Positions 1 through 64,000 of a DNA stretch of 64,000 bases are shown piece after piece; within the stretch, counting starts at the first letter, position 1, and each line of letters starts with the position of its first letter. The notes beneath the pieces were generated by a model that was not told the origin of the DNA, ran no database searches, and was given only the letters and a program-made list of their open reading frames with translations. The DNA lies in assembly GCF_900209925.1 (NCBI RefSeq), contig NZ_LT907978.1, positions 15,001 to 79,000 on the forward strand. The letters run 5' to 3'. Source of the stretch: Anaerobutyricum hallii (GTDB taxonomy: Bacteria; Bacillota; Clostridia; Lachnospirales; Lachnospiraceae). The translations under genes were made by a program, and so were the position numbers.

Positions 1-613
<613 letters not shown>

Positions 614-676
614 TAGAAAGTTATTGGAATAGAAAAAAGATAATTTGTGTGTAGTTTTGAAGGTACATACCTTTTT

Positions 677-750
677 GGCCCGGTGGCTCAGCTGGTTAGA
701 GCGCCGCCCTGTCACGGCGGAGGTCGTGGGTTCGAATCCCATCCGGGTCG
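677..750 (+). tRNA. tRNA-Asp (GTC)
   Basis: Full cloverleaf. The acceptor GGCCCGG pairs with CCGGGTC (one G-T pair), the anticodon loop is CTGTCAC, and the T-loop is TTCGAAT. The discriminator is G and no CCA is encoded, so the end must be added by a CCA-adding enzyme. It is the first tRNA after the 23S gene, in the place where 5S rRNA would be expected. Confidence 0.97.
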
Positions 751-780
751 CTTATCTATAAAGATATAATTTAGTAATAT

Positions 781-853
781 GGGATCTTAGCTCAGCTGGG
801 AGAGCATCTGCCTTACAAGCAGAGGGTCATAGGTTCGAGTCCTATAGGTCCCA
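781..853 (+). tRNA. tRNA-Val (TAC)
   Basis: Cloverleaf with acceptor GGGATCT/AGGTCCC, anticodon loop CTTACAA and T-loop TTCGAGT. CCA is not encoded. Second member of the seven-tRNA run. Confidence 0.97.
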
Positions 854-857
854 TTTT

Positions 858-930
858 GCCGATGTGGCTCAATTGGCAGAGCAGCTGATTTGTAATCAGC
901 AGGTTAACGGTTCGAGTCCGTTCATCGGCT
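858..930 (+). tRNA. tRNA-Thr (TGT)
   Basis: Cloverleaf with acceptor GCCGATG/CATCGGC, anticodon loop TTTGTAA and T-loop TTCGAGT. The discriminator is T and CCA is not encoded. It starts only 5 nt after the tRNA-Val gene. Confidence 0.96.
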
Positions 931-967
931 TTGTTATGATTATCAAAGCATTTTCATAATTGAATAT

Positions 968-1049
968 GGGTGGATTCCCGAGTGGCCAAAGGGGACAGAC
1001 TGTAAATCTGCTGCAAATTGCTTCGGTGGTTCGAATCCACCTCCGCCCA
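968..1049 (+). tRNA. tRNA-Tyr (GTA)
   Basis: Class II tRNA with a long variable arm (CTGCAAATTGCTTCGG region), acceptor GGGTGGA/TCCGCCC and an anticodon in context ACTGTAAAT. CCA is not encoded. Confidence 0.96.
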
Positions 1050-1075
1050 TTTAAAAATTAATAATTATCTATTAT

Positions 1076-1149
<74 letters not shown>

Positions 1150-1154
1150 CTCAT

Positions 1155-1227
<73 letters not shown>

Positions 1228-1230
1228 TAT

Positions 1231-1303
1231 GGGATATTAGCTCAGTTGGTAGAGCACTTGACTTTTAATCAAGTTGTCCGGGGTTCGAATCCCCGATGTC
1301 TCA
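1231..1303 (+). tRNA. tRNA-Lys (TTT)
   Basis: Cloverleaf with acceptor GGGATAT/ATGTCTC, anticodon loop CTTTTAA and T-loop TTCGAAT. CCA is not encoded. It is the last tRNA of the rRNA-tRNA transcription unit and is followed at once by a terminator hairpin. Confidence 0.97.
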
Positions 1304-1307
1304 TGAA

Positions 1308-1346
1308 AGCTCAGTAAATATTTTATTTACTGAGCTATTTTTTTTG
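1308..1346 (+). terminator. Intrinsic terminator of the rRNA-tRNA operon
   Basis: Inverted repeat AGCTCAGTAAATA / TATTTACTGAGCT with a 2-3 nt loop, followed by A and eight T. It begins 5 nt after tRNA-Lys. Confidence 0.93.
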
Positions 1347-1408
1347 TCTTAAGAATTAGAATATAAGGATATAGAGTAGAAAAGAAACATTAAGAAGTAA
1401 AGAGAGAT

Positions 1409-2878
1409 ATGAATACACCAATATATAATAAATTAAAAGAGCTAGACTCAGAAAAAAGAATACCTTTTCATATGCCGGGCCACAAAAGAACAGATTTTGG
1501 GGCTTTTTTTGGTATAGAAAAAATGGATATTACAGAAATTACAGATTATGATAATCTTCATGAACCAGAAGGTATAATCAGAGAATCTATGGATTTAGTA
1601 AAAGATATATTTAAAAGTACAGAATCCTGGTATCTTGTTGGAGGTAGTACTCTTGGGATTCTTGTATCTATTTCTTCGGTATGTAAGCCGGGAGATAAGA
1701 TTTTAATAGGCAGAAACTGCCATAAAGCGGTTTATAACTGTATTCGACTTTTACAGTTAGAGGCCGTTTATTGTTATGCAGACATTTCACAAAAATATGA
1801 TGTATGTGTTGATATGAAACCTGAGATGGTAGAAAAGAAATTAAAGGAGAATCCGGGAATAAAAGCAGTTGTACTTACTTCCCCTACTTATGAAGGGGTT
1901 GTGAGCGATATTAAAGGAATTAAAAAGACTATTCAACCATATGGGATTCCATTAATTGTAGATGAAGCACATGGAGCACATTTTGTTTTTGATAAATATT
2001 TTCCTGACAGCGCAACAAAACAGGGGGCTGATCTGGTGATTCAAAGTACGCATAAAACATTGCCTTCGTTTACACAGACAGCAGTATTGCATCTTTGTTC
2101 GGATTTAATAAAAAAAGAGCAGGTGGAGGAAATGATAGATATTTATGAAACGTCTAGTCCTTCGTATCTTTTAATGGCATCTGCAGAGTATGGAATTATG
2201 TATATGAAAGAGGAGAAAGAACAACTTGCTCAATATGTGGATAACCTCAAAATTTTCCGAAAGAAATGTGAACAACTTCAAAAAATCGAATTACTTGATC
2301 AAAAAAAGTTGGGATGTTTTGCATACGATAATGGAAAGTTAGTATTTTCCGTAAAGAATTGTGGGATTAATGGAAAAGAATTATTTTATTTATTATACGA
2401 TAAATATCATATTGAATTGGAGATGGAGAATCTTACTTATGGAATTGCCATGACATCTGTATGTGATACAAAAGAAAATTTTGAGAAGTTATGGGCTGCA
2501 ATTTCTGAAATAGACAGAATGTGTGACTGTAGAGAAAAACAAAATGAATTGGAAAAGAAAACCCAGGCAGAAGGTTTGATAGGAGAAAATTTTGCAACAA
2601 AAAATGTGGAGTTCGTATATCCGCCGAAAATGATGGAATCATGGCAATGTCGGGGACGGCAGGTAGAGAATATAAAGTTATCTGATGCAGTAGGAAGAAT
2701 TTCCGGGAAATATGTGATGATTTATCCTCCAGGAGTGCCAATATTAGTTCCGGGAGAAAAAATACTGAAAGAAACAGTGGAAAATATCAGTCAATATTTA
2801 TATAATGGATATAATGTACTTGGATTATCTAAAGAGGATCAGGTGCAGGTACTTCTGAAGGGAGATTTTATTAGATGA
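1409..2878 (+). CDS. PLP-dependent Orn/Lys/Arg decarboxylase family protein
   Basis: A short (489 aa) member of the group III basic amino-acid decarboxylases, the type found beside tmk in Bacillus (YaaO). It would decarboxylate arginine, lysine or ornithine to a polyamine precursor in the cytoplasm; the substrate cannot be told from sequence. The N-terminus has the family signature MPGHKR (about 22-27). The PLP-binding core has VDEAHGAHF (about 185-193) and the Schiff-base lysine in STHKTLPSFTQ (about 214). A C-terminal domain with VYPPGVPILVPGE-like residues near 445-460 is also typical of the family. The start is preceded by AGAGAG. The stop overlaps the tmk start as ATGA, so the two are translationally coupled. 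It heads the operon that runs to rsmI. Confidence 0.9.
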   Translation: MNTPIYNKLKELDSEKRIPFHMPGHKRTDFGAFFGIEKMDITEITDYDNLHEPEGIIRESMDLVKDIFKSTESWYLVGGSTLGILVSISSVCKPGDKILIGRNCHKAVYNCIRLLQLEAVYCYADISQKYDVCVDMKPEMVEKKLKENPGIKAVVLTSPTYEGVVSDIKGIKKTIQPYGIPLIVDEAHGAHFVFDKYFPDSATKQGADLVIQSTHKTLPSFTQTAVLHLCSDLIKKEQVEEMIDIYETSSPSYLLMASAEYGIMYMKEEKEQLAQYVDNLKIFRKKCEQLQKIELLDQKKLGCFAYDNGKLVFSVKNCGINGKELFYLLYDKYHIELEMENLTYGIAMTSVCDTKENFEKLWAAISEIDRMCDCREKQNELEKKTQAEGLIGENFATKNVEFVYPPKMMESWQCRGRQVENIKLSDAVGRISGKYVMIYPPGVPILVPGEKILKETVENISQYLYNGYNVLGLSKEDQVQVLLKGDFIR

Positions 2879-3504
2879 AGGGATTATTTATTGTGATGGA
2901 GGGTCCGGATGGTTCCGGAAAGACTACACAAATAAATTTGTTAGAGCAATATTTAAAAGAAGCAGGATATGAATGTCTGATTACAAGAGAGCCGGGAGGA
3001 ACGGTAATAGGAGAAGAGGTAAGGGAGTTAATTCTTAATCCGGAATATAAGGAGATGTCTCCGGTTACAGAGATGCTTCTTTATGCGGCATCCAGGGCAC
3101 AGCTTGTACATGAGGTAATCGGACCGGCTTTAGAAGCAGGAAGAATTGTTATAAGTGATCGTTTTGTAGATTCATCGATTGTTTATCAGGGAATCGCAAG
3201 AAATCTTGGGATTTCTACGGTAGCAGCTGTAAATGCACCAGGAATCGGTATTTATCGTCCGGATGGGATTTTCTTTATTGATTTATCAGAGGCAGAGGGA
3301 ATTCGCCGCAAGAAGAATCAGAAGAAGCTTGACCGCATGGAGCAGGAGAGTATAGACTTTCATCATCTGGTTTCGGAAGGATATCGTAAGGTACTTGCAG
3401 AACGACCGGAAGTTATTAAAATTGATGGTGGAAAAGACATTGATGTTATCCAGAAAAAGATTCGCAATCATGTGGATGAATTATTAAAGAAAAAGAATCG
3501 TTAA
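2875..3504 (+). CDS. tmk: Thymidylate kinase
   Basis: Phosphorylates dTMP to dTDP with ATP, an essential step of dTTP synthesis in the cytoplasm. It has the P-loop GPDGSGKTT (about residues 10-18), the family DRF motif in DRFVDSS (about 97), and a basic lid segment with RRKKNQKK (about 143-150). The length of 209 aa is normal for the family. It overlaps the decarboxylase gene by 4 nt and is followed by holB after 66 nt. In Bacillus the yaaQ and yaaR genes lie in that gap; they are absent here. Confidence 0.96.
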   Translation: MKGLFIVMEGPDGSGKTTQINLLEQYLKEAGYECLITREPGGTVIGEEVRELILNPEYKEMSPVTEMLLYAASRAQLVHEVIGPALEAGRIVISDRFVDSSIVYQGIARNLGISTVAAVNAPGIGIYRPDGIFFIDLSEAEGIRRKKNQKKLDRMEQESIDFHHLVSEGYRKVLAERPEVIKIDGGKDIDVIQKKIRNHVDELLKKKNR

Positions 3505-3570
3505 ACAACAGAAACCGATAGAGGCGTTATTAGATAAGTGATTACCAGGAAAGATTTTTGAGGAAAGATC

Positions 3571-4593
3571 ATGGCTGATATAAATGATATTTTAGGAAAT
3601 GAAAGAGTGAAAGAACATTTTATTGCTGCTGTGCATCATAAAAAGATTTCCCATGCCTATATTATTGAAGGGGATAAGGGAAGTGGAAAGAAGATGCTTG
3701 CGGCCGCCTTTTCTAAAATATTGCAATGTGAAACAAGGCAGAAAACAGAGGAAGAAAGAGCTTGTAATCAATGCGAATCATGTATACAGATGGAAAATAA
3801 AGACCATCCAGATGTGATATGGGTTTCTCACGAAAAAGCGGGAGTGATCAGTGTCGGAGAAATAAGAGAACAAGTCGTAAATACTGTAGATATTATGCCG
3901 TATAAAGGTCCGTATAAAATTTATATAATAGATGAAGCAGAGAAGATGAATGTGGCAGCACAGAATGCGATTTTAAAGACGATCGAGGAACCACCGGAAT
4001 ATGCGATTATTTTTTTATTGACAACAAATCGTGGAGCTTTTTTAGATACCATACTTTCAAGATGTATTCTTCTTGAAACGAAGCCGGTATCGGGAAAAAT
4101 GATTGAAAGATATTTAGGAGAGCGATACAAAATTCCGGAAGAGGAAGCAGAATTTGCAGCAGGATTTTCTCTTGGAAATATAGGAAAGGCCGAATCTATC
4201 ATATTGTCTGAAGAATTTCGGGAATTAAAAGATTTGACATTAGATATTTTACGATATATTCATGAGATTGAAAGTTACGAAATTGCAGATAAAGTAAAAG
4301 AATATAAAAAATACAAAGCTCGGATTGATGATTTTTTTGATATCTTTCTTATGTGGTTTCGAGACATTTTATTATTAAAAGCGGATACGTCACCGAATAA
4401 AGATATAGCCAGAAGGAAGATTATTTTTAAAAATGAGTATGTATCTTTGAGAAAACAGGCAGACAAATTAAAGATGGATTCGATCGACTATATTATTAAT
4501 AGAATAAATCGTGCACGAATCCGGATAAAATCAAACGTAAATTTTGATGCAACGCTGGAATTGCTTATTGTGGAAGCAAGGAGAGAATTTTAA
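3571..4593 (+). CDS. holB: DNA polymerase III, delta' subunit
   Basis: Clamp-loader subunit of the replicative polymerase. An AAA+ fold with Walker A-like GDKGSGKK (about 34-41), four cysteines for zinc (C53, C65, C68, C71), DEAEKMN as Walker B (about 121-127) and the sensor/arginine-finger SRC motif in LSRC (about 163). The start has GAGGAAAG 5 nt upstream. The 340 aa length fits HolB, and the order tmk-holB-ricT supports the call. Confidence 0.93.
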   Translation: MADINDILGNERVKEHFIAAVHHKKISHAYIIEGDKGSGKKMLAAAFSKILQCETRQKTEEERACNQCESCIQMENKDHPDVIWVSHEKAGVISVGEIREQVVNTVDIMPYKGPYKIYIIDEAEKMNVAAQNAILKTIEEPPEYAIIFLLTTNRGAFLDTILSRCILLETKPVSGKMIERYLGERYKIPEEEAEFAAGFSLGNIGKAESIILSEEFRELKDLTLDILRYIHEIESYEIADKVKEYKKYKARIDDFFDIFLMWFRDILLLKADTSPNKDIARRKIIFKNEYVSLRKQADKLKMDSIDYIINRINRARIRIKSNVNFDATLELLIVEARREF

Positions 4594-4635
4594 TTCAAAA
4601 AGGCTTTTGCATTCTTGTATCAAAGAGGTCAAATA

Positions 4636-4695
4636 GAAGTTTAAAATAGAGAAGTATAAAATAAAGAAGTATAAGATAGAGAAATATAAGATACA
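4636..4695 (+). repeat. Four 15-bp imperfect tandem repeats ahead of ricT
   Basis: Four consecutive units of 15 nt: GAAGTTTAAAATAGA, GAAGTATAAAATAAA, GAAGTATAAGATAGA, GAAATATAAGATACA, then GAATA and the ricT ribosome binding site AGGAGG. The array fills most of the holB-ricT gap and is almost free of cytosine. It may be a slippage product or an unstructured leader; no function is evident. Confidence 0.85.
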
Positions 4696-4710
4696 GAATA
4701 GGAGGTTATA

Positions 4711-5610
4711 ATGGCCAAAGTAATAGGAGTTCGTTTTAGAGACAATGGTAAGATATATTATTTTTCTTCTGAACAGTTTGAGGTAGAAGTAGGACAGAAT
4801 GTTATCGTAGAAACTGCACGTGGTGTGGAGTATGGAAGAGTGGTACTTGGAAATCGTGAAATTCATGATGAGAAGATTATTTCTACGCTAAAACCAGTTA
4901 TTCGAATTGCAACAGAAGATGATGATAAAATACAGGCAAATAATAAGATCAAGAGTAAAGAAGCATACGGTATTTGTCTTGAAAAGATTAAAAAACATGA
5001 GTTGGAAATGAAGCTTATCGACTGTGAATACACATTTGATAATAATAAAGTATTATTTTATTTCACTGCAGATGGAAGAATTGATTTTCGTGAGCTTGTT
5101 AAAGATCTGGCATCTGTCTTTAAGACAAGAATCGAGTTAAGACAGATTGGTGTAAGAGATGAGACAAAGATTAAAGGTGGAATCGGAATTTGTGGAAGAA
5201 GTCTTTGCTGTAATACATTTTTATCTGAGTTTGTTCCGGTATCGATCAAGATGGCAAAAGAGCAGAATCTTTCCCTGAATCCCACAAAGATTTCCGGAGT
5301 TTGCGGAAGACTTATGTGCTGCCTGAAAAATGAGCAGGATACGTATGAGTATCTTAACAGCAAGCTTCCGAATGTAGGAGATGAAGTGAAAACGTCAACG
5401 GGTGTCAAGGGAATTGTTCAGGAAGTCAGTGTATTGCGACAGAGAGTGAAACTTTTGGTAACAGATGAAAAAGGAGAAAAGGAACTTATAGATTATAAAG
5501 TAGATGATCTTGTTTTCCGTCCTCGCAAGCGCAGAGAAAAAGTAAAAATGGATGATGAACTTAAAAAGTTAGAAGCGATGGAGAAGAAGGAAAGAAAGTC
5601 AAAATTATAA
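4711..5610 (+). CDS. ricT: RicT/YaaT-type PSP1-domain protein
   Basis: PSP1 C-terminal-domain protein, 299 aa. In Bacillus, RicT (YaaT) acts with RicA and RicF to support RNase Y-dependent mRNA processing and to affect competence, biofilm and sporulation. The cysteine-rich core is visible as GICGRSLCC (about 163-171) and GVCGRLMCC (about 199-207), the clusters that carry iron-sulphur ligands in that complex. The C-terminus is lysine-rich. The RBS is AGGAGG 7 nt before ATG. Position between holB and trmN6 matches Bacillus, except that yabA is missing. Confidence 0.92.
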   Translation: MAKVIGVRFRDNGKIYYFSSEQFEVEVGQNVIVETARGVEYGRVVLGNREIHDEKIISTLKPVIRIATEDDDKIQANNKIKSKEAYGICLEKIKKHELEMKLIDCEYTFDNNKVLFYFTADGRIDFRELVKDLASVFKTRIELRQIGVRDETKIKGGIGICGRSLCCNTFLSEFVPVSIKMAKEQNLSLNPTKISGVCGRLMCCLKNEQDTYEYLNSKLPNVGDEVKTSTGVKGIVQEVSVLRQRVKLLVTDEKGEKELIDYKVDDLVFRPRKRREKVKMDDELKKLEAMEKKERKSKL

Positions 5611-5633
5611 GGAAAATAAAATAGGATATTTAT

Positions 5634-6383
5634 ATGGAATTAATACAAGTAAAAGAAAAGGAGCGCATCGATGACCTTCAAATAAAAGAGTATCGTATTA
5701 TCCAGAAGACCGATGGCTTTTGTTTTGGCATTGATGCAGTACTTCTTTCTGATTATGCCAAAGTAAAAAAGAATAGTCGAGGAATCGATCTTTGTAGTGG
5801 TACGGGGATTGTTCCAATACTCATGGATGCAAAGTACCCGATTGCTCATGTAGAAGGTTTAGAATATCAGGAAGACTATGCGGAGATGGCAGAGCGTTCT
5901 GTTCATATGAATGGACAGAGTGACAGGGTACACATCGCCCATGGAGATGTCCGTCAGGTAAAAGAAAAGTATAAAAGAGAAAGCTTTGACTGGGTAACCT
6001 GTAATCCTCCTTATATGACAGGGGCGCATGGACTTAAGAATCCTGATTACGGAAAGGCAATCGCACGACATGAGATTACCTGTTCTCTTGAAGATGTAGT
6101 ACAGGCTGCGAAGTGGTTATTAAAGCCGGGAGGACATTTTTACATGGTACACAGACCATTTCGACTGGCAGAAATCATTTATACATTAAAGCAATATAAA
6201 TTAGAACCTAAAAGAATGAGACTTGTACATCCTTACATTGATAAAGAGCCGAATATGGTTCTTATTGATTGTGCAAAAGGCGGAAATCCGAGAATTACGG
6301 TGGATTCACCATTGATTGTATATAATAAAGATGGTTCTTATACCGATGAGATCTATCAGATATATGGAGAGATGAAGAATTAA
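5634..6383 (+). CDS. trmN6: tRNA1(Val) adenine-N6-methyltransferase
   Basis: SAM-dependent N6-adenine methyltransferase of the YabB/TrmN6 family (249 aa), expected to modify A37 of a valine tRNA. Motif I is IDLCSGTGIVPI (about 51-62) and the catalytic motif IV is NPPYM (about 123-127). It starts 23 nt after ricT, and its stop is one base from the rsmI start, so it is part of the same operon. Confidence 0.9.
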   Translation: MELIQVKEKERIDDLQIKEYRIIQKTDGFCFGIDAVLLSDYAKVKKNSRGIDLCSGTGIVPILMDAKYPIAHVEGLEYQEDYAEMAERSVHMNGQSDRVHIAHGDVRQVKEKYKRESFDWVTCNPPYMTGAHGLKNPDYGKAIARHEITCSLEDVVQAAKWLLKPGGHFYMVHRPFRLAEIIYTLKQYKLEPKRMRLVHPYIDKEPNMVLIDCAKGGNPRITVDSPLIVYNKDGSYTDEIYQIYGEMKN

Positions 6384-6384
6384 A

Positions 6385-7230
6385 ATGGCAGGAACATTAT
6401 ATTTATGTGCTACGCCGATTGGTAATCTTGAAGACATGACCTTTCGGGCGGTACGAATTTTAAAAGAAGTGGATCTGATAGCGGCAGAAGATACAAGAAA
6501 CAGTATAAAGCTTTTAAATCATTTTGAGATAAAGACAAAGATGACCAGCTATCATGAATATAACAAAGTTGATAAAGCAGTTTATCTTGTAAATAAGTTA
6601 AAAGAGGGATTAAATATAGCAGTAATTACGGATGCAGGAACACCGGGGATCTCAGATCCGGGAGAAGAATTAGTAAGACAGTGCTATGAAGCAGGAATTA
6701 CAGTGACTTCTCTTCCTGGTGCCTGTGCCTGCATTACAGCTCTTACCATGTCTGGGCAGCCAACAAGAAGATTTGCATTTGAAGCATTTTTACCGTATGA
6801 CAAAAAAGAAAGAGCGCAGATTCTAGAGAATCTTCGCAATGAGACAAGAACGATTATTATTTACGAAGCGCCGCATCATTTAAAGAAGACTTTGAAAGAG
6901 TGCAGGGAATATCTTGGTAACCGAAATATGACGGTATGTAAGGAACTGACGAAGCGATATGAACAGAAGCGCAAGTCAACTCTCGATGAAATGATCGCTT
7001 ATTATGAGGATAACGAGCCAAGAGGGGAGTATGTTTTAATCTTTGAGGGAAAGAGTTTACAGGAACTGAAAGAAGAAAAACAACAGGAGTGGAATCAGCT
7101 TACTGTGCAGGAACATATGGAGCATTATCTTGAAAAAGGGATGGATAAAAAGAGTGCGATGAAACAGGTGGCAAAAGACCGCGGAGTAAGTAAAAGGGAT
7201 ATTTATCAGGAATTGCTGCAGTCAAATTAA
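6385..7230 (+). CDS. rsmI: 16S rRNA (cytidine-1402-2'-O)-methyltransferase
   Basis: Tetrapyrrole-methylase-fold enzyme that 2'-O-methylates C1402 in the ribosomal P site. The N-terminal signature LYLCATPIGNLEDMT (about 5-19) and AAEDTRN (about 34-40) are diagnostic, as is TDAGTPGISDPG (about 82-93). The 281 aa length is typical. Last gene of the operon that starts with the decarboxylase; a hairpin with a T-run follows. Confidence 0.95.
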   Translation: MAGTLYLCATPIGNLEDMTFRAVRILKEVDLIAAEDTRNSIKLLNHFEIKTKMTSYHEYNKVDKAVYLVNKLKEGLNIAVITDAGTPGISDPGEELVRQCYEAGITVTSLPGACACITALTMSGQPTRRFAFEAFLPYDKKERAQILENLRNETRTIIIYEAPHHLKKTLKECREYLGNRNMTVCKELTKRYEQKRKSTLDEMIAYYEDNEPRGEYVLIFEGKSLQELKEEKQQEWNQLTVQEHMEHYLEKGMDKKSAMKQVAKDRGVSKRDIYQELLQSN

Positions 7231-7278
7231 AGTTAAAGTAAAAAAATTAAAATAAGTGAACAAAAATTTAGAAGAATT

Positions 7279-7308
7279 CGGGAGATACTATATTTCCCGG
7301 GTTTTTTC
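7279..7308 (+). terminator. Intrinsic terminator after rsmI
   Basis: Stem CGGGAGA / TTTCCCG (one G-T pair) with a 7-nt loop, then GG and six T. It ends the housekeeping operon. The following 190 nt up to alr hold a second hairpin (TTATAAGGGGTG / CGCCCATTTATAA, near 7369-7399) that I cannot assign. Confidence 0.75.
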
Positions 7309-7495
7309 TGTATAAAAACCTTCACAATAGAAAAAAATGTGGTAGAATTTATTTGTTTACAGACTTTTTATAAGGGGTGTTTTGCGCCCATTTATAAGTA
7401 TATCAGATGAGAGATAATATAGATATGTACAGTAACCTGAGTAAAGTATGATTTTACAGGATTACTGTAGAAGTAAGGGAAAGAGGACAAACATA

Positions 7496-8620
7496 ATGGA
7501 AGAATACTTGCGGACCTATTGTGAAATTGATTTAAAAGCAATCAGGGAGAATTATATAAATATCAAAAAGAAGACTGGAGACAATGCAATGACAATGGCT
7601 GTTATAAAAGCAGATGGTTATGGTCATGGCGCTGTAGAAGTGGCACATTATCTTAGTGATATCGCAGATTATTTTGGTGTTGCTACGATTGATGAGGGAG
7701 TAGAACTGAGAAAGGCAGGATTAAAGCAGCCGATTTTACTTCTTGGTTATAATTCCCCTTCTCTTTATTATAAGAATTTAGAGTATGGAGTAGACCAGAC
7801 AATTTACTGTTATGATACGGCGAAAGCAATGTCCGAAGCTGCTGTGAAGGCTGGAAAGACGGCTAGAATTCACATCGCATTAGATACAGGAATGACAAGA
7901 ATCGGTTTATCTCCGGATGAGAAAGGGCTTGCTATTGTGGAGCAGATTGCGAAGCTGCCTAATATAAAAATCGAGGGATTATTTACCCATTTATCCTGTG
8001 CAGATATGACAGATAAGGCATATACAGAAAGCCAGATGAAGAGATATGATTATTTTGTAGAACTGCTTGATAAAGCAGGAATCGAGATTCCGGTAAAACA
8101 TATTTGTAACAGTGCCGCTATCATGGAATATGATAACCATCGTTATGATATGGCAAGAGCAGGAATTATTCTTTACGGAATGTACCCTTCTGATGAGGTG
8201 GATTTTTCTAATTTAGAGTTAACACCAGCAATGAGCTGGTATTCACATGTAGTGAATATTATGGAGCCGGAGATGGAACGTGGTGTAAGTTATGGAGCAA
8301 CCTACGTAGTTGATCATCCATGTCGTCTGGCAACAGTGTCGGTTGGATATGCGGATGGATATGCAAGAAGTCTTTCGAATAAAGGCTGGGTATTAATTCA
8401 TGGAAAGAAGGCTCCAATCGTAGGAAGAGTATGTATGGATCAGATGATGGTAGATATTACAGATATTCCGGATGTAAAGCTTGAAGATATCGTAACCCTG
8501 ATTGGAAAAGACGGTGCTAATTCTATCAGTGTAGAGGATATGGCAAATCTTGCAGGAAGCTTTAATTATGAATTTGTATGTGATGTGGGAAAGAGGGTTC
8601 CGAGAGTATACAAAAAATAA
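7496..8620 (+). CDS. alr: Alanine racemase
   Basis: PLP enzyme that interconverts L- and D-alanine for peptidoglycan synthesis. The PLP lysine is in MAVIKADGYGHG (lysine near residue 38), and the second catalytic tyrosine lies in the GVSYGATY region (about 263-270). GRVCMDQMMVDI (about 307-318) is also a family motif. I chose the ATG after GGGAAAGAGG rather than an in-frame ATG 48 nt upstream with no RBS; this gives 374 aa, the usual length. It is transcribed separately from the rsmI operon. Confidence 0.95.
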   Translation: MEEYLRTYCEIDLKAIRENYINIKKKTGDNAMTMAVIKADGYGHGAVEVAHYLSDIADYFGVATIDEGVELRKAGLKQPILLLGYNSPSLYYKNLEYGVDQTIYCYDTAKAMSEAAVKAGKTARIHIALDTGMTRIGLSPDEKGLAIVEQIAKLPNIKIEGLFTHLSCADMTDKAYTESQMKRYDYFVELLDKAGIEIPVKHICNSAAIMEYDNHRYDMARAGIILYGMYPSDEVDFSNLELTPAMSWYSHVVNIMEPEMERGVSYGATYVVDHPCRLATVSVGYADGYARSLSNKGWVLIHGKKAPIVGRVCMDQMMVDITDIPDVKLEDIVTLIGKDGANSISVEDMANLAGSFNYEFVCDVGKRVPRVYKK

Positions 8621-8672
8621 GTTTGATGTGATTATGTGATATGTAATTATGTGATAAGAAAGCGAGAAGTGT

Positions 8673-10126
8673 ATGAAGTTTAATAAGAAAGTTGTAATCT
8701 GCATGATTATGATTTTGAGTATGTTACTTGGCGGGTGTGGAACCTCTTTAGGAAGTTCAGTAAAGAAGGTAAAACTAGATCCGGATAATCCGACAAAGGT
8801 TACAATATGGCATTATTATAATGGAGATCAGCTTGAAGCATTTAATAAGCTGATAGACGAATTTAATGGCAGTGTTGGAAAAAAGAAGGAATCTATGTAG
8901 AAGGAGCTAACTTTGGTACAGTAAATGAATTGAAGGATAGTATTGTTGCAGCAGTAAAGCATCGGACCGGAGCTAAAGCGATTCCAAGTATTTTTGCAGG
9001 ATATGCAGATACAGCATATGAGGTAGATAAGCTTGGTTATGTGGTAGATTTAAAAGAGTATCTGACAGAGAAAGAACAGGATAAATATATCAAAAGTTAT
9101 ATAGAAGAAGGGGAATTTTCTGGAGATGGAAGCCTAAAAATTCTTCCTACAGCAAAGTCAACAGAAGTTTTTATGTTAAATAAGACAGACTGGAATAAGT
9201 TTGCAAAAGCTACAGGTGCCGATATTAATGATTTAAAGACAATAGAAGGTGTGACGCAAACAGCACAGTCTTATTATGAATGGACAGACAGCCAGACAAA
9301 AAAGAAGAATGATGGAAAAGCATTTTTTGGAAGAGATGCGGTGGCGAATTATTTTCTTATTGGTGCAAAACAGTTAGGTACAGAGATTTTTTCAGTAAAA
9401 AACGGAAAGGTTACGCTTAACTTTGATAAAGAGGTTATTCGAAAAATCTGGGATAATTATTATGTGCCATTTGTAAAAGGATACTTTGCAGCTTCTGGTA
9501 AATTTAGAAGTGATGATATTAATACGGGTAATATTCTTTCATTTGTGGGATCTTCTGCCGGAGCGACATTTTTCCCTGATGAAGTCATTGTGGATGATAC
9601 AAAGAGTTATCCGATTGATATGGAAGTACTTGAAGCTCCTAAGTTTGAGGGCGGAGAGAATTATGCAGTACAGCAGGGAGCGGGTATGGCAGTAACAAAG
9701 ACGGATGATAAGCAAATGTATGCATCTGTTCAGTTCTTAAAATGGTTTACAGAAGATGAGAAAAATATTCAGTTCTCTGTGGCCTCTGGTTATCTGCCAG
9801 TAACGAAAACAGCAAATGACGTTAAAAAGATTGAGAAGACAACAGATTTGACAGGAAATAATGAATTGTCAATTGTTAAGGTAGCAATTGATACAGTAAA
9901 TCATAATACATTGTATACTACAAAAGCTTTTGAGAATGGAACAGATGCAAGAAATATTCTGGAATATGCTATGTCTGATAAAGCAAGTGCAGACAGAAAG
10001 ACGGTAGTAAAACGTCTGGAAAAAGGTGAGTCTTTCGATGAGGCGGTAAAGGATTTTGTAAGTGACAGCAATTTTGATACATGGTATGAGGAAACGAAGG
10101 CTGAACTTGAAAAGCTTGTAAAATAA
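8673..10126 (+). pseudogene. Extracellular solute-binding lipoprotein (family 1), frameshifted
   Basis: Sugar-type ABC solute-binding protein broken by a single frameshift. The first segment (8673-8900) has a signal peptide with lipobox LGGC (about 20-23) and the start of the binding fold (VTIWHYYNGDQ). It stops soon after codon 70. The remaining fold continues in another frame from about 8888 as GIYVEGANFGT to the stop at 10126. The break lies in the run GGAAAAAAGAAGG (8875-8887). One extra base in the A-run restores a continuous protein of about 484 aa. It may be a true mutation, a phase-variable homopolymer, or a sequencing error. No permease or ATPase gene is adjacent; the next gene is a membrane diguanylate cyclase. 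Confidence 0.85.
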
Positions 10127-10149
10127 AATATAATTTGGGAAAGGAGAAA

Positions 10150-12408
10150 ATGGTGGAGAAGATAAAGAGTGTTCCAATCAGGCAGAAATTATTAATACCG
10201 ATGCTTTTTTTAGTGATCATAGAAAATCTTTTGTTGGTTGGAGCTATTTTCGGAAGCAGACTCCTTTCCTATGTGGAAAATAAAGAAAAAGCAATTTTTT
10301 ATGAGAAAGTAAGCAATCGAAAGAATTATCTGGAAAATGAAATGCTGACTAGGTGGTCTAATGTAAGCAGCACTGTGGAGGAGATAAATAATACTGCACA
10401 AAAGCTGATAGATACCAACGTAATTTCATTGAAAACGTTAGATGACAGTTCGGAAGATTGTCTTCCCCTATTGGAGAAAAGTTCTTCAAAACTGATTAAT
10501 TTAATAAGGACCAATCAGGTAACAGGTGCTTTTATTGTTTTAAATACAGATAATCTGGAAATAAAAAAAGAAAAAGGTATTTTTGAAAATAAACCAGGAA
10601 TTTATCTGAGAGATTTTGATCCTTCCTCCACTCCATCTCAAAAAAATGAGGATTTACTGTTTAAATATGCACCGAAAGCATTGACGCAGAGTATGAATAT
10701 TTCTCATGGTAAGACATGGAGACCATTGTTTGAATTTCAAAAGACAGGTGATTATGGGGCATATTTATATGAGCCGTTTCAGGCAGCTTTAAAAGAAGCA
10801 AATCCTGAAAAAATAAGCTTAAAAGACTTTGGGTACTGGAGTATGCCATATAAACTTTATGATGACAGTCTGGAAGTGATTTCTTATTCCGTGCCTCTGA
10901 TTTTGAATGACGGAACAATCTATGGAGTATTAGGAGTCGAAATTTCGCTTGATTATCTGCAAAAACAGCTTCCAAATACTGAATTGCTAGATAATGAACA
11001 GGGTTCGTATCTTATGGGGGTTGAGAGTGGTAAAGCAGGAGAGTTTCAGAATATTTTGATTAATGGAATGGTTTATTCACAGACAGCAGGCAATCAGAAA
11101 ACAACGCAAATCATACAAAAAGGTGAAGATTACATTATTAAAAATCAGGATAAGATAATGTATGCAGATGCCGAATATATTAATTTGTACGGAGAAAATA
11201 CAGAATTTACGAATCAGAAATGGGCATTGATAGGAATTGTTCCAAAGGATAAACTACTTGTATTTTCCGAAAGAATTATAAAGACTTTAGCAAGCGCTAT
11301 AATGCTTTCTTTACTGATAGGTATCGTCGGAGCGGTTATTATCAGTTCAACGATTTCAAAACCGGTTACCCGCTTGATACGACATGTAAAAAGTATAAGA
11401 CTTTCAGAGGAAATGCAGTTTATTCAGACCGGAATAGAAGAAGTAGATCATCTTTCCCAATCTCTTAAAAATCTAAATGAAGAAGTTGGAGATACGGCGA
11501 GAAGATTTTCGCGAATTATTAACATGGCGAGTATCGAACTTGCGGGATTTGAGATTAATCGTAAAGAAGGAACTGTTTATTTTACAGGAAAGTTTGCTGA
11601 AATGTTTCGCCTTGAAAAAGAAAGTTTCTATGATAGTTTCTCTGATATAACTTCAATAGAAATGTTTGAAATGCTCATGAAAAAGTTGAAAGAGTATGAA
11701 GTAGAGGAAAAGGCACAAAAAGAGAATGAAGTAATCTATCTGATTCCAGATGTAAAGCCACATTATCTTCGCCTTACACTGAATGATACCGGAGATTATT
11801 GTAGTGGATTGGTTGAAAATATAACAGATATGGTGATAGAAAAAGAACAGATTGAATATGAGAGAGACCATGATTTGCTTACAGGTCTGTTAAACCGCAG
11901 AGCGTTTCACCGCATTATGAAGGAGCTATTCTGGCAGGGAGAAGCCACATTAAAGATTGCTGCTCTTGTTATGATTGATTTAGATGGATTAAAATATGTG
12001 AATGATACATATGGTCATACATATGGAGATCAGTATATTAAGAGTGCAGCAGAAGTATTTGAGGAGTCTGTACCGGAAGATACTCTAATATCCCGTCCGG
12101 GTGGTGACGAGTTTTATATTTTATTTTACGGGTATTCAAGCAGGGGAGAGATACAGAGATATTTAGATCAGCTCGAAAAAGATATCAAAGATCAGTCAAT
12201 ACTTTTACCAAATGGAGAACCATTTGTGTTGCATTTGTCAGCAGGAGTAGCATGGTATCCGGATGATACAACAGATAGAAAAGAATTTATGCAGTATGCG
12301 GATTTTGCAATGTATCAGATTAAACGTACAGTGAAGGATCAGTTTGGTGACTTTGATAAAGAAGCATATCGTACAAGTCAGGAACAATATAATAAAGAAA
12401 AAGACTGA
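10150..12408 (+). CDS. Membrane diguanylate cyclase with extracellular sensor, HAMP and GGDEF
   Basis: Predicted to make cyclic di-GMP in response to an outside signal. It has a transmembrane helix near residues 12-33, an extracellular region of about 340 residues that looks like a double-Cache sensor, a second helix near 378-400, and a HAMP-like stretch near 400-450. A PAS-like linker and a C-terminal GGDEF domain follow (DHDLLTGLLNRRAF near 570; RPGGDEF near 650). The active-site motif is intact. No RxxD inhibitory site precedes it (PEDT occupies that place). The start is ATG (or the next codon, GTG) after AAAGGAG; an upstream TTG is less likely. It follows the binding protein by 23 nt, and the pair may form one sensory unit. 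Confidence 0.88.
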   Translation: MVEKIKSVPIRQKLLIPMLFLVIIENLLLVGAIFGSRLLSYVENKEKAIFYEKVSNRKNYLENEMLTRWSNVSSTVEEINNTAQKLIDTNVISLKTLDDSSEDCLPLLEKSSSKLINLIRTNQVTGAFIVLNTDNLEIKKEKGIFENKPGIYLRDFDPSSTPSQKNEDLLFKYAPKALTQSMNISHGKTWRPLFEFQKTGDYGAYLYEPFQAALKEANPEKISLKDFGYWSMPYKLYDDSLEVISYSVPLILNDGTIYGVLGVEISLDYLQKQLPNTELLDNEQGSYLMGVESGKAGEFQNILINGMVYSQTAGNQKTTQIIQKGEDYIIKNQDKIMYADAEYINLYGENTEFTNQKWALIGIVPKDKLLVFSERIIKTLASAIMLSLLIGIVGAVIISSTISKPVTRLIRHVKSIRLSEEMQFIQTGIEEVDHLSQSLKNLNEEVGDTARRFSRIINMASIELAGFEINRKEGTVYFTGKFAEMFRLEKESFYDSFSDITSIEMFEMLMKKLKEYEVEEKAQKENEVIYLIPDVKPHYLRLTLNDTGDYCSGLVENITDMVIEKEQIEYERDHDLLTGLLNRRAFHRIMKELFWQGEATLKIAALVMIDLDGLKYVNDTYGHTYGDQYIKSAAEVFEESVPEDTLISRPGGDEFYILFYGYSSRGEIQRYLDQLEKDIKDQSILLPNGEPFVLHLSAGVAWYPDDTTDRKEFMQYADFAMYQIKRTVKDQFGDFDKEAYRTSQEQYNKEKD

Positions 12409-12417
12409 GTGAGTTTT

Positions 12418-13029
12418 ATGCTGAATATATTGTGGGTACTTATGATTGCAGGAGGAATTTTATTTGCATCATTTCATGGTACGATGGGAAAACTAACGGA
12501 AGTTTTTATTTCATCTTCAACAGAAGCAGTGAATTTATGTATTTTTATGCTGGGAGTGATTGGTGTCTGGAACGGAATGATGGAAATTGCAGTAAAAAGC
12601 GGGCTTATGAAGAGAGTTTCAAGGGCAATGTATCCGTTTATTCACTGGCTGTTTCCGGATATTCCCCCTCAGCATAAAGCAAATGAATATATTGCAGCAA
12701 ATATGGCGGCGAATATCCTTGGTCTTGGCTGGGCTGCAACTCCAGCCGGACTTAAGGCGATGAAGGAATTAAAGAAGCTGGAAGATACATATGAAGCATC
12801 GGATATGATGTGTGCATTTCTTGTATTAAATATTTCATCGCTGCAGCTTATCCCCATCAATATGATTGCCTATCGCAGCCAGTATGGTTCAGTAAATCCG
12901 ACAGCGATAGTTCTGCCGGCAATCTTAGCGACTATGATTTCAACTTTAGCAGGAATTCTATTTATCAAAGGAATGGAATTTATAAGATACAAGGGACGAA
13001 ATAAGAAGAAACGGAGACGATTACAGTGA
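12418..13029 (+). CDS. spmA: Spore maturation protein A
   Basis: Membrane protein of the SpmA/nucleoside-recognition (Gate-domain) family, about 203 aa, needed in Bacillus and Clostridium for normal spore-core dehydration. It has several hydrophobic helices and the conserved stretch AANMAANILGLGWAATPAGLKAM (in parts, about residues 90-112). An in-frame GTG 9 nt upstream abuts the previous stop, but ATG gives the usual SpmA N-terminus. It overlaps spmB as GTGA. Confidence 0.9.
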   Translation: MLNILWVLMIAGGILFASFHGTMGKLTEVFISSSTEAVNLCIFMLGVIGVWNGMMEIAVKSGLMKRVSRAMYPFIHWLFPDIPPQHKANEYIAANMAANILGLGWAATPAGLKAMKELKKLEDTYEASDMMCAFLVLNISSLQLIPINMIAYRSQYGSVNPTAIVLPAILATMISTLAGILFIKGMEFIRYKGRNKKKRRRLQ

Positions 13030-13556
13030 AGTTTCTTCTTTATTTTTCAGATTTTATCGTGCCGTTTACAATGTTTTATATTATTGTATACGGTTTTTTT
13101 AATCATACCGATGTCTATGAAAGTTTTTTAAAAGGAGTAAAAGAAGGATTTCATATAGTCATCGAAATCGCTCCAACGATGATAGCACTTCTTGTTTCGA
13201 TAGGAATATTCCGAGCCTCAGGAGCTTTAGACAGCTTTTCTGATCTCATTACTCCATTAGGAAAAGTCCTTCGTATTCCGGCAGAAATCATCCCTGTTTT
13301 TATCGTAAGAATCTTTTCTTCATCGGCAGCGGTAAGTTTTGTACTTGATATTTTTAAAGAATATGGACCGGATTCTAAAACAGGAATGATCGTTTCTATT
13401 ATGATGAGTTGTACGGAAACAGTTATTTATACGATTACGATATATTATATGAGTATCGATATAAAAAAAACAAGATGGACTTTACCGGGAGCAATGTTTG
13501 CAACAATAGCAGGAGCAATTGCAAGTGTGATAATTGCAGGGTATGTAATTCCATAG
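13026..13556 (+). CDS. spmB: Spore maturation protein B
   Basis: Partner of SpmA, 176 aa, again with the nucleoside-recognition/Gate fold and about four membrane helices. Family residues include FKEGFHIVIEIAPTMIALLV-like sequence (about 38-58), SSSAAVSF (about 99-106) and MMSCTETVIYT (about 127-137). The start is GTG overlapping the spmA stop. The presence of spmA/spmB suggests a spore-forming lineage. Confidence 0.92.
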   Translation: MKFLLYFSDFIVPFTMFYIIVYGFFNHTDVYESFLKGVKEGFHIVIEIAPTMIALLVSIGIFRASGALDSFSDLITPLGKVLRIPAEIIPVFIVRIFSSSAAVSFVLDIFKEYGPDSKTGMIVSIMMSCTETVIYTITIYYMSIDIKKTRWTLPGAMFATIAGAIASVIIAGYVIP

Positions 13557-13561
13557 TAAAA

Positions 13562-13639
13562 ACAGACAAAACGCAAAAAGTATAATTATTGCGACCATCT
13601 TTACAGTTACAATAATCATACTTTTTGCGTTTCGTTTGT
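13562..13639 (-). repeat. LH hairpin element 0 (short member), also likely terminator
   Basis: Inverted repeat flanked by ACAG and CGTTTGT, with stem AAACGCAAAAAGTAT / ATACTTTTTGCGTTT and an inner ATTATTG/CAATAAT. Read on the minus strand, the loop region contains GTAAAGATGGTCGC, close to GTGAAGATAGTCGC of the element at 14807. It therefore looks like a shortened LH element oriented with the small ORF at 13661-13768. It lies 5 nt after the spmB stop and could end both convergent transcripts. Confidence 0.7.
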
Positions 13640-13660
13640 TTCTAATGAATTAAACTGAAA

Positions 13661-13768
13661 TTACAGAAGATAATCAGGTAAGTCAACTCCAAATCCATGA
13701 TGAACAAAACCGATATGTTCCAGTGTAATGTGTTCAATAGAAATCTTATTCAACGTCATATGCTGCAT
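13661..13768 (-). CDS. Small ORF, 35 aa, unknown function
   Basis: Not assigned to a family. ATG on the minus strand is preceded by GGGAGGGAAG at ideal spacing, and the frame gives 35 residues (MQHMTLNKISIEH...) ending with TAA. The peptide is rich in His, Ile and Leu with an acidic end (GVDLPDYLL) and has no signal peptide. A TATAAT with extended TGT lies about 35 nt upstream, and an LH hairpin follows the stop. The strong RBS and complete transcription-unit layout are the evidence. It could still be chance. Confidence 0.5.
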   Translation of the reverse strand: MQHMTLNKISIEHITLEHIGFVHHGFGVDLPDYLL

Positions 13769-13802
13769 ACTGCTTCCCTCCCAACTTAAATTCTGTTATT
13801 TT

Positions 13803-13831
13803 ATTATAACAAAAGAAAATCTATTTGAATA
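13803..13831 (-). promoter_or_regulatory. Possible promoter of the 35-aa small ORF
   Basis: On the minus strand TGTTATAAT is an extended -10. The -35 position (TATTCA at 17 bp) is weak. About 35 nt separate it from the start codon. Confidence 0.4.
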
Positions 13832-14027
13832 GAGGATAATAGATGAACTTCGGCTAATTTTTGGGCACAAATAGAAATTTTTTTGACATTAGCTTTCAAA
13901 AAAGAAATACAATGAAAAAGGATAAAAGATATGAAATAAAGACATTTTCAATAATGAGCTTTTTTTGAAATGTGAAATTGTCCAAGAAAAAAGGTATGAA
14001 ATGAAAAAAAATTATGAATATTGTGAA

Positions 14028-14055
14028 TTGAAAAAACAGAAAAATATTATATAAT
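14028..14055 (+). promoter_or_regulatory. Sigma-A-type promoter of the candidate small RNA
   Basis: TTGAAA, 16 bp, TATAAT. Transcription would begin near 14062. The stretch before it (13832-14027) is very AT-rich, with a weaker TTGACA/TACAAT pair at 13883-13913 spaced 19 bp, and no gene. Confidence 0.65.
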
Positions 14056-14061
14056 AAGAAA

Positions 14062-14188
14062 CGTTGAAAAACGAGTTGAGTCCTTGCGACGAGACCTTAA
14101 ATATAAATCTTAATTTTCCCCTTTAACTGCTTTGCAGATTCTATATGGTGCGTATCGAGTCATAATGATGACGTCGATGCGTTTTTTT
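14062..14188 (+). ncRNA. Candidate small RNA or attenuated leader, about 127 nt
   Basis: A promoter precedes this stretch and a strong intrinsic terminator ends it: CGTATCGAGTCA / TGACgTCGATGCG (one bulged G) with a 6-nt loop and seven T (14151-14188). No ORF with an RBS lies inside. The 5' portion (GTTGAGTCCTTGCGACGAGACC) does not match any riboswitch class that I recognise. The Nudix gene downstream has its own possible -10 (TATAAT at about 14210). So it may be a free small RNA, or a leader that controls that gene. Confidence 0.5.
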
Positions 14189-14241
14189 ATTTTAAAAGGA
14201 AATCTGTTATAATAAATATATTTATGAAGGGAGTAACGTAG

Positions 14242-14793
14242 ATGGAGTATTTAGATATTAGAGATAAGAATGGTAATCCTACGGGAGTGATTAAAGAACG
14301 TTCTCTCGTTCATGCAGATGGAGACCTGCATGGGACTTCACATGTATGGATCGTGAAAAAAAATGAGAAGGGCAGTTACGACTTATTATTACAGAAGAGA
14401 AGTGAGAATAAAGATGCCTTTCCAGGATGTTATGACATTTCTTCCGCAGGACATTTGCCGGCAGGACAGGATTATCTTACCTCAGCATTAAGAGAGCTTG
14501 AAGAAGAACTTGGAATAAAAGCAGAGCCGGAACAGCTTCATTTTATGGGCTTACATGAAGGAAAGTGTGAGGAAATTTTTTATGGCAAACCGTTTAAAAA
14601 TCATGAGATCAGCCATGTCTATTTATATTCTGAACCAATAAATATAAAAGAATTAAAATTACAGGAAGAAGAAGTACAGGAAGTGTGCTGGATGGATTTT
14701 GAAACCTGCTGTGAAAAAGTAAAATCAGGGGATAAGAAATATTGCCTCTTTCCAGAAGAACTTAAAATGATAAAAGAATATTTAAAAATTTGA
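14242..14793 (+). CDS. Nudix hydrolase, IPP-isomerase-like subfamily
   Basis: A Nudix-fold protein of 183 aa. The Nudix box is visible as GHLPAGQDYLTSALRELEEELG (in parts, about 73-94). The N-terminal layout (EYLDIRDKNGNPTG, then H...WIV) resembles the YfcD / isopentenyl-diphosphate isomerase-like group that hydrolyses nucleotide-sugar or similar diphosphates. The substrate is unknown. The RBS is GAAGGGAG 8 nt upstream. An LH element follows 13 nt after the stop. Confidence 0.87.
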   Translation: MEYLDIRDKNGNPTGVIKERSLVHADGDLHGTSHVWIVKKNEKGSYDLLLQKRSENKDAFPGCYDISSAGHLPAGQDYLTSALRELEEELGIKAEPEQLHFMGLHEGKCEEIFYGKPFKNHEISHVYLYSEPINIKELKLQEEEVQEVCWMDFETCCEKVKSGDKKYCLFPEELKMIKEYLKI

Positions 14794-14806
14794 TTTCTGA
14801 GGGGAA

Positions 14807-14933
14807 ACAGACGAACAGCAAAAATTTATATAAAATAGAATGTGAAGATAGTCGCGGCATAGAAAATGCCTGGCCGGCATTTTTATTTGCTCCGACATCA
14901 CATTCTATTTTATATAAATTTTTGCTGTTCTGT
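14807..14933 (+). repeat. LH hairpin element 1
   Basis: A basal ACAG/CTGT pair with an ACG bulge on the 5' side, then a perfect 32-bp stem (14814-14845 with 14898-14929). The conserved internal loop has AGATAGTCGC on the 5' arm and GCTCCGACAT on the 3' arm. The apical stem is AAAATGCC/GGCATTTT. Oriented with the Nudix gene and starting 13 nt after its stop. The tail (GTTGGCTCCAGATGG, then TTCAGAAG) resembles the tails of other copies. Confidence 0.9.
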
Positions 14934-15126
14934 TTGTTGGCTCCAGATGGAATCTTCAGAAGAGAAAAATTTCTTGTTGTAGGATTTCATGTAGAAGTGA
15001 AGTTATCATGCGTCTAATATAACTAAATTTTAAGTATATACAACAATTAGAATGTCAGTCCTTTAGAATTTAATTCCATGGAAATCCATATCCTTCTGGA
15101 AAATTCCCATTCCTCCAACCTTAGAT

Positions 15127-15254
15127 TAGCCAGAAAAAAGAAAAAATGATATATCCCAGATGCGTCTTCGGAGCGTGTTTAAGATGCGGACGAGCATTTT
15201 AAACACAGCGACTACAGAGCAGATGGGATATATCATTTTTTCTTTTTTCGTCTA
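15127..15254 (-). repeat. LH hairpin element 2
   Basis: Minus-strand copy. Basal TAG..CTA pair, CCAG opposite CGT, a perfect 25-bp stem (15134-15158 with 15224-15248), internal loop CTTCGGAGC and GCGACTACAGAGC, apical stem TTTAAGATGC/GCATTTTAAA. The outer AAATC arm touches the stop codon of the metallopeptidase-like gene (15262). On its distal side, 15050-15126 shares sequence with the tail of element 5 (CCAGAAGGA, AATTAAA, CTAAAGGA blocks). Confidence 0.9.
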
Positions 15255-15261
15255 CACCAAA

Positions 15262-16089
15262 TCAATACTTTACTTTTTGCCAGATTTCTTCTCGTGAGAG
15301 TGAGAAGTTCTCAGCAATGATTCTGGCGATTTCCATGAAGTGATCATTCATCTGATCAATGTTTGGATACTTGTGGAAAAGATACATTAACTTTTTGATC
15401 CACTCGATGCCTTTATAATCAAATGGGTCTTTGGATAAGATATCACTTACCTGATAAGGAAGAATCTGCATCCAGATACTCATACGGGCCAGAAGGTGCA
15501 TAGTAAAGTAAATCTGGCGAGTGGATCCATATTCAGCCGTATTGGTGTAATGTTCGCCGTAATACTGAATATTATTGATGGTTTCTTTATGTAAAATATC
15601 TATCTTACTATTATTAATATCGTACTTGACGCGGATACCATAACGGTGTTTCAGCCATGCGGCATATCCTCTTCGTTCGGCATGGTATTCAGACCAGTGC
15701 TGGAATAATACAGTTTCGGGATCATCAAATAACTGTCGGTAAGAAGTTAGATGATTCAGGCGGGCATAGTCTCTGTAATCACAGATATGGGTTAATTCAT
15801 GGAAGACAAGGCGGTAGACCTCACAAAGTGGAGAACGTCTTAAATAAGGCTCTTTAAATATAAGAGTAAATGGTTCATCCATATGCTTTGGATACTTCAT
15901 ACAGGCAGCAACATGCTTCCAGTTTTTGCGGGCGGCTGCCTCATCAAGACTTCGAGAGTCTTCTTTATTAAAACCGTATTTTTTCTGACAGGTATACATA
16001 TCATCTGTCAGTACAATCTGGACATTTAAATTCTTTATTTTAAAAAACTGAATATAAGAATTCATAATTCTGTTAATTGTCTTCATCAT
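15262..16089 (-). CDS. Putative zinc metallopeptidase-like protein (HELTH)
   Basis: I do not recognise the family. The 275-aa protein has no signal peptide or membrane helix, so it is probably cytoplasmic. It carries HELTHICDY (HExxH at 97-101) and, about 33 residues later, EYHAERRGY (Glu 134 or 138), which together would bind zinc in a gluzincin-like site. The C-terminal half is helical. It has its own promoter and stands alone. The active-site pattern supports a peptidase fold, but activity is inferred. Confidence 0.65.
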   Translation of the reverse strand: MMKTINRIMNSYIQFFKIKNLNVQIVLTDDMYTCQKKYGFNKEDSRSLDEAAARKNWKHVAACMKYPKHMDEPFTLIFKEPYLRRSPLCEVYRLVFHELTHICDYRDYARLNHLTSYRQLFDDPETVLFQHWSEYHAERRGYAAWLKHRYGIRVKYDINNSKIDILHKETINNIQYYGEHYTNTAEYGSTRQIYFTMHLLARMSIWMQILPYQVSDILSKDPFDYKGIEWIKKLMYLFHKYPNIDQMNDHFMEIARIIAENFSLSREEIWQKVKY

Positions 16090-16142
16090 AATGTTGCCCC
16101 CATAAGCCCAAATAGAGCCTGCTTCCCTTTTTATTATTGATT

Positions 16143-16171
16143 AGTATAACACAAAATATATATAGGGTCAA
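16143..16171 (-). promoter_or_regulatory. Promoter of the HELTH-motif gene
   Basis: On the minus strand TTGACC, 17 bp, TATACT; near-consensus for sigma-A. It lies about 55 nt before the start codon. Confidence 0.8.
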
Positions 16172-16221
16172 AATGTATACAAATTTTAGAGGAAAGAGCT
16201 TGATTTTCTCCTTTTTTTCCC

Positions 16222-16250
16222 TTGTTTCATAAAGTGAAATGAACTATACT
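16222..16250 (+). promoter_or_regulatory. Promoter of the L,D-transpeptidase gene
   Basis: TTGTTT, 17 bp, TATACT, about 65 nt before the start codon. It is divergent from the previous gene's promoter. Confidence 0.7.
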
Positions 16251-16315
16251 AGAAAATTGCAGGATATAATAAAGGTTTTGTATATATTAAGAAATTTTAA
16301 AGAGGAGGAAGGAAA

Positions 16316-17686
16316 ATGGACAAGAAGAAAAAAGTTGGTCTGGCGGTGTTGGTTATCATTGCTTTGTATATTGCTGCGTCAATCTTTTTTCAGTATCATT
16401 ATTTTATAGGAACAAAGGTGAATGGATATTCCTGTGCATTCCGTAGTGTTTCTAAAGCGAAGGAACTGATTAAAAAAGATGTTAAGTCATATAAGATTAC
16501 GATTAAGGAAAGGGATAAAAAGAAGGAAAGTATTTCATCCTCTCAGGTGAAGCTTGCATTTAAAGATGACGGAAAGCTGGAAAATATTAAGGCAGGACAG
16601 AAGGGATATGCGTGGATCACAGCATTATTCCAGTCTCAGAATTATAAAGATGCGATTACTTTAACGGTAGATAAAGATGCTTTTAATGATACATATACGA
16701 ATTTAAATGCATTTAATAAAGAGATGGTAATTGCTCCGGTAGATGCATATTCTACATATGATGCGGCATCGAACAGCTACAGTATTGTACCTGAGGTTTA
16801 CGGAAATACAGTAAAAAGAAAGCAGTTTAAGCCAATATTAAAAGAAGCAATTTTAAATATGGAGCGTAGTATCGATATAGAGAAAAAAGATTGTTATAAG
16901 AATCCTGTGTATAAGAAAGATACAGCAGAAGTTGTAGCAGCAAATAAAACATTGAATAAATATGTTCAGGAAACGATTACATATGATTTTGATGACCGTA
17001 CAGAAGAAGTAAACGCAAAGAAACTTAGTAAATGGTTATATGAAACAGATAAACATGAAGTTAAGGTTCATAGCGAGATGGTTGCAAAGTATATTAAAAA
17101 TCTTGCAAAGAAGTATGATACAGTTGGAGTAAAAAGACATTTTAAATCGATATGCGGTAATGACGTAGAAGTCAGCGGTGGTACCTATGGCTGGAAGATT
17201 GATCAGGAAGCAGAAACTGCTAATCTGATCAAAGTCATTAAACAGGGAAAGTCTGTTAAGAGAAAGCCGGAATATGCTCATCGCGCAAAAAGTCGTAAGG
17301 AGTTTGATATTGGTAATACCTATGTAGAAGTAAGCTTAGGTGAACAGCATATGTGGTTTTATAAGAACGGGAAAACGTTAGTTTCTACAGATGTTGTAAC
17401 CGGAGATATCAGTAAAGGACATGGAACACCAACCGGTGTTTACTACATCCTTTATAAAACAACAGATTATACGTTAACCGGTCAGGGATATGCCTCTCAC
17501 GTAGATTACTGGCTTCCATTCATTCAGATTGGTGTAGGAATTCATGATTCTTCATGGCGTGGAAGTTACGGTGGAGGAATTTTCACTTATGATGGTTCCC
17601 ATGGCTGTGTAAATACACCAAGAAGTGCCGTTCAGAAAATCTATAATAACATCGAATCTACCTATCCGGTAGTTGTACATTGGTAA
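16316..17686 (+). CDS. Membrane-anchored L,D-transpeptidase (YkuD) with PG-binding-4 type region
   Basis: Would form 3-3 or protein cross-links in peptidoglycan outside the cell. The N-terminus has one membrane anchor (about 7-24, VGLAVLVIIALYIAASIFF). A region of about 280 residues resembles the PG_binding_4 domains found before clostridial YkuD domains. The C-terminal YkuD domain has the complete catalytic pattern: HDSSW (about 414) and SHGCVNTP (about 430-437). Length 456 aa. The RBS is GAGGAGG. It ends at a hairpin shared with the convergent AAA+ gene. Confidence 0.93.
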   Translation: MDKKKKVGLAVLVIIALYIAASIFFQYHYFIGTKVNGYSCAFRSVSKAKELIKKDVKSYKITIKERDKKKESISSSQVKLAFKDDGKLENIKAGQKGYAWITALFQSQNYKDAITLTVDKDAFNDTYTNLNAFNKEMVIAPVDAYSTYDAASNSYSIVPEVYGNTVKRKQFKPILKEAILNMERSIDIEKKDCYKNPVYKKDTAEVVAANKTLNKYVQETITYDFDDRTEEVNAKKLSKWLYETDKHEVKVHSEMVAKYIKNLAKKYDTVGVKRHFKSICGNDVEVSGGTYGWKIDQEAETANLIKVIKQGKSVKRKPEYAHRAKSRKEFDIGNTYVEVSLGEQHMWFYKNGKTLVSTDVVTGDISKGHGTPTGVYYILYKTTDYTLTGQGYASHVDYWLPFIQIGVGIHDSSWRGSYGGGIFTYDGSHGCVNTPRSAVQKIYNNIESTYPVVVHW

Positions 17687-17718
17687 GTAATTTCTGATTG
17701 TGTAAATTTATAAAAATT

Positions 17719-17788
17719 AAAAAGTATTCTATAGTAGCAGCTAAATTCACATGTCTAAACTTGTTATGTTACTATAGAATACTTTTTT
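17719..17788. terminator. Bidirectional terminator
   Basis: AAAAGTATTCTATAGTA / TACTATAGAATACTTTT, a perfect 17-bp stem with a 33-nt loop and T-runs on both strands, placed between two convergent genes. Confidence 0.85.
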
Positions 17789-17865
17789 ATCTCAGTCGAG
17801 AAGACTCCAACATCTTTCAGGTGGTGAGTGGCTGCTCGACTTGAATTTTTATAAAGCAGATAGAA

Positions 17866-19581
17866 TTATAGATCGGTTAGAAGATTTGTGGCCGTTCGTA
17901 TTTCTTTACGTAGACGATTACTATGGCGGATTGCCTGGATAATATCCTGTTTGGATAAGGTTGTCCGTTCATTAAGGGCTGCATAAGAGAATGCCATTTC
18001 TAAAAGTGTCAGTGGGAGTTCAGGGCGTTTCGTGGACTGATCTTCTGGTTGATTTTCTGGAGAAGATATAGCAATCAGGGTACGTAGTATCTTTTCTGTT
18101 GTATCGGAAGAAAAGGCATTGTGTACTTTCGTTTCATATTCAATGGCAGGAATACTTCCGTAAAGAATGGAAAGTGTCAGTTCCTCATCAGGTTCGTCTA
18201 TTGTGATCGGATAAAAACGGCGGGAGAGTGCTTTATCCGGAAGAAGGAACTGACGGTATTCTTCTTTTGTTGTAGCTCCGATTATTTTAATATCACCGCG
18301 GTCAATATAAGGTTTTAACATATTGGAAATATCGTTGTTGGAGCTTTCGGTAGAACCGGCGCCGACAATCGTATGAATCTCATCTATAAATAAAAGGACA
18401 TCCGGATGCGATTCAAGTTCTCCAGCAAGTTTTTTGATACGGTCTTCCATTTCACCTACATATTTTGTTCCGCTTAAAAGAGACGTTGTTGTTAATTTAA
18501 AAATCTTTTTATTTTTAAGAAGGTCCGGCACATTTCCTTTTTGAAGACGGTAGGCTAAACCTTCCACAACGGATGTTTTACCGACACCGGCATCTCCAAT
18601 CAGAAGAGGGGACTTCTTTGGTGAAATCAAAATTAATTCGAGATCAGCAATCTCCTGTTCACGTCCAATTGCCGGATTGGTGTGATAGATTCTAGTGGTC
18701 ATATTATAGGCGTAGGTATTTAAAAATTCGCTGTCAACATAAGCGCTGTCGATATCTATTGAAGAAGATATAGCGGCAGCGGCAGTGTCTGTAGAATCTT
18801 TTACAACATTTTTATGGGTAGTAAACCATATAGTTCTTGCAGCAAGATAGGAAGAAAAAGAAGAAAGATCTTCTGGAGATACTGCCTCTAAAAATTGCTG
18901 TTCCCGGGCAAAAAATGCAGCAAGCAGGGAAAGCGTATCCTTGTGTGTATTCGGAGTGTTTGTTTCTAATTTTATTTCTAATAAAGAAGCAACAGAATCG
19001 AGCCAGTAATCTTTTTCATCACCAAAGAGAGCAAGGGTATTTATGAGTATTTCGGCCAGAAGCTCTTCTGTAATAAAGGAATACTTTTTATAATTCGGCG
19101 CATGTTCAATAATTTTTCTTATAATAAGCTGTTTTTTTTCAGAGGACTTTATTAGTACAGAATAAAATGCTTTTTGTACTTTTTCAAAAAGCTGCGTATT
19201 CATGAAACAGGATTCAAGTGTTAATAAAGTCATGGAATATGCGGAATAATAAGGTGTTTTTAATGCTTCAAGAAGAGAGGATGTATAAGTAAGCCAGGTA
19301 TCCTGATTGAAGTTTTTGTGTAATTCCAGTTGTTCTTTTAATTGTATACAGTCTGCAAAATATTGATCAAAAGCCCCCTTTTCTTCTGGAAAAGAAACAT
19401 TGAATCTTTCCCGGACTAAATTGCGAATATATTCAAGGTAAAGTTCATCATTGTGAAAAGCGGAAATGTGGGCAGGTGAAAGAAACATACATTGTATACA
19501 AATAGTTTCTGGTGCTAAGGGCTGACCTCCTTCTTCTATAATAGAATAAGCTTTTGTTAATGTATTAGTTATAGAATCCAC
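17866..19581 (-). CDS. Single-ring ClpA/ClpB-D1-like AAA+ ATPase with unknown N-terminal domain
   Basis: 571 aa. Residues 1-300 match no domain that I know and are mostly helical. Residues about 305-500 form one AAA+ module of the Clp/Hsp100 D1 type: NPAIGREQEI, Walker A GDAGVGKTS (about 327-335), Walker B LLFIDEIHTIVGAGS (about 396-410), and the ALSRRF arginine finger. There is no second ring (D2), no Clp N-domain and no ClpP-binding loop. The start is GTG with AGGAGGG 8 nt upstream. A TTTACT/TATAAT pair lies further upstream on the minus strand. It may be a remodelling ATPase with a dedicated substrate; no partner gene is adjacent. Confidence 0.8.
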   Translation of the reverse strand: MDSITNTLTKAYSIIEEGGQPLAPETICIQCMFLSPAHISAFHNDELYLEYIRNLVRERFNVSFPEEKGAFDQYFADCIQLKEQLELHKNFNQDTWLTYTSSLLEALKTPYYSAYSMTLLTLESCFMNTQLFEKVQKAFYSVLIKSSEKKQLIIRKIIEHAPNYKKYSFITEELLAEILINTLALFGDEKDYWLDSVASLLEIKLETNTPNTHKDTLSLLAAFFAREQQFLEAVSPEDLSSFSSYLAARTIWFTTHKNVVKDSTDTAAAAISSSIDIDSAYVDSEFLNTYAYNMTTRIYHTNPAIGREQEIADLELILISPKKSPLLIGDAGVGKTSVVEGLAYRLQKGNVPDLLKNKKIFKLTTTSLLSGTKYVGEMEDRIKKLAGELESHPDVLLFIDEIHTIVGAGSTESSNNDISNMLKPYIDRGDIKIIGATTKEEYRQFLLPDKALSRRFYPITIDEPDEELTLSILYGSIPAIEYETKVHNAFSSDTTEKILRTLIAISSPENQPEDQSTKRPELPLTLLEMAFSYAALNERTTLSKQDIIQAIRHSNRLRKEIRTATNLLTDL

Positions 19582-19755
19582 AATAAATCCCTCCTGATTT
19601 TCATGTACTTTTGGAATCTTTTGTGATTGAACTTCTCATAAAAAGAAGTGTAAGAAAATTCCAGAGTATATGTTCGTATCTTTTTCATAATTATAAGGCA
19701 TACATGGAAAAAAGTAAAAAAAATATTTTTTTCTTCACTTTAAAGCTAAAAAGTG

Positions 19756-19784
19756 TTGAATAAATGAAAAATTTATGGTAGGAT
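19756..19784 (+). promoter_or_regulatory. Promoter of the DAHP synthase gene
   Basis: TTGAAT, 17 bp, TAGGAT; about 60 nt before the chosen start. Confidence 0.6.
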
Positions 19785-19851
19785 AAGGAAGATTTAATAA
19801 TAAGCAATTATTTTTACAAAAATGAAAGTGTATAAAGGAGTACAGACGATT

Positions 19852-20886
19852 ATGGATATGGATATGAAATTTTTTAGGAAACTGCCGGTACCAAAGGATT
19901 TAAAGGAGCAGTTTCCTGCTGATGAGAGAATTGTAAAGATTAAGCAGGAGAGAGATCCTGAGATTCGAAGAATTTTTGAGGGTAAGTCTGATAAGTTATT
20001 ATTAATTATAGGGCCATGTTCTGCTGACAGAGAAGATGCTGTTCTTGATTATGTAACAAGATTGTCAAAGGTACAGGAGAAAGTAAAAGACAAGATTATG
20101 ATCATCCCAAGAATATATACGAATAAACCTCGTACAACCGGTGGGGGATATAAGGGGCTTGTTCATCAGCCAGATCCGGAGAAGAAGCCGGATATGTTGC
20201 AGGGAATTATTGCTGTTCGTGAGTTACATCAGAAAGCAATTCTTGAAAGTGGACTTACTTGTGCGGATGAAATGCTGTATCCCGAAAACCATCGTTATGT
20301 TTCGGATCTGTTATCCTATGTTGCAATCGGAGCACGTTCTGTAGAGGATCAGCAGCATCGTCTGACAGCAAGCGGTGTAGGAATTCCTGTAGGAATGAAG
20401 AATCCGACAGGTGGAGATTTATCTGTTATGATGAATTCTATCACAGCAGCGCAGGGGCAGCATGTATTCCTCTATCGTGGATGGGAAGTACAGTCTCTTG
20501 GTAATCCTTATGCACATGCTTTATTAAGAGGATATGTAGATAAGCATGGTAAAACATACTCGAACTATCATTATGAAGATTTAAATGAACTTTTTGAATT
20601 ATATCAGGAACATGAATTAAAAAATCCAGGTGTGATTATTGATACAAACCATGCGAATTCCGGTAAGCATTACCTTGAACAGATTCGTATTGCAAAGGAA
20701 GTACTGCATAGCTGCAGACTTTCTAAAGATATCAAAGGACTTGTAAAAGGTCTGATGATCGAAAGTTACATTGAAGATGGTAATCAGCCGATTGGTGGAG
20801 GATGTTATGGTAAGTCGATTACAGATCCTTGTCTTGGCTGGGAAAAGTCAGAAAGATTAATTTACGAAATTGCAGATTTACTATAA
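19852..20886 (+). CDS. aroF: 3-deoxy-7-phosphoheptulonate (DAHP) synthase, class I
   Basis: First enzyme of the shikimate pathway: phosphoenolpyruvate plus erythrose 4-phosphate to DAHP, with a divalent metal. Signatures are LLIIGPCSADR (about 45-55), IPRIYTNKPRTTGGGYKG (about 84-101), GARSVEDQQHR (about 161-171) and IDTNHANSGK (about 261-270). The start is set at the ATG 10 nt after AAAGGAG, giving 344 aa; an ATG 30 nt upstream lacks an RBS. Feedback specificity (Phe, Tyr or Trp) cannot be read from the sequence. It is monocistronic, with hairpins on both sides. Confidence 0.93.
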   Translation: MDMDMKFFRKLPVPKDLKEQFPADERIVKIKQERDPEIRRIFEGKSDKLLLIIGPCSADREDAVLDYVTRLSKVQEKVKDKIMIIPRIYTNKPRTTGGGYKGLVHQPDPEKKPDMLQGIIAVRELHQKAILESGLTCADEMLYPENHRYVSDLLSYVAIGARSVEDQQHRLTASGVGIPVGMKNPTGGDLSVMMNSITAAQGQHVFLYRGWEVQSLGNPYAHALLRGYVDKHGKTYSNYHYEDLNELFELYQEHELKNPGVIIDTNHANSGKHYLEQIRIAKEVLHSCRLSKDIKGLVKGLMIESYIEDGNQPIGGGCYGKSITDPCLGWEKSERLIYEIADLL

Positions 20887-20959
20887 TGTTGTAAATGGAT
20901 TTCGGTGCTAATTACATAATTATTTATAAATGCTACAATTTAATAGACAGTATTTTAAA

Positions 20960-20987
20960 AATATCCGGTTTTTTTAAACCGGATATT
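20960..20987 (+). terminator. Terminator-like hairpin after aroF
   Basis: AATATCCGGTTT / AAACCGGATATT, 12 bp with a TTTT loop. The T-run after it is weak (GAATTTTA). Confidence 0.6.
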
Positions 20988-21130
20988 GAATTTTATGGGG
21001 GAATTATGTAAAATGGTACCAAGGGTTGTTCTGTGATGTTGATTATGTTACAATAATTTTAAATAAGTCATTTTTGAGCCATAATCTTGTAATATAATTT
21101 TAACAACTAAGAATGAAAGGAAGATGTCGA

Positions 21131-21805
21131 ATGCTTACAGGCAGATTACTGATTTTAAGCAAGAAAGAAGCAGAATGTAAAGAGATGACAGCTTATTTCG
21201 AAGATAGCGGTTATAATGTAATCTGGTGCACAGAATATGATGAAGCAGGAGAGATTCTTTCCAGAGGAAAGAACAAACCGGATCTGCTGATTTTTGATGT
21301 AGATATACCAAAACGGCGAGAATATGAGACAGTTGAGAAGATAAGAATGTATTCTGACATGGCTATTTTAATGTTGTCACAGGATGATAAGCTGGACAGT
21401 CAGTTATATGCCTATTCTAAGAAGATAGATGATTATATGGTAAAGCCGGCACCGTTACCGTTGATAGAGGCGCATGTAGAGGCAATCATACGAAGGACAG
21501 TGGAGAAGCGGAATGCAGTAGAAGCTGTAGGTGCCTTATCTATTGATTATGAAGGAAGAAAGATTTATCTTGCGGACAGACCGTTAAAGGTAACAGCGAA
21601 GGAGTTTGATTTACTGGAGTATTTTATAAAGCATAAAGGTATGATTTTATCCAGAGATAAGATTCTTGATTCTGTATGGGGATTTGATTATATTGGCGGG
21701 TACCGAAGCGTAGACACGCTGGTAAAGAAACTACGAGCGAAGTTAACTAAGGAATATCCTTATATTAAGACAGTTTATGGGGTTGGATACTGTTTTGATA
21801 TTTAA
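21131..21805 (+). CDS. OmpR-family response regulator, orphan, degenerate acidic pocket
   Basis: DNA-binding response regulator of 224 aa. The receiver domain (about 1-115) has the phospho-acceptor Asp in LLIFDVDIP (about 57) and the lysine in MVKP. The usual acidic pair at the end of strand 1 is replaced by SKKE (ILSKKEAE), so phosphorylation may be altered. The C-terminal winged helix (about 130-224) has LKVTAKEFDLLEY and the final IKTVYGVGYCFD. No histidine kinase is adjacent. The start is the ATG after AAAGGAAGATG. The amidase gene starts 43 nt later and may be a co-transcribed target. Confidence 0.87.
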   Translation: MLTGRLLILSKKEAECKEMTAYFEDSGYNVIWCTEYDEAGEILSRGKNKPDLLIFDVDIPKRREYETVEKIRMYSDMAILMLSQDDKLDSQLYAYSKKIDDYMVKPAPLPLIEAHVEAIIRRTVEKRNAVEAVGALSIDYEGRKIYLADRPLKVTAKEFDLLEYFIKHKGMILSRDKILDSVWGFDYIGGYRSVDTLVKKLRAKLTKEYPYIKTVYGVGYCFDI

Positions 21806-21848
21806 GGATGATAAACTCACAATTGTAAAAGAGAGGAAGGCGAGAATA

Positions 21849-22988
21849 ATGAAAGTGAAGCGAATTGTTAGTATATTCGCGGTATTATTGTTATGTGCAT
21901 GTCTGATTACACCAATCAGCACAGATGCGGCTGCAAAGGTTCGTGTAAGAACCGTAAAGGGAGTAACAAGCTCTTATTCCGGTCGGATGAAGTACTGTTA
22001 TGTGAACGGAAAGAAGATTGGGTTGACGAAGAATCCTATTTTTAAAAAGTCAGGCTCCTATATGGGACCGGTTGCAGCGATATTTAAAAACAGTGGTTTA
22101 AAAGTTAAGGTAACTACTAAGGGAAATAAAATGACACTGTCCTACGGTCCGAATACCGTTGTTCTAAAGGCAGATAGCAGAAAGGCTGTGACGAATGGCG
22201 TGAAAAGTCAGATGGGAGCGCCGGTTATTCATGGAACGTATACTGCTACCGGCAGAAGAAGATGGATTGTTCCGTTAAAGAGTGTATGTACACGATTAGG
22301 AATTAATTATAAGTTATCTGGTGGAAAGATTCGTATTTCAGGTACAACAAAGAGTAGTGCTTCTAATACAACAGCTCCGACGACAGAAGACAGAGGAACG
22401 GATACAACAGATAGTAAAGAAAAGATTAAGATTGTTATTGATGCCGGACATGGTGGTTCTGACTCAGGAGCTTCCGGGAATGGAATGGCAGAGAAGAATC
22501 TGACACTGGCAATCGTTCTTGCAGCAAAAAGATCTTTTGATAATGACAGCAGATTCCAGGTTTACTATACGAGAACAGCAGATACATACCCAAGTTTATC
22601 TCAGAGAGCGAACCTTGCTAACAATAGAGATGCAGATATGTTCCTCTGTGTTCATATCAATTCTGCAAGTGCTTCTGCACATGGGACAGAAACTTTGTGG
22701 AGTAAGAGCAGAAATTCTGTAACAGAGAAGAATGGCTTAACATCTAAAGAGCTGGCAACAGCAATGCAGAGTGCGGCAGTTGCAGCGACAGGATTTACGA
22801 ACAGAGGATTAGTAGACCGTCCAAATCTTTACGTATTAAAACATACCAAGATGCCGGCATGTCTGATTGAATATGGATTTATCAGTAATAAAACGGAAGC
22901 GGCAAGAATGAAGGCAAATACAAGTGTGTACGGAAAAGCATTATATAATGCTGTTGTTAATTTGATGAAAAAAGAAGGCAGATATTAA
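21849..22988 (+). CDS. Secreted N-acetylmuramoyl-L-alanine amidase with copper-amine-oxidase-like N-terminal domain
   Basis: Cleaves the amide between MurNAc and L-Ala in the wall. Signal peptide at about 1-29 (cleavage near TDAAAK), a copper-amine-oxidase N-like domain (about 50-155, used as a wall-facing module), a Thr/Ser-rich linker (about 160-190), then an Amidase_3 domain. Its zinc and catalytic residues are visible as DAGHGG, GMAEKNL, CVHIN and CLIEYGF. 379 aa from the ATG after GAGGAAGG. An in-frame start 72 nt upstream would overlap the response-regulator gene and is not favoured. Confidence 0.92.
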   Translation: MKVKRIVSIFAVLLLCACLITPISTDAAAKVRVRTVKGVTSSYSGRMKYCYVNGKKIGLTKNPIFKKSGSYMGPVAAIFKNSGLKVKVTTKGNKMTLSYGPNTVVLKADSRKAVTNGVKSQMGAPVIHGTYTATGRRRWIVPLKSVCTRLGINYKLSGGKIRISGTTKSSASNTTAPTTEDRGTDTTDSKEKIKIVIDAGHGGSDSGASGNGMAEKNLTLAIVLAAKRSFDNDSRFQVYYTRTADTYPSLSQRANLANNRDADMFLCVHINSASASAHGTETLWSKSRNSVTEKNGLTSKELATAMQSAAVAATGFTNRGLVDRPNLYVLKHTKMPACLIEYGFISNKTEAARMKANTSVYGKALYNAVVNLMKKEGRY

Positions 22989-23050
22989 TAGAAGATTATT
23001 CATAGAGCATATTGATATTTGCAGAGAAAAATCATATAATGGGTATTGGC

Positions 23051-23095
23051 AAATCTCACAGCAAGATAATATTTTGTGTTGCTGTGAGATTTTTA
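23051..23095 (+). terminator. Intrinsic terminator after the amidase gene
   Basis: AAATCTCACAGCAA / TTGCTGTGAGATTT, a perfect 14-bp stem with a 14-nt loop, then TTTAT. Confidence 0.85.
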
Positions 23096-23105
23096 TGCGA
23101 CTAAA

Positions 23106-23153
23106 ACACAATATGTTGTATAAAGTATCATTGCATCATACAAAATTATGTGT
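23106..23153 (+). promoter_or_regulatory. Tandem NrdR boxes upstream of nrdD
   Basis: Two 16-bp near-palindromes, ACACAATATGTTGTAT (23106-23121) and ATACAAAATTATGTGT (23138-23153), match the NrdR box consensus ACACWATATATWGTGT at 14 and 12 of 16 positions. Their centres are 32 bp apart (16-bp gap), the phasing known for NrdR tandem boxes. Box 2 overlaps the nrdD promoter spacer, which fits repression by NrdR when dATP is high. No nrdR gene is in the window. Confidence 0.8.
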
Positions 23154-23159
23154 TACAAT
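23131..23159 (+). promoter_or_regulatory. nrdD promoter
   Basis: TTGCAT, 17 bp, TACAAT. The second NrdR box fills the spacer. Confidence 0.75.
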
Positions 23160-23201
23160 GGCAATGCGTAATTTTTAAAAATTTATAATTGGAGTGTTGG
23201 T

Positions 23202-25364
23202 ATGAAGATCATTAAAAGAAGTGGAATGGAAGTTGAATTTGATCGAAGTAAGATCATTGCAGCGGTTAAGCGTGCAAATAACAGCGTCGTAGAAGCAGAA
23301 AAAGTAAGTGACGAACAGGTAGAGAAGATTGCAGAGAATGTAGAAACTATCTGTGACGGAATGAATCGTGCTCTTAATGTAGAGGAGATTCAGGATTTAG
23401 TCGAGAATCAGATCATGAACCAGAAGGCATTCCGTCTGGCAAGTAATTATATTACTTACCGTTATAAAAGAGCGTTGGTTAGAAAGTCTAACTCTACAGA
23501 TAAACAGATATTAAGTCTGTTAGAGTGCAATAACGAAGAAGTGATTCAGGAGAATTCTAATAAGAATCCAACAGTGAACAGCGTACAGAGAGATTACATG
23601 GCAGGTGAGGTAAGTAAGGATATCACAAGACGTTTCCTTCTTCCACCGGAAATCGTTGAGGCACATGAGAGTGGAGTGATTCATTTCCATGATTCTGATT
23701 ATTTTGCACAGCACATGCATAACTGCTGTCTGGTGAATCTGGAAGATATGCTTCAAAACGGAACAGTGATCAGTGACGTTATGATCGAGAAGCCAAAGAG
23801 CTTTTCTACAGCATGTAATATTGCAACACAGGCAGTTGCCCAGATTGCAAGTTCCCAGTATGGCGGACAGAGTATTACACTTTCCCATCTGGTTCCTTTT
23901 GTGCAGATCAGTCGTGAAAAATATCGTCGAGATGTTCGCGCTGAATTTGAAGCAGAAGGTCTGGAAATGAATGAGCAGAAGATAAATGAAATCGCAGAAA
24001 TGCGTGTAAGAAAAGAAGTAAAACAGGGTGTCCAGGTTATTCAGTATCAGGTAATCACATTGATGACAACAAACGGACAGGCTCCATTTGTTACGGTATT
24101 TATGTATCTGGATGAGGTAGAAGAAGGTCCGGCAAGAGATGACCTTGCTATGATCATCGAAGAGATGCTCAACCAGCGTATTCTTGGTGTTAAGAATGAA
24201 AAAGGTGTATATATTACACCAGCGTTCCCTAAGTTGATTTACGTTCTTGAAGAAGATAATATTCATGAAGGAAGTAAATACTGGTATCTTACAAAGTTAG
24301 CTGCCCAGTGTACAGCAAAACGTATGGTTCCGGATTACATTTCAGAGAAAATCATGAAGAAGTTAAAAGATGGAAACTGTTATCCATGTATGGGATGCCG
24401 TTCTTTCTTAACTGTATATCATGATGAGAATGATAAACCGAAGTTTTACGGAAGATTTAATCAGGGCGTAGTAACCATCAATTTAGTAGATGTAGCTTGT
24501 TCTTCTGGTAAGGATATGGAGAAGTTCTGGGAGATATTTGATGAGCGCCTTGAATTATGTCATGAGGCACTTATGTATCGTCATAACCGTTTAAAAGGAA
24601 CACCATCTGACGTAGCTCCGATTCTCTGGCAGAATGGTGCATTAGCACGACTTAAAAAAGGTGAGACAATTGATAAACTTCTGTATAATGGATATTCGAC
24701 TATTTCTCTTGGCTACGCAGGACTTTGCGAATGTACAAGATATATGACCGGAAAGAGTCATACAGACCCGGAAGCAAAGCCATTTGCACTTGAAGTAATG
24801 AAGCATATGAACGAAGCCTGTGCAAAGTGGAGAGAAGAAAGTCATATTGATTTCAGTCTTTACGGAACGCCACTTGAATCCACAACGTATAAGTTTTCCA
24901 GATGCCTTCAGGAACGTTTTGGTATTATTCCGGGAGTAACCGATAAGAATTATATTACAAACAGTTATCACATTCACGTAACAGAGGAAATCGATGCATT
25001 TGATAAATTAAGTTTTGAAGCACAGTTCCAGGAACTTTCTCCAGGAGGAGCGATCAGTTATGTAGAAGTTCCAAATATGCAGAATAACATTGATGCGGTA
25101 TTAGCGGTTATGAAACATATTTATGACAACATTATGTATGCAGAGCTTAATACAAAGAGTGATTACTGCCAGTGCTGCGGTTATGAGGGAGAAATACAGA
25201 TCATAAGCGATGAACATGGCAAGCTGATCTGGGAGTGTCCAAACTGCGGTAATCAGGATCAGGCAAAGATGAATGTAGCAAGAAGAACCTGTGGATATAT
25301 CGGAACACAGTTCTGGAATCAGGGAAGAACACAGGAAATTAAAGAAAGAGTAATGCATTTGTAG
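23202..25364 (+). CDS. nrdD: Anaerobic ribonucleoside-triphosphate reductase
   Basis: Class III reductase that makes dNTPs from NTPs with a glycyl radical, in strict absence of oxygen. An ATP-cone lies at about 3-92. The catalytic barrel contains active-site cysteine regions (NCCLVNL near 178; CYPCMGCRS near 395). Zinc cysteines near the C-terminus are CQCCG and CPNCG (about 652-680), and the radical glycine is in RRTCGYIGTQFW (about G698). The 720-aa length is typical. nrdG follows after a terminator-like hairpin. Confidence 0.97.
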   Translation: MKIIKRSGMEVEFDRSKIIAAVKRANNSVVEAEKVSDEQVEKIAENVETICDGMNRALNVEEIQDLVENQIMNQKAFRLASNYITYRYKRALVRKSNSTDKQILSLLECNNEEVIQENSNKNPTVNSVQRDYMAGEVSKDITRRFLLPPEIVEAHESGVIHFHDSDYFAQHMHNCCLVNLEDMLQNGTVISDVMIEKPKSFSTACNIATQAVAQIASSQYGGQSITLSHLVPFVQISREKYRRDVRAEFEAEGLEMNEQKINEIAEMRVRKEVKQGVQVIQYQVITLMTTNGQAPFVTVFMYLDEVEEGPARDDLAMIIEEMLNQRILGVKNEKGVYITPAFPKLIYVLEEDNIHEGSKYWYLTKLAAQCTAKRMVPDYISEKIMKKLKDGNCYPCMGCRSFLTVYHDENDKPKFYGRFNQGVVTINLVDVACSSGKDMEKFWEIFDERLELCHEALMYRHNRLKGTPSDVAPILWQNGALARLKKGETIDKLLYNGYSTISLGYAGLCECTRYMTGKSHTDPEAKPFALEVMKHMNEACAKWREESHIDFSLYGTPLESTTYKFSRCLQERFGIIPGVTDKNYITNSYHIHVTEEIDAFDKLSFEAQFQELSPGGAISYVEVPNMQNNIDAVLAVMKHIYDNIMYAELNTKSDYCQCCGYEGEIQIISDEHGKLIWECPNCGNQDQAKMNVARRTCGYIGTQFWNQGRTQEIKERVMHL

Positions 25365-25377
25365 ACAAAACCGGAAG

Positions 25378-25405
25378 AGCGCCCATATCAAAGAGGGCGC
25401 TTTTT
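25378..25405 (+). terminator. Intrinsic terminator after nrdD
   Basis: AGCGCCC / GGGCGCT with a 10-nt loop and five T. nrdG may be read through it or from its own promoter; the 180 nt after it are AT-rich without a clear -35/-10 pair. Confidence 0.8.
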
Positions 25406-25587
25406 CCATTTCTTTATTTTTGACAGAGAGAAGATGAGAAGAGATGTTGATTATCTATCCATTTTCGCCCTAAAATATATAAAATAACGGATTGTAAATA
25501 GAGTGTGGATATTGTAAAATATAACTATTAACTAAACACATTTTAGAACAGACACTCTGTTTAATTTTTTGGAAGAGGTGATATATT

Positions 25588-26112
25588 ATGTATTATGGTG
25601 AGATCAAGAAGTGTGATATTGCGAACGGACCCGGTGTCAGAGTGTCCCTTTTTGTAAGCGGATGTACGCATCATTGTAAAGGATGTTTTAACGAGGAAAC
25701 ATGGAGTTTTGAATTTGGACAGCCTTTTACAGCAGAAACAGAAGAGCAGATTTTAAAATTATTAGAGCCTTCGTATATATCAGGTCTTACAGTATTAGGC
25801 GGTGAGCCTATGGAATATATGAATCAGGAAGCCCTCCTTCCATTTCTTGAAAAAGTAAAAGAACGTTTTCCAGAAAAAACAATCTGGTGCTTTACAGGAT
25901 ATGTTTTTGAAAAGGATATTTTAAATAGAATGATTCCAAAGTGGAAGTATACAAAAAAGATGTTGGAACAGATTGACTACCTCGTAGACGGACCATTTGT
26001 AGAAGCGAAGAAGGATATTACACTCAGATTTCGTGGTTCTTCTAATCAGCGAATAATAGATGTAAAAAAGAGTCTTGAAACAGGCAAAGTTGTTCTATGG
26101 GAAGAACAGTAG
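25588..26112 (+). CDS. nrdG: Anaerobic ribonucleotide reductase activating protein
   Basis: Radical-SAM activase that installs the glycyl radical on NrdD. The 4Fe-4S motif is CTHHCKGC (Cys near 26, 30, 33), followed by FNEETW. GGEP (about 72-75) is the SAM-binding segment. 174 aa is the usual length. RBS GAAGAGGTG. Confidence 0.95.
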   Translation: MYYGEIKKCDIANGPGVRVSLFVSGCTHHCKGCFNEETWSFEFGQPFTAETEEQILKLLEPSYISGLTVLGGEPMEYMNQEALLPFLEKVKERFPEKTIWCFTGYVFEKDILNRMIPKWKYTKKMLEQIDYLVDGPFVEAKKDITLRFRGSSNQRIIDVKKSLETGKVVLWEEQ

Positions 26113-26142
26113 AGCACATTAAGATAGTAGAAGAGGATTTAA

Positions 26143-26201
26143 GAAGGTTCCGTCGCAGTAACGGTCTAACGACCGTAACTGCCGACGGAACCTTCCTTTT
26201 T
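26143..26201 (+). terminator. Intrinsic terminator after nrdG
   Basis: A long stem of GAAGGTTCCGTCG with CGACGGAACCTTC, continued by CAGT/ACTG and ACGGTC/GACCGT, with a TAAC loop and five T after it. Confidence 0.93.
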
Positions 26202-26227
26202 GGCTGTATCAAATTTACAAATTAAAT

Positions 26228-26935
26228 TTATCCATGTTTATGTCTGGGAACTTTTTTTGGTACAGGGTCTTTTGTTGTGAGAAACTGCACAGCTATTCCT
26301 AAACTGCAGAGCGCAAGTGTTAACGTTGCACTTGAGTTTGTGGAAGAAAACTTTGTAATTCCCATATATTCTGCAACACCAGGAAGAAGTCCGGCAGCGG
26401 AAGAACCGCATACGATTGCGGAAGTAAGGATAATAACCGGACGCATATATTTTACAGCAAGTACGCCAACAATAAGCCCGGCAACTATGTTGATAAAGAA
26501 CTGGATATCTCCTTCAAATGAAAATAATGTACCTGCAGCACTAAATGCAAAGGTAAAACACAGGATGAAAATTCCTATCCGGTAAATCCACAGGGCAAGA
26601 GCTGCAATGACCGCACCGCCAAGAATAATGCAGAGAACGGATGCAAAACCTTCGACATGAAGAAGCTGGGATGCAGCGATCTGGCCGATAAAGAGTCCAA
26701 TGATGAAACCGGTAATACTCATAAAAACTTTGGACAGTTTATAACCAAAGAAACATCCAAGAAGAGCAAAGACAAGAGCAATTACAGAGCCAACGATCTT
26801 ATAAGTGGTATCGGCTTCGGTTATGAGTCCGAGAAAACCATTATTAATAAAACTGTTCAGGCTGTCGCTGCTTCCGGAATTCAATGGAAGAGTGCCCATT
26901 AGGGAGCTGTAGTCAATATTTAACAGGGACAACAT
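26228..26935 (-). CDS. Polytopic membrane protein, TMEM198/TM7S3-like (DUF4203)
   Basis: 235 aa with about six or seven hydrophobic helices after a 45-residue N-terminal stretch, and a basic C-terminus (PRHKHG). The repeated GCFFGYKLSKVF...GFIIGLFIG pattern resembles the TM7S3/TMEM198-like family (DUF4203), whose bacterial role is unknown. It has its own RBS (AAGAAGG). It is convergent with nrdG and divergent from gltX. Confidence 0.7.
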   Translation of the reverse strand: MLSLLNIDYSSLMGTLPLNSGSSDSLNSFINNGFLGLITEADTTYKIVGSVIALVFALLGCFFGYKLSKVFMSITGFIIGLFIGQIAASQLLHVEGFASVLCIILGGAVIAALALWIYRIGIFILCFTFAFSAAGTLFSFEGDIQFFINIVAGLIVGVLAVKYMRPVIILTSAIVCGSSAAGLLPGVAEYMGITKFSSTNSSATLTLALCSLGIAVQFLTTKDPVPKKVPRHKHG

Positions 26936-27188
26936 AAAAATACCTTCTTTCGTATTGGATTAAAAAAATTAGATTGTTTTTCATTTTTTATTAATGATGT
27001 TATTTTAAATTCTGTTTCTACTGATTTTTAGCTTAACATAATAAAGTATATTCTGCAATTTATTTCAGATAGAGTATTTTATAGATTTTTACGTGAAAAG
27101 ATGATATGATAATACGAGTTGATTTGTAACTGTTTAAAGTTACATTTTAAAGTTACATTGTATAGATTGGGAAAGAGAGGAATTAGAG

Positions 27189-28637
27189 ATGTCAAAGATT
27201 AGAACAAGATTTGCACCAAGTCCTACAGGAAGAATGCATGTCGGAAATCTTCGTACTGCTTTATATACGTATTTGATCGCAAAGCATGAAGGTGGAGATT
27301 TCGTTTTAAGAATAGAAGATACAGACCAGGGACGTTATTGTGAGGAAGCACTGGGTATTATTTACCGTACTTTAGAGGCAACAGGTTTAAAGCATGACGA
27401 AGGTCCGGATAAAGATGGCGGATTTGGCCCTTATGTTCAGAGTGAACGAGTGGCATCCGGTCTTTATATGGATTATGCAAAGAAACTTATCGAAAAAGGC
27501 GAGGCATATTACTGTTTCTGTGATCAGGAAAGATTAGATTCTTTAAAACAGAACGTAGGTGGAAAGGAAATCAGCGTATACGATAAACACTGCCTGTATC
27601 TTTCTAAAGAAGAAGTAGAAGCCAATCTGGCAGCAGGCAAGCCATTTGTCATTCGTGCGAATATGCCGAATGAGGGCGAGACTACATTCCATGATGAGAT
27701 TTACGGAGATATCACACAGCCGAATGAAGAGCTTGACGATATGATCCTTATCAAATCTGACGGATATCCAACATATAACTTTGCCAATGTAGTAGATGAT
27801 CATCTGATGCAGATCACACATGTTGTAAGAGGGAATGAATACCTTTCTTCTGCACCAAAATACACACATCTTTACAAGGCATTTGGATGGGAAGAACCAA
27901 AGTATATCCATTGTCCGTTAATTACAAATGAAGAACATCAGAAGCTTTCTAAGCGTTCAGGACATTCTTCTTATGAAGATTTAATCGAGCAGGGATTTGT
28001 TCCGGAAGCAGTTGTAAACTTTGTAGCCCTTCTTGGGTGGAGTTCACCGGATAACAGAGAAATCTTCTCTTTAGAAGAGTTAGTAGAAGCGTTTGACTAT
28101 AAACACATCAGTAAGTCCCCAGCCGTATTTGACATGGTTAAGCTTAAATGGATGAACGGAGAATATTTAAAAGCAATGGACTTTGATACTTTCTACAAAA
28201 TGGCAGAACCTTACATCAAAGAAGTCATCAAGAAAGATATAGATTTAAAGAAGATTGCAGCACTTGTTAAAACAAGAATCGAAGTATTCCCTGAAATCGG
28301 AGAGATGATCGACTTCTTTGAAGAAGTTCCGGAATACGATGTAGATATGTACACGAACAAGAAAAATAAAACAAATGCAGAGAAGTCTTTACCAGTATTA
28401 CAGGAATTACTTCCAGTAATCGAAGCACAGGAAGACTTTACAAATGATGCATTATATCAGATGCTTCGTGGATTTGCAGATGAAAATGGTTACAAGCCAG
28501 GCTTCGTTATGTGGCCAGTTCGTACTGCTGTTTCTGGAAAGCGTATGACTCCAGGTGGAGCAACCGAAATTATGGAAATCATCGGAAAAGAAGAAACAGT
28601 AAGCAGAATGAAAGCTGCCATTGAGAAATTAAGCTAG
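27189..28637 (+). CDS. gltX: Glutamyl-tRNA synthetase
   Basis: Charges tRNA-Glu (and possibly tRNA-Gln if an amidotransferase is present elsewhere). Class I synthetase with [18 protein letters not shown] (the HIGH-type motif) near 8-25 and KLSKRSG (the KMSKS-type motif) near 254-260. 482 aa is normal. The 5' region has a direct repeat AAAGTTACATT and no T-box. An LH element follows 35 nt after the stop. Confidence 0.96.
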
Positions 28638-28671
28638 AAATTCCAGGTTGTCAGCGCAGCTGACTGGATGA

Positions 28672-28799
28672 ACAGACGCCCCAGAGACTTTCCAATACTG
28701 TCAAAATGCTCAGTAGTCGCTGCGAGTAAAATGCCTCGGTCGGCATTTTCACTTGCTCCGAGTCGCATTTTGACAGTATTGGAAAGTCTCTGGGACTGT
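28672..28799 (+). repeat. LH hairpin element 3
   Basis: ACAG/CTGT pair, ACG bulge, a perfect 30-bp stem (28680-28709 with 28765-28794), internal loop TCAGTAGTCGCTG and TTGCTCCGAGTC, apical stem AAAATGCC/GGCATTTT with loop TCGGTC. Oriented with gltX. Immediately before it is a small hairpin GTCAGC/GCTGAC (28650-28664). The stretch to the next element (28800-29105) has no gene. Confidence 0.92.
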
Positions 28800-29105
28800 T
28801 TTGTTTCAAGCCGATGAGTGGCGGACAATAGAATTTTTAATTCCTGTAATTTTGTTTTTATGATTATTTTGAAATATATTAACAATCATGTGCACCCTAT
28901 TTCGGTAGAATCGCTGAGAGAGTAACTTAATATACCCTTATAGAAATAAGCAACTTAAAACATCAGTTTTTATTTTCAAATCTTTTTTGTCAGTCCGTCT
29001 GGATTCATCTCCTTATATCTTCCACAATCCTCTGTCTGATTCCCCTCCCCCTCCAACAATAAATTCTAGCCTAAAACACAGCCCACTGAAAAGTCCAGCC
29101 AAAAC

Positions 29106-29233
29106 ACAGAACTTCTAAAAAAGGATAATATAGAAAATGCGACTCGGAGCGCGTGAAAATGTCGCTCAAGGCATTTTGCTCGCAGCGACTACTGAGCATT
29201 TTCTACATTATCCTTTTTTAGAAGTTCGTCTGT
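29106..29233 (-). repeat. LH hairpin element 4
   Basis: Minus-strand copy. ACAG/CTGT pair with a CGT bulge on the 3' side, a 31-bp stem with one mismatch (29110-29140 with 29196-29226), internal loop GACTCGGAGC and CAGCGACTACTGAGC, apical AAAATG/CATTTT. Oriented with the minus-strand gene at 29277 and 43 nt past its stop. A small hairpin GTTTGC/GCAAAC lies between. Confidence 0.92.
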
Positions 29234-29276
29234 CTTATTAAACCCTTTCAGAGGGCGTCTCGTTTGCCTGCGCAAA

Positions 29277-29921
29277 CTAGAATTTGTCTCCTGTTCGAAG
29301 GAAGGATTTATAATTCTTTGTAAGCTTATTGATGTTTTGCGTGGTAATGGTAAAGTTACCCTCTGGATAAAGCGATTTTAGAGGATACTTTTTCTCCAGT
29401 TTTTTATACTCTGATGTATATTTTTTCTTGGATACTTTTTTGCCGTTAATTTTGTAAGAAATTTTTGGATTTACAATTTCTTCGAATTTTTTGAGTTTTG
29501 TTTCTTTTCCCTTTTTGTTAAAACGATAAAATGTTGAAATTGCGCCGTATCCATTAATCCATGCAGAATTACATGTGACAGATTTCTTTCTGGAATAGAC
29601 AAGACGACCAAAATCGCTGCCGGCATATTTTAACTCTTTAACCTTACTGCCAGTGTATGTATAAACTTCTCCTGAACTGACATGTACGCTGTAAGTTGGG
29701 CTGATGAGAAGTTCAGGGACAGCATCTTTATCTAAATAGACTAACGCAAATTTGTACATTTTAGGATCAAGCTTTTTGAGCTTTTTCTGGTAAGCAGTTA
29801 ATGCTTTTGTTCGTTTGGAGGCAGCGTTTACATTAGTTGCAGGTGCGAATAATGTAAAAAGCATGCACAGGGTTAACGTAGCAACAAGAATGAGCTGTCT
29901 GGATGGTTTCGATTTTTTCAT
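29277..29921 (-). CDS. Small secreted protein, unknown
   Basis: About 214 aa with a signal peptide (KKSKPSRQ, then a hydrophobic core to NVNAAS). Basic, lysine- and tyrosine-rich, with FALVYLDKDAVPELL (about 60-74), a short calcium-loop or FG-GAP-like D.D..P.L motif shared with the next gene. The ATG at 29921 follows AAAGGGGG; a start 18 nt upstream has no RBS. It is probably co-transcribed with its paralogue upstream and may bind the cell wall. Function unknown. Confidence 0.75.
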   Translation of the reverse strand: MKKSKPSRQLILVATLTLCMLFTLFAPATNVNAASKRTKALTAYQKKLKKLDPKMYKFALVYLDKDAVPELLISPTYSVHVSSGEVYTYTGSKVKELKYAGSDFGRLVYSRKKSVTCNSAWINGYGAISTFYRFNKKGKETKLKKFEEIVNPKISYKINGKKVSKKKYTSEYKKLEKKYPLKSLYPEGNFTITTQNINKLTKNYKSFLRTGDKF

Positions 29922-29954
29922 AAAAATCCCCCTTTGCATAATGCAACAAGATAG

Positions 29955-30518
29955 TTACTTTAATATTTTGTTTCTGTTAGTTTCTGTGCTGCGGTAGAGT
30001 TTAATTTTCTTTTGTTTTTTGGAACCTACATATTTTTTCAGAGTTTTGTTGAATGTAGATTTTGAGATTGTTTTATAGTTATTGTTAGTAATTTTGTTGT
30101 AAATAGGTTTGCTGATTCCATACCCTACTGATTTACTGATACGGGCTCCAGAAGAAGGATAATAGGTGTCTGTGGATGTTCCCATATGTGCATAAGAACC
30201 AACTAATACTCTTTTCTTTGGATAATATCGGGAATAAACACCCGTAGAACTGTTACTGTATAAGCGTACGAGCTTACCCTTTTTGTATGTGTATACAGCG
30301 TTATCTACATAGTTGCTGTAGAATAAATCTGGTTTGGAATCATTGTTGTAATAAATAAGGGCAAACTGATCATAGTAGCTTGTTCTTTTTTCCATAAAAT
30401 TTCGGTAGGCGGCCATCATTTTTGTTCTGTTACCTGCTGCCTGAGTTGGTACTGCCACGCTAAAACACAGGACAGCAGCCATGAGGATGGTAGTTAATCT
30501 TTTTAATGTTTTTTTCAT
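29955..30518 (-). CDS. Small secreted protein, paralogue of the next gene
   Basis: 187 aa, signal peptide at about 1-28 (cleavage near TQAAG). It shares with the downstream neighbour the order: Ala-Tyr helix (KMMAAYRNFMEK), then FALIYYNNDSKPDLF, then VYTYKKGKLVRL. A tandem duplication is likely. Basic and Tyr/Ser-rich; it has no recognised catalytic residues. First gene of a two-gene minus-strand unit, divergent from the fhs leader. Confidence 0.75.
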   Translation of the reverse strand: MKKTLKRLTTILMAAVLCFSVAVPTQAAGNRTKMMAAYRNFMEKRTSYYDQFALIYYNNDSKPDLFYSNYVDNAVYTYKKGKLVRLYSNSSTGVYSRYYPKKRVLVGSYAHMGTSTDTYYPSSGARISKSVGYGISKPIYNKITNNNYKTISKSTFNKTLKKYVGSKKQKKIKLYRSTETNRNKILK

Positions 30519-30675
30519 CTGTTTTCTCTCCTTTTCATATAATGATGTAGTGATGAAAATAGTATATCATAATATCTGGAAATGTCGTAGATGATATTTT
30601 TTAATAAAAGTTGACTTTTTTCTGGAAGTGTGTAAAGATATACATATCAAATCTGCCAATGCAGAATTTCCGATT

Positions 30676-30775
30676 ACTGACGGATATGTGAAGAGACACA
30701 GTGTAGCCGGTGGGATGGAGACATCTTGTTATTAGCCGACCGTCTGGGCAGCTTCTTTTGAAGTTGCCCTTTTTG
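30676..30775 (+). promoter_or_regulatory. ZTP (pfl) riboswitch with terminator, upstream of fhs
   Basis: The aptamer starts with ACTGACGGATATGTG and ends with GCCGACCGTCTGGGC. The GACGG and CCGTC segments pair, and the CTGGGC end is the conserved pfl/ZTP signature. A stem GGGCAGCTTC / GAAGTTGCCC (30746-30769) with six T overlaps it. So binding of ZTP/ZMP, which signals 10-formyl-THF shortage, would free transcription of fhs. This is the known context for the class. Confidence 0.85.
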
Positions 30776-30883
30776 TTTTTACCCCAATAATTTATTTAAA
30801 AATATAGTAAATATGGTAGGGTATAAAGCAGAAGAGAAAGTGTGTAAAGTATTTATATGTGTTAAAATGAAAGGAAGAAGGAT

Positions 30884-32554
30884 ATGAAAACAGATATTCA
30901 GATTGCACAGGAGGCAACAATGCTTCCAATTAAGGATGTAGCTGCGAATTATGGGATTACAGAAGATGATTTAGAATTATACGGAAAGTATAAGGCTAAG
31001 TTTTCTGATGAGTTTATGAACAGTCTTGATGAGAAACCAGATGGTAAACTTGTATTAATGACAGCGATTAACCCAACTCCTGCCGGAGAGGGAAAGACAA
31101 CAACAAGTATTGGTCTTGCACAGGCATTAGAGAAGTTAGGAAAGAAGTCTGTTCTTGCACTTCGTGAGCCTTCTCTTGGACCATGTTTCGGAATAAAAGG
31201 CGGAGCTGCTGGAGGCGGATATTCCCAGGTAGTTCCTATGGAAGATTTAAATCTTCATTTTACAGGTGATTTCCATGCGATCACATCTGCAAATAACTTA
31301 TTAGCAGCACTTCTGGATAATCATATTCAGCAGGGAAATGAGCTTCGTATCGATACAAGACAGGTAATCTGGAAACGTTGTATGGATATGAATGACCGTT
31401 CTCTTCGTAATATTGTCATTGGTCTTGGAAGAAAAGTAGACGGTTATGTAAGAGAAGATCATTTCGTCATTACAGTAGCAACAGAAATTATGGCGATTCT
31501 CTGTCTTGCAGAAGACATTAAAGACTTAAAAGAACGTTTATCAAAGATTATTGTAGCATATGATGTGGATGGTAATCCTGTAACTGCAGGACAGCTTAAT
31601 GCAGTTGGTTCTATGGCAGCATTATTAAAAGATGCGATTAAGCCAAATATGGTACAGACATTAGAGCATACAGGCGCAATCGTTCATGGAGGACCATTTG
31701 CTAATATTGCACATGGATGTAACAGTGTACGAGCTACAAAGATGGCGTTAAAGCTTTCTGATATTGCCATTACAGAGGCTGGATTCGGTGCAGATCTTGG
31801 GGCAGAGAAGTTCATGGATATTAAGTGCCGTATGGCAGGCTTAAAGCCAGACGCAGTTGTATTAGTAGCAACAGTTCGTGCTTTAAAATATAATGGTGGT
31901 GTTCCAAAAACAGACCTTGCAGAAGAAAATATGGATGCGTTGAAAAAAGGTATCTGTAATCTTGAAAAACATATCGAAAATCTTCAGAAATTTGGTGTGC
32001 CTATCGTTGTAACCTTAAATGCGTTTGTTACAGATACAGAAGCAGAACACGACTTTATCCGTCAGTTCTGTGAAGAAAGAGGATGTGAATTCGCTCTGTC
32101 TGAAGTATGGGCAAAAGGCGGCGAAGGTGGAATTGAACTCGCCAAGAAAGTATTGAAAACATTAGAAGAAAAAGAAAGTAATTTCAAAGTACTTTATCCA
32201 GATAATGCACCTTTAAAAGAAAAAGTAGAAACCATCGCAAAAGAGATTTACGGTGCAGATGGAGTGACATATGAGCCAGCAGCAGAAAAAATGCTTGCGA
32301 AACTTACAGATTTAGGATTCGGTGATCTGCCAGTATGTATGGCAAAAACACAGTATTCTCTTTCTGATGATCAGACAAAATTAGGACGTCCGGAAGGTTT
32401 TAACATTCATGTACGTGATGCTTTCGTAAATGCCGGAGCAGGTTTTGTTGTAATCCTTACCGGAGCAATCATGACAATGCCGGGATTACCAAAAAAACCA
32501 GCAGCATTTGGCATTGATGTAGATGATAATGGAAAGATCACAGGATTATTCTAA
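30884..32554 (+). CDS. fhs: Formate-tetrahydrofolate ligase
   Basis: ATP-dependent formation of 10-formyl-THF from formate and THF, feeding purine synthesis and one-carbon metabolism (also the Wood-Ljungdahl methyl branch). 556 aa. P-loop [10 protein letters not shown] (about 65-74), [14 protein letters not shown] (about 100-113), and the family segment [13 protein letters not shown] (about 298-310). The RBS is AAAGGAAGAAGG. Control by the ZTP riboswitch is predicted. LH element 5 follows 10 nt after the stop. Confidence 0.97.
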
Positions 32555-32563
32555 ATCCTGATT

Positions 32564-32716
32564 TGTAGATTTAATGTAGACGAAAAAAGAAAAAATGATA
32601 TATCCCATCTGCTCTGTAGTCGCTGTATTTAAGATGCTCATCCGCATCTTAAACACGCTCCGAAGCCGCATCTGGGATATATCATTTTTTCTTTTTTCTG
32701 GCTATCTAAATCTACA
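32564..32716 (+). repeat. LH hairpin element 5 with outer stem
   Basis: Core 32577-32704: TAG/CTA pair, ACG opposite CTGG, a perfect 25-bp stem (32583-32607 with 32673-32697), loop GCTCTGTAGTCGCTG and CGCTCCGAAGCCGC, apical TTTAAGATGC/GCATCTTAAA. An outer stem TGTAGATTT/AAATCTACA encloses the core. Tail 32717-32790 shares blocks with the tail of element 2. Oriented with fhs. Confidence 0.93.
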
Positions 32717-32942
32717 GTTGGGCAACGTGAAATGTACCAGAAGGACATGACTTTCCGGGAAATTAAAGTCTAAAGGATTGACGCATTTCTTCTGGAGTTT
32801 TTCATTTGAATAGAAATTGTATACTTCTGGACAATCTCTTTTCCTTAGAAACCTCAATGCAATTCAGCAGAAAGATACTCACTTCTGGGGAGCCCCCCTT
32901 ATTTTTTCTACACAAAATCCTGATTTCATCTGGCGCCAAAAA

Positions 32943-33071
32943 ACAGAAAAGCAAAAATTTACTATAGAAGAAAACGTGATGTCAGAGCCAGTAAAAATGT
33001 CGGTCAGACATTTTCTACGCCGCGACTATCTTCACATTTTCTTCTATAGTAAATTTCTGCTTTTCGTTTCT
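32943..33071 (-). repeat. LH hairpin element 6
   Basis: Minus-strand copy of the element-1 subtype. Stem of 33 bp with two mismatches (32947-32979 with 33032-33064), loop ATGTCAGAGCC and GCCGCGACTATCTTCAC, apical AAAATGTC/GACATTTT, basal ACAG with CGT. Upstream, 32868-32900 (CAATTCAGCAGAAA..ATACTCACTTCTGG) is the inverted counterpart of 42937-42975 in the tail of element 8. Confidence 0.9.
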
Positions 33072-33112
33072 TTAGTCCCTCAAATTAGCATTTAATCTCC
33101 ATGCTCACCAAC

Positions 33113-33265
33113 TGTAGATTTAGAATAGCCAGAAAAAAGAAAACATACCATATCCCAGATGCGACTTCGGAGCGTGTTTAAGATGCGGACGAGCATCTTA
33201 AATACAGCGACTACAGAGCAGATGGGATATGGTATGTTTTCTTTTTTCGTCTATATTAAATCTTA
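33113..33265 (-). repeat. LH hairpin element 7 with outer stem
   Basis: Core 33126-33253: TAG/CTA, CCAG opposite CGT, a perfect 25-bp stem (33133-33157 with 33223-33247), loop GACTTCGGAGCG and CAGCGACTACAGAGC, apical TTTAAGATGC/GCATCTTAAA. The outer arm TGTAGATTT pairs with AAATCTTA, which includes the stop codon of the following minus-strand gene. Its stem differs from elements 5 and 8 at positions that are compensated on the other arm. Confidence 0.92.
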
Positions 33266-34585
33266 TTCTATATTTAACCACATTGCTGGTTTTACAGTGA
33301 TATTAGTATTGGTTACTTCATATCCATAATCCATAACGGTTTTATCTTTGTATACAAAGCTCATAGAGTTTTCGGCTGCTCCTGGAGTACGAAGCCACCA
33401 GCAGCTTTTTGTTTCATGAATGGCATCATAATATTTTGCAACTTCATCACAGCTGAGTAAGAAGAATTTATCTTTCGTATTATTACCTGCTGGAGTTTTA
33501 TAGGTTGCATTTGGTGTGTTTTTTACAGTTGTTTCCAAAATACTGTTCCGTTCGTTTTCAGTGAAACTTTCCTGAAGAAAATTGTTGTTAAGCCATTCAC
33601 GTACGGAAGAAGATTCCCAAGTTACATTCTGCCCTTTGTCATCAAATGGTGTTGAACCGAAAGCATTATCTTTGAGTAAAAGTACTTTTCCATCTTTTTT
33701 ATCGAGTACTCTCCAGTCCATATGGGCAAAAGGAATTACTTCTCCTATTTTGGTGTTTTTAACGCGTGCTTTTTCTAATGTAACAAATTTAGATTCACTG
33801 TCTTTATAGTCTTCTTTAGAAAGTGCATTATAATTTTTATAGGCGGTATTCTCGTCTCCGTCTTTATAAGCTTGTTTTGCAGATTTGTAACGGTATTCTA
33901 ATGCTTTTTCATGGGCGGAAATATCTTTGTTCTTCATATAAACAATTTCGTAGTTCTGCCATGTTTTTTCATAGTTTCCTGTATGTGAGTAAATGCCGGC
34001 GAGACATTGTCTAAAGGAAACTGTCCGGGTGAAAAACAGTAATGCAAGCATACAAACGATGAAGGTACAGCTTACAAAAAGACTGTGACGTTTTAACTGG
34101 GAAGCTTTCTCATCTGCAAGCTTTTCACAGAGTTTCATCTGTTCTTCGGAATCATTACACTTGATGGCTTCTGCATATACAGAAGGCTCTGTCCATTTTT
34201 CAACGAGGGGATGTGTCTGCTCATAGTGGTAAATACGAGAAAAGATTGTTTGAGCAGAGTAGTAGTCATTCGGTGTTTTTGCTTTATCACGAATATGACA
34301 TGCTTCTTTATATAATTCTATTTTCCCTTCTGCGCGTGTGTTGAACTTCTTTTTCTTGAGTTCTCTAAGAAGTGGCCGCACATCTTTATAAGGTTTGACT
34401 TTTTTTAAATATTGGATAGCACGATGATAATATTTGCCCTGGTCTTCAAACTTATTCATATGTTCCGCTATATTAATATATCGGAGGGCAGTTTCATAGT
34501 TCTGCTGAGCCAGTTCTTCTTCCGATAAATTATCATGGGTTTCTTCGATGGTGAGATTGATATCAATTTTTTCATCATTTCTCAT
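33263..34585 (-). CDS. Membrane protein with TPR-like region and DUF6273-like C-terminal domain
   Basis: About 440 aa. The N-terminal half is cytoplasmic, charged and helical with tetratricopeptide-like spacing. One membrane helix lies near residues 175-195 (LFVSCTFIVCMLALLFF). A second helical segment (KTWQNYEIVY..SAKQAYKDGDENTAYKNY, in parts) follows outside. The C-terminal 170 residues (MDWRVLDKKDGKVLLL, then SSVREWLNN, SCWWLRTPG, VKPAMWL) match the DUF6273 domain common in Lachnospiraceae. Function unknown; secretion-surface display is inferred. The start after GAAAGGAAG is preferred to one 36 nt upstream. Confidence 0.78.
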   Translation of the reverse strand: MRNDEKIDINLTIEETHDNLSEEELAQQNYETALRYINIAEHMNKFEDQGKYYHRAIQYLKKVKPYKDVRPLLRELKKKKFNTRAEGKIELYKEACHIRDKAKTPNDYYSAQTIFSRIYHYEQTHPLVEKWTEPSVYAEAIKCNDSEEQMKLCEKLADEKASQLKRHSLFVSCTFIVCMLALLFFTRTVSFRQCLAGIYSHTGNYEKTWQNYEIVYMKNKDISAHEKALEYRYKSAKQAYKDGDENTAYKNYNALSKEDYKDSESKFVTLEKARVKNTKIGEVIPFAHMDWRVLDKKDGKVLLLKDNAFGSTPFDDKGQNVTWESSSVREWLNNNFLQESFTENERNSILETTVKNTPNATYKTPAGNNTKDKFFLLSCDEVAKYYDAIHETKSCWWLRTPGAAENSMSFVYKDKTVMDYGYEVTNTNITVKPAMWLNIE

Positions 34586-34762
34586 GGGAAGTTCTTCCTT
34601 TCTAAAAATATAGTGAGGCAAAATTATTCAGTGTTTCAGTGATAATGAAACGAATCTGAATAGCTGCAATCAAATTATGTTACCATTTTTTCGGACAAAA
34701 TACAAGGCGTTTGCGTAAGAAAACCATCTAATGGAAATTGTTCAATAAAAAAGGAATAAATG

Positions 34763-34792
34763 TTGAGAAAAATGCGGTAAGTGTGATAATAT
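34763..34792 (+). promoter_or_regulatory. Promoter region of the cysteine desulfurase gene
   Basis: TTGAGA, 18 bp, TAATAT, followed by a small hairpin AGAATGC/GCATTCT (34801-34818) in the 5' UTR. Nothing else is seen in 34586-34937. Confidence 0.5.
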
Positions 34793-34937
34793 ATTCAGAC
34801 AGAATGCTGAGGCATTCTTGAAAAAGTAAGTGTTGATAAATATGCTGTGCAATTTGTTATGCAATTTGCAATGAATTTCAAAGGCAATGATATTTTCTTT
34901 GGTATTGGCATGGTATTAGTATACGAGGAGGAAAAGC

Positions 34938-36074
34938 ATGATATATTTTGATAATGCGGCAACAACATTAAAGAAACCAGATGGAGTAGCACAGGCTGTT
35001 TCAGATGCTATCATGAATTTGGGGAATGCAGGAAGAGGTGCTTATGATGCATCTTTACATAGTATGCGAATGGCCTATGAAACGAGAGAATTATTGAATG
35101 AACTTTTTAATGGAGAGGGACCGGAGCAGATTGCGTTTATGTCTAATGCAACGGAAGCTTTAAATACGGCAATTAATGGGATGATTCAGCCGGGGAATCA
35201 TGTTGTGACAACGGTTATGGAACATAATTCGGTACTTCGTCCGTTATATTTAAAAGAACAGACAGGGGTTGCGCTTACTGTTTTGCCACTTGATGAGAAT
35301 GGGTTGATTTCCAGTGAAGCTTTTGAAGAGGCGATTCGTCCGGATACGGAAGCGGTTGTTTGTACGCATGCATCGAATGTAACAGGCACAGCGCTTAATT
35401 TATATAGGATAGGAGAAGCATGTAAACGTCATGGATTACATTTTATTGTTGATGCTTCACAGTCAGCAGGAATTCTTCCTATAGATATGCAGGCAATGAA
35501 CATTGATGCACTGTGCTTTACCGGGCATAAAGGATTGTTTGGACCGCAGGGAACGGGGGGAATCTGTCTTAGAAAGGGGATAACGATTCGCCCGCTAAAG
35601 GTAGGTGGAAGCGGAATACATTCTTTTGATAAAGAGCAGCCGCAGTTTATGCCGGAACTTTTAGAAGCCGGAACGATAAATGCACATGGGATTGCTGGTT
35701 TAAATGCTTCACTTAAATATCTGAAGAAGGAAGGCCTGGAAAAGTTATATACAAAAGAAGCGCTTCTTACGAAGACATTTTATGAGGGAGTGCGTCGTAT
35801 TGAGGGTGTGAGAGTGTATGGTAACTTTGACCAGGAAAAAAGAGCGCCTGTAGTATCGTTAAATATTCGGGACGAGGATGCAGGAAAGGTTAGTGAAATT
35901 CTTTGGGAAGATTATGGAATTGCAACAAGAGCAGGAGCACACTGTGCCCCGCTTATGCATGAAGCGCTAGAAACAACGGAGCAGGGTGTTGTCCGTTTTA
36001 GTTTCTCAAGTTTTAATACGATAGAAGAAATCAAACAGGGGATCGAAGCAATTCGGGAGCTTGCATCTGAATAA
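34938..36074 (+). CDS. Cysteine desulfurase family aminotransferase (class V)
   Basis: PLP enzyme of 378 aa, type TIGR01977-like (group II, NifS/SufS relatives). It would remove sulphur from cysteine as persulfide. YFDNAATT (about 3-10), the PLP lysine in TGHKGLFGPQGTGG (lysine near 197) and the active cysteine in RAGAHCAPLMH (about 337) are all present. No suf or isc scaffold gene is adjacent, so its acceptor is unknown. RBS GGAGGAAAA. Confidence 0.9.
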   Translation: MIYFDNAATTLKKPDGVAQAVSDAIMNLGNAGRGAYDASLHSMRMAYETRELLNELFNGEGPEQIAFMSNATEALNTAINGMIQPGNHVVTTVMEHNSVLRPLYLKEQTGVALTVLPLDENGLISSEAFEEAIRPDTEAVVCTHASNVTGTALNLYRIGEACKRHGLHFIVDASQSAGILPIDMQAMNIDALCFTGHKGLFGPQGTGGICLRKGITIRPLKVGGSGIHSFDKEQPQFMPELLEAGTINAHGIAGLNASLKYLKKEGLEKLYTKEALLTKTFYEGVRRIEGVRVYGNFDQEKRAPVVSLNIRDEDAGKVSEILWEDYGIATRAGAHCAPLMHEALETTEQGVVRFSFSSFNTIEEIKQGIEAIRELASE

Positions 36075-36202
36075 TAAAGATAAAATAAAAAATAGACAAT
36101 TATAAGCAGATTTTTCTTGCTTAAAAAGAATAAAATGACAAGAAATATTCGGTCCAGATATTTGCAAAAATGATAAAATGCACAAAATAATAACGATAAA
36201 TA

Positions 36203-36231
36203 TTGAAGTCTTAGTATAGTTATGCTATTCT
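36203..36231 (+). promoter_or_regulatory. Promoter of the small secreted protein gene
   Basis: TTGAAG, 17 bp, TATTCT; about 45 nt before the start. Confidence 0.65.
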
Positions 36232-36277
36232 AAATACAGTGTAAATAATGAAAACACCATAAAAGGAGGATATGAAT

Positions 36278-36982
36278 ATGAAGAAATTTACAAAAATCTT
36301 TGCATTTGCAATGGCATTGATGATGGTATTCGCACTTCAGGCTCCGGTAAGTGCAGCGGAAAAAGGAGCAGTGCAGGCTGTAAATCAAGAGCAGGCGCAA
36401 GCAACAGTACAGGCGGATACATATACACATAGAGTATATAGCCTTTATTACAATCAATCTATGAAAAAATGCCCAGTCACAATACAAGTTACAAGTAATT
36501 CTTCTAATCATTATACATATGAAGTTCAGTTATTAGATCATACGAAGAAAAAAGTTATCGCTCAGGATGATTGTGCATTATATGCATTTTTTGATTTAAA
36601 AAAGAATCAGCTTTATTACTATAGAGTAAGAGCAACTGCATATGATTATACACAGAAAAAATATGTTCCTGTTTCTGACTGGTCTTATGGTTATGGTATT
36701 AATACTGCTATATGTAAGGTTAAATTATCCGGTAAGAAGATTAAGATAAAAGTACCTAAAGTAAAGGGTGTTAAGAAGTTTACTTTGTATATGTCAACAA
36801 AGAGTGATAAAGGATATAAAAAAGTTAAGAAAGTAAAACCGGGAAAGACAGTCGTAATATCTAAGTTTAAGAATAAGGCATTTAAGAATGGAAAATATTA
36901 TTATTATAATGTTGTTTCTAAGAAAAATGAAACAAGATTAAAACATAATTTCCATATTTACACCAAATATGTTCGTAGATAG
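36278..36982 (+). CDS. Secreted protein with fibronectin-III-like region
   Basis: About 234 aa. Signal peptide to PVSAAE (about 28). A first beta-rich region (about 50-145) with YYRVRATAYDYTQ, and a C-terminal region with VKLSGKKIKIKVPKVKGVKK spaced like the Lys-rich fibronectin-type-III domains of Lachnospiraceae surface proteins. No catalytic residues are seen. The second of two near ATGs has the better spacing from AGGAGG. Monocistronic. Confidence 0.75.
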   Translation: MKKFTKIFAFAMALMMVFALQAPVSAAEKGAVQAVNQEQAQATVQADTYTHRVYSLYYNQSMKKCPVTIQVTSNSSNHYTYEVQLLDHTKKKVIAQDDCALYAFFDLKKNQLYYYRVRATAYDYTQKKYVPVSDWSYGYGINTAICKVKLSGKKIKIKVPKVKGVKKFTLYMSTKSDKGYKKVKKVKPGKTVVISKFKNKAFKNGKYYYYNVVSKKNETRLKHNFHIYTKYVRR

Positions 36983-36991
36983 GTAAATATT

Positions 36992-37045
36992 AAAAATCCC
37001 AGTAAGGGGAAGGCTTTTTAGCCTTTCCTTTACTGGGATTTTTTT
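36992..37045. terminator. Bidirectional terminator
   Basis: AAAAATCCCAGTAA / TTACTGGGATTTTT with an inner GGAAGGCT/AGCCTTTCC stem and a TTT loop, between convergent genes; T-runs on both strands. Confidence 0.92.
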
Positions 37046-37055
37046 GGAGTATCAA

Positions 37056-38642
37056 TTAGTCAGCTTTTGGACCTGCTTCTGCGATATTCTTTGGCATGTT
37101 AGGATATTTCTTAGTGAAGTTATCCTGGAACATCTTAGCAAGCTTTTTAGCCTGTGCATCGTAAGCAGCTTTATCTTCCCATGTGTCACGAGGGTTCATG
37201 ATTTCAGAAGGTACGTTAGGACATGTCTGAGGAATGTCTACGTTAAATACTTCATCATGTTTGTACTCTACATCATCAAATGTTCCGTTTAATGCTGCAG
37301 TTACCATTGCACGAGTATATTTTAACTTCATACGGCTTCCTACTCCGTAAGGACCGCCTGTCCATCCTGTGTTTACAAGATATACTTTTGTGTTGTATTT
37401 TTCAATTCTTTCTCCAAGCATGTTAGCGTATACAGATGGATCCATTGGCATGAATGGTTCACCGAATAATGTGGAGAATGTTGGCTGTGGTTCTGTGATT
37501 CCACGTTCTGTACCAGCAAGTTTGGATGTGAATCCTGTTACGAAGTGGTACATAGCAGCGTTCTCATCTAATCTGGAGATTGGAGGAAGTACACCGAATG
37601 CATCAGCAGTTAAGAAGATAACTACTTTAGGGATTCCGCCAACACCAGGGATCTGTGCGTTAGAAATATAATCAACTGGGTATCCTACACGAGTATTCTC
37701 TGTAAGAGATCCATCATCAAAATCAAATTCACGAGTTTCGTCATCCATGACAACGTTCTCTACAAGGCTTCCGAACTTAATCGCATTGTAGATTTCTGGT
37801 TCGTTTTCAGCGCTTAAGTTGATACATTTAGCGTAGCATCCACCTTCGAAGTTGAAGATTCCTCTGTCAGACCAGCCATGCTCATCATCACCGATTAATT
37901 TACGGTTAGGATCAGCGGAAAGAGTAGTCTTACCTGTTCCGGATAAACCAAAGAATACTGCTGTTTCATGAGTTTCAGGATCCATGTTAGCGGAGCAGTG
38001 CATTGGAAGCACGCCTTCTTTTGGCATTAAGAAGTTCATTACAGAGAATACAGACTTCTTAATTTCTCCTGAGTACTGAGAACCACAGATTACTACCTGT
38101 TTCTGTTCATAGTCAACGATGATAGCTGCTTCAGAATGAGTTCCATCGATTTCTGGAATACACTTGAATCCAGGTGCAACGAAGATTGTGAAATCAGCTT
38201 CGCCGTAGTTTTCTAATTCTTCTGCTGTAGGACGAATTAAAAGCTCATGAATGAAAAGATTCTGGCTTGCTAACTCGTTAATGATACGGAACTTTCTTGT
38301 GCAGACAGGATCAGCACCAGCCTTACCATCAAAGATGAAGATTTCTCTGTTCTGAAGGTAAGCAACTACTTTTGAACGGATAGCATTGAACTTCTCCTGA
38401 GTGATAGGAACGTTAACGCTTCCCCATGCAATGTCATCATGAACAGAAGGAGTATCAACGATGAATTTATCTTTAGGAGAACGTCCTGTATATTTACCTG
38501 TAGTTACAACGAGTGCGCCTGTATTAGAGAGTTTGCCCTCTCCTCTTCTTAAAGCTGCCTCTGTTAACTGTGCAGGTGTTAAGTTGCGGTAAACTGCTTT
38601 AGGATTCACAATCCCAAGTTTCTCGATACCATATGTTTCCAT
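37056..38642 (-). CDS. pckA: Phosphoenolpyruvate carboxykinase (ATP)
   Basis: Interconverts oxaloacetate + ATP and PEP + CO2 + ADP. In fermenting anaerobes it often runs towards oxaloacetate. 528 aa. It has GRSPKDKFIVD (about 54-64), the kinase-1a P-loop GLSGTGKTTLSAD (about 235-247), and DDEHGW / NFEGGCYAK (about 253-275) with the metal-binding residues. RBS TAGGAGG. It has its own strong promoter. Confidence 0.97.
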   Translation of the reverse strand: METYGIEKLGIVNPKAVYRNLTPAQLTEAALRRGEGKLSNTGALVVTTGKYTGRSPKDKFIVDTPSVHDDIAWGSVNVPITQEKFNAIRSKVVAYLQNREIFIFDGKAGADPVCTRKFRIINELASQNLFIHELLIRPTAEELENYGEADFTIFVAPGFKCIPEIDGTHSEAAIIVDYEQKQVVICGSQYSGEIKKSVFSVMNFLMPKEGVLPMHCSANMDPETHETAVFFGLSGTGKTTLSADPNRKLIGDDEHGWSDRGIFNFEGGCYAKCINLSAENEPEIYNAIKFGSLVENVVMDDETREFDFDDGSLTENTRVGYPVDYISNAQIPGVGGIPKVVIFLTADAFGVLPPISRLDENAAMYHFVTGFTSKLAGTERGITEPQPTFSTLFGEPFMPMDPSVYANMLGERIEKYNTKVYLVNTGWTGGPYGVGSRMKLKYTRAMVTAALNGTFDDVEYKHDEVFNVDIPQTCPNVPSEIMNPRDTWEDKAAYDAQAKKLAKMFQDNFTKKYPNMPKNIAEAGPKAD

Positions 38643-38702
38643 TGTAATACCTCCTAAGTTATATTTGAATTAACTAATACCAATTTTTCAACAATCGTTC
38701 CT

Positions 38703-38731
38703 AGTATAGCAATGAAGGATTGAAATGTCAA
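38703..38731 (-). promoter_or_regulatory. pckA promoter
   Basis: On the minus strand TTGACA, 17 bp, TATACT; near-perfect sigma-A promoter about 60 nt before the start codon. Confidence 0.88.
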
Positions 38732-38812
38732 TTATTCAAAACAAATAAAATGACTAATTGTGAGAAAAAATATTAAAAATATTTAAAAATCAAGGGTATT
38801 TACATATATCTT

Positions 38813-40609
38813 TTAAGAAACATTACTGAGAATTTCTGTTTCTTTTTCTATTTCCTGTCTTAAAATTGAAAAATTGCAGGAACCAACATTCAGAACTGCT
38901 TCATGAAAATCAGAAATTTTAAAAGCTTTTCCGAGGGAATCAGCCATAGTTTGTTTTAATTGATCTAATTCGTAGCAGCCGATACTGTAGGAGAGATAAG
39001 TTGTCGGATTTTCAATGACATAACGATAAAGCTTTTGGGCACCATCTTTATCTATGCCATAAGTCTGTAAGTAATTTGCCAGAGCATTTTCATCATAATT
39101 TTTATAATTTACATACAGATCGCTGAGAGAAGATAAGGATAGCGAGAGCAGGTCATTATCCCGGTAAAGCTGGCGGAGCTGCTTTGTTGTTTGTTCATCG
39201 ACATTTTTAAATTCAATAAAGTTATAGCTGTATAGCTGAGCGTAAGTTCCCCAGCCTTCATCATAGCCGGCACAGTGGAGAAATGTCCGAAGGGGAGAGG
39301 GATTCGTAGTTAAAAAATAATTTGTCTGATACAGATGTCCCGGATAGCCTTCGTGAGCAAGGGTAGAAAATAATTCATTAGAATCCACGCGGCTTTTATT
39401 TATGTAAATAATATTATCTTTGGTGCTGTCGATTGGCGGTACAAGGTAGAATGCACAGGCGGAAGTACCGGAGAGTGCATCAGGAACATTTTTGAGCTGG
39501 CAGGAAATATTTTTTATTTCCGGAAAGTCGATTAGCGAATCATTTTTTAACGTGTTCATAATTTCTTTTGGTGCAGAAAGAGCAGGAGTTGCAGAGAGAT
39601 ATTCTGTATACAAATCCTTATTCTTTGTAGTGAGAGAAGAAATATCTTTTACTGTATTTTTTAACTGTGATTCTAAAATAGTAATACAGTCTTCCGGAGA
39701 AAAATCTGTTCCTACATTAGATATAAGCAAAAACTTATAATAATCCTGCCCATTTTTATACTCGCAAAGTCTTTCTTTAGAAGAAGTATTTTTTGATTCA
39801 TTTATATAAGTTTGTAAAGAAGTTTTCAGTGATTTATATGCAGGAAAAACTTTATCGGTAACAAGCAGACGGTTATTTGCAATATAACTTGCTTTCTGGT
39901 CTTTACTTAAAGATTCTACCTCAGCTAAACGTTCCTCAAAGCTTTGGATGAGGAGATTATTTTCTTCACTTGCATTGAGAAACTGATCAATCTGATCAAT
40001 GGTATCAGAAATTACGAAAGAAGGACTTATGATACCTGCATTTCGCCGTTCCTGTTCAAAATCAAGAATCTGAGTAAAAAGTTCAGGAACCTGGTTGACA
40101 AGAGAAAGATAATCTTTTACGTCTTTTTCGTTATCCAGGCGGTATTCAGAAAGAGTTACCGGAATTTCGGACTGTAAACCGTTTGTGCCAAGTGGGGAAG
40201 AATAAAGGATGTATTTTTCGTTCATAATAGATTCGTTCAGATAATCCTGAAAAATCTGCCAGGTAAGTTTTTGCTTTTTTGTCAGATTGCTTGTTGGAAA
40301 GGTATAAAGTTTTTGAAGTAATTCTTTTGAACGGCTACAGTTCTTTTTTAAAGTATCGGAAGAAAGATCTCCATAGGTTGGAGAGACAGGGGTTTTGATT
40401 CCATATGCAGACGGATTCGAAAGTTTAAAATGAAGAGTGACGGTATTTTCAGCAGCATATTCCCTGAAACAAGAGTTAAGAAAGCGGTCAAACTTCTTTT
40501 GCTGTAAAGAAGTTTGCGTAGAAGCTTGTCCGCAGCCAAACAGGATGGTTCCGGAAAGCAGAATAAAACAGATGCTGGCAAATAGTGTGTGACGATGGTT
40601 TTTCTTCAT
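38813..40609 (-). CDS. DUF885 family lipoprotein, probable metallopeptidase
   Basis: 598 aa. Signal peptide with lipobox LFGC (about 23-26). The DUF885 signature HEGYPGHLYQ (about 415-424) has the zinc HExxxxH-like site; a second Glu lies in DEGWGTYAQLY about 35 residues on. Predicted exported peptidase anchored to the membrane, with unknown substrate. The start has GGAGGC upstream. Separate from pckA, on the same strand. Confidence 0.87.
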   Translation of the reverse strand: MKKNHRHTLFASICFILLSGTILFGCGQASTQTSLQQKKFDRFLNSCFREYAAENTVTLHFKLSNPSAYGIKTPVSPTYGDLSSDTLKKNCSRSKELLQKLYTFPTSNLTKKQKLTWQIFQDYLNESIMNEKYILYSSPLGTNGLQSEIPVTLSEYRLDNEKDVKDYLSLVNQVPELFTQILDFEQERRNAGIISPSFVISDTIDQIDQFLNASEENNLLIQSFEERLAEVESLSKDQKASYIANNRLLVTDKVFPAYKSLKTSLQTYINESKNTSSKERLCEYKNGQDYYKFLLISNVGTDFSPEDCITILESQLKNTVKDISSLTTKNKDLYTEYLSATPALSAPKEIMNTLKNDSLIDFPEIKNISCQLKNVPDALSGTSACAFYLVPPIDSTKDNIIYINKSRVDSNELFSTLAHEGYPGHLYQTNYFLTTNPSPLRTFLHCAGYDEGWGTYAQLYSYNFIEFKNVDEQTTKQLRQLYRDNDLLSLSLSSLSDLYVNYKNYDENALANYLQTYGIDKDGAQKLYRYVIENPTTYLSYSIGCYELDQLKQTMADSLGKAFKISDFHEAVLNVGSCNFSILRQEIEKETEILSNVS

Positions 40610-40803
40610 AGCGGCCTCCTTTTATATCATTTTTATATCAGAAGATGAAAAGTATTTGGTATTATACTATGAATTATACAGGAAAACTATTAGTTTTTCA
40701 GAAAAATAACCATAGACGAATATTCGGATTTATTTTATAATAAAAAATGTTTGACTATAGATAGTACACCTAAGGACAGGTTGCACAGGAGGTATATAGA
40801 TAA

Positions 40804-42771
40804 ATGAGTAAGAAACCATATTACATTACGACTGCGATTGCTTATACATCAGGTAAGCCTCATATCGGAAATACTTATGAGATCGTTTTAGCAGATGCAA
40901 TTGCAAGATTTAAAAGAAAAGAAGGCTATGATGTACGTTTCCAGACAGGAACCGATGAACATGGCCAGAAGATTGAGTTAAAGGCAGAAGAGGCTGGAAT
41001 TTCTCCAAAGGAATTCGTAGACAATACTGCAAAAGAGATTAAGAGAATCTGGGATTTAATGAATACATCCTATGATAAGTTTATCCGTACAACAGATGAA
41101 GATCATGAGAAACAAGTTCAGAAGATTTTTAGAAAACTGTATGATAAAGGAGATATTTATAAGGGATATTACGAAGGAATGTACTGTACACCATGTGAAT
41201 CATTCTTTACAGAATCTCAGTTAGTAGATGGTAAGTGTCCGGATTGTGGACGTCCATGCCAGCCTGCAAAGGAAGAGGCATATTTCTTCCGTATGAGTAA
41301 ATATGCAGACCGTCTGATTCAGTATATTAATGAGCATCCTGACTTTATTCAGCCGGAATCCCGTAAGAACGAGATGATGAATAACTTCCTTTTACCGGGA
41401 CTTCAGGACTTATGTGTATCCCGTACTTCTTTCACATGGGGTATTCCTGTAGATTTTGATCCAAAGCATGTTACTTATGTATGGCTTGATGCATTAACAA
41501 ACTATATTACAGGTCTTGGATATGACTGTGATGGGGAAAGTGGAGAATTATTTAAGAAATACTGGCCGGCAGACTTACATTTGATCGGTAAAGATATTAT
41601 TCGTTTCCATACAATTTACTGGCCGATCTTCCTAATGGCATTAGATCTCCCACTTCCAAAACAGGTATTTGGTCATCCTTGGTTATTACAGGGTGATGGT
41701 AAGATGAGTAAATCAAAAGGAAATGTTATTTATGCAGATGATCTTGTAGAGTTATTTGGTGTAGATGCTGTCCGCTATTTTGTACTTCATGAGATGCCTT
41801 TTGAAAATGATGGTGTTATTACATGGGATCTTTTAGTAGAACGTATGAATTCCGACCTTGCGAATACTCTTGGAAATCTTGTTAACCGTACTATTTCCAT
41901 GTCTAATAAATACTTTAATGGTGTTGTTGCCAATGCTGGTGTCACAGATGGATTTGATAAGAATCTTATGGATGTGGCATTAGATACAAAGCATAAAGTA
42001 GTAAAATGTATGTCCAAACTCAGAGTAGCAGATGCTATGACAGAGATTTTTAACTTATTTAAACGTTGTAATAAATACATTGATGAGACAATGCCATGGG
42101 CTTTAGCAAAAGATCCTGAGAAGAAAGACAGACTGTCTACTGTCCTTTATAATTTAGTAGAGAGCATCACAATCGGTGCTTCCTTACTTACTCCGTTCAT
42201 GCCGGAAACAGCAGAAAGAATCTTTGCCCAGCTTAATTCTTCTGAAAGAAGCATGGATGAACTTGAGATGTTTGGTCTTTATAAGTCTGGTAATAAGGTA
42301 ACAGATAAACCGGAAATTCTTTTCGCAAGACTTGATGCAAAAGAAGTACAGGCAAAAGTTGAGGAAATGAATGCTTCAAAACAGACACAGGAAGCAGAAG
42401 AAGAGAAAAAAGATGATGAACCTGTAATTGATATCGAAGCCAAAGAAGAGATTACATTTGATGATTTTGAAAAAATGCAGTTCCAGGTTGGCGAGATCAT
42501 TGCCTGCGAGGAAGTAAAGAAGTCCAAAAAACTTCTCTGTTCTCAGGTTAAGATTGGAAGCCAGGTAAAACAGATTGTTTCCGGTATCAAGAAACATTAC
42601 AGTGCAGAAGAAATGGTTGGCAAGAAAGTTATGGTACTTGTGAACTTAAAACCTGCTAAATTAGCTGGAGTTCTTTCTGAAGGTATGCTTTTATGTGCTG
42701 AGGACGAAAATGGAGAATTATCTCTTATGGTTCCAGAAAAGAAGATGCCAGCAGGAGCAGAAATCTGTTAA
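40804..42771 (+). CDS. metG: Methionyl-tRNA synthetase
   Basis: Class I synthetase of 655 aa. HIGH-type motif PHIGNTYE (about 18-25), zinc knuckle CTPCESFF..CPDCG (about 127-148), KMSKSKGN (about 301-308). After a Glu/Lys-rich linker (about 515-540) a C-terminal Trbp/EMAP-II-like OB fold (about 547-655; FQVGEI, then NLKPAKLAGVLSEGM) binds tRNA and supports dimers. No T-box is seen upstream. LH element 8 begins 2 nt after the stop. tatD and rsmA follow as in Bacillus. Confidence 0.97.
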   Translation: MSKKPYYITTAIAYTSGKPHIGNTYEIVLADAIARFKRKEGYDVRFQTGTDEHGQKIELKAEEAGISPKEFVDNTAKEIKRIWDLMNTSYDKFIRTTDEDHEKQVQKIFRKLYDKGDIYKGYYEGMYCTPCESFFTESQLVDGKCPDCGRPCQPAKEEAYFFRMSKYADRLIQYINEHPDFIQPESRKNEMMNNFLLPGLQDLCVSRTSFTWGIPVDFDPKHVTYVWLDALTNYITGLGYDCDGESGELFKKYWPADLHLIGKDIIRFHTIYWPIFLMALDLPLPKQVFGHPWLLQGDGKMSKSKGNVIYADDLVELFGVDAVRYFVLHEMPFENDGVITWDLLVERMNSDLANTLGNLVNRTISMSNKYFNGVVANAGVTDGFDKNLMDVALDTKHKVVKCMSKLRVADAMTEIFNLFKRCNKYIDETMPWALAKDPEKKDRLSTVLYNLVESITIGASLLTPFMPETAERIFAQLNSSERSMDELEMFGLYKSGNKVTDKPEILFARLDAKEVQAKVEEMNASKQTQEAEEEKKDDEPVIDIEAKEEITFDDFEKMQFQVGEIIACEEVKKSKKLLCSQVKIGSQVKQIVSGIKKHYSAEEMVGKKVMVLVNLKPAKLAGVLSEGMLLCAEDENGELSLMVPEKKMPAGAEIC

Positions 42772-42773
42772 TA

Positions 42774-42927
42774 TGTAGATTTCGTGGAGACGAAAAAAGA
42801 AAAAATACCATATCCCATCTGCTCTGTAGTCGCTGTATTTAAGATGCTCGTCCGCATCTTAAATACGCTCCGAAGCCGCATCTGGGATATGGTATTTTTT
42901 CTTTTTTCTGACTATTCTAAATCTACA
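42774..42927 (+). repeat. LH hairpin element 8 with outer stem
   Basis: Core 42788-42913: AG/CT pair, ACG opposite CTGA, a perfect 25-bp stem (42793-42817 with 42883-42907), loop and apical stem nearly identical to element 5. Outer stem TGTAGATTT/AAATCTACA, then ACAGTTGG as in elements 5 and 7. Oriented with metG. Its stem differs from element 5 by three bases that are matched by three changes on the other arm. Confidence 0.93.
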
Positions 42928-43082
42928 GTTGGTAAGGATGGGGATTCTCCAGAAGTGAGTATATTTCTGCCGAATTGTATCAGATTTTCTTTATTATAAA
43001 TTCTTTACAATTCAGCATGAAATTTTGTTTCAGCGGCTGAAGGAATGTTTATTGCTGAATTGCTAAAAGATTGTGGAAAAGA

Positions 43083-43241
43083 GAAGAAACTTCTTAATTA
43101 AGTATTACATTTTGTGACTTTGTGCTATGGAATTCTGACCATAGGAACTTAGGACTCATTTTTCCTAAGTTCCTGTTTTTCTGGGCAGAATGGAATGTTT
43201 AGCGCAACGGAACAAAATGAAACTTAATAAGAAGTTTCTTC
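43083..43241. repeat. Nested inverted repeat between metG and tatD
   Basis: Outer arms GAAGAAACTTCTTA (43083) and TAAGAAGTTTCTTC (43228-43241), continued inward by CATTTTGT/ACAAAATG. Inside lie CTATGG/CCATAG and a perfect GGAACTTAGGA/TCCTAAGTTCC hairpin (43144-43173) followed by a T-run. CAATTCAGC occurs three times around it (near 43008, 43056 on the other strand, and 43263). No gene is visible between 42928 and 43335. Confidence 0.75.
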
Positions 43242-43335
43242 TTGTTCATAGTTTGGAATGCAATTCAGCTAAGTAATCAAGCTGCCTTCAGTGGCGTATG
43301 TTTCCTTTAGCAATTAGCAATTAAAGAGGTATATT

Positions 43336-44106
43336 ATGATTTTTGATACACATTCTCATTATAATGACAAGCAATATACACAGGACAGGGAAGCTGTCCT
43401 TGCATCTTTAGAAGATGCAGGTGTAACACAGGTAGTAAATGTAAGTGCGAGCTGGAAAGATTTACAGGATACGTTAGAGCTTATTCAGAAGGTTCCGTTT
43501 ATGTATGGGGCAGTCGGAATTCACCCGGATCATGTTGGCGAGTTGAATGAAGAGCGGTTGAGACAGCTTCGGGAATATTGCCACAGAGACAAGGTTGTTG
43601 CAGTTGGAGAAATCGGACTGGATTATCACTGGAACGTAGAACCAAAGGAAGTACAGCAGGAATGGTTTGTCAGGCAGCTTCATCTTGCAACAGAAGAAAA
43701 ACTGCCGGTAATTATACACAGCAGAGAAGCTTCACAAGATACATTTGATATTATGAAAAAGGAACATGCAGGGACAACAGGCGGTGTGATCCACTGTTTT
43801 TCCGGTTCTGCTGAGATGGCAAAAGAATATGTGAAAATGGGGTATTATATCGGTGTAGGTGGTGTTGTTACTTTTAAAAATTCTCGTGTATTAAAGGAAG
43901 TGGTAAAGGCTATTCCTTTAGAGCATATTGTGGTAGAAACGGATTGTCCTTATCTTGCGCCAACACCGCATAGGGGAAAGAGAAACAGTTCTGCATATCT
44001 GCCGTTAGTTATAGAAGAAATCGCGAAATTGAAAGGAATTACGGCAGAAGAAGTAGAAAATGCAACTTATGAAAATGCTCAGAGATTATATGGCTTAATT
44101 CGTTAG
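43336..44106 (+). CDS. tatD: TatD family metal-dependent hydrolase / DNase
   Basis: Amidohydrolase-fold metal-dependent nuclease of 256 aa. Metal ligands are in FDTHSHYND (about 3-11), VGEIGLDYH (about 92-100), IHSREAS (about 127) and VETDCPYLAP (about 200-209). Position after metG matches the conserved metG-tatD-(rnmV)-rsmA order. The RNase M5 gene that usually follows is absent here and is replaced by LH-type repeats. Confidence 0.93.
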   Translation: MIFDTHSHYNDKQYTQDREAVLASLEDAGVTQVVNVSASWKDLQDTLELIQKVPFMYGAVGIHPDHVGELNEERLRQLREYCHRDKVVAVGEIGLDYHWNVEPKEVQQEWFVRQLHLATEEKLPVIIHSREASQDTFDIMKKEHAGTTGGVIHCFSGSAEMAKEYVKMGYYIGVGGVVTFKNSRVLKEVVKAIPLEHIVVETDCPYLAPTPHRGKRNSSAYLPLVIEEIAKLKGITAEEVENATYENAQRLYGLIR

Positions 44107-44228
44107 GCAAGCAGAGTTCTGTTTTTTGGCTGCTTTGAGATGAATGAAACCAATGGGAGTCTTATCGACTGAGATAAACTATGTATTAGAACTTCAACAT
44201 TATATAGTGATTTTTTCTTTAGCCAAAG

Positions 44229-44356
44229 ACAGAAATTGAGAAAGGGGCAATATGTAAAAAATGCGCCTTAGAGCAAGTTCAAGCTGCGGTTGAGCAGTTT
44301 GGACGTAGTGATACGAAGCATTTTTTACATATTGCCCCTTTCTCAATTTCGTCTCT
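44229..44356 (-). repeat. LH hairpin element 9
   Basis: ACAG with CGT at the far end, a perfect 32-bp stem (44233-44264 with 44318-44349), diverged internal loop GCCTTAGAGCA and ACGTAGTGATACGAA, apical AGCTGC/GCAGTT. By its ends it is in minus orientation, but both flanking genes are on the plus strand; it is the clear exception to the orientation trend. Confidence 0.85.
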
Positions 44357-44529
44357 TGAATGAAATAGCTATTTCATGTATTATTACATTATTGTAGAGA
44401 AACTAAGTAAAAATTTAAGGGAAGCTTTAAGAACTGATTTCCCGAATATAAAAATGCTGTCATAAGTGTTATAAATGATTTTCTGTGTTTTGTGGGAATG
44501 TTCTATTGCAAGAATAGCTTAATCTTCTG

Positions 44530-44649
44530 TAACAAAATTTATAATAATATCCTTTAGTGCGAGTATTTGCACGCATTGCCACAGCATAGTGGGGTAGAAA
44601 TCCTGGGGCGGCAACGAGGAGCAATGAAGGATATTATTATAAATTCTGT
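44530..44649 (+). repeat. LH-like element 10, divergent
   Basis: A perfect 19-bp stem (AATTTATAATAATATCCTT at 44536, with its complement at 44627-44645) followed by CTGT as in plus-oriented LH copies. The interior is longer and different (GCATTGCC/GGCAACG, GGGGTAGAAATCCTGGGG, AGGAGCAATG). It may be a derivative or another structured RNA in the rsmA leader. Confidence 0.6.
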
Positions 44650-44724
44650 TTTCAAAGACTTCATCTTGCCATAGAACATATTCAAAGACGAAAGTTGAAT
44701 CTTATGACAGCAAAAGGAGGTTTT

Positions 44725-45585
44725 ATGGCGAATTTAGGAAATCCGCAGGAGACGATTGCTGTTTTACAGCGGTATGGTTTTAATTTTCAGAAAAAATATG
44801 GACAGAACTTTTTGATTGATACACATGTACTTGATAAGATTATCGGAGCAGCACAGATTGGTCCGGATGATTTTGTGTTGGAAATCGGTCCGGGAATCGG
44901 AACGATGACACAGTATCTGGCAGAAGCGGCAAGGGAGGTTGTTGCTGTTGAAATTGATACAAAGCTGATTCCGATTCTTCAGGATACGTTAAAGGAATAT
45001 GATAATGTAACGGTATTAAATGAAGATATTTTAAAAGTGGATATCCGTAAAATTGCAGAAGAAAAGAACGGTGGTAAGCCAATCAAGGTCGTTGCCAATC
45101 TGCCATATTATATTACAACACCAATTATCATGGGATTATTTGAGAGTGAAGTGCCACTCGATTCCATTACAGTTATGGTACAGAAGGAAGTGGCAGACCG
45201 TATGCAGGTAGGACCGGGAACAAAAGATTACGGCGCGCTTTCTCTTGCAGTGCAGTATTACGCTGAGCCATATATCGTAGCTAATGTGCCTCCAAATTGC
45301 TTTATTCCAAGACCAGCCGTTGGGTCAGCCGTTATTCGCCTGACACGCTATCAGGAAAAGCCAGTGAAAGTAAATGATGCCTCTTTTATGTTTAAAATTA
45401 TTCGCGCTTCTTTTAATCAGAGAAGAAAAACATTGCAGAATGGACTGTATAATTCCAGCGAACTGCGTATACCGAAAGAAAAAACGGTAGCGGCGCTTGA
45501 GGAGATGGGGCTTACTCCGACAATCCGAGGGGAAAAACTTTCTTTGGAGGAATTTGCACAGTTATCAGATATTCTTGGAAGATAA
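44725..45585 (+). CDS. rsmA: 16S rRNA dimethyladenosine transferase
   Basis: KsgA/RsmA, 286 aa, dimethylates A1518 and A1519 of 16S rRNA in late 30S assembly. It has QNFLID (about 28-33), SAM motif LEIGPGIGTMT (about 50-60), and the NLPYYITTPI motif (about 116-125). The start is the ATG after AAAAGGAGG; an ATG 30 nt upstream lacks an RBS. Conserved position after tatD. Confidence 0.96.
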   Translation: MANLGNPQETIAVLQRYGFNFQKKYGQNFLIDTHVLDKIIGAAQIGPDDFVLEIGPGIGTMTQYLAEAAREVVAVEIDTKLIPILQDTLKEYDNVTVLNEDILKVDIRKIAEEKNGGKPIKVVANLPYYITTPIIMGLFESEVPLDSITVMVQKEVADRMQVGPGTKDYGALSLAVQYYAEPYIVANVPPNCFIPRPAVGSAVIRLTRYQEKPVKVNDASFMFKIIRASFNQRRKTLQNGLYNSSELRIPKEKTVAALEEMGLTPTIRGEKLSLEEFAQLSDILGR

Positions 45586-45644
45586 ACACACTGCTGTCAT
45601 AAAAGTAGTTTGCCGGAATACATTAGTGAAAAAGGAGTATCATC

Positions 45645-46829
45645 ATGGCAGATTATCAACGGATACTTTCTTATCTGTATCGTTATGAAAAGTCAGAAAA
45701 AAAAGAATGTCTTGGATTTATTAAGGCAGAGCAAAAATCAGCTATTCTTAAGCTGACTATTCAGATAAACGATGAACGATTATTACATGGAATGGAATTA
45801 AAACTATGTTTCTATGAAAAGCAGGGAGAACACTGGGGAGTCCGAAAGATTGATTCGATCATAACAGAAGAAGATAAAGAGGAATTTCATCAAATATATT
45901 CTAAAGAGCAGCTTCCGGAAGGTTTCGATATAAAGAAACAGTCAGGTGTTGTGTTGTATTATCAGGAAGAATACTATTATGGAAGTGTCTGGATTGGTGA
46001 GGAAATCCCTGCAGAAGTGTTGAAATCATTGCAGTGGAAGAAAAAGGAAGAACCTGTAGATCATGTAGATTATGTAGATAATATTGATGATATTAATGAC
46101 ATCAATGCAGGCAATCTGGATGAAAACGTGGATCATACTGCTATGCGTAAGTTGGCTGAAAATACAGATGAGCGTATAGATGATATTGATATTAGTGAGC
46201 AGATTAAGAATGCAGATGATACGGATGTTAGTAAGCAGATTGAGAATGCAGATGATACGGATGTTAGTAAGCAGATTGAGAATGCAGATGATACAGATGT
46301 TAGCAATCAGGCAGAGAGTACAGATAATATTAAGGAGCAAGAACAGAATATAGCTAATTTTATTGCTGCAGATAACAATGATAAGATAGGCAATACTGGG
46401 TTAAATAATATGGAAGTAAATATGGATACAGACATAGAAGAAGTAAACGCTCCTGTGGATGAATTTGAAAAAATGTGGATAAACTCTGTAAAACAAGACC
46501 CTCCTGTGGATAATATTTTTAATACTGCCTTTTATGAAGGGTATAAAGTATCAATAGCAAAGCTAAAAAAGCTGGGAGAAGAAGCCAGACAGTTAGCAGA
46601 TAATCAATTTCTTTTAAAAGGATATGAACGCTATAAGCATTTGTTAATGGGAAAGGTAAGATACGCAGGAGAAAAAAGATATTGTGTTGGAGTTCCTGGT
46701 ATTTATGAGAATAGGGAAAAATATATGGCGGAACTTTATCAGTTCCCGATATTTTTATCGCTGACAGAGAATAGAATGAAAACAGGCAATTTTGGCTACT
46801 GGCTTTATCTTTTAAAGGGCAGGGAGTAA
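45645..46829 (+). CDS. Uncharacterised protein with acidic tandem-repeat linker
   Basis: 394 aa with no signal peptide or membrane helix. Residues 1-130 form a compact beta-rich domain (CLGFIKAEQKSAILKLTIQI). Residues 140-270 are very acidic and repetitive, with three copies of a 12-residue unit NADDTDVSKQIE. Residues 275-394 form a second domain (MWINSVKQDPPVDNIFN; PGIYENREKYMAELYQFP; GNFGYWLYLLKG). The two ends resemble a clostridial DUF6128-type family, which I give with low certainty. It starts 60 nt after rsmA and may be co-transcribed. Confidence 0.65.
   Translation: MADYQRILSYLYRYEKSEKKECLGFIKAEQKSAILKLTIQINDERLLHGMELKLCFYEKQGEHWGVRKIDSIITEEDKEEFHQIYSKEQLPEGFDIKKQSGVVLYYQEEYYYGSVWIGEEIPAEVLKSLQWKKKEEPVDHVDYVDNIDDINDINAGNLDENVDHTAMRKLAENTDERIDDIDISEQIKNADDTDVSKQIENADDTDVSKQIENADDTDVSNQAESTDNIKEQEQNIANFIAADNNDKIGNTGLNNMEVNMDTDIEEVNAPVDEFEKMWINSVKQDPPVDNIFNTAFYEGYKVSIAKLKKLGEEARQLADNQFLLKGYERYKHLLMGKVRYAGEKRYCVGVPGIYENREKYMAELYQFPIFLSLTENRMKTGNFGYWLYLLKGRE
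46209..46316 (+). repeat. Three 36-bp in-frame tandem repeats
   Basis: Three 36-nt units starting at 46209, 46245 and 46281; the first two are identical and the third has a few changes. Each codes for 12 acidic residues. Such arrays vary in copy number by slippage. Confidence 0.92.
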
Positions 46830-46890
46830 ATAATCAGGAAAGGCCGTTATTTTTAGAGGAATGAGCAACTGGCAAACAGGAGAACATTTT

Positions 46891-47397
46891 ATGAGAAAAT
46901 ACACAGAAGATGAAAAGTTTATGAAAGAGGCAATCAAGCAGGCAAAGAAGGCGGAAGCAATCGGAGATGTTCCCATTGGCTGTGTTATTGTCCATGATGG
47001 AAAGGTGATTGCCCGGGGATATAATAAACGAAATAAAGATAAGACGGTTCTTGCACATGCAGAGCTTCTTGCTATGAAAAAAGCGTGTAAAAAGCTTGGC
47101 GACTGGCGATTGGAAGACTGTACGATGTATATTACTTTAGAACCTTGTCAGATGTGTGCCGGAGCGATCGTGCAGGCACGTGTGACCAGAGTGGTTATTG
47201 GAAGCATGAATGCGAAGGCCGGCTGTGGCGGTTCCATTCTTAATCTTCTTGAAATGCAGGAGTTTAATCATCAGGTGCAGGTTGAAAGAGGAGTACTTCA
47301 GGAGGAATGTTCGGAAATGCTTTCTGCATTTTTCAGAAAGTTAAGAGAGATTCAGAAAGAAAAAAAGAGAAAAAGAAAGCAGATTCAGGAAGAATAA
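46891..47397 (+). CDS. tadA: tRNA-specific adenosine deaminase
   Basis: Converts A34 to inosine in tRNA-Arg(ACG). Cytidine-deaminase fold with VLAHAELLAM (the HAE zinc/proton-shuttle motif, about 53-62) and EPCQMCAGAI (about 83-92). About 168 aa from the ATG after CAGGAG; a start 30 nt upstream lacks proper spacing. The C-terminus is a Lys/Arg-rich tail. In Bacillus tadA lies just before the SRP RNA gene, as here, but here the RNA points the other way. Confidence 0.95.
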   Translation: MRKYTEDEKFMKEAIKQAKKAEAIGDVPIGCVIVHDGKVIARGYNKRNKDKTVLAHAELLAMKKACKKLGDWRLEDCTMYITLEPCQMCAGAIVQARVTRVVIGSMNAKAGCGGSILNLLEMQEFNHQVQVERGVLQEECSEMLSAFFRKLREIQKEKKRKRKQIQEE

Positions 47398-47410
47398 AGT
47401 GAAAATAATT

Positions 47411-47462
47411 AAAAAAGCGTCACATCCGGAAGTGATTAAAAACTTCGAGTATGTGACGCTTT
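47411..47462. terminator. Terminator between tadA and the SRP RNA
   Basis: AAAGCGTCACAT / ATGTGACGCTTT with inner AAGT/ACTT. On the minus strand it ends in a six-T run and serves the SRP RNA; on the plus strand it may also end tadA. Confidence 0.85.
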
Positions 47463-47496
47463 CTGTTATGTGAATATAAAAATCGAATTATTAAAA

Positions 47497-47760
47497 CCGT
47501 GCGGTCAGCTTTGTATGCTTACCAACAGACGTTACCTCTACAGTTAGCTCGAACCAGGCACCCTCACGGCACACAGGAGAGACTCCTTAGTGCTGCTCCG
47601 TTCCCGACCTGACACGGTTCAGAGGTTCCTGTTGCGCGAGACCCAATTGTCAACACCACTTATAAAGGGCAGCTCCATCAATAAGACATCCGAGGCTGAC
47701 CATCACTCCTGCTATAGCGGATTTCAGGTACAGGACGCCGCTAACTTCCCAGCTGCACGG
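47497..47760 (-). ncRNA. ffs: Signal recognition particle RNA, large Gram-positive type
   Basis: 264 nt on the minus strand. The ends pair as CCGTGC/GCACGG. Domain IV is clear: GTCAGGTC, then GGGAACGGAGCAGCAC, which is where Ffh binds. The length and the 5' GCTGGGAAGTTAGCGG region indicate the large form with an Alu domain, as in Bacillus and Clostridium. It targets membrane and secreted proteins together with Ffh and FtsY. It has a near-consensus promoter and its own terminator. Confidence 0.95.
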
Positions 47761-47768
47761 TAAATATC

Positions 47769-47797
47769 AGTATAAAGGATTTTACCAGTTATGTCAA
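47769..47797 (-). promoter_or_regulatory. SRP RNA promoter
   Basis: On the minus strand TTGACA, 17 bp, TATACT, about 8 nt before the RNA 5' end. Confidence 0.93.
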
Positions 47798-47943
47798 TGA
47801 ATATTTTGTATTTTATTTGTTGAAATGGGCATTATATCGGATGGGATGCGTATCTCGTAGCAAGAGTGCTGAAAAATTCTTAAAAATAGCAAAGTAAATA
47901 GTTAATTTATGCGTAAGTAAAAATAATTATTCAAAGTAAAATA

Positions 47944-47972
47944 TTGACACGAATCCGAGGCTGTGTTATGCT
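47944..47972 (+). promoter_or_regulatory. Promoter of the small helical protein gene
   Basis: TTGACA, 17 bp, TATGCT; followed by a T-run and a 70-nt leader. Confidence 0.75.
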
Positions 47973-48042
47973 TTTTTTGTGTTTAAAAGTTAGTATGGAA
48001 ATTTAGTATAGCTTGTGTCTTAAGCAGAAAGGCAGGGAAACA

Positions 48043-48348
48043 TTGCAGGGGAATGTTATAGATTCATGGGAAGAGAGATTTCGGCTCACGTTAGACCATT
48101 TTCGTAATGAGAACATGGCAGATTTTCGGAAGAATTCCGAAGCATACAGGCGTTTAGTAAGAGAGGAAGAAGAGGCGTATGCCAAGCTTGATACGCTGAA
48201 TCTGACAGAGGAGCAGAGAGAGATTATAGAAGAGGCTTTTGAAGCACAGAGTGCGGCAGAGGCAGAGTATGCGACAGAAAGTTATTTTTGTGGAATAGCA
48301 GATTGCATACGATTTTTGAAATATATCGAGGGACCAAGGGGTGAATAG
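48043..48348 (+). CDS. Small helical acidic protein, unknown
   Basis: About 101 aa, cytoplasmic, almost wholly alpha-helical and charged (EERFRLTLDHFRNENMADF; REEEEAYAKLDTL). It ends with YFCGIADCIRFLKYIEG. I do not recognise a family with certainty. The start is uncertain: TTG with CAGGGAA before it is used, and an in-frame TTG lies 30 nt upstream. A good promoter upstream supports expression. No known motif is seen. Confidence 0.6.
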   Translation: MQGNVIDSWEERFRLTLDHFRNENMADFRKNSEAYRRLVREEEEAYAKLDTLNLTEEQREIIEEAFEAQSAAEAEYATESYFCGIADCIRFLKYIEGPRGE

Positions 48349-48380
48349 TACGGTTTTTCGGTGATTTTCTTATATTTTTC

Positions 48381-48409
48381 TTGAAAAGACGTATAGGGTT
48401 TGCTATAAT
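48381..48409 (+). promoter_or_regulatory. Promoter of the class I lysyl-tRNA synthetase gene
   Basis: TTGAAA, 17 bp, TATAAT. The leader of about 110 nt has a small GGGC/GCCC hairpin and no T-box. Confidence 0.87.
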
Positions 48410-48526
48410 GTTTTATTGACTATGGGCTGAGGCAGATGCCCTTAAAAGCCTTTATAATTAATGAAGATAGATAGCACACTGGTGCTGAAGACAGATTTCA
48501 GTACAGGAAAAGTAGGAGGAAGAAGA

Positions 48527-50572
48527 ATGCATTGGTCTGAGAAGATTGCAAAAGATATTATTAAGAGATCTCCGGACAAGGAAGAGTACGTTTGTGCAGC
48601 GGGTATCAGCCCATCCGGATCCATTCACATTGGTAATTTCAGAGATATAGCTACAAGTTATTTTGTATATAAAGCGTTGATCAAGCAGGGAAAGAAAGCC
48701 CGCCTGTTATTTTCATGGGATGAGTTTGACCGTTTCAGAAAGGTACCTGTTAACGTTAAGGAGATAGCTCCTGAGTTAGAGAACGAGATTGGTAAGCCAT
48801 ATGTAGATGTAAAGGATCCTTATGGATGCTGCTCTTCTTATGCAGAACATTTTGAAAAGGAATTTGAAGCATCTCTTTCCCGTTTTGGAGTAGAGGTTGA
48901 TTTCCGTAGACAGAGTGAGAATTATCGCAGCGGAAAGTATGCGAAGTATATTATCCAGGCAGTACAGAAGAGAAAAGAGATTTTTGATATTCTTGATAAG
49001 TTCCGTCAGCAGGTAGCAACAGAAGAAGAGAGAGAGGCATATTATCCGGTAAGTATTTACTGTCCGGTATGTGGTAAGGATGAAACAACAATCATATCCT
49101 CTTCTGAAGACGGAGTAACATGTGAATATACATGTAAGTGTGGACATAAGGGCACATGGGATTTCAGTAAGGACTTTAATTGTAAGCTTGCATGGAAGAT
49201 TGACTGGCCTATGCGCTGGATGATCGAAGGTGTTGACTTTGAGCCGGGCGGAAAGGATCATGCCAGCCCAGGAGGAAGTTATGATACAAGTAAGATCATC
49301 GCGAAGAAGATTTTCGGAGCGCAGGCACCTATGTTTAAAGGATATGAATTCGTAGGTATCAAGGGAACAACTGGTAAGATGTCTGGTTCTACAGGTCTTA
49401 ATCTTACACCGGATACATTACTTAAGATTTATCAGCCGGAGATGATTTTATGGCTTTATTCTAAGTCAGAGCCGAATAAGGCATTTGATTTCTGCTTTGA
49501 TGACGAGATTTTACGTCAGTATTTTGAGTTTGATAAGATGCTTAAGGTGTATCAGGCAGGTAAGGGCAAGAACTATGATTATATTGAAGGCATCATGCAT
49601 AACTGTATGATCGAGGGTCGTGAGATTCATCCGGTACCAATGCAGCAGATCGTAAACTTTGGTTCTGTTGTAGATTTCAATGCAGACATGCTTGAGACGG
49701 TATTTGAAAAGATTGGTACACCATATAAGAAAGAAGAGTTTGCAGAGCGTCTTGAGCTTGCGAAGTACTGGTTAGAGAAGTGTTCACCAGAGAACATGAA
49801 TACACTTCTTGGATACAGAAACTGGGATTTCTATAATACACTGAATGAGGTGGAGAAGAAGGAGATTGAGTTATTACATGACTTTATCGCTAAAGGTGAA
49901 TATGATTTAGATGCTCTTAACAGCTTTATCTATACGATTCCTAGAGAGGCAGACCCAGACTTCCAGGAAGAGAATAAGAAGGCAGCACAGGCACAGTTCT
50001 TTAAGAACGCATATAATCTTATGATTGGTAAAGCCGCGGGACCAAGACTGTATTTATTCCTGTTTGCTGTAGAACCACAGAGATACCTTGGACTCCTTGA
50101 TTTCTCTACTCCACAGACAGAAGAAGAGAAGGTTCTTGCAGCAGAAGCGAAGGCTGAGGCAGAGAGAAAAGCTGCAGAAGAAGAAGCCAGAAGAAAGGCT
50201 GCTGAGGAAGAAGAAGCCAGAAAAAATGCAATTGCACCGATTAAGGAAGAGATTACAATTGATGCGTTTGATAAAGTTGATATGCGAGTATGTAAAGTTA
50301 TTAACTGTGAAGTTGTAAAGAATGCAAAGAGACTTTTAAAACTTACATTATTTGATGGATTAGATGAAAGAATTATCGTATCTTCTATTCGTGACGATTA
50401 TACACCAGAAGAACTGATCGGAAGAAAGATTATTGTAATCGCGAACTTAAAGCCGGTGAAGTTTGCAGGTGTGAAGAGTAACGGTATGCTTATCGCAGCC
50501 AGCGGAGATGATTTCGGATGTAAGATTATCTTTGTAGATGATTGTGTACCAGAGGGAACAGCAATTCATTAA
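48527..50572 (+). CDS. lysK: Class I lysyl-tRNA synthetase fused to a tRNA-binding domain
   Basis: Charges tRNA-Lys. This is the archaeal-type class I enzyme, unrelated to the usual bacterial class II LysS. PSGSIHIGNFRD (HIGH motif, about 29-40) and GKMSGSTG (about 282-289) are clear, and four cysteines (CPVC, CKCG) form a zinc site near 176-205. After about residue 525 comes an Ala/Glu/Arg-rich helix, then a Trbp111/EMAP-II-like OB domain (about 573-681) similar to the MetG C-terminus. That appended domain is unusual for the family. The start has AGGAGGAAG upstream; an ATG 66 nt earlier lacks an RBS. Confidence 0.93.
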   Translation: MHWSEKIAKDIIKRSPDKEEYVCAAGISPSGSIHIGNFRDIATSYFVYKALIKQGKKARLLFSWDEFDRFRKVPVNVKEIAPELENEIGKPYVDVKDPYGCCSSYAEHFEKEFEASLSRFGVEVDFRRQSENYRSGKYAKYIIQAVQKRKEIFDILDKFRQQVATEEEREAYYPVSIYCPVCGKDETTIISSSEDGVTCEYTCKCGHKGTWDFSKDFNCKLAWKIDWPMRWMIEGVDFEPGGKDHASPGGSYDTSKIIAKKIFGAQAPMFKGYEFVGIKGTTGKMSGSTGLNLTPDTLLKIYQPEMILWLYSKSEPNKAFDFCFDDEILRQYFEFDKMLKVYQAGKGKNYDYIEGIMHNCMIEGREIHPVPMQQIVNFGSVVDFNADMLETVFEKIGTPYKKEEFAERLELAKYWLEKCSPENMNTLLGYRNWDFYNTLNEVEKKEIELLHDFIAKGEYDLDALNSFIYTIPREADPDFQEENKKAAQAQFFKNAYNLMIGKAAGPRLYLFLFAVEPQRYLGLLDFSTPQTEEEKVLAAEAKAEAERKAAEEEARRKAAEEEEARKNAIAPIKEEITIDAFDKVDMRVCKVINCEVVKNAKRLLKLTLFDGLDERIIVSSIRDDYTPEELIGRKIIVIANLKPVKFAGVKSNGMLIAASGDDFGCKIIFVDDCVPEGTAIH

Positions 50573-50585
50573 GCTGCTGATACCA

Positions 50586-50607
50586 GGGTCAAAATATTTT
50601 TTGACCC
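50586..50607 (+). terminator. Terminator-like hairpin after lysK
   Basis: GGGTCAAAA / TTTTGACCC, 9 bp with a 4-nt loop, 13 nt past the stop. The T-rich part is inside the stem; the tail is weak. Confidence 0.5.
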
Positions 50608-50739
50608 CAACATTATTTGATCATAGAATTTAATATTGAATTTAGTATTATAAGACATAAATTCATCACCTTTCCGGGATGATTTGTTAACAAAATCGTA
50701 ACAAATGTTGCAAAAGTTACAGAATTATTAAATTTGTAC

Positions 50740-50768
50740 TTGACTTTTGTTAATAATTATCGTAGAAT
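50740..50768 (+). promoter_or_regulatory. Promoter of the secreted CHAP/NlpC-like gene
   Basis: TTGACT, 17 bp, TAGAAT. About 45 nt precede the start codon. Confidence 0.75.
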
Positions 50769-50812
50769 ATGTTACAGAAAGTTAAAAACACCGCACTGGA
50801 AAGGATTTATAC

Positions 50813-51439
50813 ATGAAGTTAACATATTTTGCAAACTGGAAATCATGCCTCCGCACATTAGTTTTAACGATGATGGTAATTGTAGCAGTGCTTGCAGTTA
50901 AGCCAGCAACTGTACAGGCAAAAGCATCTGATTATACACAGGATACAGAAGGATGGATTGAAGCTTGTCAGAAAGTCGGAAGAGACTTAACAAAATACAA
51001 TTTTACATACGGAAGTCATAATAAGCCGACTCTTTCAGCCAGTATCAAACATGGAAGAAAGGCAAACTGTGCATCATATGTTTCATGGTGTCTGCAGGAA
51101 TTCGGAGTACTGAAGAAGGGACAGACCTTTTACACTCGTGGAGGAAGAATTCATAAGAGATTCAAATCCTGGAGAGGAAAAGTTCAGATTATCAAAGTAA
51201 ATAAAAAATTAACAGATGTTAATTTGCAGCCAGGTGATATTATTGGATGGAGAGATATCGTACATACTAATATTTATGTTGGTAAGAATGGCAAGGGACA
51301 GAAGCTTTGGTTAGACGGAGGTTCCGCAGGAACTCGCAGAGGAAGAGTAAGACGTTATTATTCTGCAGATAAGATTAAGACATTTAGTTATTTAAATAAA
51401 CATAAGGTTTCTTTTATTATCCGTATTAAAGGATTGTAA
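50813..51439 (+). CDS. Secreted cysteine peptidase-like protein (NlpC/P60-CHAP fold)
   Basis: 208 aa. Signal peptide to VQAKAS (about 40). The domain has NCASYVSWCLQEF (catalytic Cys near 85) and, about 65 residues on, PGDIIGWRDIVHTNIYVG (His near 153), as in NlpC/P60 or CHAP peptidoglycan peptidases. Basic C-terminus. Likely a wall hydrolase. First gene of the envelope cluster, with its own promoter and terminator. Confidence 0.83.
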   Translation: MKLTYFANWKSCLRTLVLTMMVIVAVLAVKPATVQAKASDYTQDTEGWIEACQKVGRDLTKYNFTYGSHNKPTLSASIKHGRKANCASYVSWCLQEFGVLKKGQTFYTRGGRIHKRFKSWRGKVQIIKVNKKLTDVNLQPGDIIGWRDIVHTNIYVGKNGKGQKLWLDGGSAGTRRGRVRRYYSADKIKTFSYLNKHKVSFIIRIKGL

Positions 51440-51446
51440 AGATATT

Positions 51447-51490
51447 AAAAAGCGTATAAGTTTATGTTGAAGCTTATACGCTTTTTGTTT
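51447..51490 (+). terminator. Intrinsic terminator
   Basis: AAAAGCGTATAAG / CTTATACGCTTTT with a 13-nt loop, followed by TGTTTTTTT. Confidence 0.88.
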
Positions 51491-51555
51491 TTTTCAGAAA
51501 AGAAACGTGAGTGGAGGAGATACTCTTCTAAAAGAATAGTGAGGAGAGAGAAAAC

Positions 51556-53475
51556 ATGGTCGTTCGTTTTATTATGAGTTTTCTTGCTGCGTTAGCATTA
51601 AATATACGGTTTGATATTCCACAGGATATGAATCATTTGGCCAGCGAAAGTAAGATGCTTAATATATTTTATAATTTTCAGGGAAGTCTGACCGGTACGA
51701 TGGCAGCGGCAACGATGGTATTTGTCTTGTTATGTATCATAGACAGATATCTTTATAAAAATAAAGGAAAAGTACATAGGACACCGGTACTATTTCTTAT
51801 ATGTTTTTGTATTGCAGTCGTATGGGTGATGGGAGAAAGTTTTTACAGGGTAAATTCCCTTACATTATTGCATATGGGAGCAGGACAGATGGTGAAAACT
51901 CTTGTCTATGTGACAGGTATCACCTGGTTCCTCTCTGAAATGTCAGCTTTGCTTGATTTGTTTTTACAGTCTGGCTGGGATTGGCTGCCAAAGAAAAAAG
52001 TGTTTTTCTGTGATGCCTACAATAAGCATCCATTTAAAGTTTCTGTTTTAGTATTGTTTGTATGCTGGTTGCCGAATTTATTATTATCTTATCCAGCGAC
52101 CATGTGTATTGATGTGTGGAATCAGATGCTGCAATCTTTTGGATTCCAGAGATTCACGACGCATCATCCGCCGGCACATACTGTTTTGGCAGGCGCTTTT
52201 GAGAGAGTAGGATTACTGCTTGGAAGTGCAAATCTGGGCTTATTTTTATATATTTTATTTCAAATAATCTTATTTGCGCTGATTTTAGGATATATGTTTT
52301 ACACAATGAAGGAGCTTGCTTCACCAACATGGTTAAAAGTTACAGCATTTATTATTGCCGTTTCTTCTCCATATTATACGCAGTATATCGGAATGATCGT
52401 AAAGGATACAATATATTCTTATTTTATATTGCTTTTTGTCATTGAGCTGGTGTACATACTTTTATTAAAACAGGAATATTGGAAAAGTAAAAAGCATTGT
52501 TTTCTTTTAGCAGCATCAATGATTGGCTCTGTTTTGTTTAGAAATAACGGAAAGTATGTTATCTATCCGATGATCCTATGTATTTTAATTACGGTATTTT
52601 TACAGAATAGAAACCAGCGTACAGATCAAGAGGAGAATCAAGATACAAGTTGCATCAGAAAGAAAAGTAGACGGACTCGGTATACGAAAACATTTATGAC
52701 AGCAGTCATAGTGTGTCTGATTTCGGTTGCTGTTTCTTCAGGGGTTCAGAACTTTTTGACCAGACATTATAACATTGAACCGGGAGGGATTCAGGAAGCA
52801 TTATCCCTGCCATTTCAGCAGACTGCCCGTTATGTGAAAGAGCATGAGGAAGAAGTAACGCAGGAAGAGAAGAAAGCGATAAAGGGAGTACTGGCATACA
52901 ATAAGCTTGGTAAGTATTATAATCCAAAGATTTCAGATCCCGTCAAAGCTACCTATAAGAAAAAGGCAACGACAAAAGATCTGACAGCGTATCTTAAAGT
53001 GTGGGTACAGCAGGGGTTGAAGCATCCCGTCACTTATATAGAAGCAACAATGAATCAGAATTATTATCTGGTCTATCCACTGGTAGAGAACAGTACCGTT
53101 TATGATACAACAGCGCCGGACAAAGTCTCCGCAAAGAAACTGGCAGAAAAGTTAGGGGTTCATGAAGTTCCGGTGATTCAAAAACTGGATAGATGGAGAA
53201 CTGGATTTAATAAGGTATTTTTTACCTTGCCTGTGTTTGGGCTTATGGCAAGTATGGCATTTTTTAATCTGATTTTAATCTATCTTTGCTATCATGGAAT
53301 ACGCAAGAAGATTCCACAACTGTTTTTGTTGGTGATGCCGCTTTTGCTTAGTGATGCGATTATTGTACTGGCTCCGGTTATTAAAGGACATCCAAGATAT
53401 GCATTTCCGGTTATCTACTCTATGCCGATTGTATTTTGCACCTATTTATATTGGGCAGGAAAAAAGAATCAGTGA
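51556..53475 (+). CDS. Polytopic membrane protein, DUF6020/GT-C-like
   Basis: 639 aa with about 12 membrane helices. A loop near residues 185-205 has TMCIDVWNQMLQSFG and THHPPAHTVLAG. This resembles the first extracytoplasmic loop of GT-C glycosyltransferases (an Asp before the HH motif), and the overall pattern fits the DUF6020 family of Lachnospiraceae. A soluble region lies near 440-540. It may add a sugar from a lipid carrier to a wall polymer. The match is by pattern, not proven. RBS GAGGAG. Confidence 0.65.
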   Translation: MVVRFIMSFLAALALNIRFDIPQDMNHLASESKMLNIFYNFQGSLTGTMAAATMVFVLLCIIDRYLYKNKGKVHRTPVLFLICFCIAVVWVMGESFYRVNSLTLLHMGAGQMVKTLVYVTGITWFLSEMSALLDLFLQSGWDWLPKKKVFFCDAYNKHPFKVSVLVLFVCWLPNLLLSYPATMCIDVWNQMLQSFGFQRFTTHHPPAHTVLAGAFERVGLLLGSANLGLFLYILFQIILFALILGYMFYTMKELASPTWLKVTAFIIAVSSPYYTQYIGMIVKDTIYSYFILLFVIELVYILLLKQEYWKSKKHCFLLAASMIGSVLFRNNGKYVIYPMILCILITVFLQNRNQRTDQEENQDTSCIRKKSRRTRYTKTFMTAVIVCLISVAVSSGVQNFLTRHYNIEPGGIQEALSLPFQQTARYVKEHEEEVTQEEKKAIKGVLAYNKLGKYYNPKISDPVKATYKKKATTKDLTAYLKVWVQQGLKHPVTYIEATMNQNYYLVYPLVENSTVYDTTAPDKVSAKKLAEKLGVHEVPVIQKLDRWRTGFNKVFFTLPVFGLMASMAFFNLILIYLCYHGIRKKIPQLFLLVMPLLLSDAIIVLAPVIKGHPRYAFPVIYSMPIVFCTYLYWAGKKNQ

Positions 53476-53530
53476 ATCAGCAAGTAAGCTAAAAAAGCAA
53501 AAAAACGTAATAATTAGTAAAGACACTTGC

Positions 53531-53559
53531 TTGACTTTTCTTATACGAAACGATAAAGT
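53531..53559 (+). promoter_or_regulatory. Promoter of the envelope-modification operon
   Basis: TTGACT, 17 bp, TAAAGT (weak -10), about 38 nt before the ATG at 53598. Confidence 0.55.
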
Positions 53560-53597
53560 AAAAGTATTAGCATATAAACAATTATAAGGAGGATTTT

Positions 53598-54725
53598 ATG
53601 AAATTTACTAACGTAAAAAAGACCGTTTTAACGGGTGTTGTAATGGGTGCTGCATTATTTACATTTAATTTTACAGCATTACCTGGAAGTGTTAATCTCC
53701 CTGCAGTAGTTCAGGCGGCTGAAGCGAATTTTACAGGGGAGGAAGCAGGAAAGCTTTATTTAACCGGACAGCTTTACACAGGTATTGCATTAAAGGACGG
53801 TAAGCTTTATAACTACAAAGAAGGTGTACAGGGAGTTGCCTATACAGGAATATTTACAGGAAAGTATCTGAATGTAAGTACAGGTGCACAGGCACAGATT
53901 AACGGTGTATATTATCAGAACGGAAGTGTATTTTCTGGTGTTACAGGCAGAAAGTATTATGTAAAGGGTCTGTTACAGAGCAACTTTACAGGATGGAAGA
54001 AAGTTGGCGGAAAGATTTATTACTTTACAAAAGGTGTTGCTCCTGCAAAAGGATTTAAGATGTTAAAGAGCTATACCGGTGGAAGTACGAAGTATAAATA
54101 TTACTTTAAAGAAGACGGTTCTCTTTCTACAAACTTATTTAAAGACTGGGGATATAACAAGTGTATTAAGACAAAGATGACGATTGAAATCAATACACAG
54201 ACTCATAATGTTACATTCTATCTGTACGATAAGAAGACAAAGAAGTATATTATTCCAGCGAAGACAGTGCTTTGTTCTACATCTGCAAAGGCGAACGGAA
54301 CACCTAGAGGACATTTCTTCTTAATGAAGACATCCGCAAAGAGATGGGTAAGAGTACCGAATAATAATACACGTTTCTATCAGTGGGCTACACGTATTGC
54401 AGGAACTCCTACATTAGTTCACAGTAGTGTATATACAAAGTATGGTAATAACAAGGCATTATCTGCATCTTATTATAATAAGTTAGGAAACAGTAATACA
54501 TCTTACTGTGTTCGTATGCAGGCGGTAAACGCAAAGATCGTTTATGATATTGCAAAGAAGACACCAAAAAAACAGCGTACATGGATCAACATTGTAAAGA
54601 AAAATAAAAAGGGACCTTTCGGTGTTGTTAAGTTAAAACATACTACAGGTAAGTTAAAGAACTCCAGAAAAACTGATCCTACAGATCCAGTATTATTCCC
54701 TGGAAATCCATTCTCCGTTAAATAG
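53598..54725 (+). CDS. Secreted L,D-transpeptidase-like protein with variant active site
   Basis: 375 aa. Signal peptide to VVQAAEA (about 41). Residues 45-190 carry repeats of the type GKIYYFTKG / GKLYNYKEG, like glucan- or choline-binding modules. The C-terminal YkuD-like domain has VHSSVY (His near 274 followed by Ser) and TSYCVRMQAVNA (Cys near 303). The standard pattern is S/T-H-G-C-x-R; here His-Gly is replaced by Ser-Tyr, and the His-to-Cys spacing is longer. It may still be active, as the first His, the Ser next to it and the Cys are kept. First gene of a six-gene unit. Confidence 0.82.
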   Translation: MKFTNVKKTVLTGVVMGAALFTFNFTALPGSVNLPAVVQAAEANFTGEEAGKLYLTGQLYTGIALKDGKLYNYKEGVQGVAYTGIFTGKYLNVSTGAQAQINGVYYQNGSVFSGVTGRKYYVKGLLQSNFTGWKKVGGKIYYFTKGVAPAKGFKMLKSYTGGSTKYKYYFKEDGSLSTNLFKDWGYNKCIKTKMTIEINTQTHNVTFYLYDKKTKKYIIPAKTVLCSTSAKANGTPRGHFFLMKTSAKRWVRVPNNNTRFYQWATRIAGTPTLVHSSVYTKYGNNKALSASYYNKLGNSNTSYCVRMQAVNAKIVYDIAKKTPKKQRTWINIVKKNKKGPFGVVKLKHTTGKLKNSRKTDPTDPVLFPGNPFSVK

Positions 54726-54745
54726 TTTTAGCGGGGGAAGTATGG

Positions 54746-55861
54746 ATGAATACTCAATTTTCTAAAAAAGATACAAATATCGTGAAGGGCGTTGCAATTA
54801 TTGCAATGCTCTTCCATCATTGTTATGTAACCAATATTAATTTTAAGGCACACGGGGTATCGTTTGCACCATTTTCAAAAGGAACCGTTGTAACATTGTC
54901 TTTATGGGCAAAAGTCTGTGTTGGAATCTTTGTATTTTTAAGTGCATACGGTATTACGATTTCTTTGAAAAAGCTATATGATCAGAATAAATATGAGAGA
55001 CAGAATATTTCCTGGCTTACAATACGAAGAGTGTGGAAGATTCTGAGCGGTTTCTGGCCGATTTATATTCTTGCGATTGTTGGATGTAAAGTTTGGGCAC
55101 CGGAAAGCTTTGCCGTATATAAGCAGGGTATGACTCGAATTATTTATATGCTTATTGATTTTTCAGGGTTGGCTCATATTTTTGGAACACCGACTTTACT
55201 TGGAACCTGGTGGTATCTTGGACTTGCATTTATGGAGATTATGCTGCTTCCATTTCTTTATTATATGTATCGTAAATGTGGAGCATTTACTACGATTGCA
55301 TTGAGTTATCTTCTGCCAATGGCATTATCATTGCCGATGAGCAGCAGTGTTGTACATTATCTTCCGGCTATGACGTTAGGTATCTGGTTTGCACAGGAAG
55401 ATTTATTTCCTAAGGCTGCAGACTGGAAGATTCCGCATACAGGGCTTATGATAACAAGGGCAGCAGAGTTTTGTGTACTTGCTGTGTTCATTCTTGGAAC
55501 CGTATGGCTTAAGACTTCAAAGTTTGGAAAAGTGCATCCGAATGTTACCGATAGTGTAACACCATTAGCAGTTATTTTATTCACTTATCTTTTCCTTGCA
55601 AGTATACCGATTCTTCGGGATATGCTGTGCATACTGGGTAAATACTCAATGAATATCTTTTTATTTCATAACTTTATCCGTTCGAGATGGTTTGAGGACT
55701 TCTCATATTCTTTCAGATTCTGGTGGCTGATTGTTATTGTATTAGTAATAGACTGTCTGCTGTTTTCTGTTGTTATTGAATTTTTAAAAGAAGTTCTGCG
55801 ATATAATCACCTGACGATAAAGATAGAAAAGAAATTGCATGGAATGATAAGTAACGAATAA
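54746..55861 (+). CDS. Acyltransferase 3 family membrane protein
   Basis: 371 aa, about ten membrane helices. MLFHHCYV (about 21-28) is the catalytic-His segment of Acyl_transf_3 proteins, and the first two loops (NFKAHGVSFAPFSKG, VKGVAIIAML) fit the family. It would transfer an acyl, probably acetyl, group to an extracytoplasmic polymer. It starts 20 nt after the transpeptidase gene, and a second family member follows in 17 nt. Confidence 0.85.
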   Translation: MNTQFSKKDTNIVKGVAIIAMLFHHCYVTNINFKAHGVSFAPFSKGTVVTLSLWAKVCVGIFVFLSAYGITISLKKLYDQNKYERQNISWLTIRRVWKILSGFWPIYILAIVGCKVWAPESFAVYKQGMTRIIYMLIDFSGLAHIFGTPTLLGTWWYLGLAFMEIMLLPFLYYMYRKCGAFTTIALSYLLPMALSLPMSSSVVHYLPAMTLGIWFAQEDLFPKAADWKIPHTGLMITRAAEFCVLAVFILGTVWLKTSKFGKVHPNVTDSVTPLAVILFTYLFLASIPILRDMLCILGKYSMNIFLFHNFIRSRWFEDFSYSFRFWWLIVIVLVIDCLLFSVVIEFLKEVLRYNHLTIKIEKKLHGMISNE

Positions 55862-55878
55862 TAAAAGGAAAGAAAGTT

Positions 55879-56862
55879 ATGGAGAATTCAACACAACAAA
55901 ATAAAAAATATTATAACGAGATTACGATTGCAAAAGGAATCGGTATTCTTCTTGTTGTATTAGGACATGCTTTAAAGCAGACGGGAGTAAGTAATGTACC
56001 GGGGAATGCGGTAATCAGTATAATATATAGTTTTCATATGCCCCTGTTCTTTGTGTTATCGGGATTTGTTTCTGTAAAGATTCTTCAGTATTCTAAGATG
56101 ACAGAATACATAAACTATATAAAAAGCAGAGCAGCCCGCCTCCTGATTCCTTATTTTGTTATGGGAATTCTCTATATGCCTTTAAAATATTTTATGAACA
56201 GGTTTGCGATTAATCCCTATGATTTTTCACAGAGCTGGAAGTTGATTCTTGGAGATAATCCGAATACAACGATGTGGTTTTTATATACCCTTTTCTGGGT
56301 GTCGGTAATCGCATTGATTTTACTGAGGCGCTCAGTGCTGTTACCGATGCTTATTGCAAGCGCTATTCTTTCATGCACAGCTTTTATATTTAACTGGAGC
56401 TTCCGTATACCAAAGTATTTATTTTTCTTTATTCTGGGAATTTATATTAGAGATCATTATGACAAATTCACAGAAATCAGAAAGAATAAGTTGATTTTTA
56501 TTTTGGTGGCAATCGCATTTATTATATGTAATATAGTAAATTATCAGATGGGGAGAGGAGAATTTATTACTTCTGTTTCAGGAACAATATTATGTATGTG
56601 GTTTTCTCTTTGGCTTGTAGAGAAGAATGTAAGAAGTTACGGCGTTTTGAAAAGTCTGGGTGATGCGAGTATGGATATTTATATTTTGTCAGACCCGGTA
56701 CAGACGGTATCAAGATTAGCTTTATGGAACATATTACATATGCCAAATATTTTGGTTATTATTTTATGTTTTGTGTCAGGAACAGGCATATCATTTATTG
56801 CAGCAAAGTATATTCTGCGCAGATTCAAAGTATTTCGAATTCTGCTGTTTGGAGAATGTTAG
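55879..56862 (+). CDS. Acyltransferase 3 family membrane protein
   Basis: 327 aa. N-terminal signature KKYYNEITIAKGIGILLVVLGHA with VLGHALKQ (about 29-36), then SFHMPLFFVLSGF (about 50-62), as in OatA/WecH-type acyltransferases. About ten helices. It is not a close duplicate of the preceding gene. Together they suggest two acylation steps or a two-subunit system. Confidence 0.87.
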   Translation: MENSTQQNKKYYNEITIAKGIGILLVVLGHALKQTGVSNVPGNAVISIIYSFHMPLFFVLSGFVSVKILQYSKMTEYINYIKSRAARLLIPYFVMGILYMPLKYFMNRFAINPYDFSQSWKLILGDNPNTTMWFLYTLFWVSVIALILLRRSVLLPMLIASAILSCTAFIFNWSFRIPKYLFFFILGIYIRDHYDKFTEIRKNKLIFILVAIAFIICNIVNYQMGRGEFITSVSGTILCMWFSLWLVEKNVRSYGVLKSLGDASMDIYILSDPVQTVSRLALWNILHMPNILVIILCFVSGTGISFIAAKYILRRFKVFRILLFGEC

Positions 56863-56918
56863 TACATAGTTATTTACAAAACGATGTACCAGACGAATAA
56901 GACAGGAAGGAAGGCATT

Positions 56919-57779
56919 ATGAAGAAAAGTTTATTAACAAAAGTAATGACATTAGCTATGGCAGCAGTGATGTTATTTAGTTTCAATATGACATCACAGG
57001 CTGCTGTAAAGAAAAATATTGATACAAATGATTCGATTTCATTATGGGTGGGAGATTCCCGAACCGTTCTCATCTATCAGGACATGGATATGAGAGCTCC
57101 AAATGGAACAAAATATCGCAATAAAGCACGAGTAGAGGGCAAATATCTTATGCTCAAGTATCGTGATTGTTATGCAGGACGAGGAACCGGATATAATCTG
57201 GTGCGCGGAGGAAGAACGAGAATACAGAACGTAGCAAGAAAAGCGGGTCGTCAGAATATTGTCTTTGCCTCCGGAGTAAATGATATTTATAATCCACAGG
57301 TAAGTCCATTCAGATCCTATGTAGGTGGTGGACGAGTAGCTCCAGCAAGTCCGGAAACCCTTGCTACAGAGTACTGGAAGTTATATGAGAGTTTTATCAG
57401 TAAATATCCGGAAGATCATTTTTATCTTCTCTCTGTCAATCCAGTGTACTGTACGCTTCGTTACAGAGGAAATACGGTAACAAACAGTAAGGTTATTCGT
57501 TTTAATAACACATTACGTAAGCTTGTTAAGAAGTCCGGTTATAAAAATGTGACGTATGTGGATACTTATAAGAATGTATTCCAGAAAAACGGCTGGGTTC
57601 ATAAGAAGAGTGCATATCGTTACGCTATGAAGTACAGAAAGATGAATGTGCGCTATATGAGAGAAAGTTCCAGCTATCAGTTACATTACACCGATTCAGT
57701 AGATAAAAAGCTTTTTAAATATGTAAATGACTTTATTAAAAATGATATGAATATTAGCAAAGATATAAAGCAGAATTAA
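56919..57779 (+). CDS. Secreted SGNH/GDSL-like hydrolase
   Basis: 286 aa, signal peptide to SQAAVK (about 29). LWVGDSRTVLI (about 42-52) is the GDS block, FASGVNDIYNP (about 109-119) the GxND block, and HYTDSVDKKLF (about 257-267) the C-terminal Asp/His region. Such proteins next to acyltransferase 3 act as O-acetyl transferases or esterases on wall polymers. This role is inferred from context. Confidence 0.75.
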   Translation: MKKSLLTKVMTLAMAAVMLFSFNMTSQAAVKKNIDTNDSISLWVGDSRTVLIYQDMDMRAPNGTKYRNKARVEGKYLMLKYRDCYAGRGTGYNLVRGGRTRIQNVARKAGRQNIVFASGVNDIYNPQVSPFRSYVGGGRVAPASPETLATEYWKLYESFISKYPEDHFYLLSVNPVYCTLRYRGNTVTNSKVIRFNNTLRKLVKKSGYKNVTYVDTYKNVFQKNGWVHKKSAYRYAMKYRKMNVRYMRESSSYQLHYTDSVDKKLFKYVNDFIKNDMNISKDIKQN

Positions 57780-57857
57780 TTACGGTTATTGCGGAAGACA
57801 AAAAGTAGCTTGTTGTAGTTAAGTATTCTTGAATTTATCAGGAGGAGGGTAACAGTT

Positions 57858-59336
57858 ATGAGAAAACATAAAAAGTTATATACGCTATTAACAGTGTTGC
57901 TATTAACGTTTACGATGTTCATTCAGTTTAGTTGTTCTTCTGAGGGAGCAACCCGGCTGAGTGAGACAAATATAGTGATGACAGCAGGAACAAATAAAAA
58001 GTTAAAATTACGACAGGCTAAGGGGGCAGTTGAATGGTCTTCTAGTAATAAAAATATAGTTTCTGTTAATGAAAAAGGTAGAGTATATGCGTTAAAAGGT
58101 GGAACAGCCTATATTAAAGCAAAGACAAAAAAGAAAACATATAAATGTAAAGTTGTAGTTGTAGGATTTAATAAAGAAAAGCTAACCTTATCTAAAAAGA
58201 AAAAGTTTACTTTAAAAGTGAGAAATTCAAAAGCAAGGAAATGGTATTCTGGAAATAAAAAGATTGCGACAGTTACTTCAAAGGGTGTTGTAAAGGCTAA
58301 GAAAAGCGGAAAGACTACGATTGTTTGTATAACTCGTACCGGAAGAAAGATTAAGTGTAAGGTGTATGTACCGAAACTTGAAAATGCAAGTACAAAGATG
58401 GTTGTGGAAACAACAAGAGAAGTTGAAGTAGTTAACACGGCCAATGCATGTCGATGGTCCTCTTCATCCGGTGAGGTTGCCGCTGTTGACAATAACGGAA
58501 CAGTACAGGCTTTAAAAGCAGGAAAGACAACGATTAAATGTAAAACAGGTAATGCTGTTTTAGAGTATGACTTGACAGTTATTAATCCAAATAATCTTGT
58601 GACAAAGAGAGCAGATCTTCCAGACAATACAAAGGTAGATCAGATAGATGTTACAGTGACAGGATATCCGAATAACCGAACATATTCTATTTATAAACAG
58701 AATGGAAAGAAAAATACAAGTGAACAGTTTCCACATTATATGCAGGGACATGGATGTTCCGCCTCGTCATTAACAACAGTACTCAGTGCTTACGCAGGAG
58801 TTACTTATAAGCCGACCTATATGATAGAAACTGTTGAGAGACAGTACTTTGGTGATGAGTGGGTAAAGAATTACAGTAAGAAAGACACGAATGACAGTAA
58901 GAGCCGTCCGATGCCAATCAGTTTATATGGAATGACGAAGATTCTGGAAGGTTATGGAGTAAGATATAAATATGTCAGAGATTTTTCAGACAGTCTGGCA
59001 AAGCAGGAAATCGAAGCACATTTACGGACTGGTAATCCGGTAATCTTTGTTGTTGCTGCTAAGAGCCGAAAAGATGGTGCAGTAGCGAACAAATGGACAA
59101 GCGGATATCACTGCATGACAATGCTTGGAATGACAGATACAAAGAAGGTAATCGTAGCAGACTCCGTAGACCGTTCTAGCAGTATTTTTGGAAATAATCA
59201 GAGAATAAAGTATGCATCACTTGGAGAATTGATTGGCTACATGTTCCCATGTACAAATACGACCTCCACATCAATATACTGGAGTGGAAAGGCAAGCAGC
59301 GGCGGTTACATTTTAATTAATCCGCAGAATCAATAA
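57858..59336 (+). CDS. Secreted C39-like cysteine peptidase with three BIG2 repeats
   Basis: 492 aa. Signal peptide (about 1-30). Three bacterial Ig-like (BIG2) domains at about 34-96, 100-170 and 172-245 (W-S-S-N-K..V-S-V..G-x-V-x-A-x-x-G-x-A patterns). The C-terminal domain is C39-like: HGCSASSLTTVLSAY (Cys near 298), GYHCMTMLG (His near 418) and VIVADSVD (Asp near 433). It ends with GKASSGGYILIN. The catalytic set is complete. The next gene has a paralogous domain. Confidence 0.83.
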   Translation: MRKHKKLYTLLTVLLLTFTMFIQFSCSSEGATRLSETNIVMTAGTNKKLKLRQAKGAVEWSSSNKNIVSVNEKGRVYALKGGTAYIKAKTKKKTYKCKVVVVGFNKEKLTLSKKKKFTLKVRNSKARKWYSGNKKIATVTSKGVVKAKKSGKTTIVCITRTGRKIKCKVYVPKLENASTKMVVETTREVEVVNTANACRWSSSSGEVAAVDNNGTVQALKAGKTTIKCKTGNAVLEYDLTVINPNNLVTKRADLPDNTKVDQIDVTVTGYPNNRTYSIYKQNGKKNTSEQFPHYMQGHGCSASSLTTVLSAYAGVTYKPTYMIETVERQYFGDEWVKNYSKKDTNDSKSRPMPISLYGMTKILEGYGVRYKYVRDFSDSLAKQEIEAHLRTGNPVIFVVAAKSRKDGAVANKWTSGYHCMTMLGMTDTKKVIVADSVDRSSSIFGNNQRIKYASLGELIGYMFPCTNTTSTSIYWSGKASSGGYILINPQNQ

Positions 59337-59365
59337 AGTACATCAGACAGAAAATGAGGACAGAC

Positions 59366-60190
59366 ATGAAAACAAGAATAAAAACAAGAATGAAAAAAAC
59401 AATCACATTCATGCTCACAATGTTCATTCTGACAGTAGCACTTCCGGTAAATATACAGGCAAAGTCAGTAACGACACCAGTCTCACAGCTCCCGGAAAAG
59501 TCAGATGTAGGACAGATTACAGTTACTGTTAATTCTGAGAATGGTACAAGAAAGTATACAGTTTTTGGACAGCATAAAAATCCATGGAAGAAGACGAAGT
59601 ATCTTGATATGCATGGATGCGCTGTTTCTTCTTTGACAGCGGTACTTTCTGCTTATTCTAAAAAATACAGGGACTATACTCCTGTTCAGGTGAAAAATAT
59701 TGTGGAAAAGAAAGCACTTGGAACAGCTGCCTGGAAGCGTAATTACAGTAAACCAGTATTAAGACAGATGCCAATTTCCATGTATGGAATTTCAAAAGTA
59801 CTGAATTATGCCGGTATCAAAACAAAGTATGTACGTACCTTTACTAATAAACAGGCAGAGAAACAGATATTAAAGCATCTTAAGACAGGGAATGCGGTAG
59901 TAATTGAAGCGAATAACCGAACACAGATAAATGGCCGTTTCAGTGCCAGAACAACCAGAAGATGGGCTCTTGGGAAGCATACAATGGTTCTGCTGGGACT
60001 CACCGATGATGGGAGAGTTATCGTAGCAGATTCTGCGCAGAGAACCTGGTCGAAGAAGAAACAGAGAATCAAATATACTACAGTGAAAGAAATTGTAAAG
60101 TATCTGATTCCATGTAAATCTTCAGCCAGAACTTACTATTTCTCCAGTACCGCAGCTTCTGGGGGATATGTGTTGGTAAATACGAAGTAA
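59366..60190 (+). CDS. Secreted C39-like cysteine peptidase, no BIG2
   Basis: About 274 aa. Signal peptide to IQAKSV (about 35). The same domain as the previous gene: MHGCAVSSLTAVLSAY (Cys near 88), GKHTMVLLGL (His near 211), VIVADSAQ (Asp near 226), SSTAASGGYVLVN at the end. Two in-frame ATGs exist; the second follows GAGGA with good spacing. It ends 5 nt before the convergent lacI-type gene, with no terminator between. Confidence 0.83.
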   Translation: MKTRIKTRMKKTITFMLTMFILTVALPVNIQAKSVTTPVSQLPEKSDVGQITVTVNSENGTRKYTVFGQHKNPWKKTKYLDMHGCAVSSLTAVLSAYSKKYRDYTPVQVKNIVEKKALGTAAWKRNYSKPVLRQMPISMYGISKVLNYAGIKTKYVRTFTNKQAEKQILKHLKTGNAVVIEANNRTQINGRFSARTTRRWALGKHTMVLLGLTDDGRVIVADSAQRTWSKKKQRIKYTTVKEIVKYLIPCKSSARTYYFSSTAASGGYVLVNTK

Positions 60191-60195
60191 TCCGG

Positions 60196-61227
60196 TTAAT
60201 GCGGAGAAATAGAACAGCTTTCTCTGACAAGCAGCTTACATGGAAGCTCAATTCTTGCAGCACTATTATGTTCATTATGGATTCTGTCAAGAAGGAGCTT
60301 CACAGCATGGTGCGCCATTTCTTCTTTTGGAATATCAATGGTAGTCAGCATTGGTTTCGTCTGCTCTGATTCTCGGATATTATCAATAGAGATGATAGAA
60401 GGAACATATCCTTTTTTTCTACGATGCCGCAGACAGTCAAATACACCAAGTGCTGTACTGTCATTTGCACAGAAGATGGCAGTAGGAAGGGAAGCTCGTT
60501 GCAGAATGAGCTCCATTGTTTTCATTCCTTCCTCGCGGGTCTGGCTTGTTGGATAGATATTTGAGTAGTCAAGAGGAAGGCTGTGTGAAATTAAAGATTG
60601 ATAATAACCGATATATCTCGCCTCATAGGAGCAATCTCCTATGTAGGCGATTTTTTTATGCCCAAGAGAAATCAGATAATTCATAGCGGTGATGGCTGCA
60701 TTGGTTCCGTTACAGATTACTTCATCGTAGGCAAAGTCTGTTGGGTTACGGTCAATTCCAACAATATTACGATAGTGATTTTGCAGAGGGGAAATAAGCT
60801 CAGAAGGACATTTTCCGAGAAGAATGATTCCATCTGCATGTTTGTCAGTGGCAGAAAAAGAAGACTTTTCATTTAACATAGAAGTAACTTCCGGAAGAGT
60901 GAGGAACTTTCCAATGATACATTGCTGGCGTAAAAGTTCCTTTTTGAGAAACTCAAAAAGTTCGCTGAAAAATAAATCCTGAGAAAGCGAAGGAAAACGA
61001 GTAAGAAAAATATCAAAAGTCATCGTTTTTTCTTCGGTCCGCGCCAGACTAATTCCGGATTTTAAGGTTTGAGCGGCAGTGTTTGGTGTATAACGGATTT
61101 CCTGTGCGGCAGCCCAGATACGGGCTTCCAGTTCAGGACTTTTGCATTTATAATCCGGTTGATTTAAGACTCTTGAAACAGTAGATACTGAAGTGCCGGC
61201 AATGCGGGCTATTTCTTTTAAAGACAT
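60196..61227 (-). CDS. LacI family transcriptional regulator
   Basis: 343 aa. The N-terminal helix-turn-helix and hinge are SLKEIARIAGTSVSTVSRVLNQ (in part, about 2-23) and AAQTLKSG. The C-terminal periplasmic-binding-fold domain (about 65-340) includes IFCANDSTALGVFD and VPSIISIDNI. It is predicted to bind two operators in the divergent region and to control itself and the transporter. The effector is unknown. Confidence 0.93.
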   Translation of the reverse strand: MSLKEIARIAGTSVSTVSRVLNQPDYKCKSPELEARIWAAAQEIRYTPNTAAQTLKSGISLARTEEKTMTFDIFLTRFPSLSQDLFFSELFEFLKKELLRQQCIIGKFLTLPEVTSMLNEKSSFSATDKHADGIILLGKCPSELISPLQNHYRNIVGIDRNPTDFAYDEVICNGTNAAITAMNYLISLGHKKIAYIGDCSYEARYIGYYQSLISHSLPLDYSNIYPTSQTREEGMKTMELILQRASLPTAIFCANDSTALGVFDCLRHRRKKGYVPSIISIDNIRESEQTKPMLTTIDIPKEEMAHHAVKLLLDRIHNEHNSAARIELPCKLLVRESCSISPH

Positions 61228-61237
61228 AAAAACCTCC

Positions 61238-61251
61238 TGATAACGTTATCA
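61238..61251. promoter_or_regulatory. LacI-type operator 1
   Basis: Perfect 14-bp palindrome TGATAACGTTATCA. It lies at the ribosome-binding side of the regulator gene, 11 nt upstream of its start codon. Confidence 0.85.
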
Positions 61252-61297
61252 AAAATATTATAAAAATAGAATAAAAAAATCATCTGTATATCAGCTT

Positions 61298-61326
61298 ATT
61301 ATAAAAAATATGTTGCAAAAAGTCAA
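61298..61326 (-). promoter_or_regulatory. Promoter of the LacI-type regulator gene
   Basis: On the minus strand TTGACT, 17 bp, TATAAT. It sits between the two operators, which suggests autoregulation. Confidence 0.85.
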
Positions 61327-61338
61327 TTTGTTCAAAAA

Positions 61339-61352
61339 AGATAACGTTATCA
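61339..61352. promoter_or_regulatory. LacI-type operator 2
   Basis: Palindrome AGATAACGTTATCA (core GATAACGTTATC identical to operator 1), centred 101 bp from operator 1, 11 bp before the -35 of the transporter promoter. Two copies allow looping. Confidence 0.85.
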
Positions 61353-61362
61353 AAAAATGGCA

Positions 61363-61391
61363 TTGTTGTTAAGGCGTTTTTCGAATAATAT
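61363..61391 (+). promoter_or_regulatory. Promoter of the ABC transporter operon
   Basis: TTGTTG, 17 bp, TAATAT, about 70 nt before the binding-protein gene. Confidence 0.6.
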
Positions 61392-61460
61392 AAATACAAC
61401 ACATGTGAAAGCAAGAAGAACTGATGTCAGGCAGAAAAATCAAAGAAAGGACGAAAAGGT

Positions 61461-62468
61461 ATGAGACGGAATATAAAGAAGATTTTTATGATGGCAGGAG
61501 TAGTAGCAATGATAGCGGGGCTTACAGGATGCGGAACAAAGAAGAGCGCAGGAAAAACAACAGAAATTAATGTGGGTTATTTTAATAATGTAACACATGC
61601 ACAGGCTCTTTATATGAAAGCACAGGGAACACTTGATAAAGCATTTGACGGAAAGGCAGCAGTGAAATGGACTTCCTTTAATGCAGGTCCTTCTGAAGTG
61701 GAAGCATTATTTTCAGGAAATATCGATATTGGATATATTGGACCGGTTCCGGCGATCAGTGCCAATGTAAAGTCAAAGGGAGATGTGAGTCTGATATCTG
61801 GAGCTTCTCAGGCAGGAGCGGAACTGGTAAAAGCACCCGGTTCGGATATTAAATCTGCAAAAGATTTAGATGGAAAGACGGTAGCGATACCGCAGATTGG
61901 AAATACACAGCATTTGTGCCTTTTAAAGCTGCTTTCAGATAATGGTTTAAAAACAGTAGAAGAAGGTGGCACAGTTACGGTAACGGCTGTAGAAAATGCA
62001 GATGTTCAGAACATGATGGATCAGGGAAATATAGATGCAGCACTTGTTCCGGAACCATGGGGTTCTACACTTGTAAAGAACGGAGCAGAAATCGTTCTCG
62101 ATTATAATCAGGTTTATATGGAAGGCAATTATCCAGTAGCGGTAGTTGTTGTGAGAAATGAATTTTTAAAGGAGCATCCGGACTTAGTAAAAGAATTTTT
62201 AAGACAACATGAGGAAGCGACAGATGCAATTAATCAAAATGTAGACAAAGCAGCGGAGATTATCAACAATGAGATTAATGCAGCAACAGGAAAATCACTA
62301 AGTGCGGACATTTTAAAGACAGCATTTCAGAAACTTACGATTTCAACAGATGTAAATAAAGATGCAGTTGATGATTTTGCAGCAATTTCACTTGATCAGA
62401 AATTTATTAATCAGAAACCGACCGATGATTTTATCTCCGTTGAGGAGACAAACACATCTGCAAAATGA
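61461..62468 (+). CDS. ABC transporter substrate-binding lipoprotein (sulfonate/nitrate/taurine type)
   Basis: 335 aa. Lipoprotein signal with LTGC (about 21-24). The SsuA/NMT1-like fold has NVGYFNNVTHAQALYMKAQG (in parts, about 35-54), YIGPVPAISA (about 94-103), and VPEPWGSTLV (about 195-204). The substrate could be an aliphatic sulfonate, taurine, pyrimidine precursor or similar anion. The next two genes encode the ATPase and permease of the same type. RBS AAAGGACG. Confidence 0.9.
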   Translation: MRRNIKKIFMMAGVVAMIAGLTGCGTKKSAGKTTEINVGYFNNVTHAQALYMKAQGTLDKAFDGKAAVKWTSFNAGPSEVEALFSGNIDIGYIGPVPAISANVKSKGDVSLISGASQAGAELVKAPGSDIKSAKDLDGKTVAIPQIGNTQHLCLLKLLSDNGLKTVEEGGTVTVTAVENADVQNMMDQGNIDAALVPEPWGSTLVKNGAEIVLDYNQVYMEGNYPVAVVVVRNEFLKEHPDLVKEFLRQHEEATDAINQNVDKAAEIINNEINAATGKSLSADILKTAFQKLTISTDVNKDAVDDFAAISLDQKFINQKPTDDFISVEETNTSAK

Positions 62469-62515
62469 TGGATAGGACAATGTTTTGAAGAATGGCATTT
62501 TAAAGGAGACAGAGC

Positions 62516-63259
62516 ATGGCATTATTATTAAAAAATGTAGGAAAAACCTTTGAAAATACAGGGCAGGCTACTTTAAAAAATATAAATCTTGAAATAAAAC
62601 CGGGAGAGTTCCTCTGTGTAGTTGGGAAAAGCGGATGCGGCAAAAGTACGCTGCTGAATCTGATTGCAGGACTGGAAAAACCGACAGAAGGAAAAATTCT
62701 TTTAAATGGAAAAGAAGTGAAAGCACCCGGTTCGGAACGGACAGTGATGTTTCAGGAACACGCTCTGTTTCCATGGCTGAATGTAATTCAAAATATAAAG
62801 TTTGGAATGGAGATAAACGGAGTTCCAAAGAAAGAGCAGGATTACCGCGCGGAAAAGTATTTGAAAATGATGCAGCTTGAAGACTATAAAAATTATGCGA
62901 TACATCAGCTCTCCGGAGGTATGCGCCAGAGGGTAGCATTAGCAAGAGCATTTACAATGGATTCAGAAATTTTACTGATGGATGAACCCTTTTCCGCACT
63001 TGATAAACAAACATCAAACCATTTAAGACAGGAACTGCAGGATATATGGATGAAAACACATAAAACAATATTTTTTATTACACACAGTGTAGAAGAAGCG
63101 GTTTATCTTGGAGACAGAGTTGTAGTAATGTCAGGAGAAGACGGCGGAATCAAAAATATTGTACCGATAGAGTTAGATAGACCAAGGCATGTCTATAACG
63201 AGGACTTCATTGCCTATCGACATAAAATATTAGAAGAGATCCAGGGAGGGGATTACTGA
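62516..63259 (+). CDS. ABC transporter ATP-binding protein (SsuB/TauB type)
   Basis: 247 aa. Walker A GKSGCGKST (about 38-46), Q-loop MFQEHALFPWLNV, signature LSGGMRQRVALARA (about 128-141), Walker B LLMDEPFSALD (about 150-160), and H-loop FFITHSVEEA. Overlaps the permease start as ATGA. Confidence 0.94.
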   Translation: MALLLKNVGKTFENTGQATLKNINLEIKPGEFLCVVGKSGCGKSTLLNLIAGLEKPTEGKILLNGKEVKAPGSERTVMFQEHALFPWLNVIQNIKFGMEINGVPKKEQDYRAEKYLKMMQLEDYKNYAIHQLSGGMRQRVALARAFTMDSEILLMDEPFSALDKQTSNHLRQELQDIWMKTHKTIFFITHSVEEAVYLGDRVVVMSGEDGGIKNIVPIELDRPRHVYNEDFIAYRHKILEEIQGGDY

Positions 63260-64000
63260 TGAAAAAAATATGGAAATCCAATATAACAGGAGAAATACTG
63301 TTCCTTCTTGGTGTTATTCTTTTATGGCAGATTTTATATATGATCGGTGTTGACGGACTTGGAATATGGAAAGCCTATGCGATGCCGTCACCAAGTGGTG
63401 TGTGGAATTCATTTACGGAAATGATAAAGCAGGGAACCTTACTATCGGCAATGGGGAACAGTTTACTGCGTGGGGCAATAGGATATATTCTTTCCCTTAT
63501 GATTGGAGGAGTTATTGGAGTATTTATGAATCATTTTTCATTTTTACATAAAAATTTAAGACCTCTGATTATGGGAATACAAACACTGCCAAGTATTTGC
63601 TGGGTACCATTTTCTATCTTATGGTTTGGATTAACACAGACAGCAATCATCTTTGTAGTAATTATGGGATCTGCATTCAGTATGGCAATCGCCGTAGACA
63701 ATGCGATACTAAACGTCCCTCCAATCTATAAAAAAGCAGCGCTTACAATGGGGGCAGATCAAAAACAAATTTATTGGAAAGTTATATTTCCCGCAAGCCT
63801 TCCGGAATTAATATCAGGTATGAAACAAGGCTGGTCATTTGCATGGCGCGCATTAATGAGTGGAGAAGTAATGACGACATCCATTGGACTTGGCCAGACA
63901 TTAATGACAGGGAGAAATCTTGCAGACATCAATCAGGTTATGCTCGTCATGGTAGTTATTGTGGTAGTTGGAATCGTGATTGATCAGGTGATCTTTCATA
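63259..64000 (+). CDS. ABC transporter permease (SsuC type), 3' end outside window
   Basis: Open to the window end (247 codons seen). Binding-protein-dependent permease of the SsuC/TauC group, with about six helices. The EAA-like loop reads AALTMGADQKQIYWKVIFPASLPELISG (in parts, about residues 161-188). The gene begins in the stop codon of the ATPase gene. Only the last residues are missing. Confidence 0.92.
   Translation, partial: MKKIWKSNITGEILFLLGVILLWQILYMIGVDGLGIWKAYAMPSPSGVWNSFTEMIKQGTLLSAMGNSLLRGAIGYILSLMIGGVIGVFMNHFSFLHKNLRPLIMGIQTLPSICWVPFSILWFGLTQTAIIFVVIMGSAFSMAIAVDNAILNVPPIYKKAALTMGADQKQIYWKVIFPASLPELISGMKQGWSFAWRALMSGEVMTTSIGLGQTLMTGRNLADINQVMLVMVVIVVVGIVIDQVIFH

Follow-up and report, generated by a model that had tools for sequence, protein, structure and literature searches.

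LH1, a dispersed long-hairpin family of two sister Anaerobutyricum species with arms that may be matched by DNA copying

The REP and BIME sequences of the GTAG and CGTC families are high-copy palindromes located mostly 3′ of coding regions, often as inverted pairs, and the stop codon of the gene is often supplied by the REP itself, according to the available sections of one report (PMC3733652). In the same sections, REPs measure 20-40 bp and CGTC REPs without a dedicated transposase are reported, and the words Firmicutes and Clostridi are absent from the available main text (PMC3733652). Further, the available part of a study on REPINs with RAYT transposases describes hairpin-forming non-autonomous elements that have been amplified within the genome (PMC3116915). 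A study on RNA sequences indicates, in the portion available, that template switching makes perfect stems and corrects them by copying one half from the other, with several compensatory changes at once and loop inversions (PMC8794818).

The long-hairpin family described here, LH1, was analysed in a window of 64 kb (positions 15001-79000 of contig C1) of a 3.52-Mb genome, G000, and in the genome of Anaerobutyricum hallii DSM 3353, G017. Like REP and BIME sequences, LH1 is high in copy number, extragenic, located 3′ of genes and often contributes the stop codon; unlike them, it is 130-145 nt long and combines a stem of free sequence with a mismatched internal loop that is conserved (compared with the available sections of PMC3733652). 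The foot AGACG, conserved in A1 and A4, gives LH1 the end CGTCT on its complementary strand, which recalls the CGTC tag. A REP tag is unpaired and stands at one foot; the C and G of the LH1 foot are paired in the covariance model, and no CCA tail was seen. As set against the available description of REPINs, no Y1 gene bounded by LH1 was found in G000, and LH1 is constant at the foot and at the top and variable in between (PMC3116915). Because LH1 falls outside the 20-40 bp of a REP palindrome and no RAYT was found, it was not filed as a REP. Compared by description only, and from partial accounts, bcr1 of the Bacillus cereus group is also a Firmicutes repeat with mobile-element traits. In size and folding, too, bcr1 is similar to LH1. 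The template-switch hairpins differ in that the available part of PMC8794818 deals with RNA sequences, whereas LH1 is a dispersed repeat family of bacteria.

The LH1 family in the window and across genomes

The LH1 hairpin measures about 130-145 nt, the outer stem being extra. Read on the sense strand, it goes from the outer stem through AGACG, about 30 bp of lower and middle stem and a loop strand with TAGTCGC to the apical stem, the loop of which is short (type D has a longer one), and returns through GCTCCGA, the matching arm and CTG to the outer stem. The constant parts are the foot (AGACG...CTG), the mismatched internal loop and the apical stem; the middle stem can have any sequence provided that the arms match. 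Outside the main stem, many copies carry more palindromic sequence in addition to the outer stem. An earlier note on this DNA had described a dispersed family with variable stems, a conserved internal loop and a basal asymmetry, and this description is borne out. The strict loop motif occurs 166 times in G000 and, among the related genomes in which the note had asked for further copies, 152 times in G017; the reversed pattern was found in neither genome. The covariance model recovers more places than the strict motif, both in three 20-kb regions chosen by density (22 versus 18) and in the window (9 versus 7), and for this reason the total for G000 is estimated at roughly 200-215 copies.

All the copies previously listed in the window exist. 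Nine are full copies, with 97-113 bits each by a covariance model that was trained on 21 copies, 8 of them from the window, so that the high scores of the training copies are by construction; the copy at 33125, outside the training set, scored 109.6 bits. An inverted-repeat search of the window also returned nine arm pairs, starting at 14813, 15133, 28680, 29109, 32582, 32938, 33132, 42792 and 44232, each of 30-42 nt, 88-100% complementary and spaced by 52-55 nt. The loop pair TAGTCGC/GCTCCGA had been ascribed to every copy. It is exact in seven, against 0.01 expected in the window, and two copies, those at 32943 and 44229, deviate from it in their loops. The remaining listed copy, E1 (13562-13640, minus strand), turned out to be only a short, diverged relative, recognised by its fold and 37.3 bits; it lacks the internal loop and lies directly behind an ORF at 13026-13556.

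The full copies E2 to E6, E8 and E9 were identified by inverted repeat, motif and covariance model. E2 (14806-14937, plus strand, 113.1 bits) has a perfect 33-bp stem and a type-B-like loop, and is followed by the type-A copy E3 (15126-15256, minus strand, 109 bits). E4 (28671-28803, plus strand, 102.6 bits), with a GC-rich stem, lies 3′ of gltX, which encodes glutamate--tRNA ligase, and E5 (29102-29234, minus strand, 97.6 bits) lies beyond it. The type-A copies E6 (32575-32705, plus strand, 107.1 bits) and E8 (33125-33255, minus strand, 109.6 bits) are located 3′ of the formate--tetrahydrofolate ligase gene and of the minus-strand ORF 33263-34621, respectively, and E7, of type B, lies between them (32939-33072, minus strand; inverted repeat, fold, 112.1 bits) with the variant loop GCTCTGA. 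E9, again of type A, is found 3′ of metG (42785-42915, plus strand, 111.2 bits), and extends to 42774-42927 with its outer stem TGTAGATTT / AAATCTACA, which was seen in the fold and as inverted repeat I12. The genes gltX, metG and that of formate--tetrahydrofolate ligase, all with LH1 at their end, were named by family scan. E10 (44225-44357, minus strand, covariance model 102.4 bits) represents a diverged subtype with a variant loop; it has no directly preceding minus-strand gene, and its matches in G017 are 69-133 nt long at 14 listed places. A second hairpin family, LH2 (43083-43245, no strand assigned), was read in the sequence by its inner motif CATTTTGTGACTTTGTGC / GCGCAACGGAACAAAATG. 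It is repeated in the genome, with a repeat depth of 17 among the fetched loci, and in G017 it sits within LH1 remnants. LH1 is commonly part of larger palindromic clusters, which comprise inverted LH1 pairs, LH2 within LH1 remnants and long inverted tails.

For the comparison of copies, 106 of the 166 in G000 and 61 of the 152 in G017 were extracted (167 in total), mainly those with listed places. The subtypes differ between the genomes: G000 has 49 copies of type A, 29 of B, 20 of C, 3 of D and 5 unclassified, and G017 has 52 of type D, 3 of A and 6 unclassified. In the 68 copies with a type-A/C top, the middle 14 bp occur in 45 arm combinations, 26 of which, covering 49 copies, are perfectly paired, and one middle-stem position takes all four Watson-Crick pairs.

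The family is that of two sister species of Anaerobutyricum (Lachnospiraceae). Among 61 genomes it was present only in G000 and G017; the 59 others had 0-1 matches to the strict motif, namely one match each in four and none in 55. The type-D pattern occurred in 103 stretches of genome contigs, and all 80 among the matches listed belong to A. hallii DSM 3353. Of 20 other members of the genus with a metG match, 11 were covered at the metG locus by the covariance model, which found no LH1 there. The same model, applied to 299 genomes that each represent one genus of the taxonomic family, found its own genome only, a weak test of absence because 11 candidates per genome were scored. Searches of phages with one type-A copy and E4, and of plasmids with one type-A copy, gave no match; a loose pattern gave 71 matching stretches in viral contigs. 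As the earlier note had supposed, no known family with this layout was encountered: Rfam has no family matching LH1 in the whole window, and in a search of 28500-33400 with E up to 1 the LH1 copies drew only miRNA models, far below the gathering score. No published account of LH1 was found in the open PMC literature, including under the genus or the old species name.

Placement behind genes and at orthologous gene ends

The distance from stop codon to LH1 foot was counted for sense ORFs of at least 70 codons. In G000, 68 of 97 usable copies have a stop codon no more than 40 nt from the foot, which bears out the proposed placement behind genes in sense orientation, and in G017 this is so for 29 of 51; within 20 nt, the counts are 41/97 and 8/51. 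Opposing ORFs, on the antisense side, come to an end 40 nt or less from the CTG foot in only 7/97 (G000) and 4/43 (G017). In many copies the stop codon is inside the conserved outer stem.

LH1 positions are partly common to both species, and the sequences are species-specific. In sampled sets of upstream pieces (103 from G000, 58 from G017), four genes stand in front of a copy in G000 and in G017 alike, the G017 copy being of another subtype; a fifth match is doubtful, since it stops 445 nt short of the G017 copy. A syntenic comparison covered 15 LH1-bearing gene ends of G000 with an ortholog in G017, leaving aside copies without a usable ortholog or preceding gene. G017 has an intact LH1 of a different subtype at five of them (metG, 315350, 327660, 2876981 and 2886624), a truncated, invaded or loop-less remnant at eight, as judged by eye, and no LH1 at two, one of which is of unsure orthology. 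L233 is the only clear gene end read that is filled in G000 and empty in G017, too little for target rules. In the reverse view, fewer positions are common to both: a 20-kb syntenic stretch of G017 with four LH1 hits corresponds in G000 to one intact copy (metG), one core-less remnant (tatD) and none at two. At the end of ORF 37056-38642, G017 has LH1 and G000 a terminator-like hairpin; upstream of ORF 33263-34621, G017 has LH1 and G000 nothing. At a further locus (L241), a G017 copy stands against an 88-nt intergenic gap in G000, with differing gene order. We read the shared positions as partly ancestral presence that would have been followed by homogenisation; the alternative is repeated insertion at favoured gene ends.

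Matched arms, wobble pairs and symmetric copies

Covariation is the usual proof of a conserved RNA structure. In 21 aligned LH1 copies, 89.1% of the cells are paired, and changes on both sides occur in 43 of 54 pairs. Double-change cells number 299, against 100.8 (sd 7.6) in shuffles and 88-113 in slid controls; none of 500 shuffles reached 299, a figure that is not a probability, since kinship among copies can beat shuffles without structure. For further pair types, the weakest measure of covariation, 19 of 500 shuffles came up to the observed value.

The stems thus covary as the earlier note had claimed. Its explanation, selection on a folded single strand, was not supported. At stem positions 8-30 of the 167 copies, G·T occurs 29 times and A·C 26 times, beside 3633 Watson-Crick pairs; a further 70 T·C cells are mostly the conserved tandem mismatch of type A. 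G·T makes up 29 of 3662 pairs in LH1 stems (0.8%), compared with 38 G·U of 251 pairs (15.1%) in the predicted folds of the SRP RNA and seven tRNAs of the window, so that it is about 19-fold rarer in LH1 than in those predicted helices. A cleaner count of changes used 121 copies (63 of 65 of types A/C, 24 of 26 of B and 34 of 40 of D, those with more than three mismatches being dropped); 36 of the 167 copies did not fit its motifs. It gave 494 double and 29 single changes, with 11 cells in which both sides differ and are unpaired, counted as cells per copy and not as independent events. G·T and A·C account for 11 single changes each, and the other 7 are of different kinds.

Selection on a single strand should spare G·U, whereas G·T is about as frequent as A·C, and for this reason the covariation was not taken as evidence of a selected fold. 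That G·U is not spared over A·C points instead to symmetry at the DNA level, by copying from arm to arm or by joint replacement of both arms from another copy. The double changes include 197 transitions and 297 transversions (60%), whereas 22 of the 29 single changes are transitions; simple mutation followed by copying does not predict this, and block replacement must therefore contribute. An A·C mismatch in the apical stem is retained by 49 of the 55 copies of type D and by 21 of the 71 of types A/C, from which it follows that the top of LH1 is not symmetrised and that part of the fold escapes correction. Judged from the wobble counts, the matching of the arms is probably caused by DNA copying rather than by selection on an RNA fold.

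Copies with symmetric loops bear on the manner of copying. The pattern TCGGAGC..GCTCCGA occurs at three places in G000, at none in G017 and at one each in G020 and G022, where the covariance model finds no LH1. The three G000 copies, at 352143, 2515270 and 3146072, are symmetric throughout stem and loop and score 88-100 bits; one is a perfect 55-bp palindrome. All three still have one ACG foot and one CTG foot, and they fit copying within the hairpin better, because two feet of one kind would be expected if two copies had undergone inversion with each other. The opposite pattern, TAGTCGC..GCGACTA, occurs at one place in G000 and at three in G017, reversed controls giving 1-4 in five other genomes. 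The G000 copy has two 5′ feet and unlike arms, and those of G017 combine, by eye, arms from unlike copies; all four, being symmetric in the 5′-5′ sense, appear to have arisen by recombination between inverted copies. Feet were also classed by script in the 167 copies (127 normal, 2 of other kinds, 30 unclassed, 8 without a clear stem), and some of the unclassed have, by eye, feet of the same kind at both ends.

Origin of LH1 and its implications

On the reading that we place first, at about even confidence, LH1 is a giant palindrome of REP-like character, dispersed and non-autonomous, that belongs to the two sister species and has its arms matched by DNA copying. The conserved mismatched loop suggests that the folded strand is recognised by something. 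A postulated mobiliser reading foot and loop would have spread the element; later, ectopic conversion would have replaced the sequence of copies by that of others or recombined the two, giving rise to the species-specific subtypes. Gene conversion of REPs was reportedly described by Higgins in 1988. Template switching, or conversion between inverted repeats, would keep the arms matched, rather than RNA selection acting through compensatory mutations, and copies may be retained since a hairpin behind the stop codon does no harm, or serves the mRNA as its 3′ end. A bolder form of the copying idea, strengthened by the asymmetric feet of the three symmetric copies, is held more tentatively, at somewhat less than even confidence: the fold itself may be inherited without its sequence through arm-to-arm copying and block exchange, giving covariation without compensatory selection, with a trans-acting factor holding foot and loop.

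As a terminator or a stabiliser of mRNA, LH1 would be a structured 3′ end of RNA with a stem held by compensatory selection on the transcript. This would account for the sense orientation of LH1 on the stop codon, for its strong covariation, for the gene ends that bear an element in either species and for the gene end that carries LH1 in G017 and a terminator-like hairpin in G000. The 3′ arm of types A-C is also U-rich by eye. Type-D stems, by contrast, have no U tract by eye, a terminator scan of 26500-45500 limited to loops of 3-8 nt lists no LH1 copy as an intrinsic terminator of the usual kind, a short GC-rich stem with a T run after it, and G·U is nearly absent and not in excess of A·C, so we regard this explanation as unlikely. 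An ordinary MITE, or a passenger of the IS200/IS605 type with its transposase still in the genome, appears unlikelier still. It would explain a dispersed, high-copy element with an outer stem resembling terminal inverted repeats (AAATACTAATTT/AAATTAGTATTT), the location of type B behind or inside type A at several loci, and the seven Y1 transposase matches of G000. An orientation bias toward the upstream gene is, however, unexpected for a MITE, one empty gene end only was seen, and GGGGATT, which flanks B on both sides, also belongs to the tail of stand-alone B, therefore giving no clean target duplication. Moreover, LH1 did not form the ends of any of the seven Y1 loci scanned in G000. LH1 copies lie near two Y1 loci of that genome.

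Other sources of mobility were sought with similar outcome. Reverse transcriptase gave nine matches in G000 and, in G017, two partial matches in one 606-codon frame, and none of the seven loci scanned, out of 11, is bounded by LH1. No multicopy gene linked to LH1 was found among 80 A. hallii loci (586,659 bases and 1005 ORFs; loci may overlap), and no cluster of at least three related genes near LH1 in these 587 kb of A. hallii; the 80 loci hold two clusters of 5-6 related genes at a median distance of kilobases from LH1. The earlier proposal of a non-autonomous mobile element read as a folded strand may still hold, given the recognition suggested by the conserved loop; no mobiliser was found. 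Variable stems, conserved unpaired features, a position at the stop codon and species-specific sequence would also suit a folded recombination site akin to integron attC, as attC sites are generally known, in which gene plus hairpin form a movable unit; the copies are dispersed behind core genes such as metG, gltX and that of formate--tetrahydrofolate ligase, not arrayed, which makes this analogy highly improbable.

Should the reading of LH1 as a REP-like element with copied arms be upheld, covariation tests would need a control for wobble pairs and strand asymmetry, and, if true, nature would offer in this family a case against taking covariation to prove that an RNA has a function. Its many copies are natural replicates in which the rates of template switching from arm to arm and of exchange between inverted repeats could be measured in a bacterium. 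Anaerobutyricum is known for butyrate production, and LH1 marks a few hundred gene ends in two of these gut bacteria.

Subfamilies and composite copies of LH1

The diverged copy of the dispersed long-hairpin family LH1 known as E10, which lies on the reverse strand at window positions 44225-44357 and carries a variant loop, is a further subfamily. Matches to E10 were found in at least 14 places among the matches listed for the draft genome of the sister species, Anaerobutyricum hallii DSM 3353 (G017), and at the orthologous site (L221) inspection by eye showed an element of the type D subtype fused into the right arm of an E10 element. Subtypes are also combined at L040, L042, L052, L066, L078 and L083, where a type A copy has a type B copy behind or inside it. 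At L066 and L078 the type B copy has GGGGATT at either side, but this motif is also present in the tail of a stand-alone type B copy.

Other structures and mobile-element genes

A second long-hairpin family, LH2, is represented at window positions 43083-43245 and at L221, L223, L235 and L239. Its build combines a variable stem with the inner motif CATTTTGTGACTTTGTGC/GCGCAACGGAACAAAATG; copies recur in both genomes, and LH1 remnants in G017 contain LH2 inside them. Upstream of ksgA, a separate long imperfect hairpin (44531-44650; inverted repeats with arms of 30 nt, spacing of 60 nt and 90% complementarity) was not matched by the LH1 covariance model in the window. A ZMP/ZTP riboswitch-like match (30663-30756) stands upstream of formate-tetrahydrofolate ligase, below the gathering threshold (36.7 bits versus 39). 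IS200/IS605-type transposase ORFs and reverse transcriptase matches occupy loci L110, L111 and L428-L438. The transposase ORFs at 794010 and 1908961 are near-identical (3 differences in 135 positions), and reverse transcriptase matches number nine in the window's own genome and one frame in A. hallii.

LH1 at a gene end and at contig starts

One gene of the window is followed by a 20-pair hairpin of the ordinary terminator-like kind (36995-37040); its G017 ortholog has an LH1 copy behind it instead. Eight G017 contigs (C8, C10, C16, C27, C34, C48, C52 and C82) carry LH1 copies at most about 530 nt from their start, which suggests that the draft assembly was broken by LH1 hairpins.
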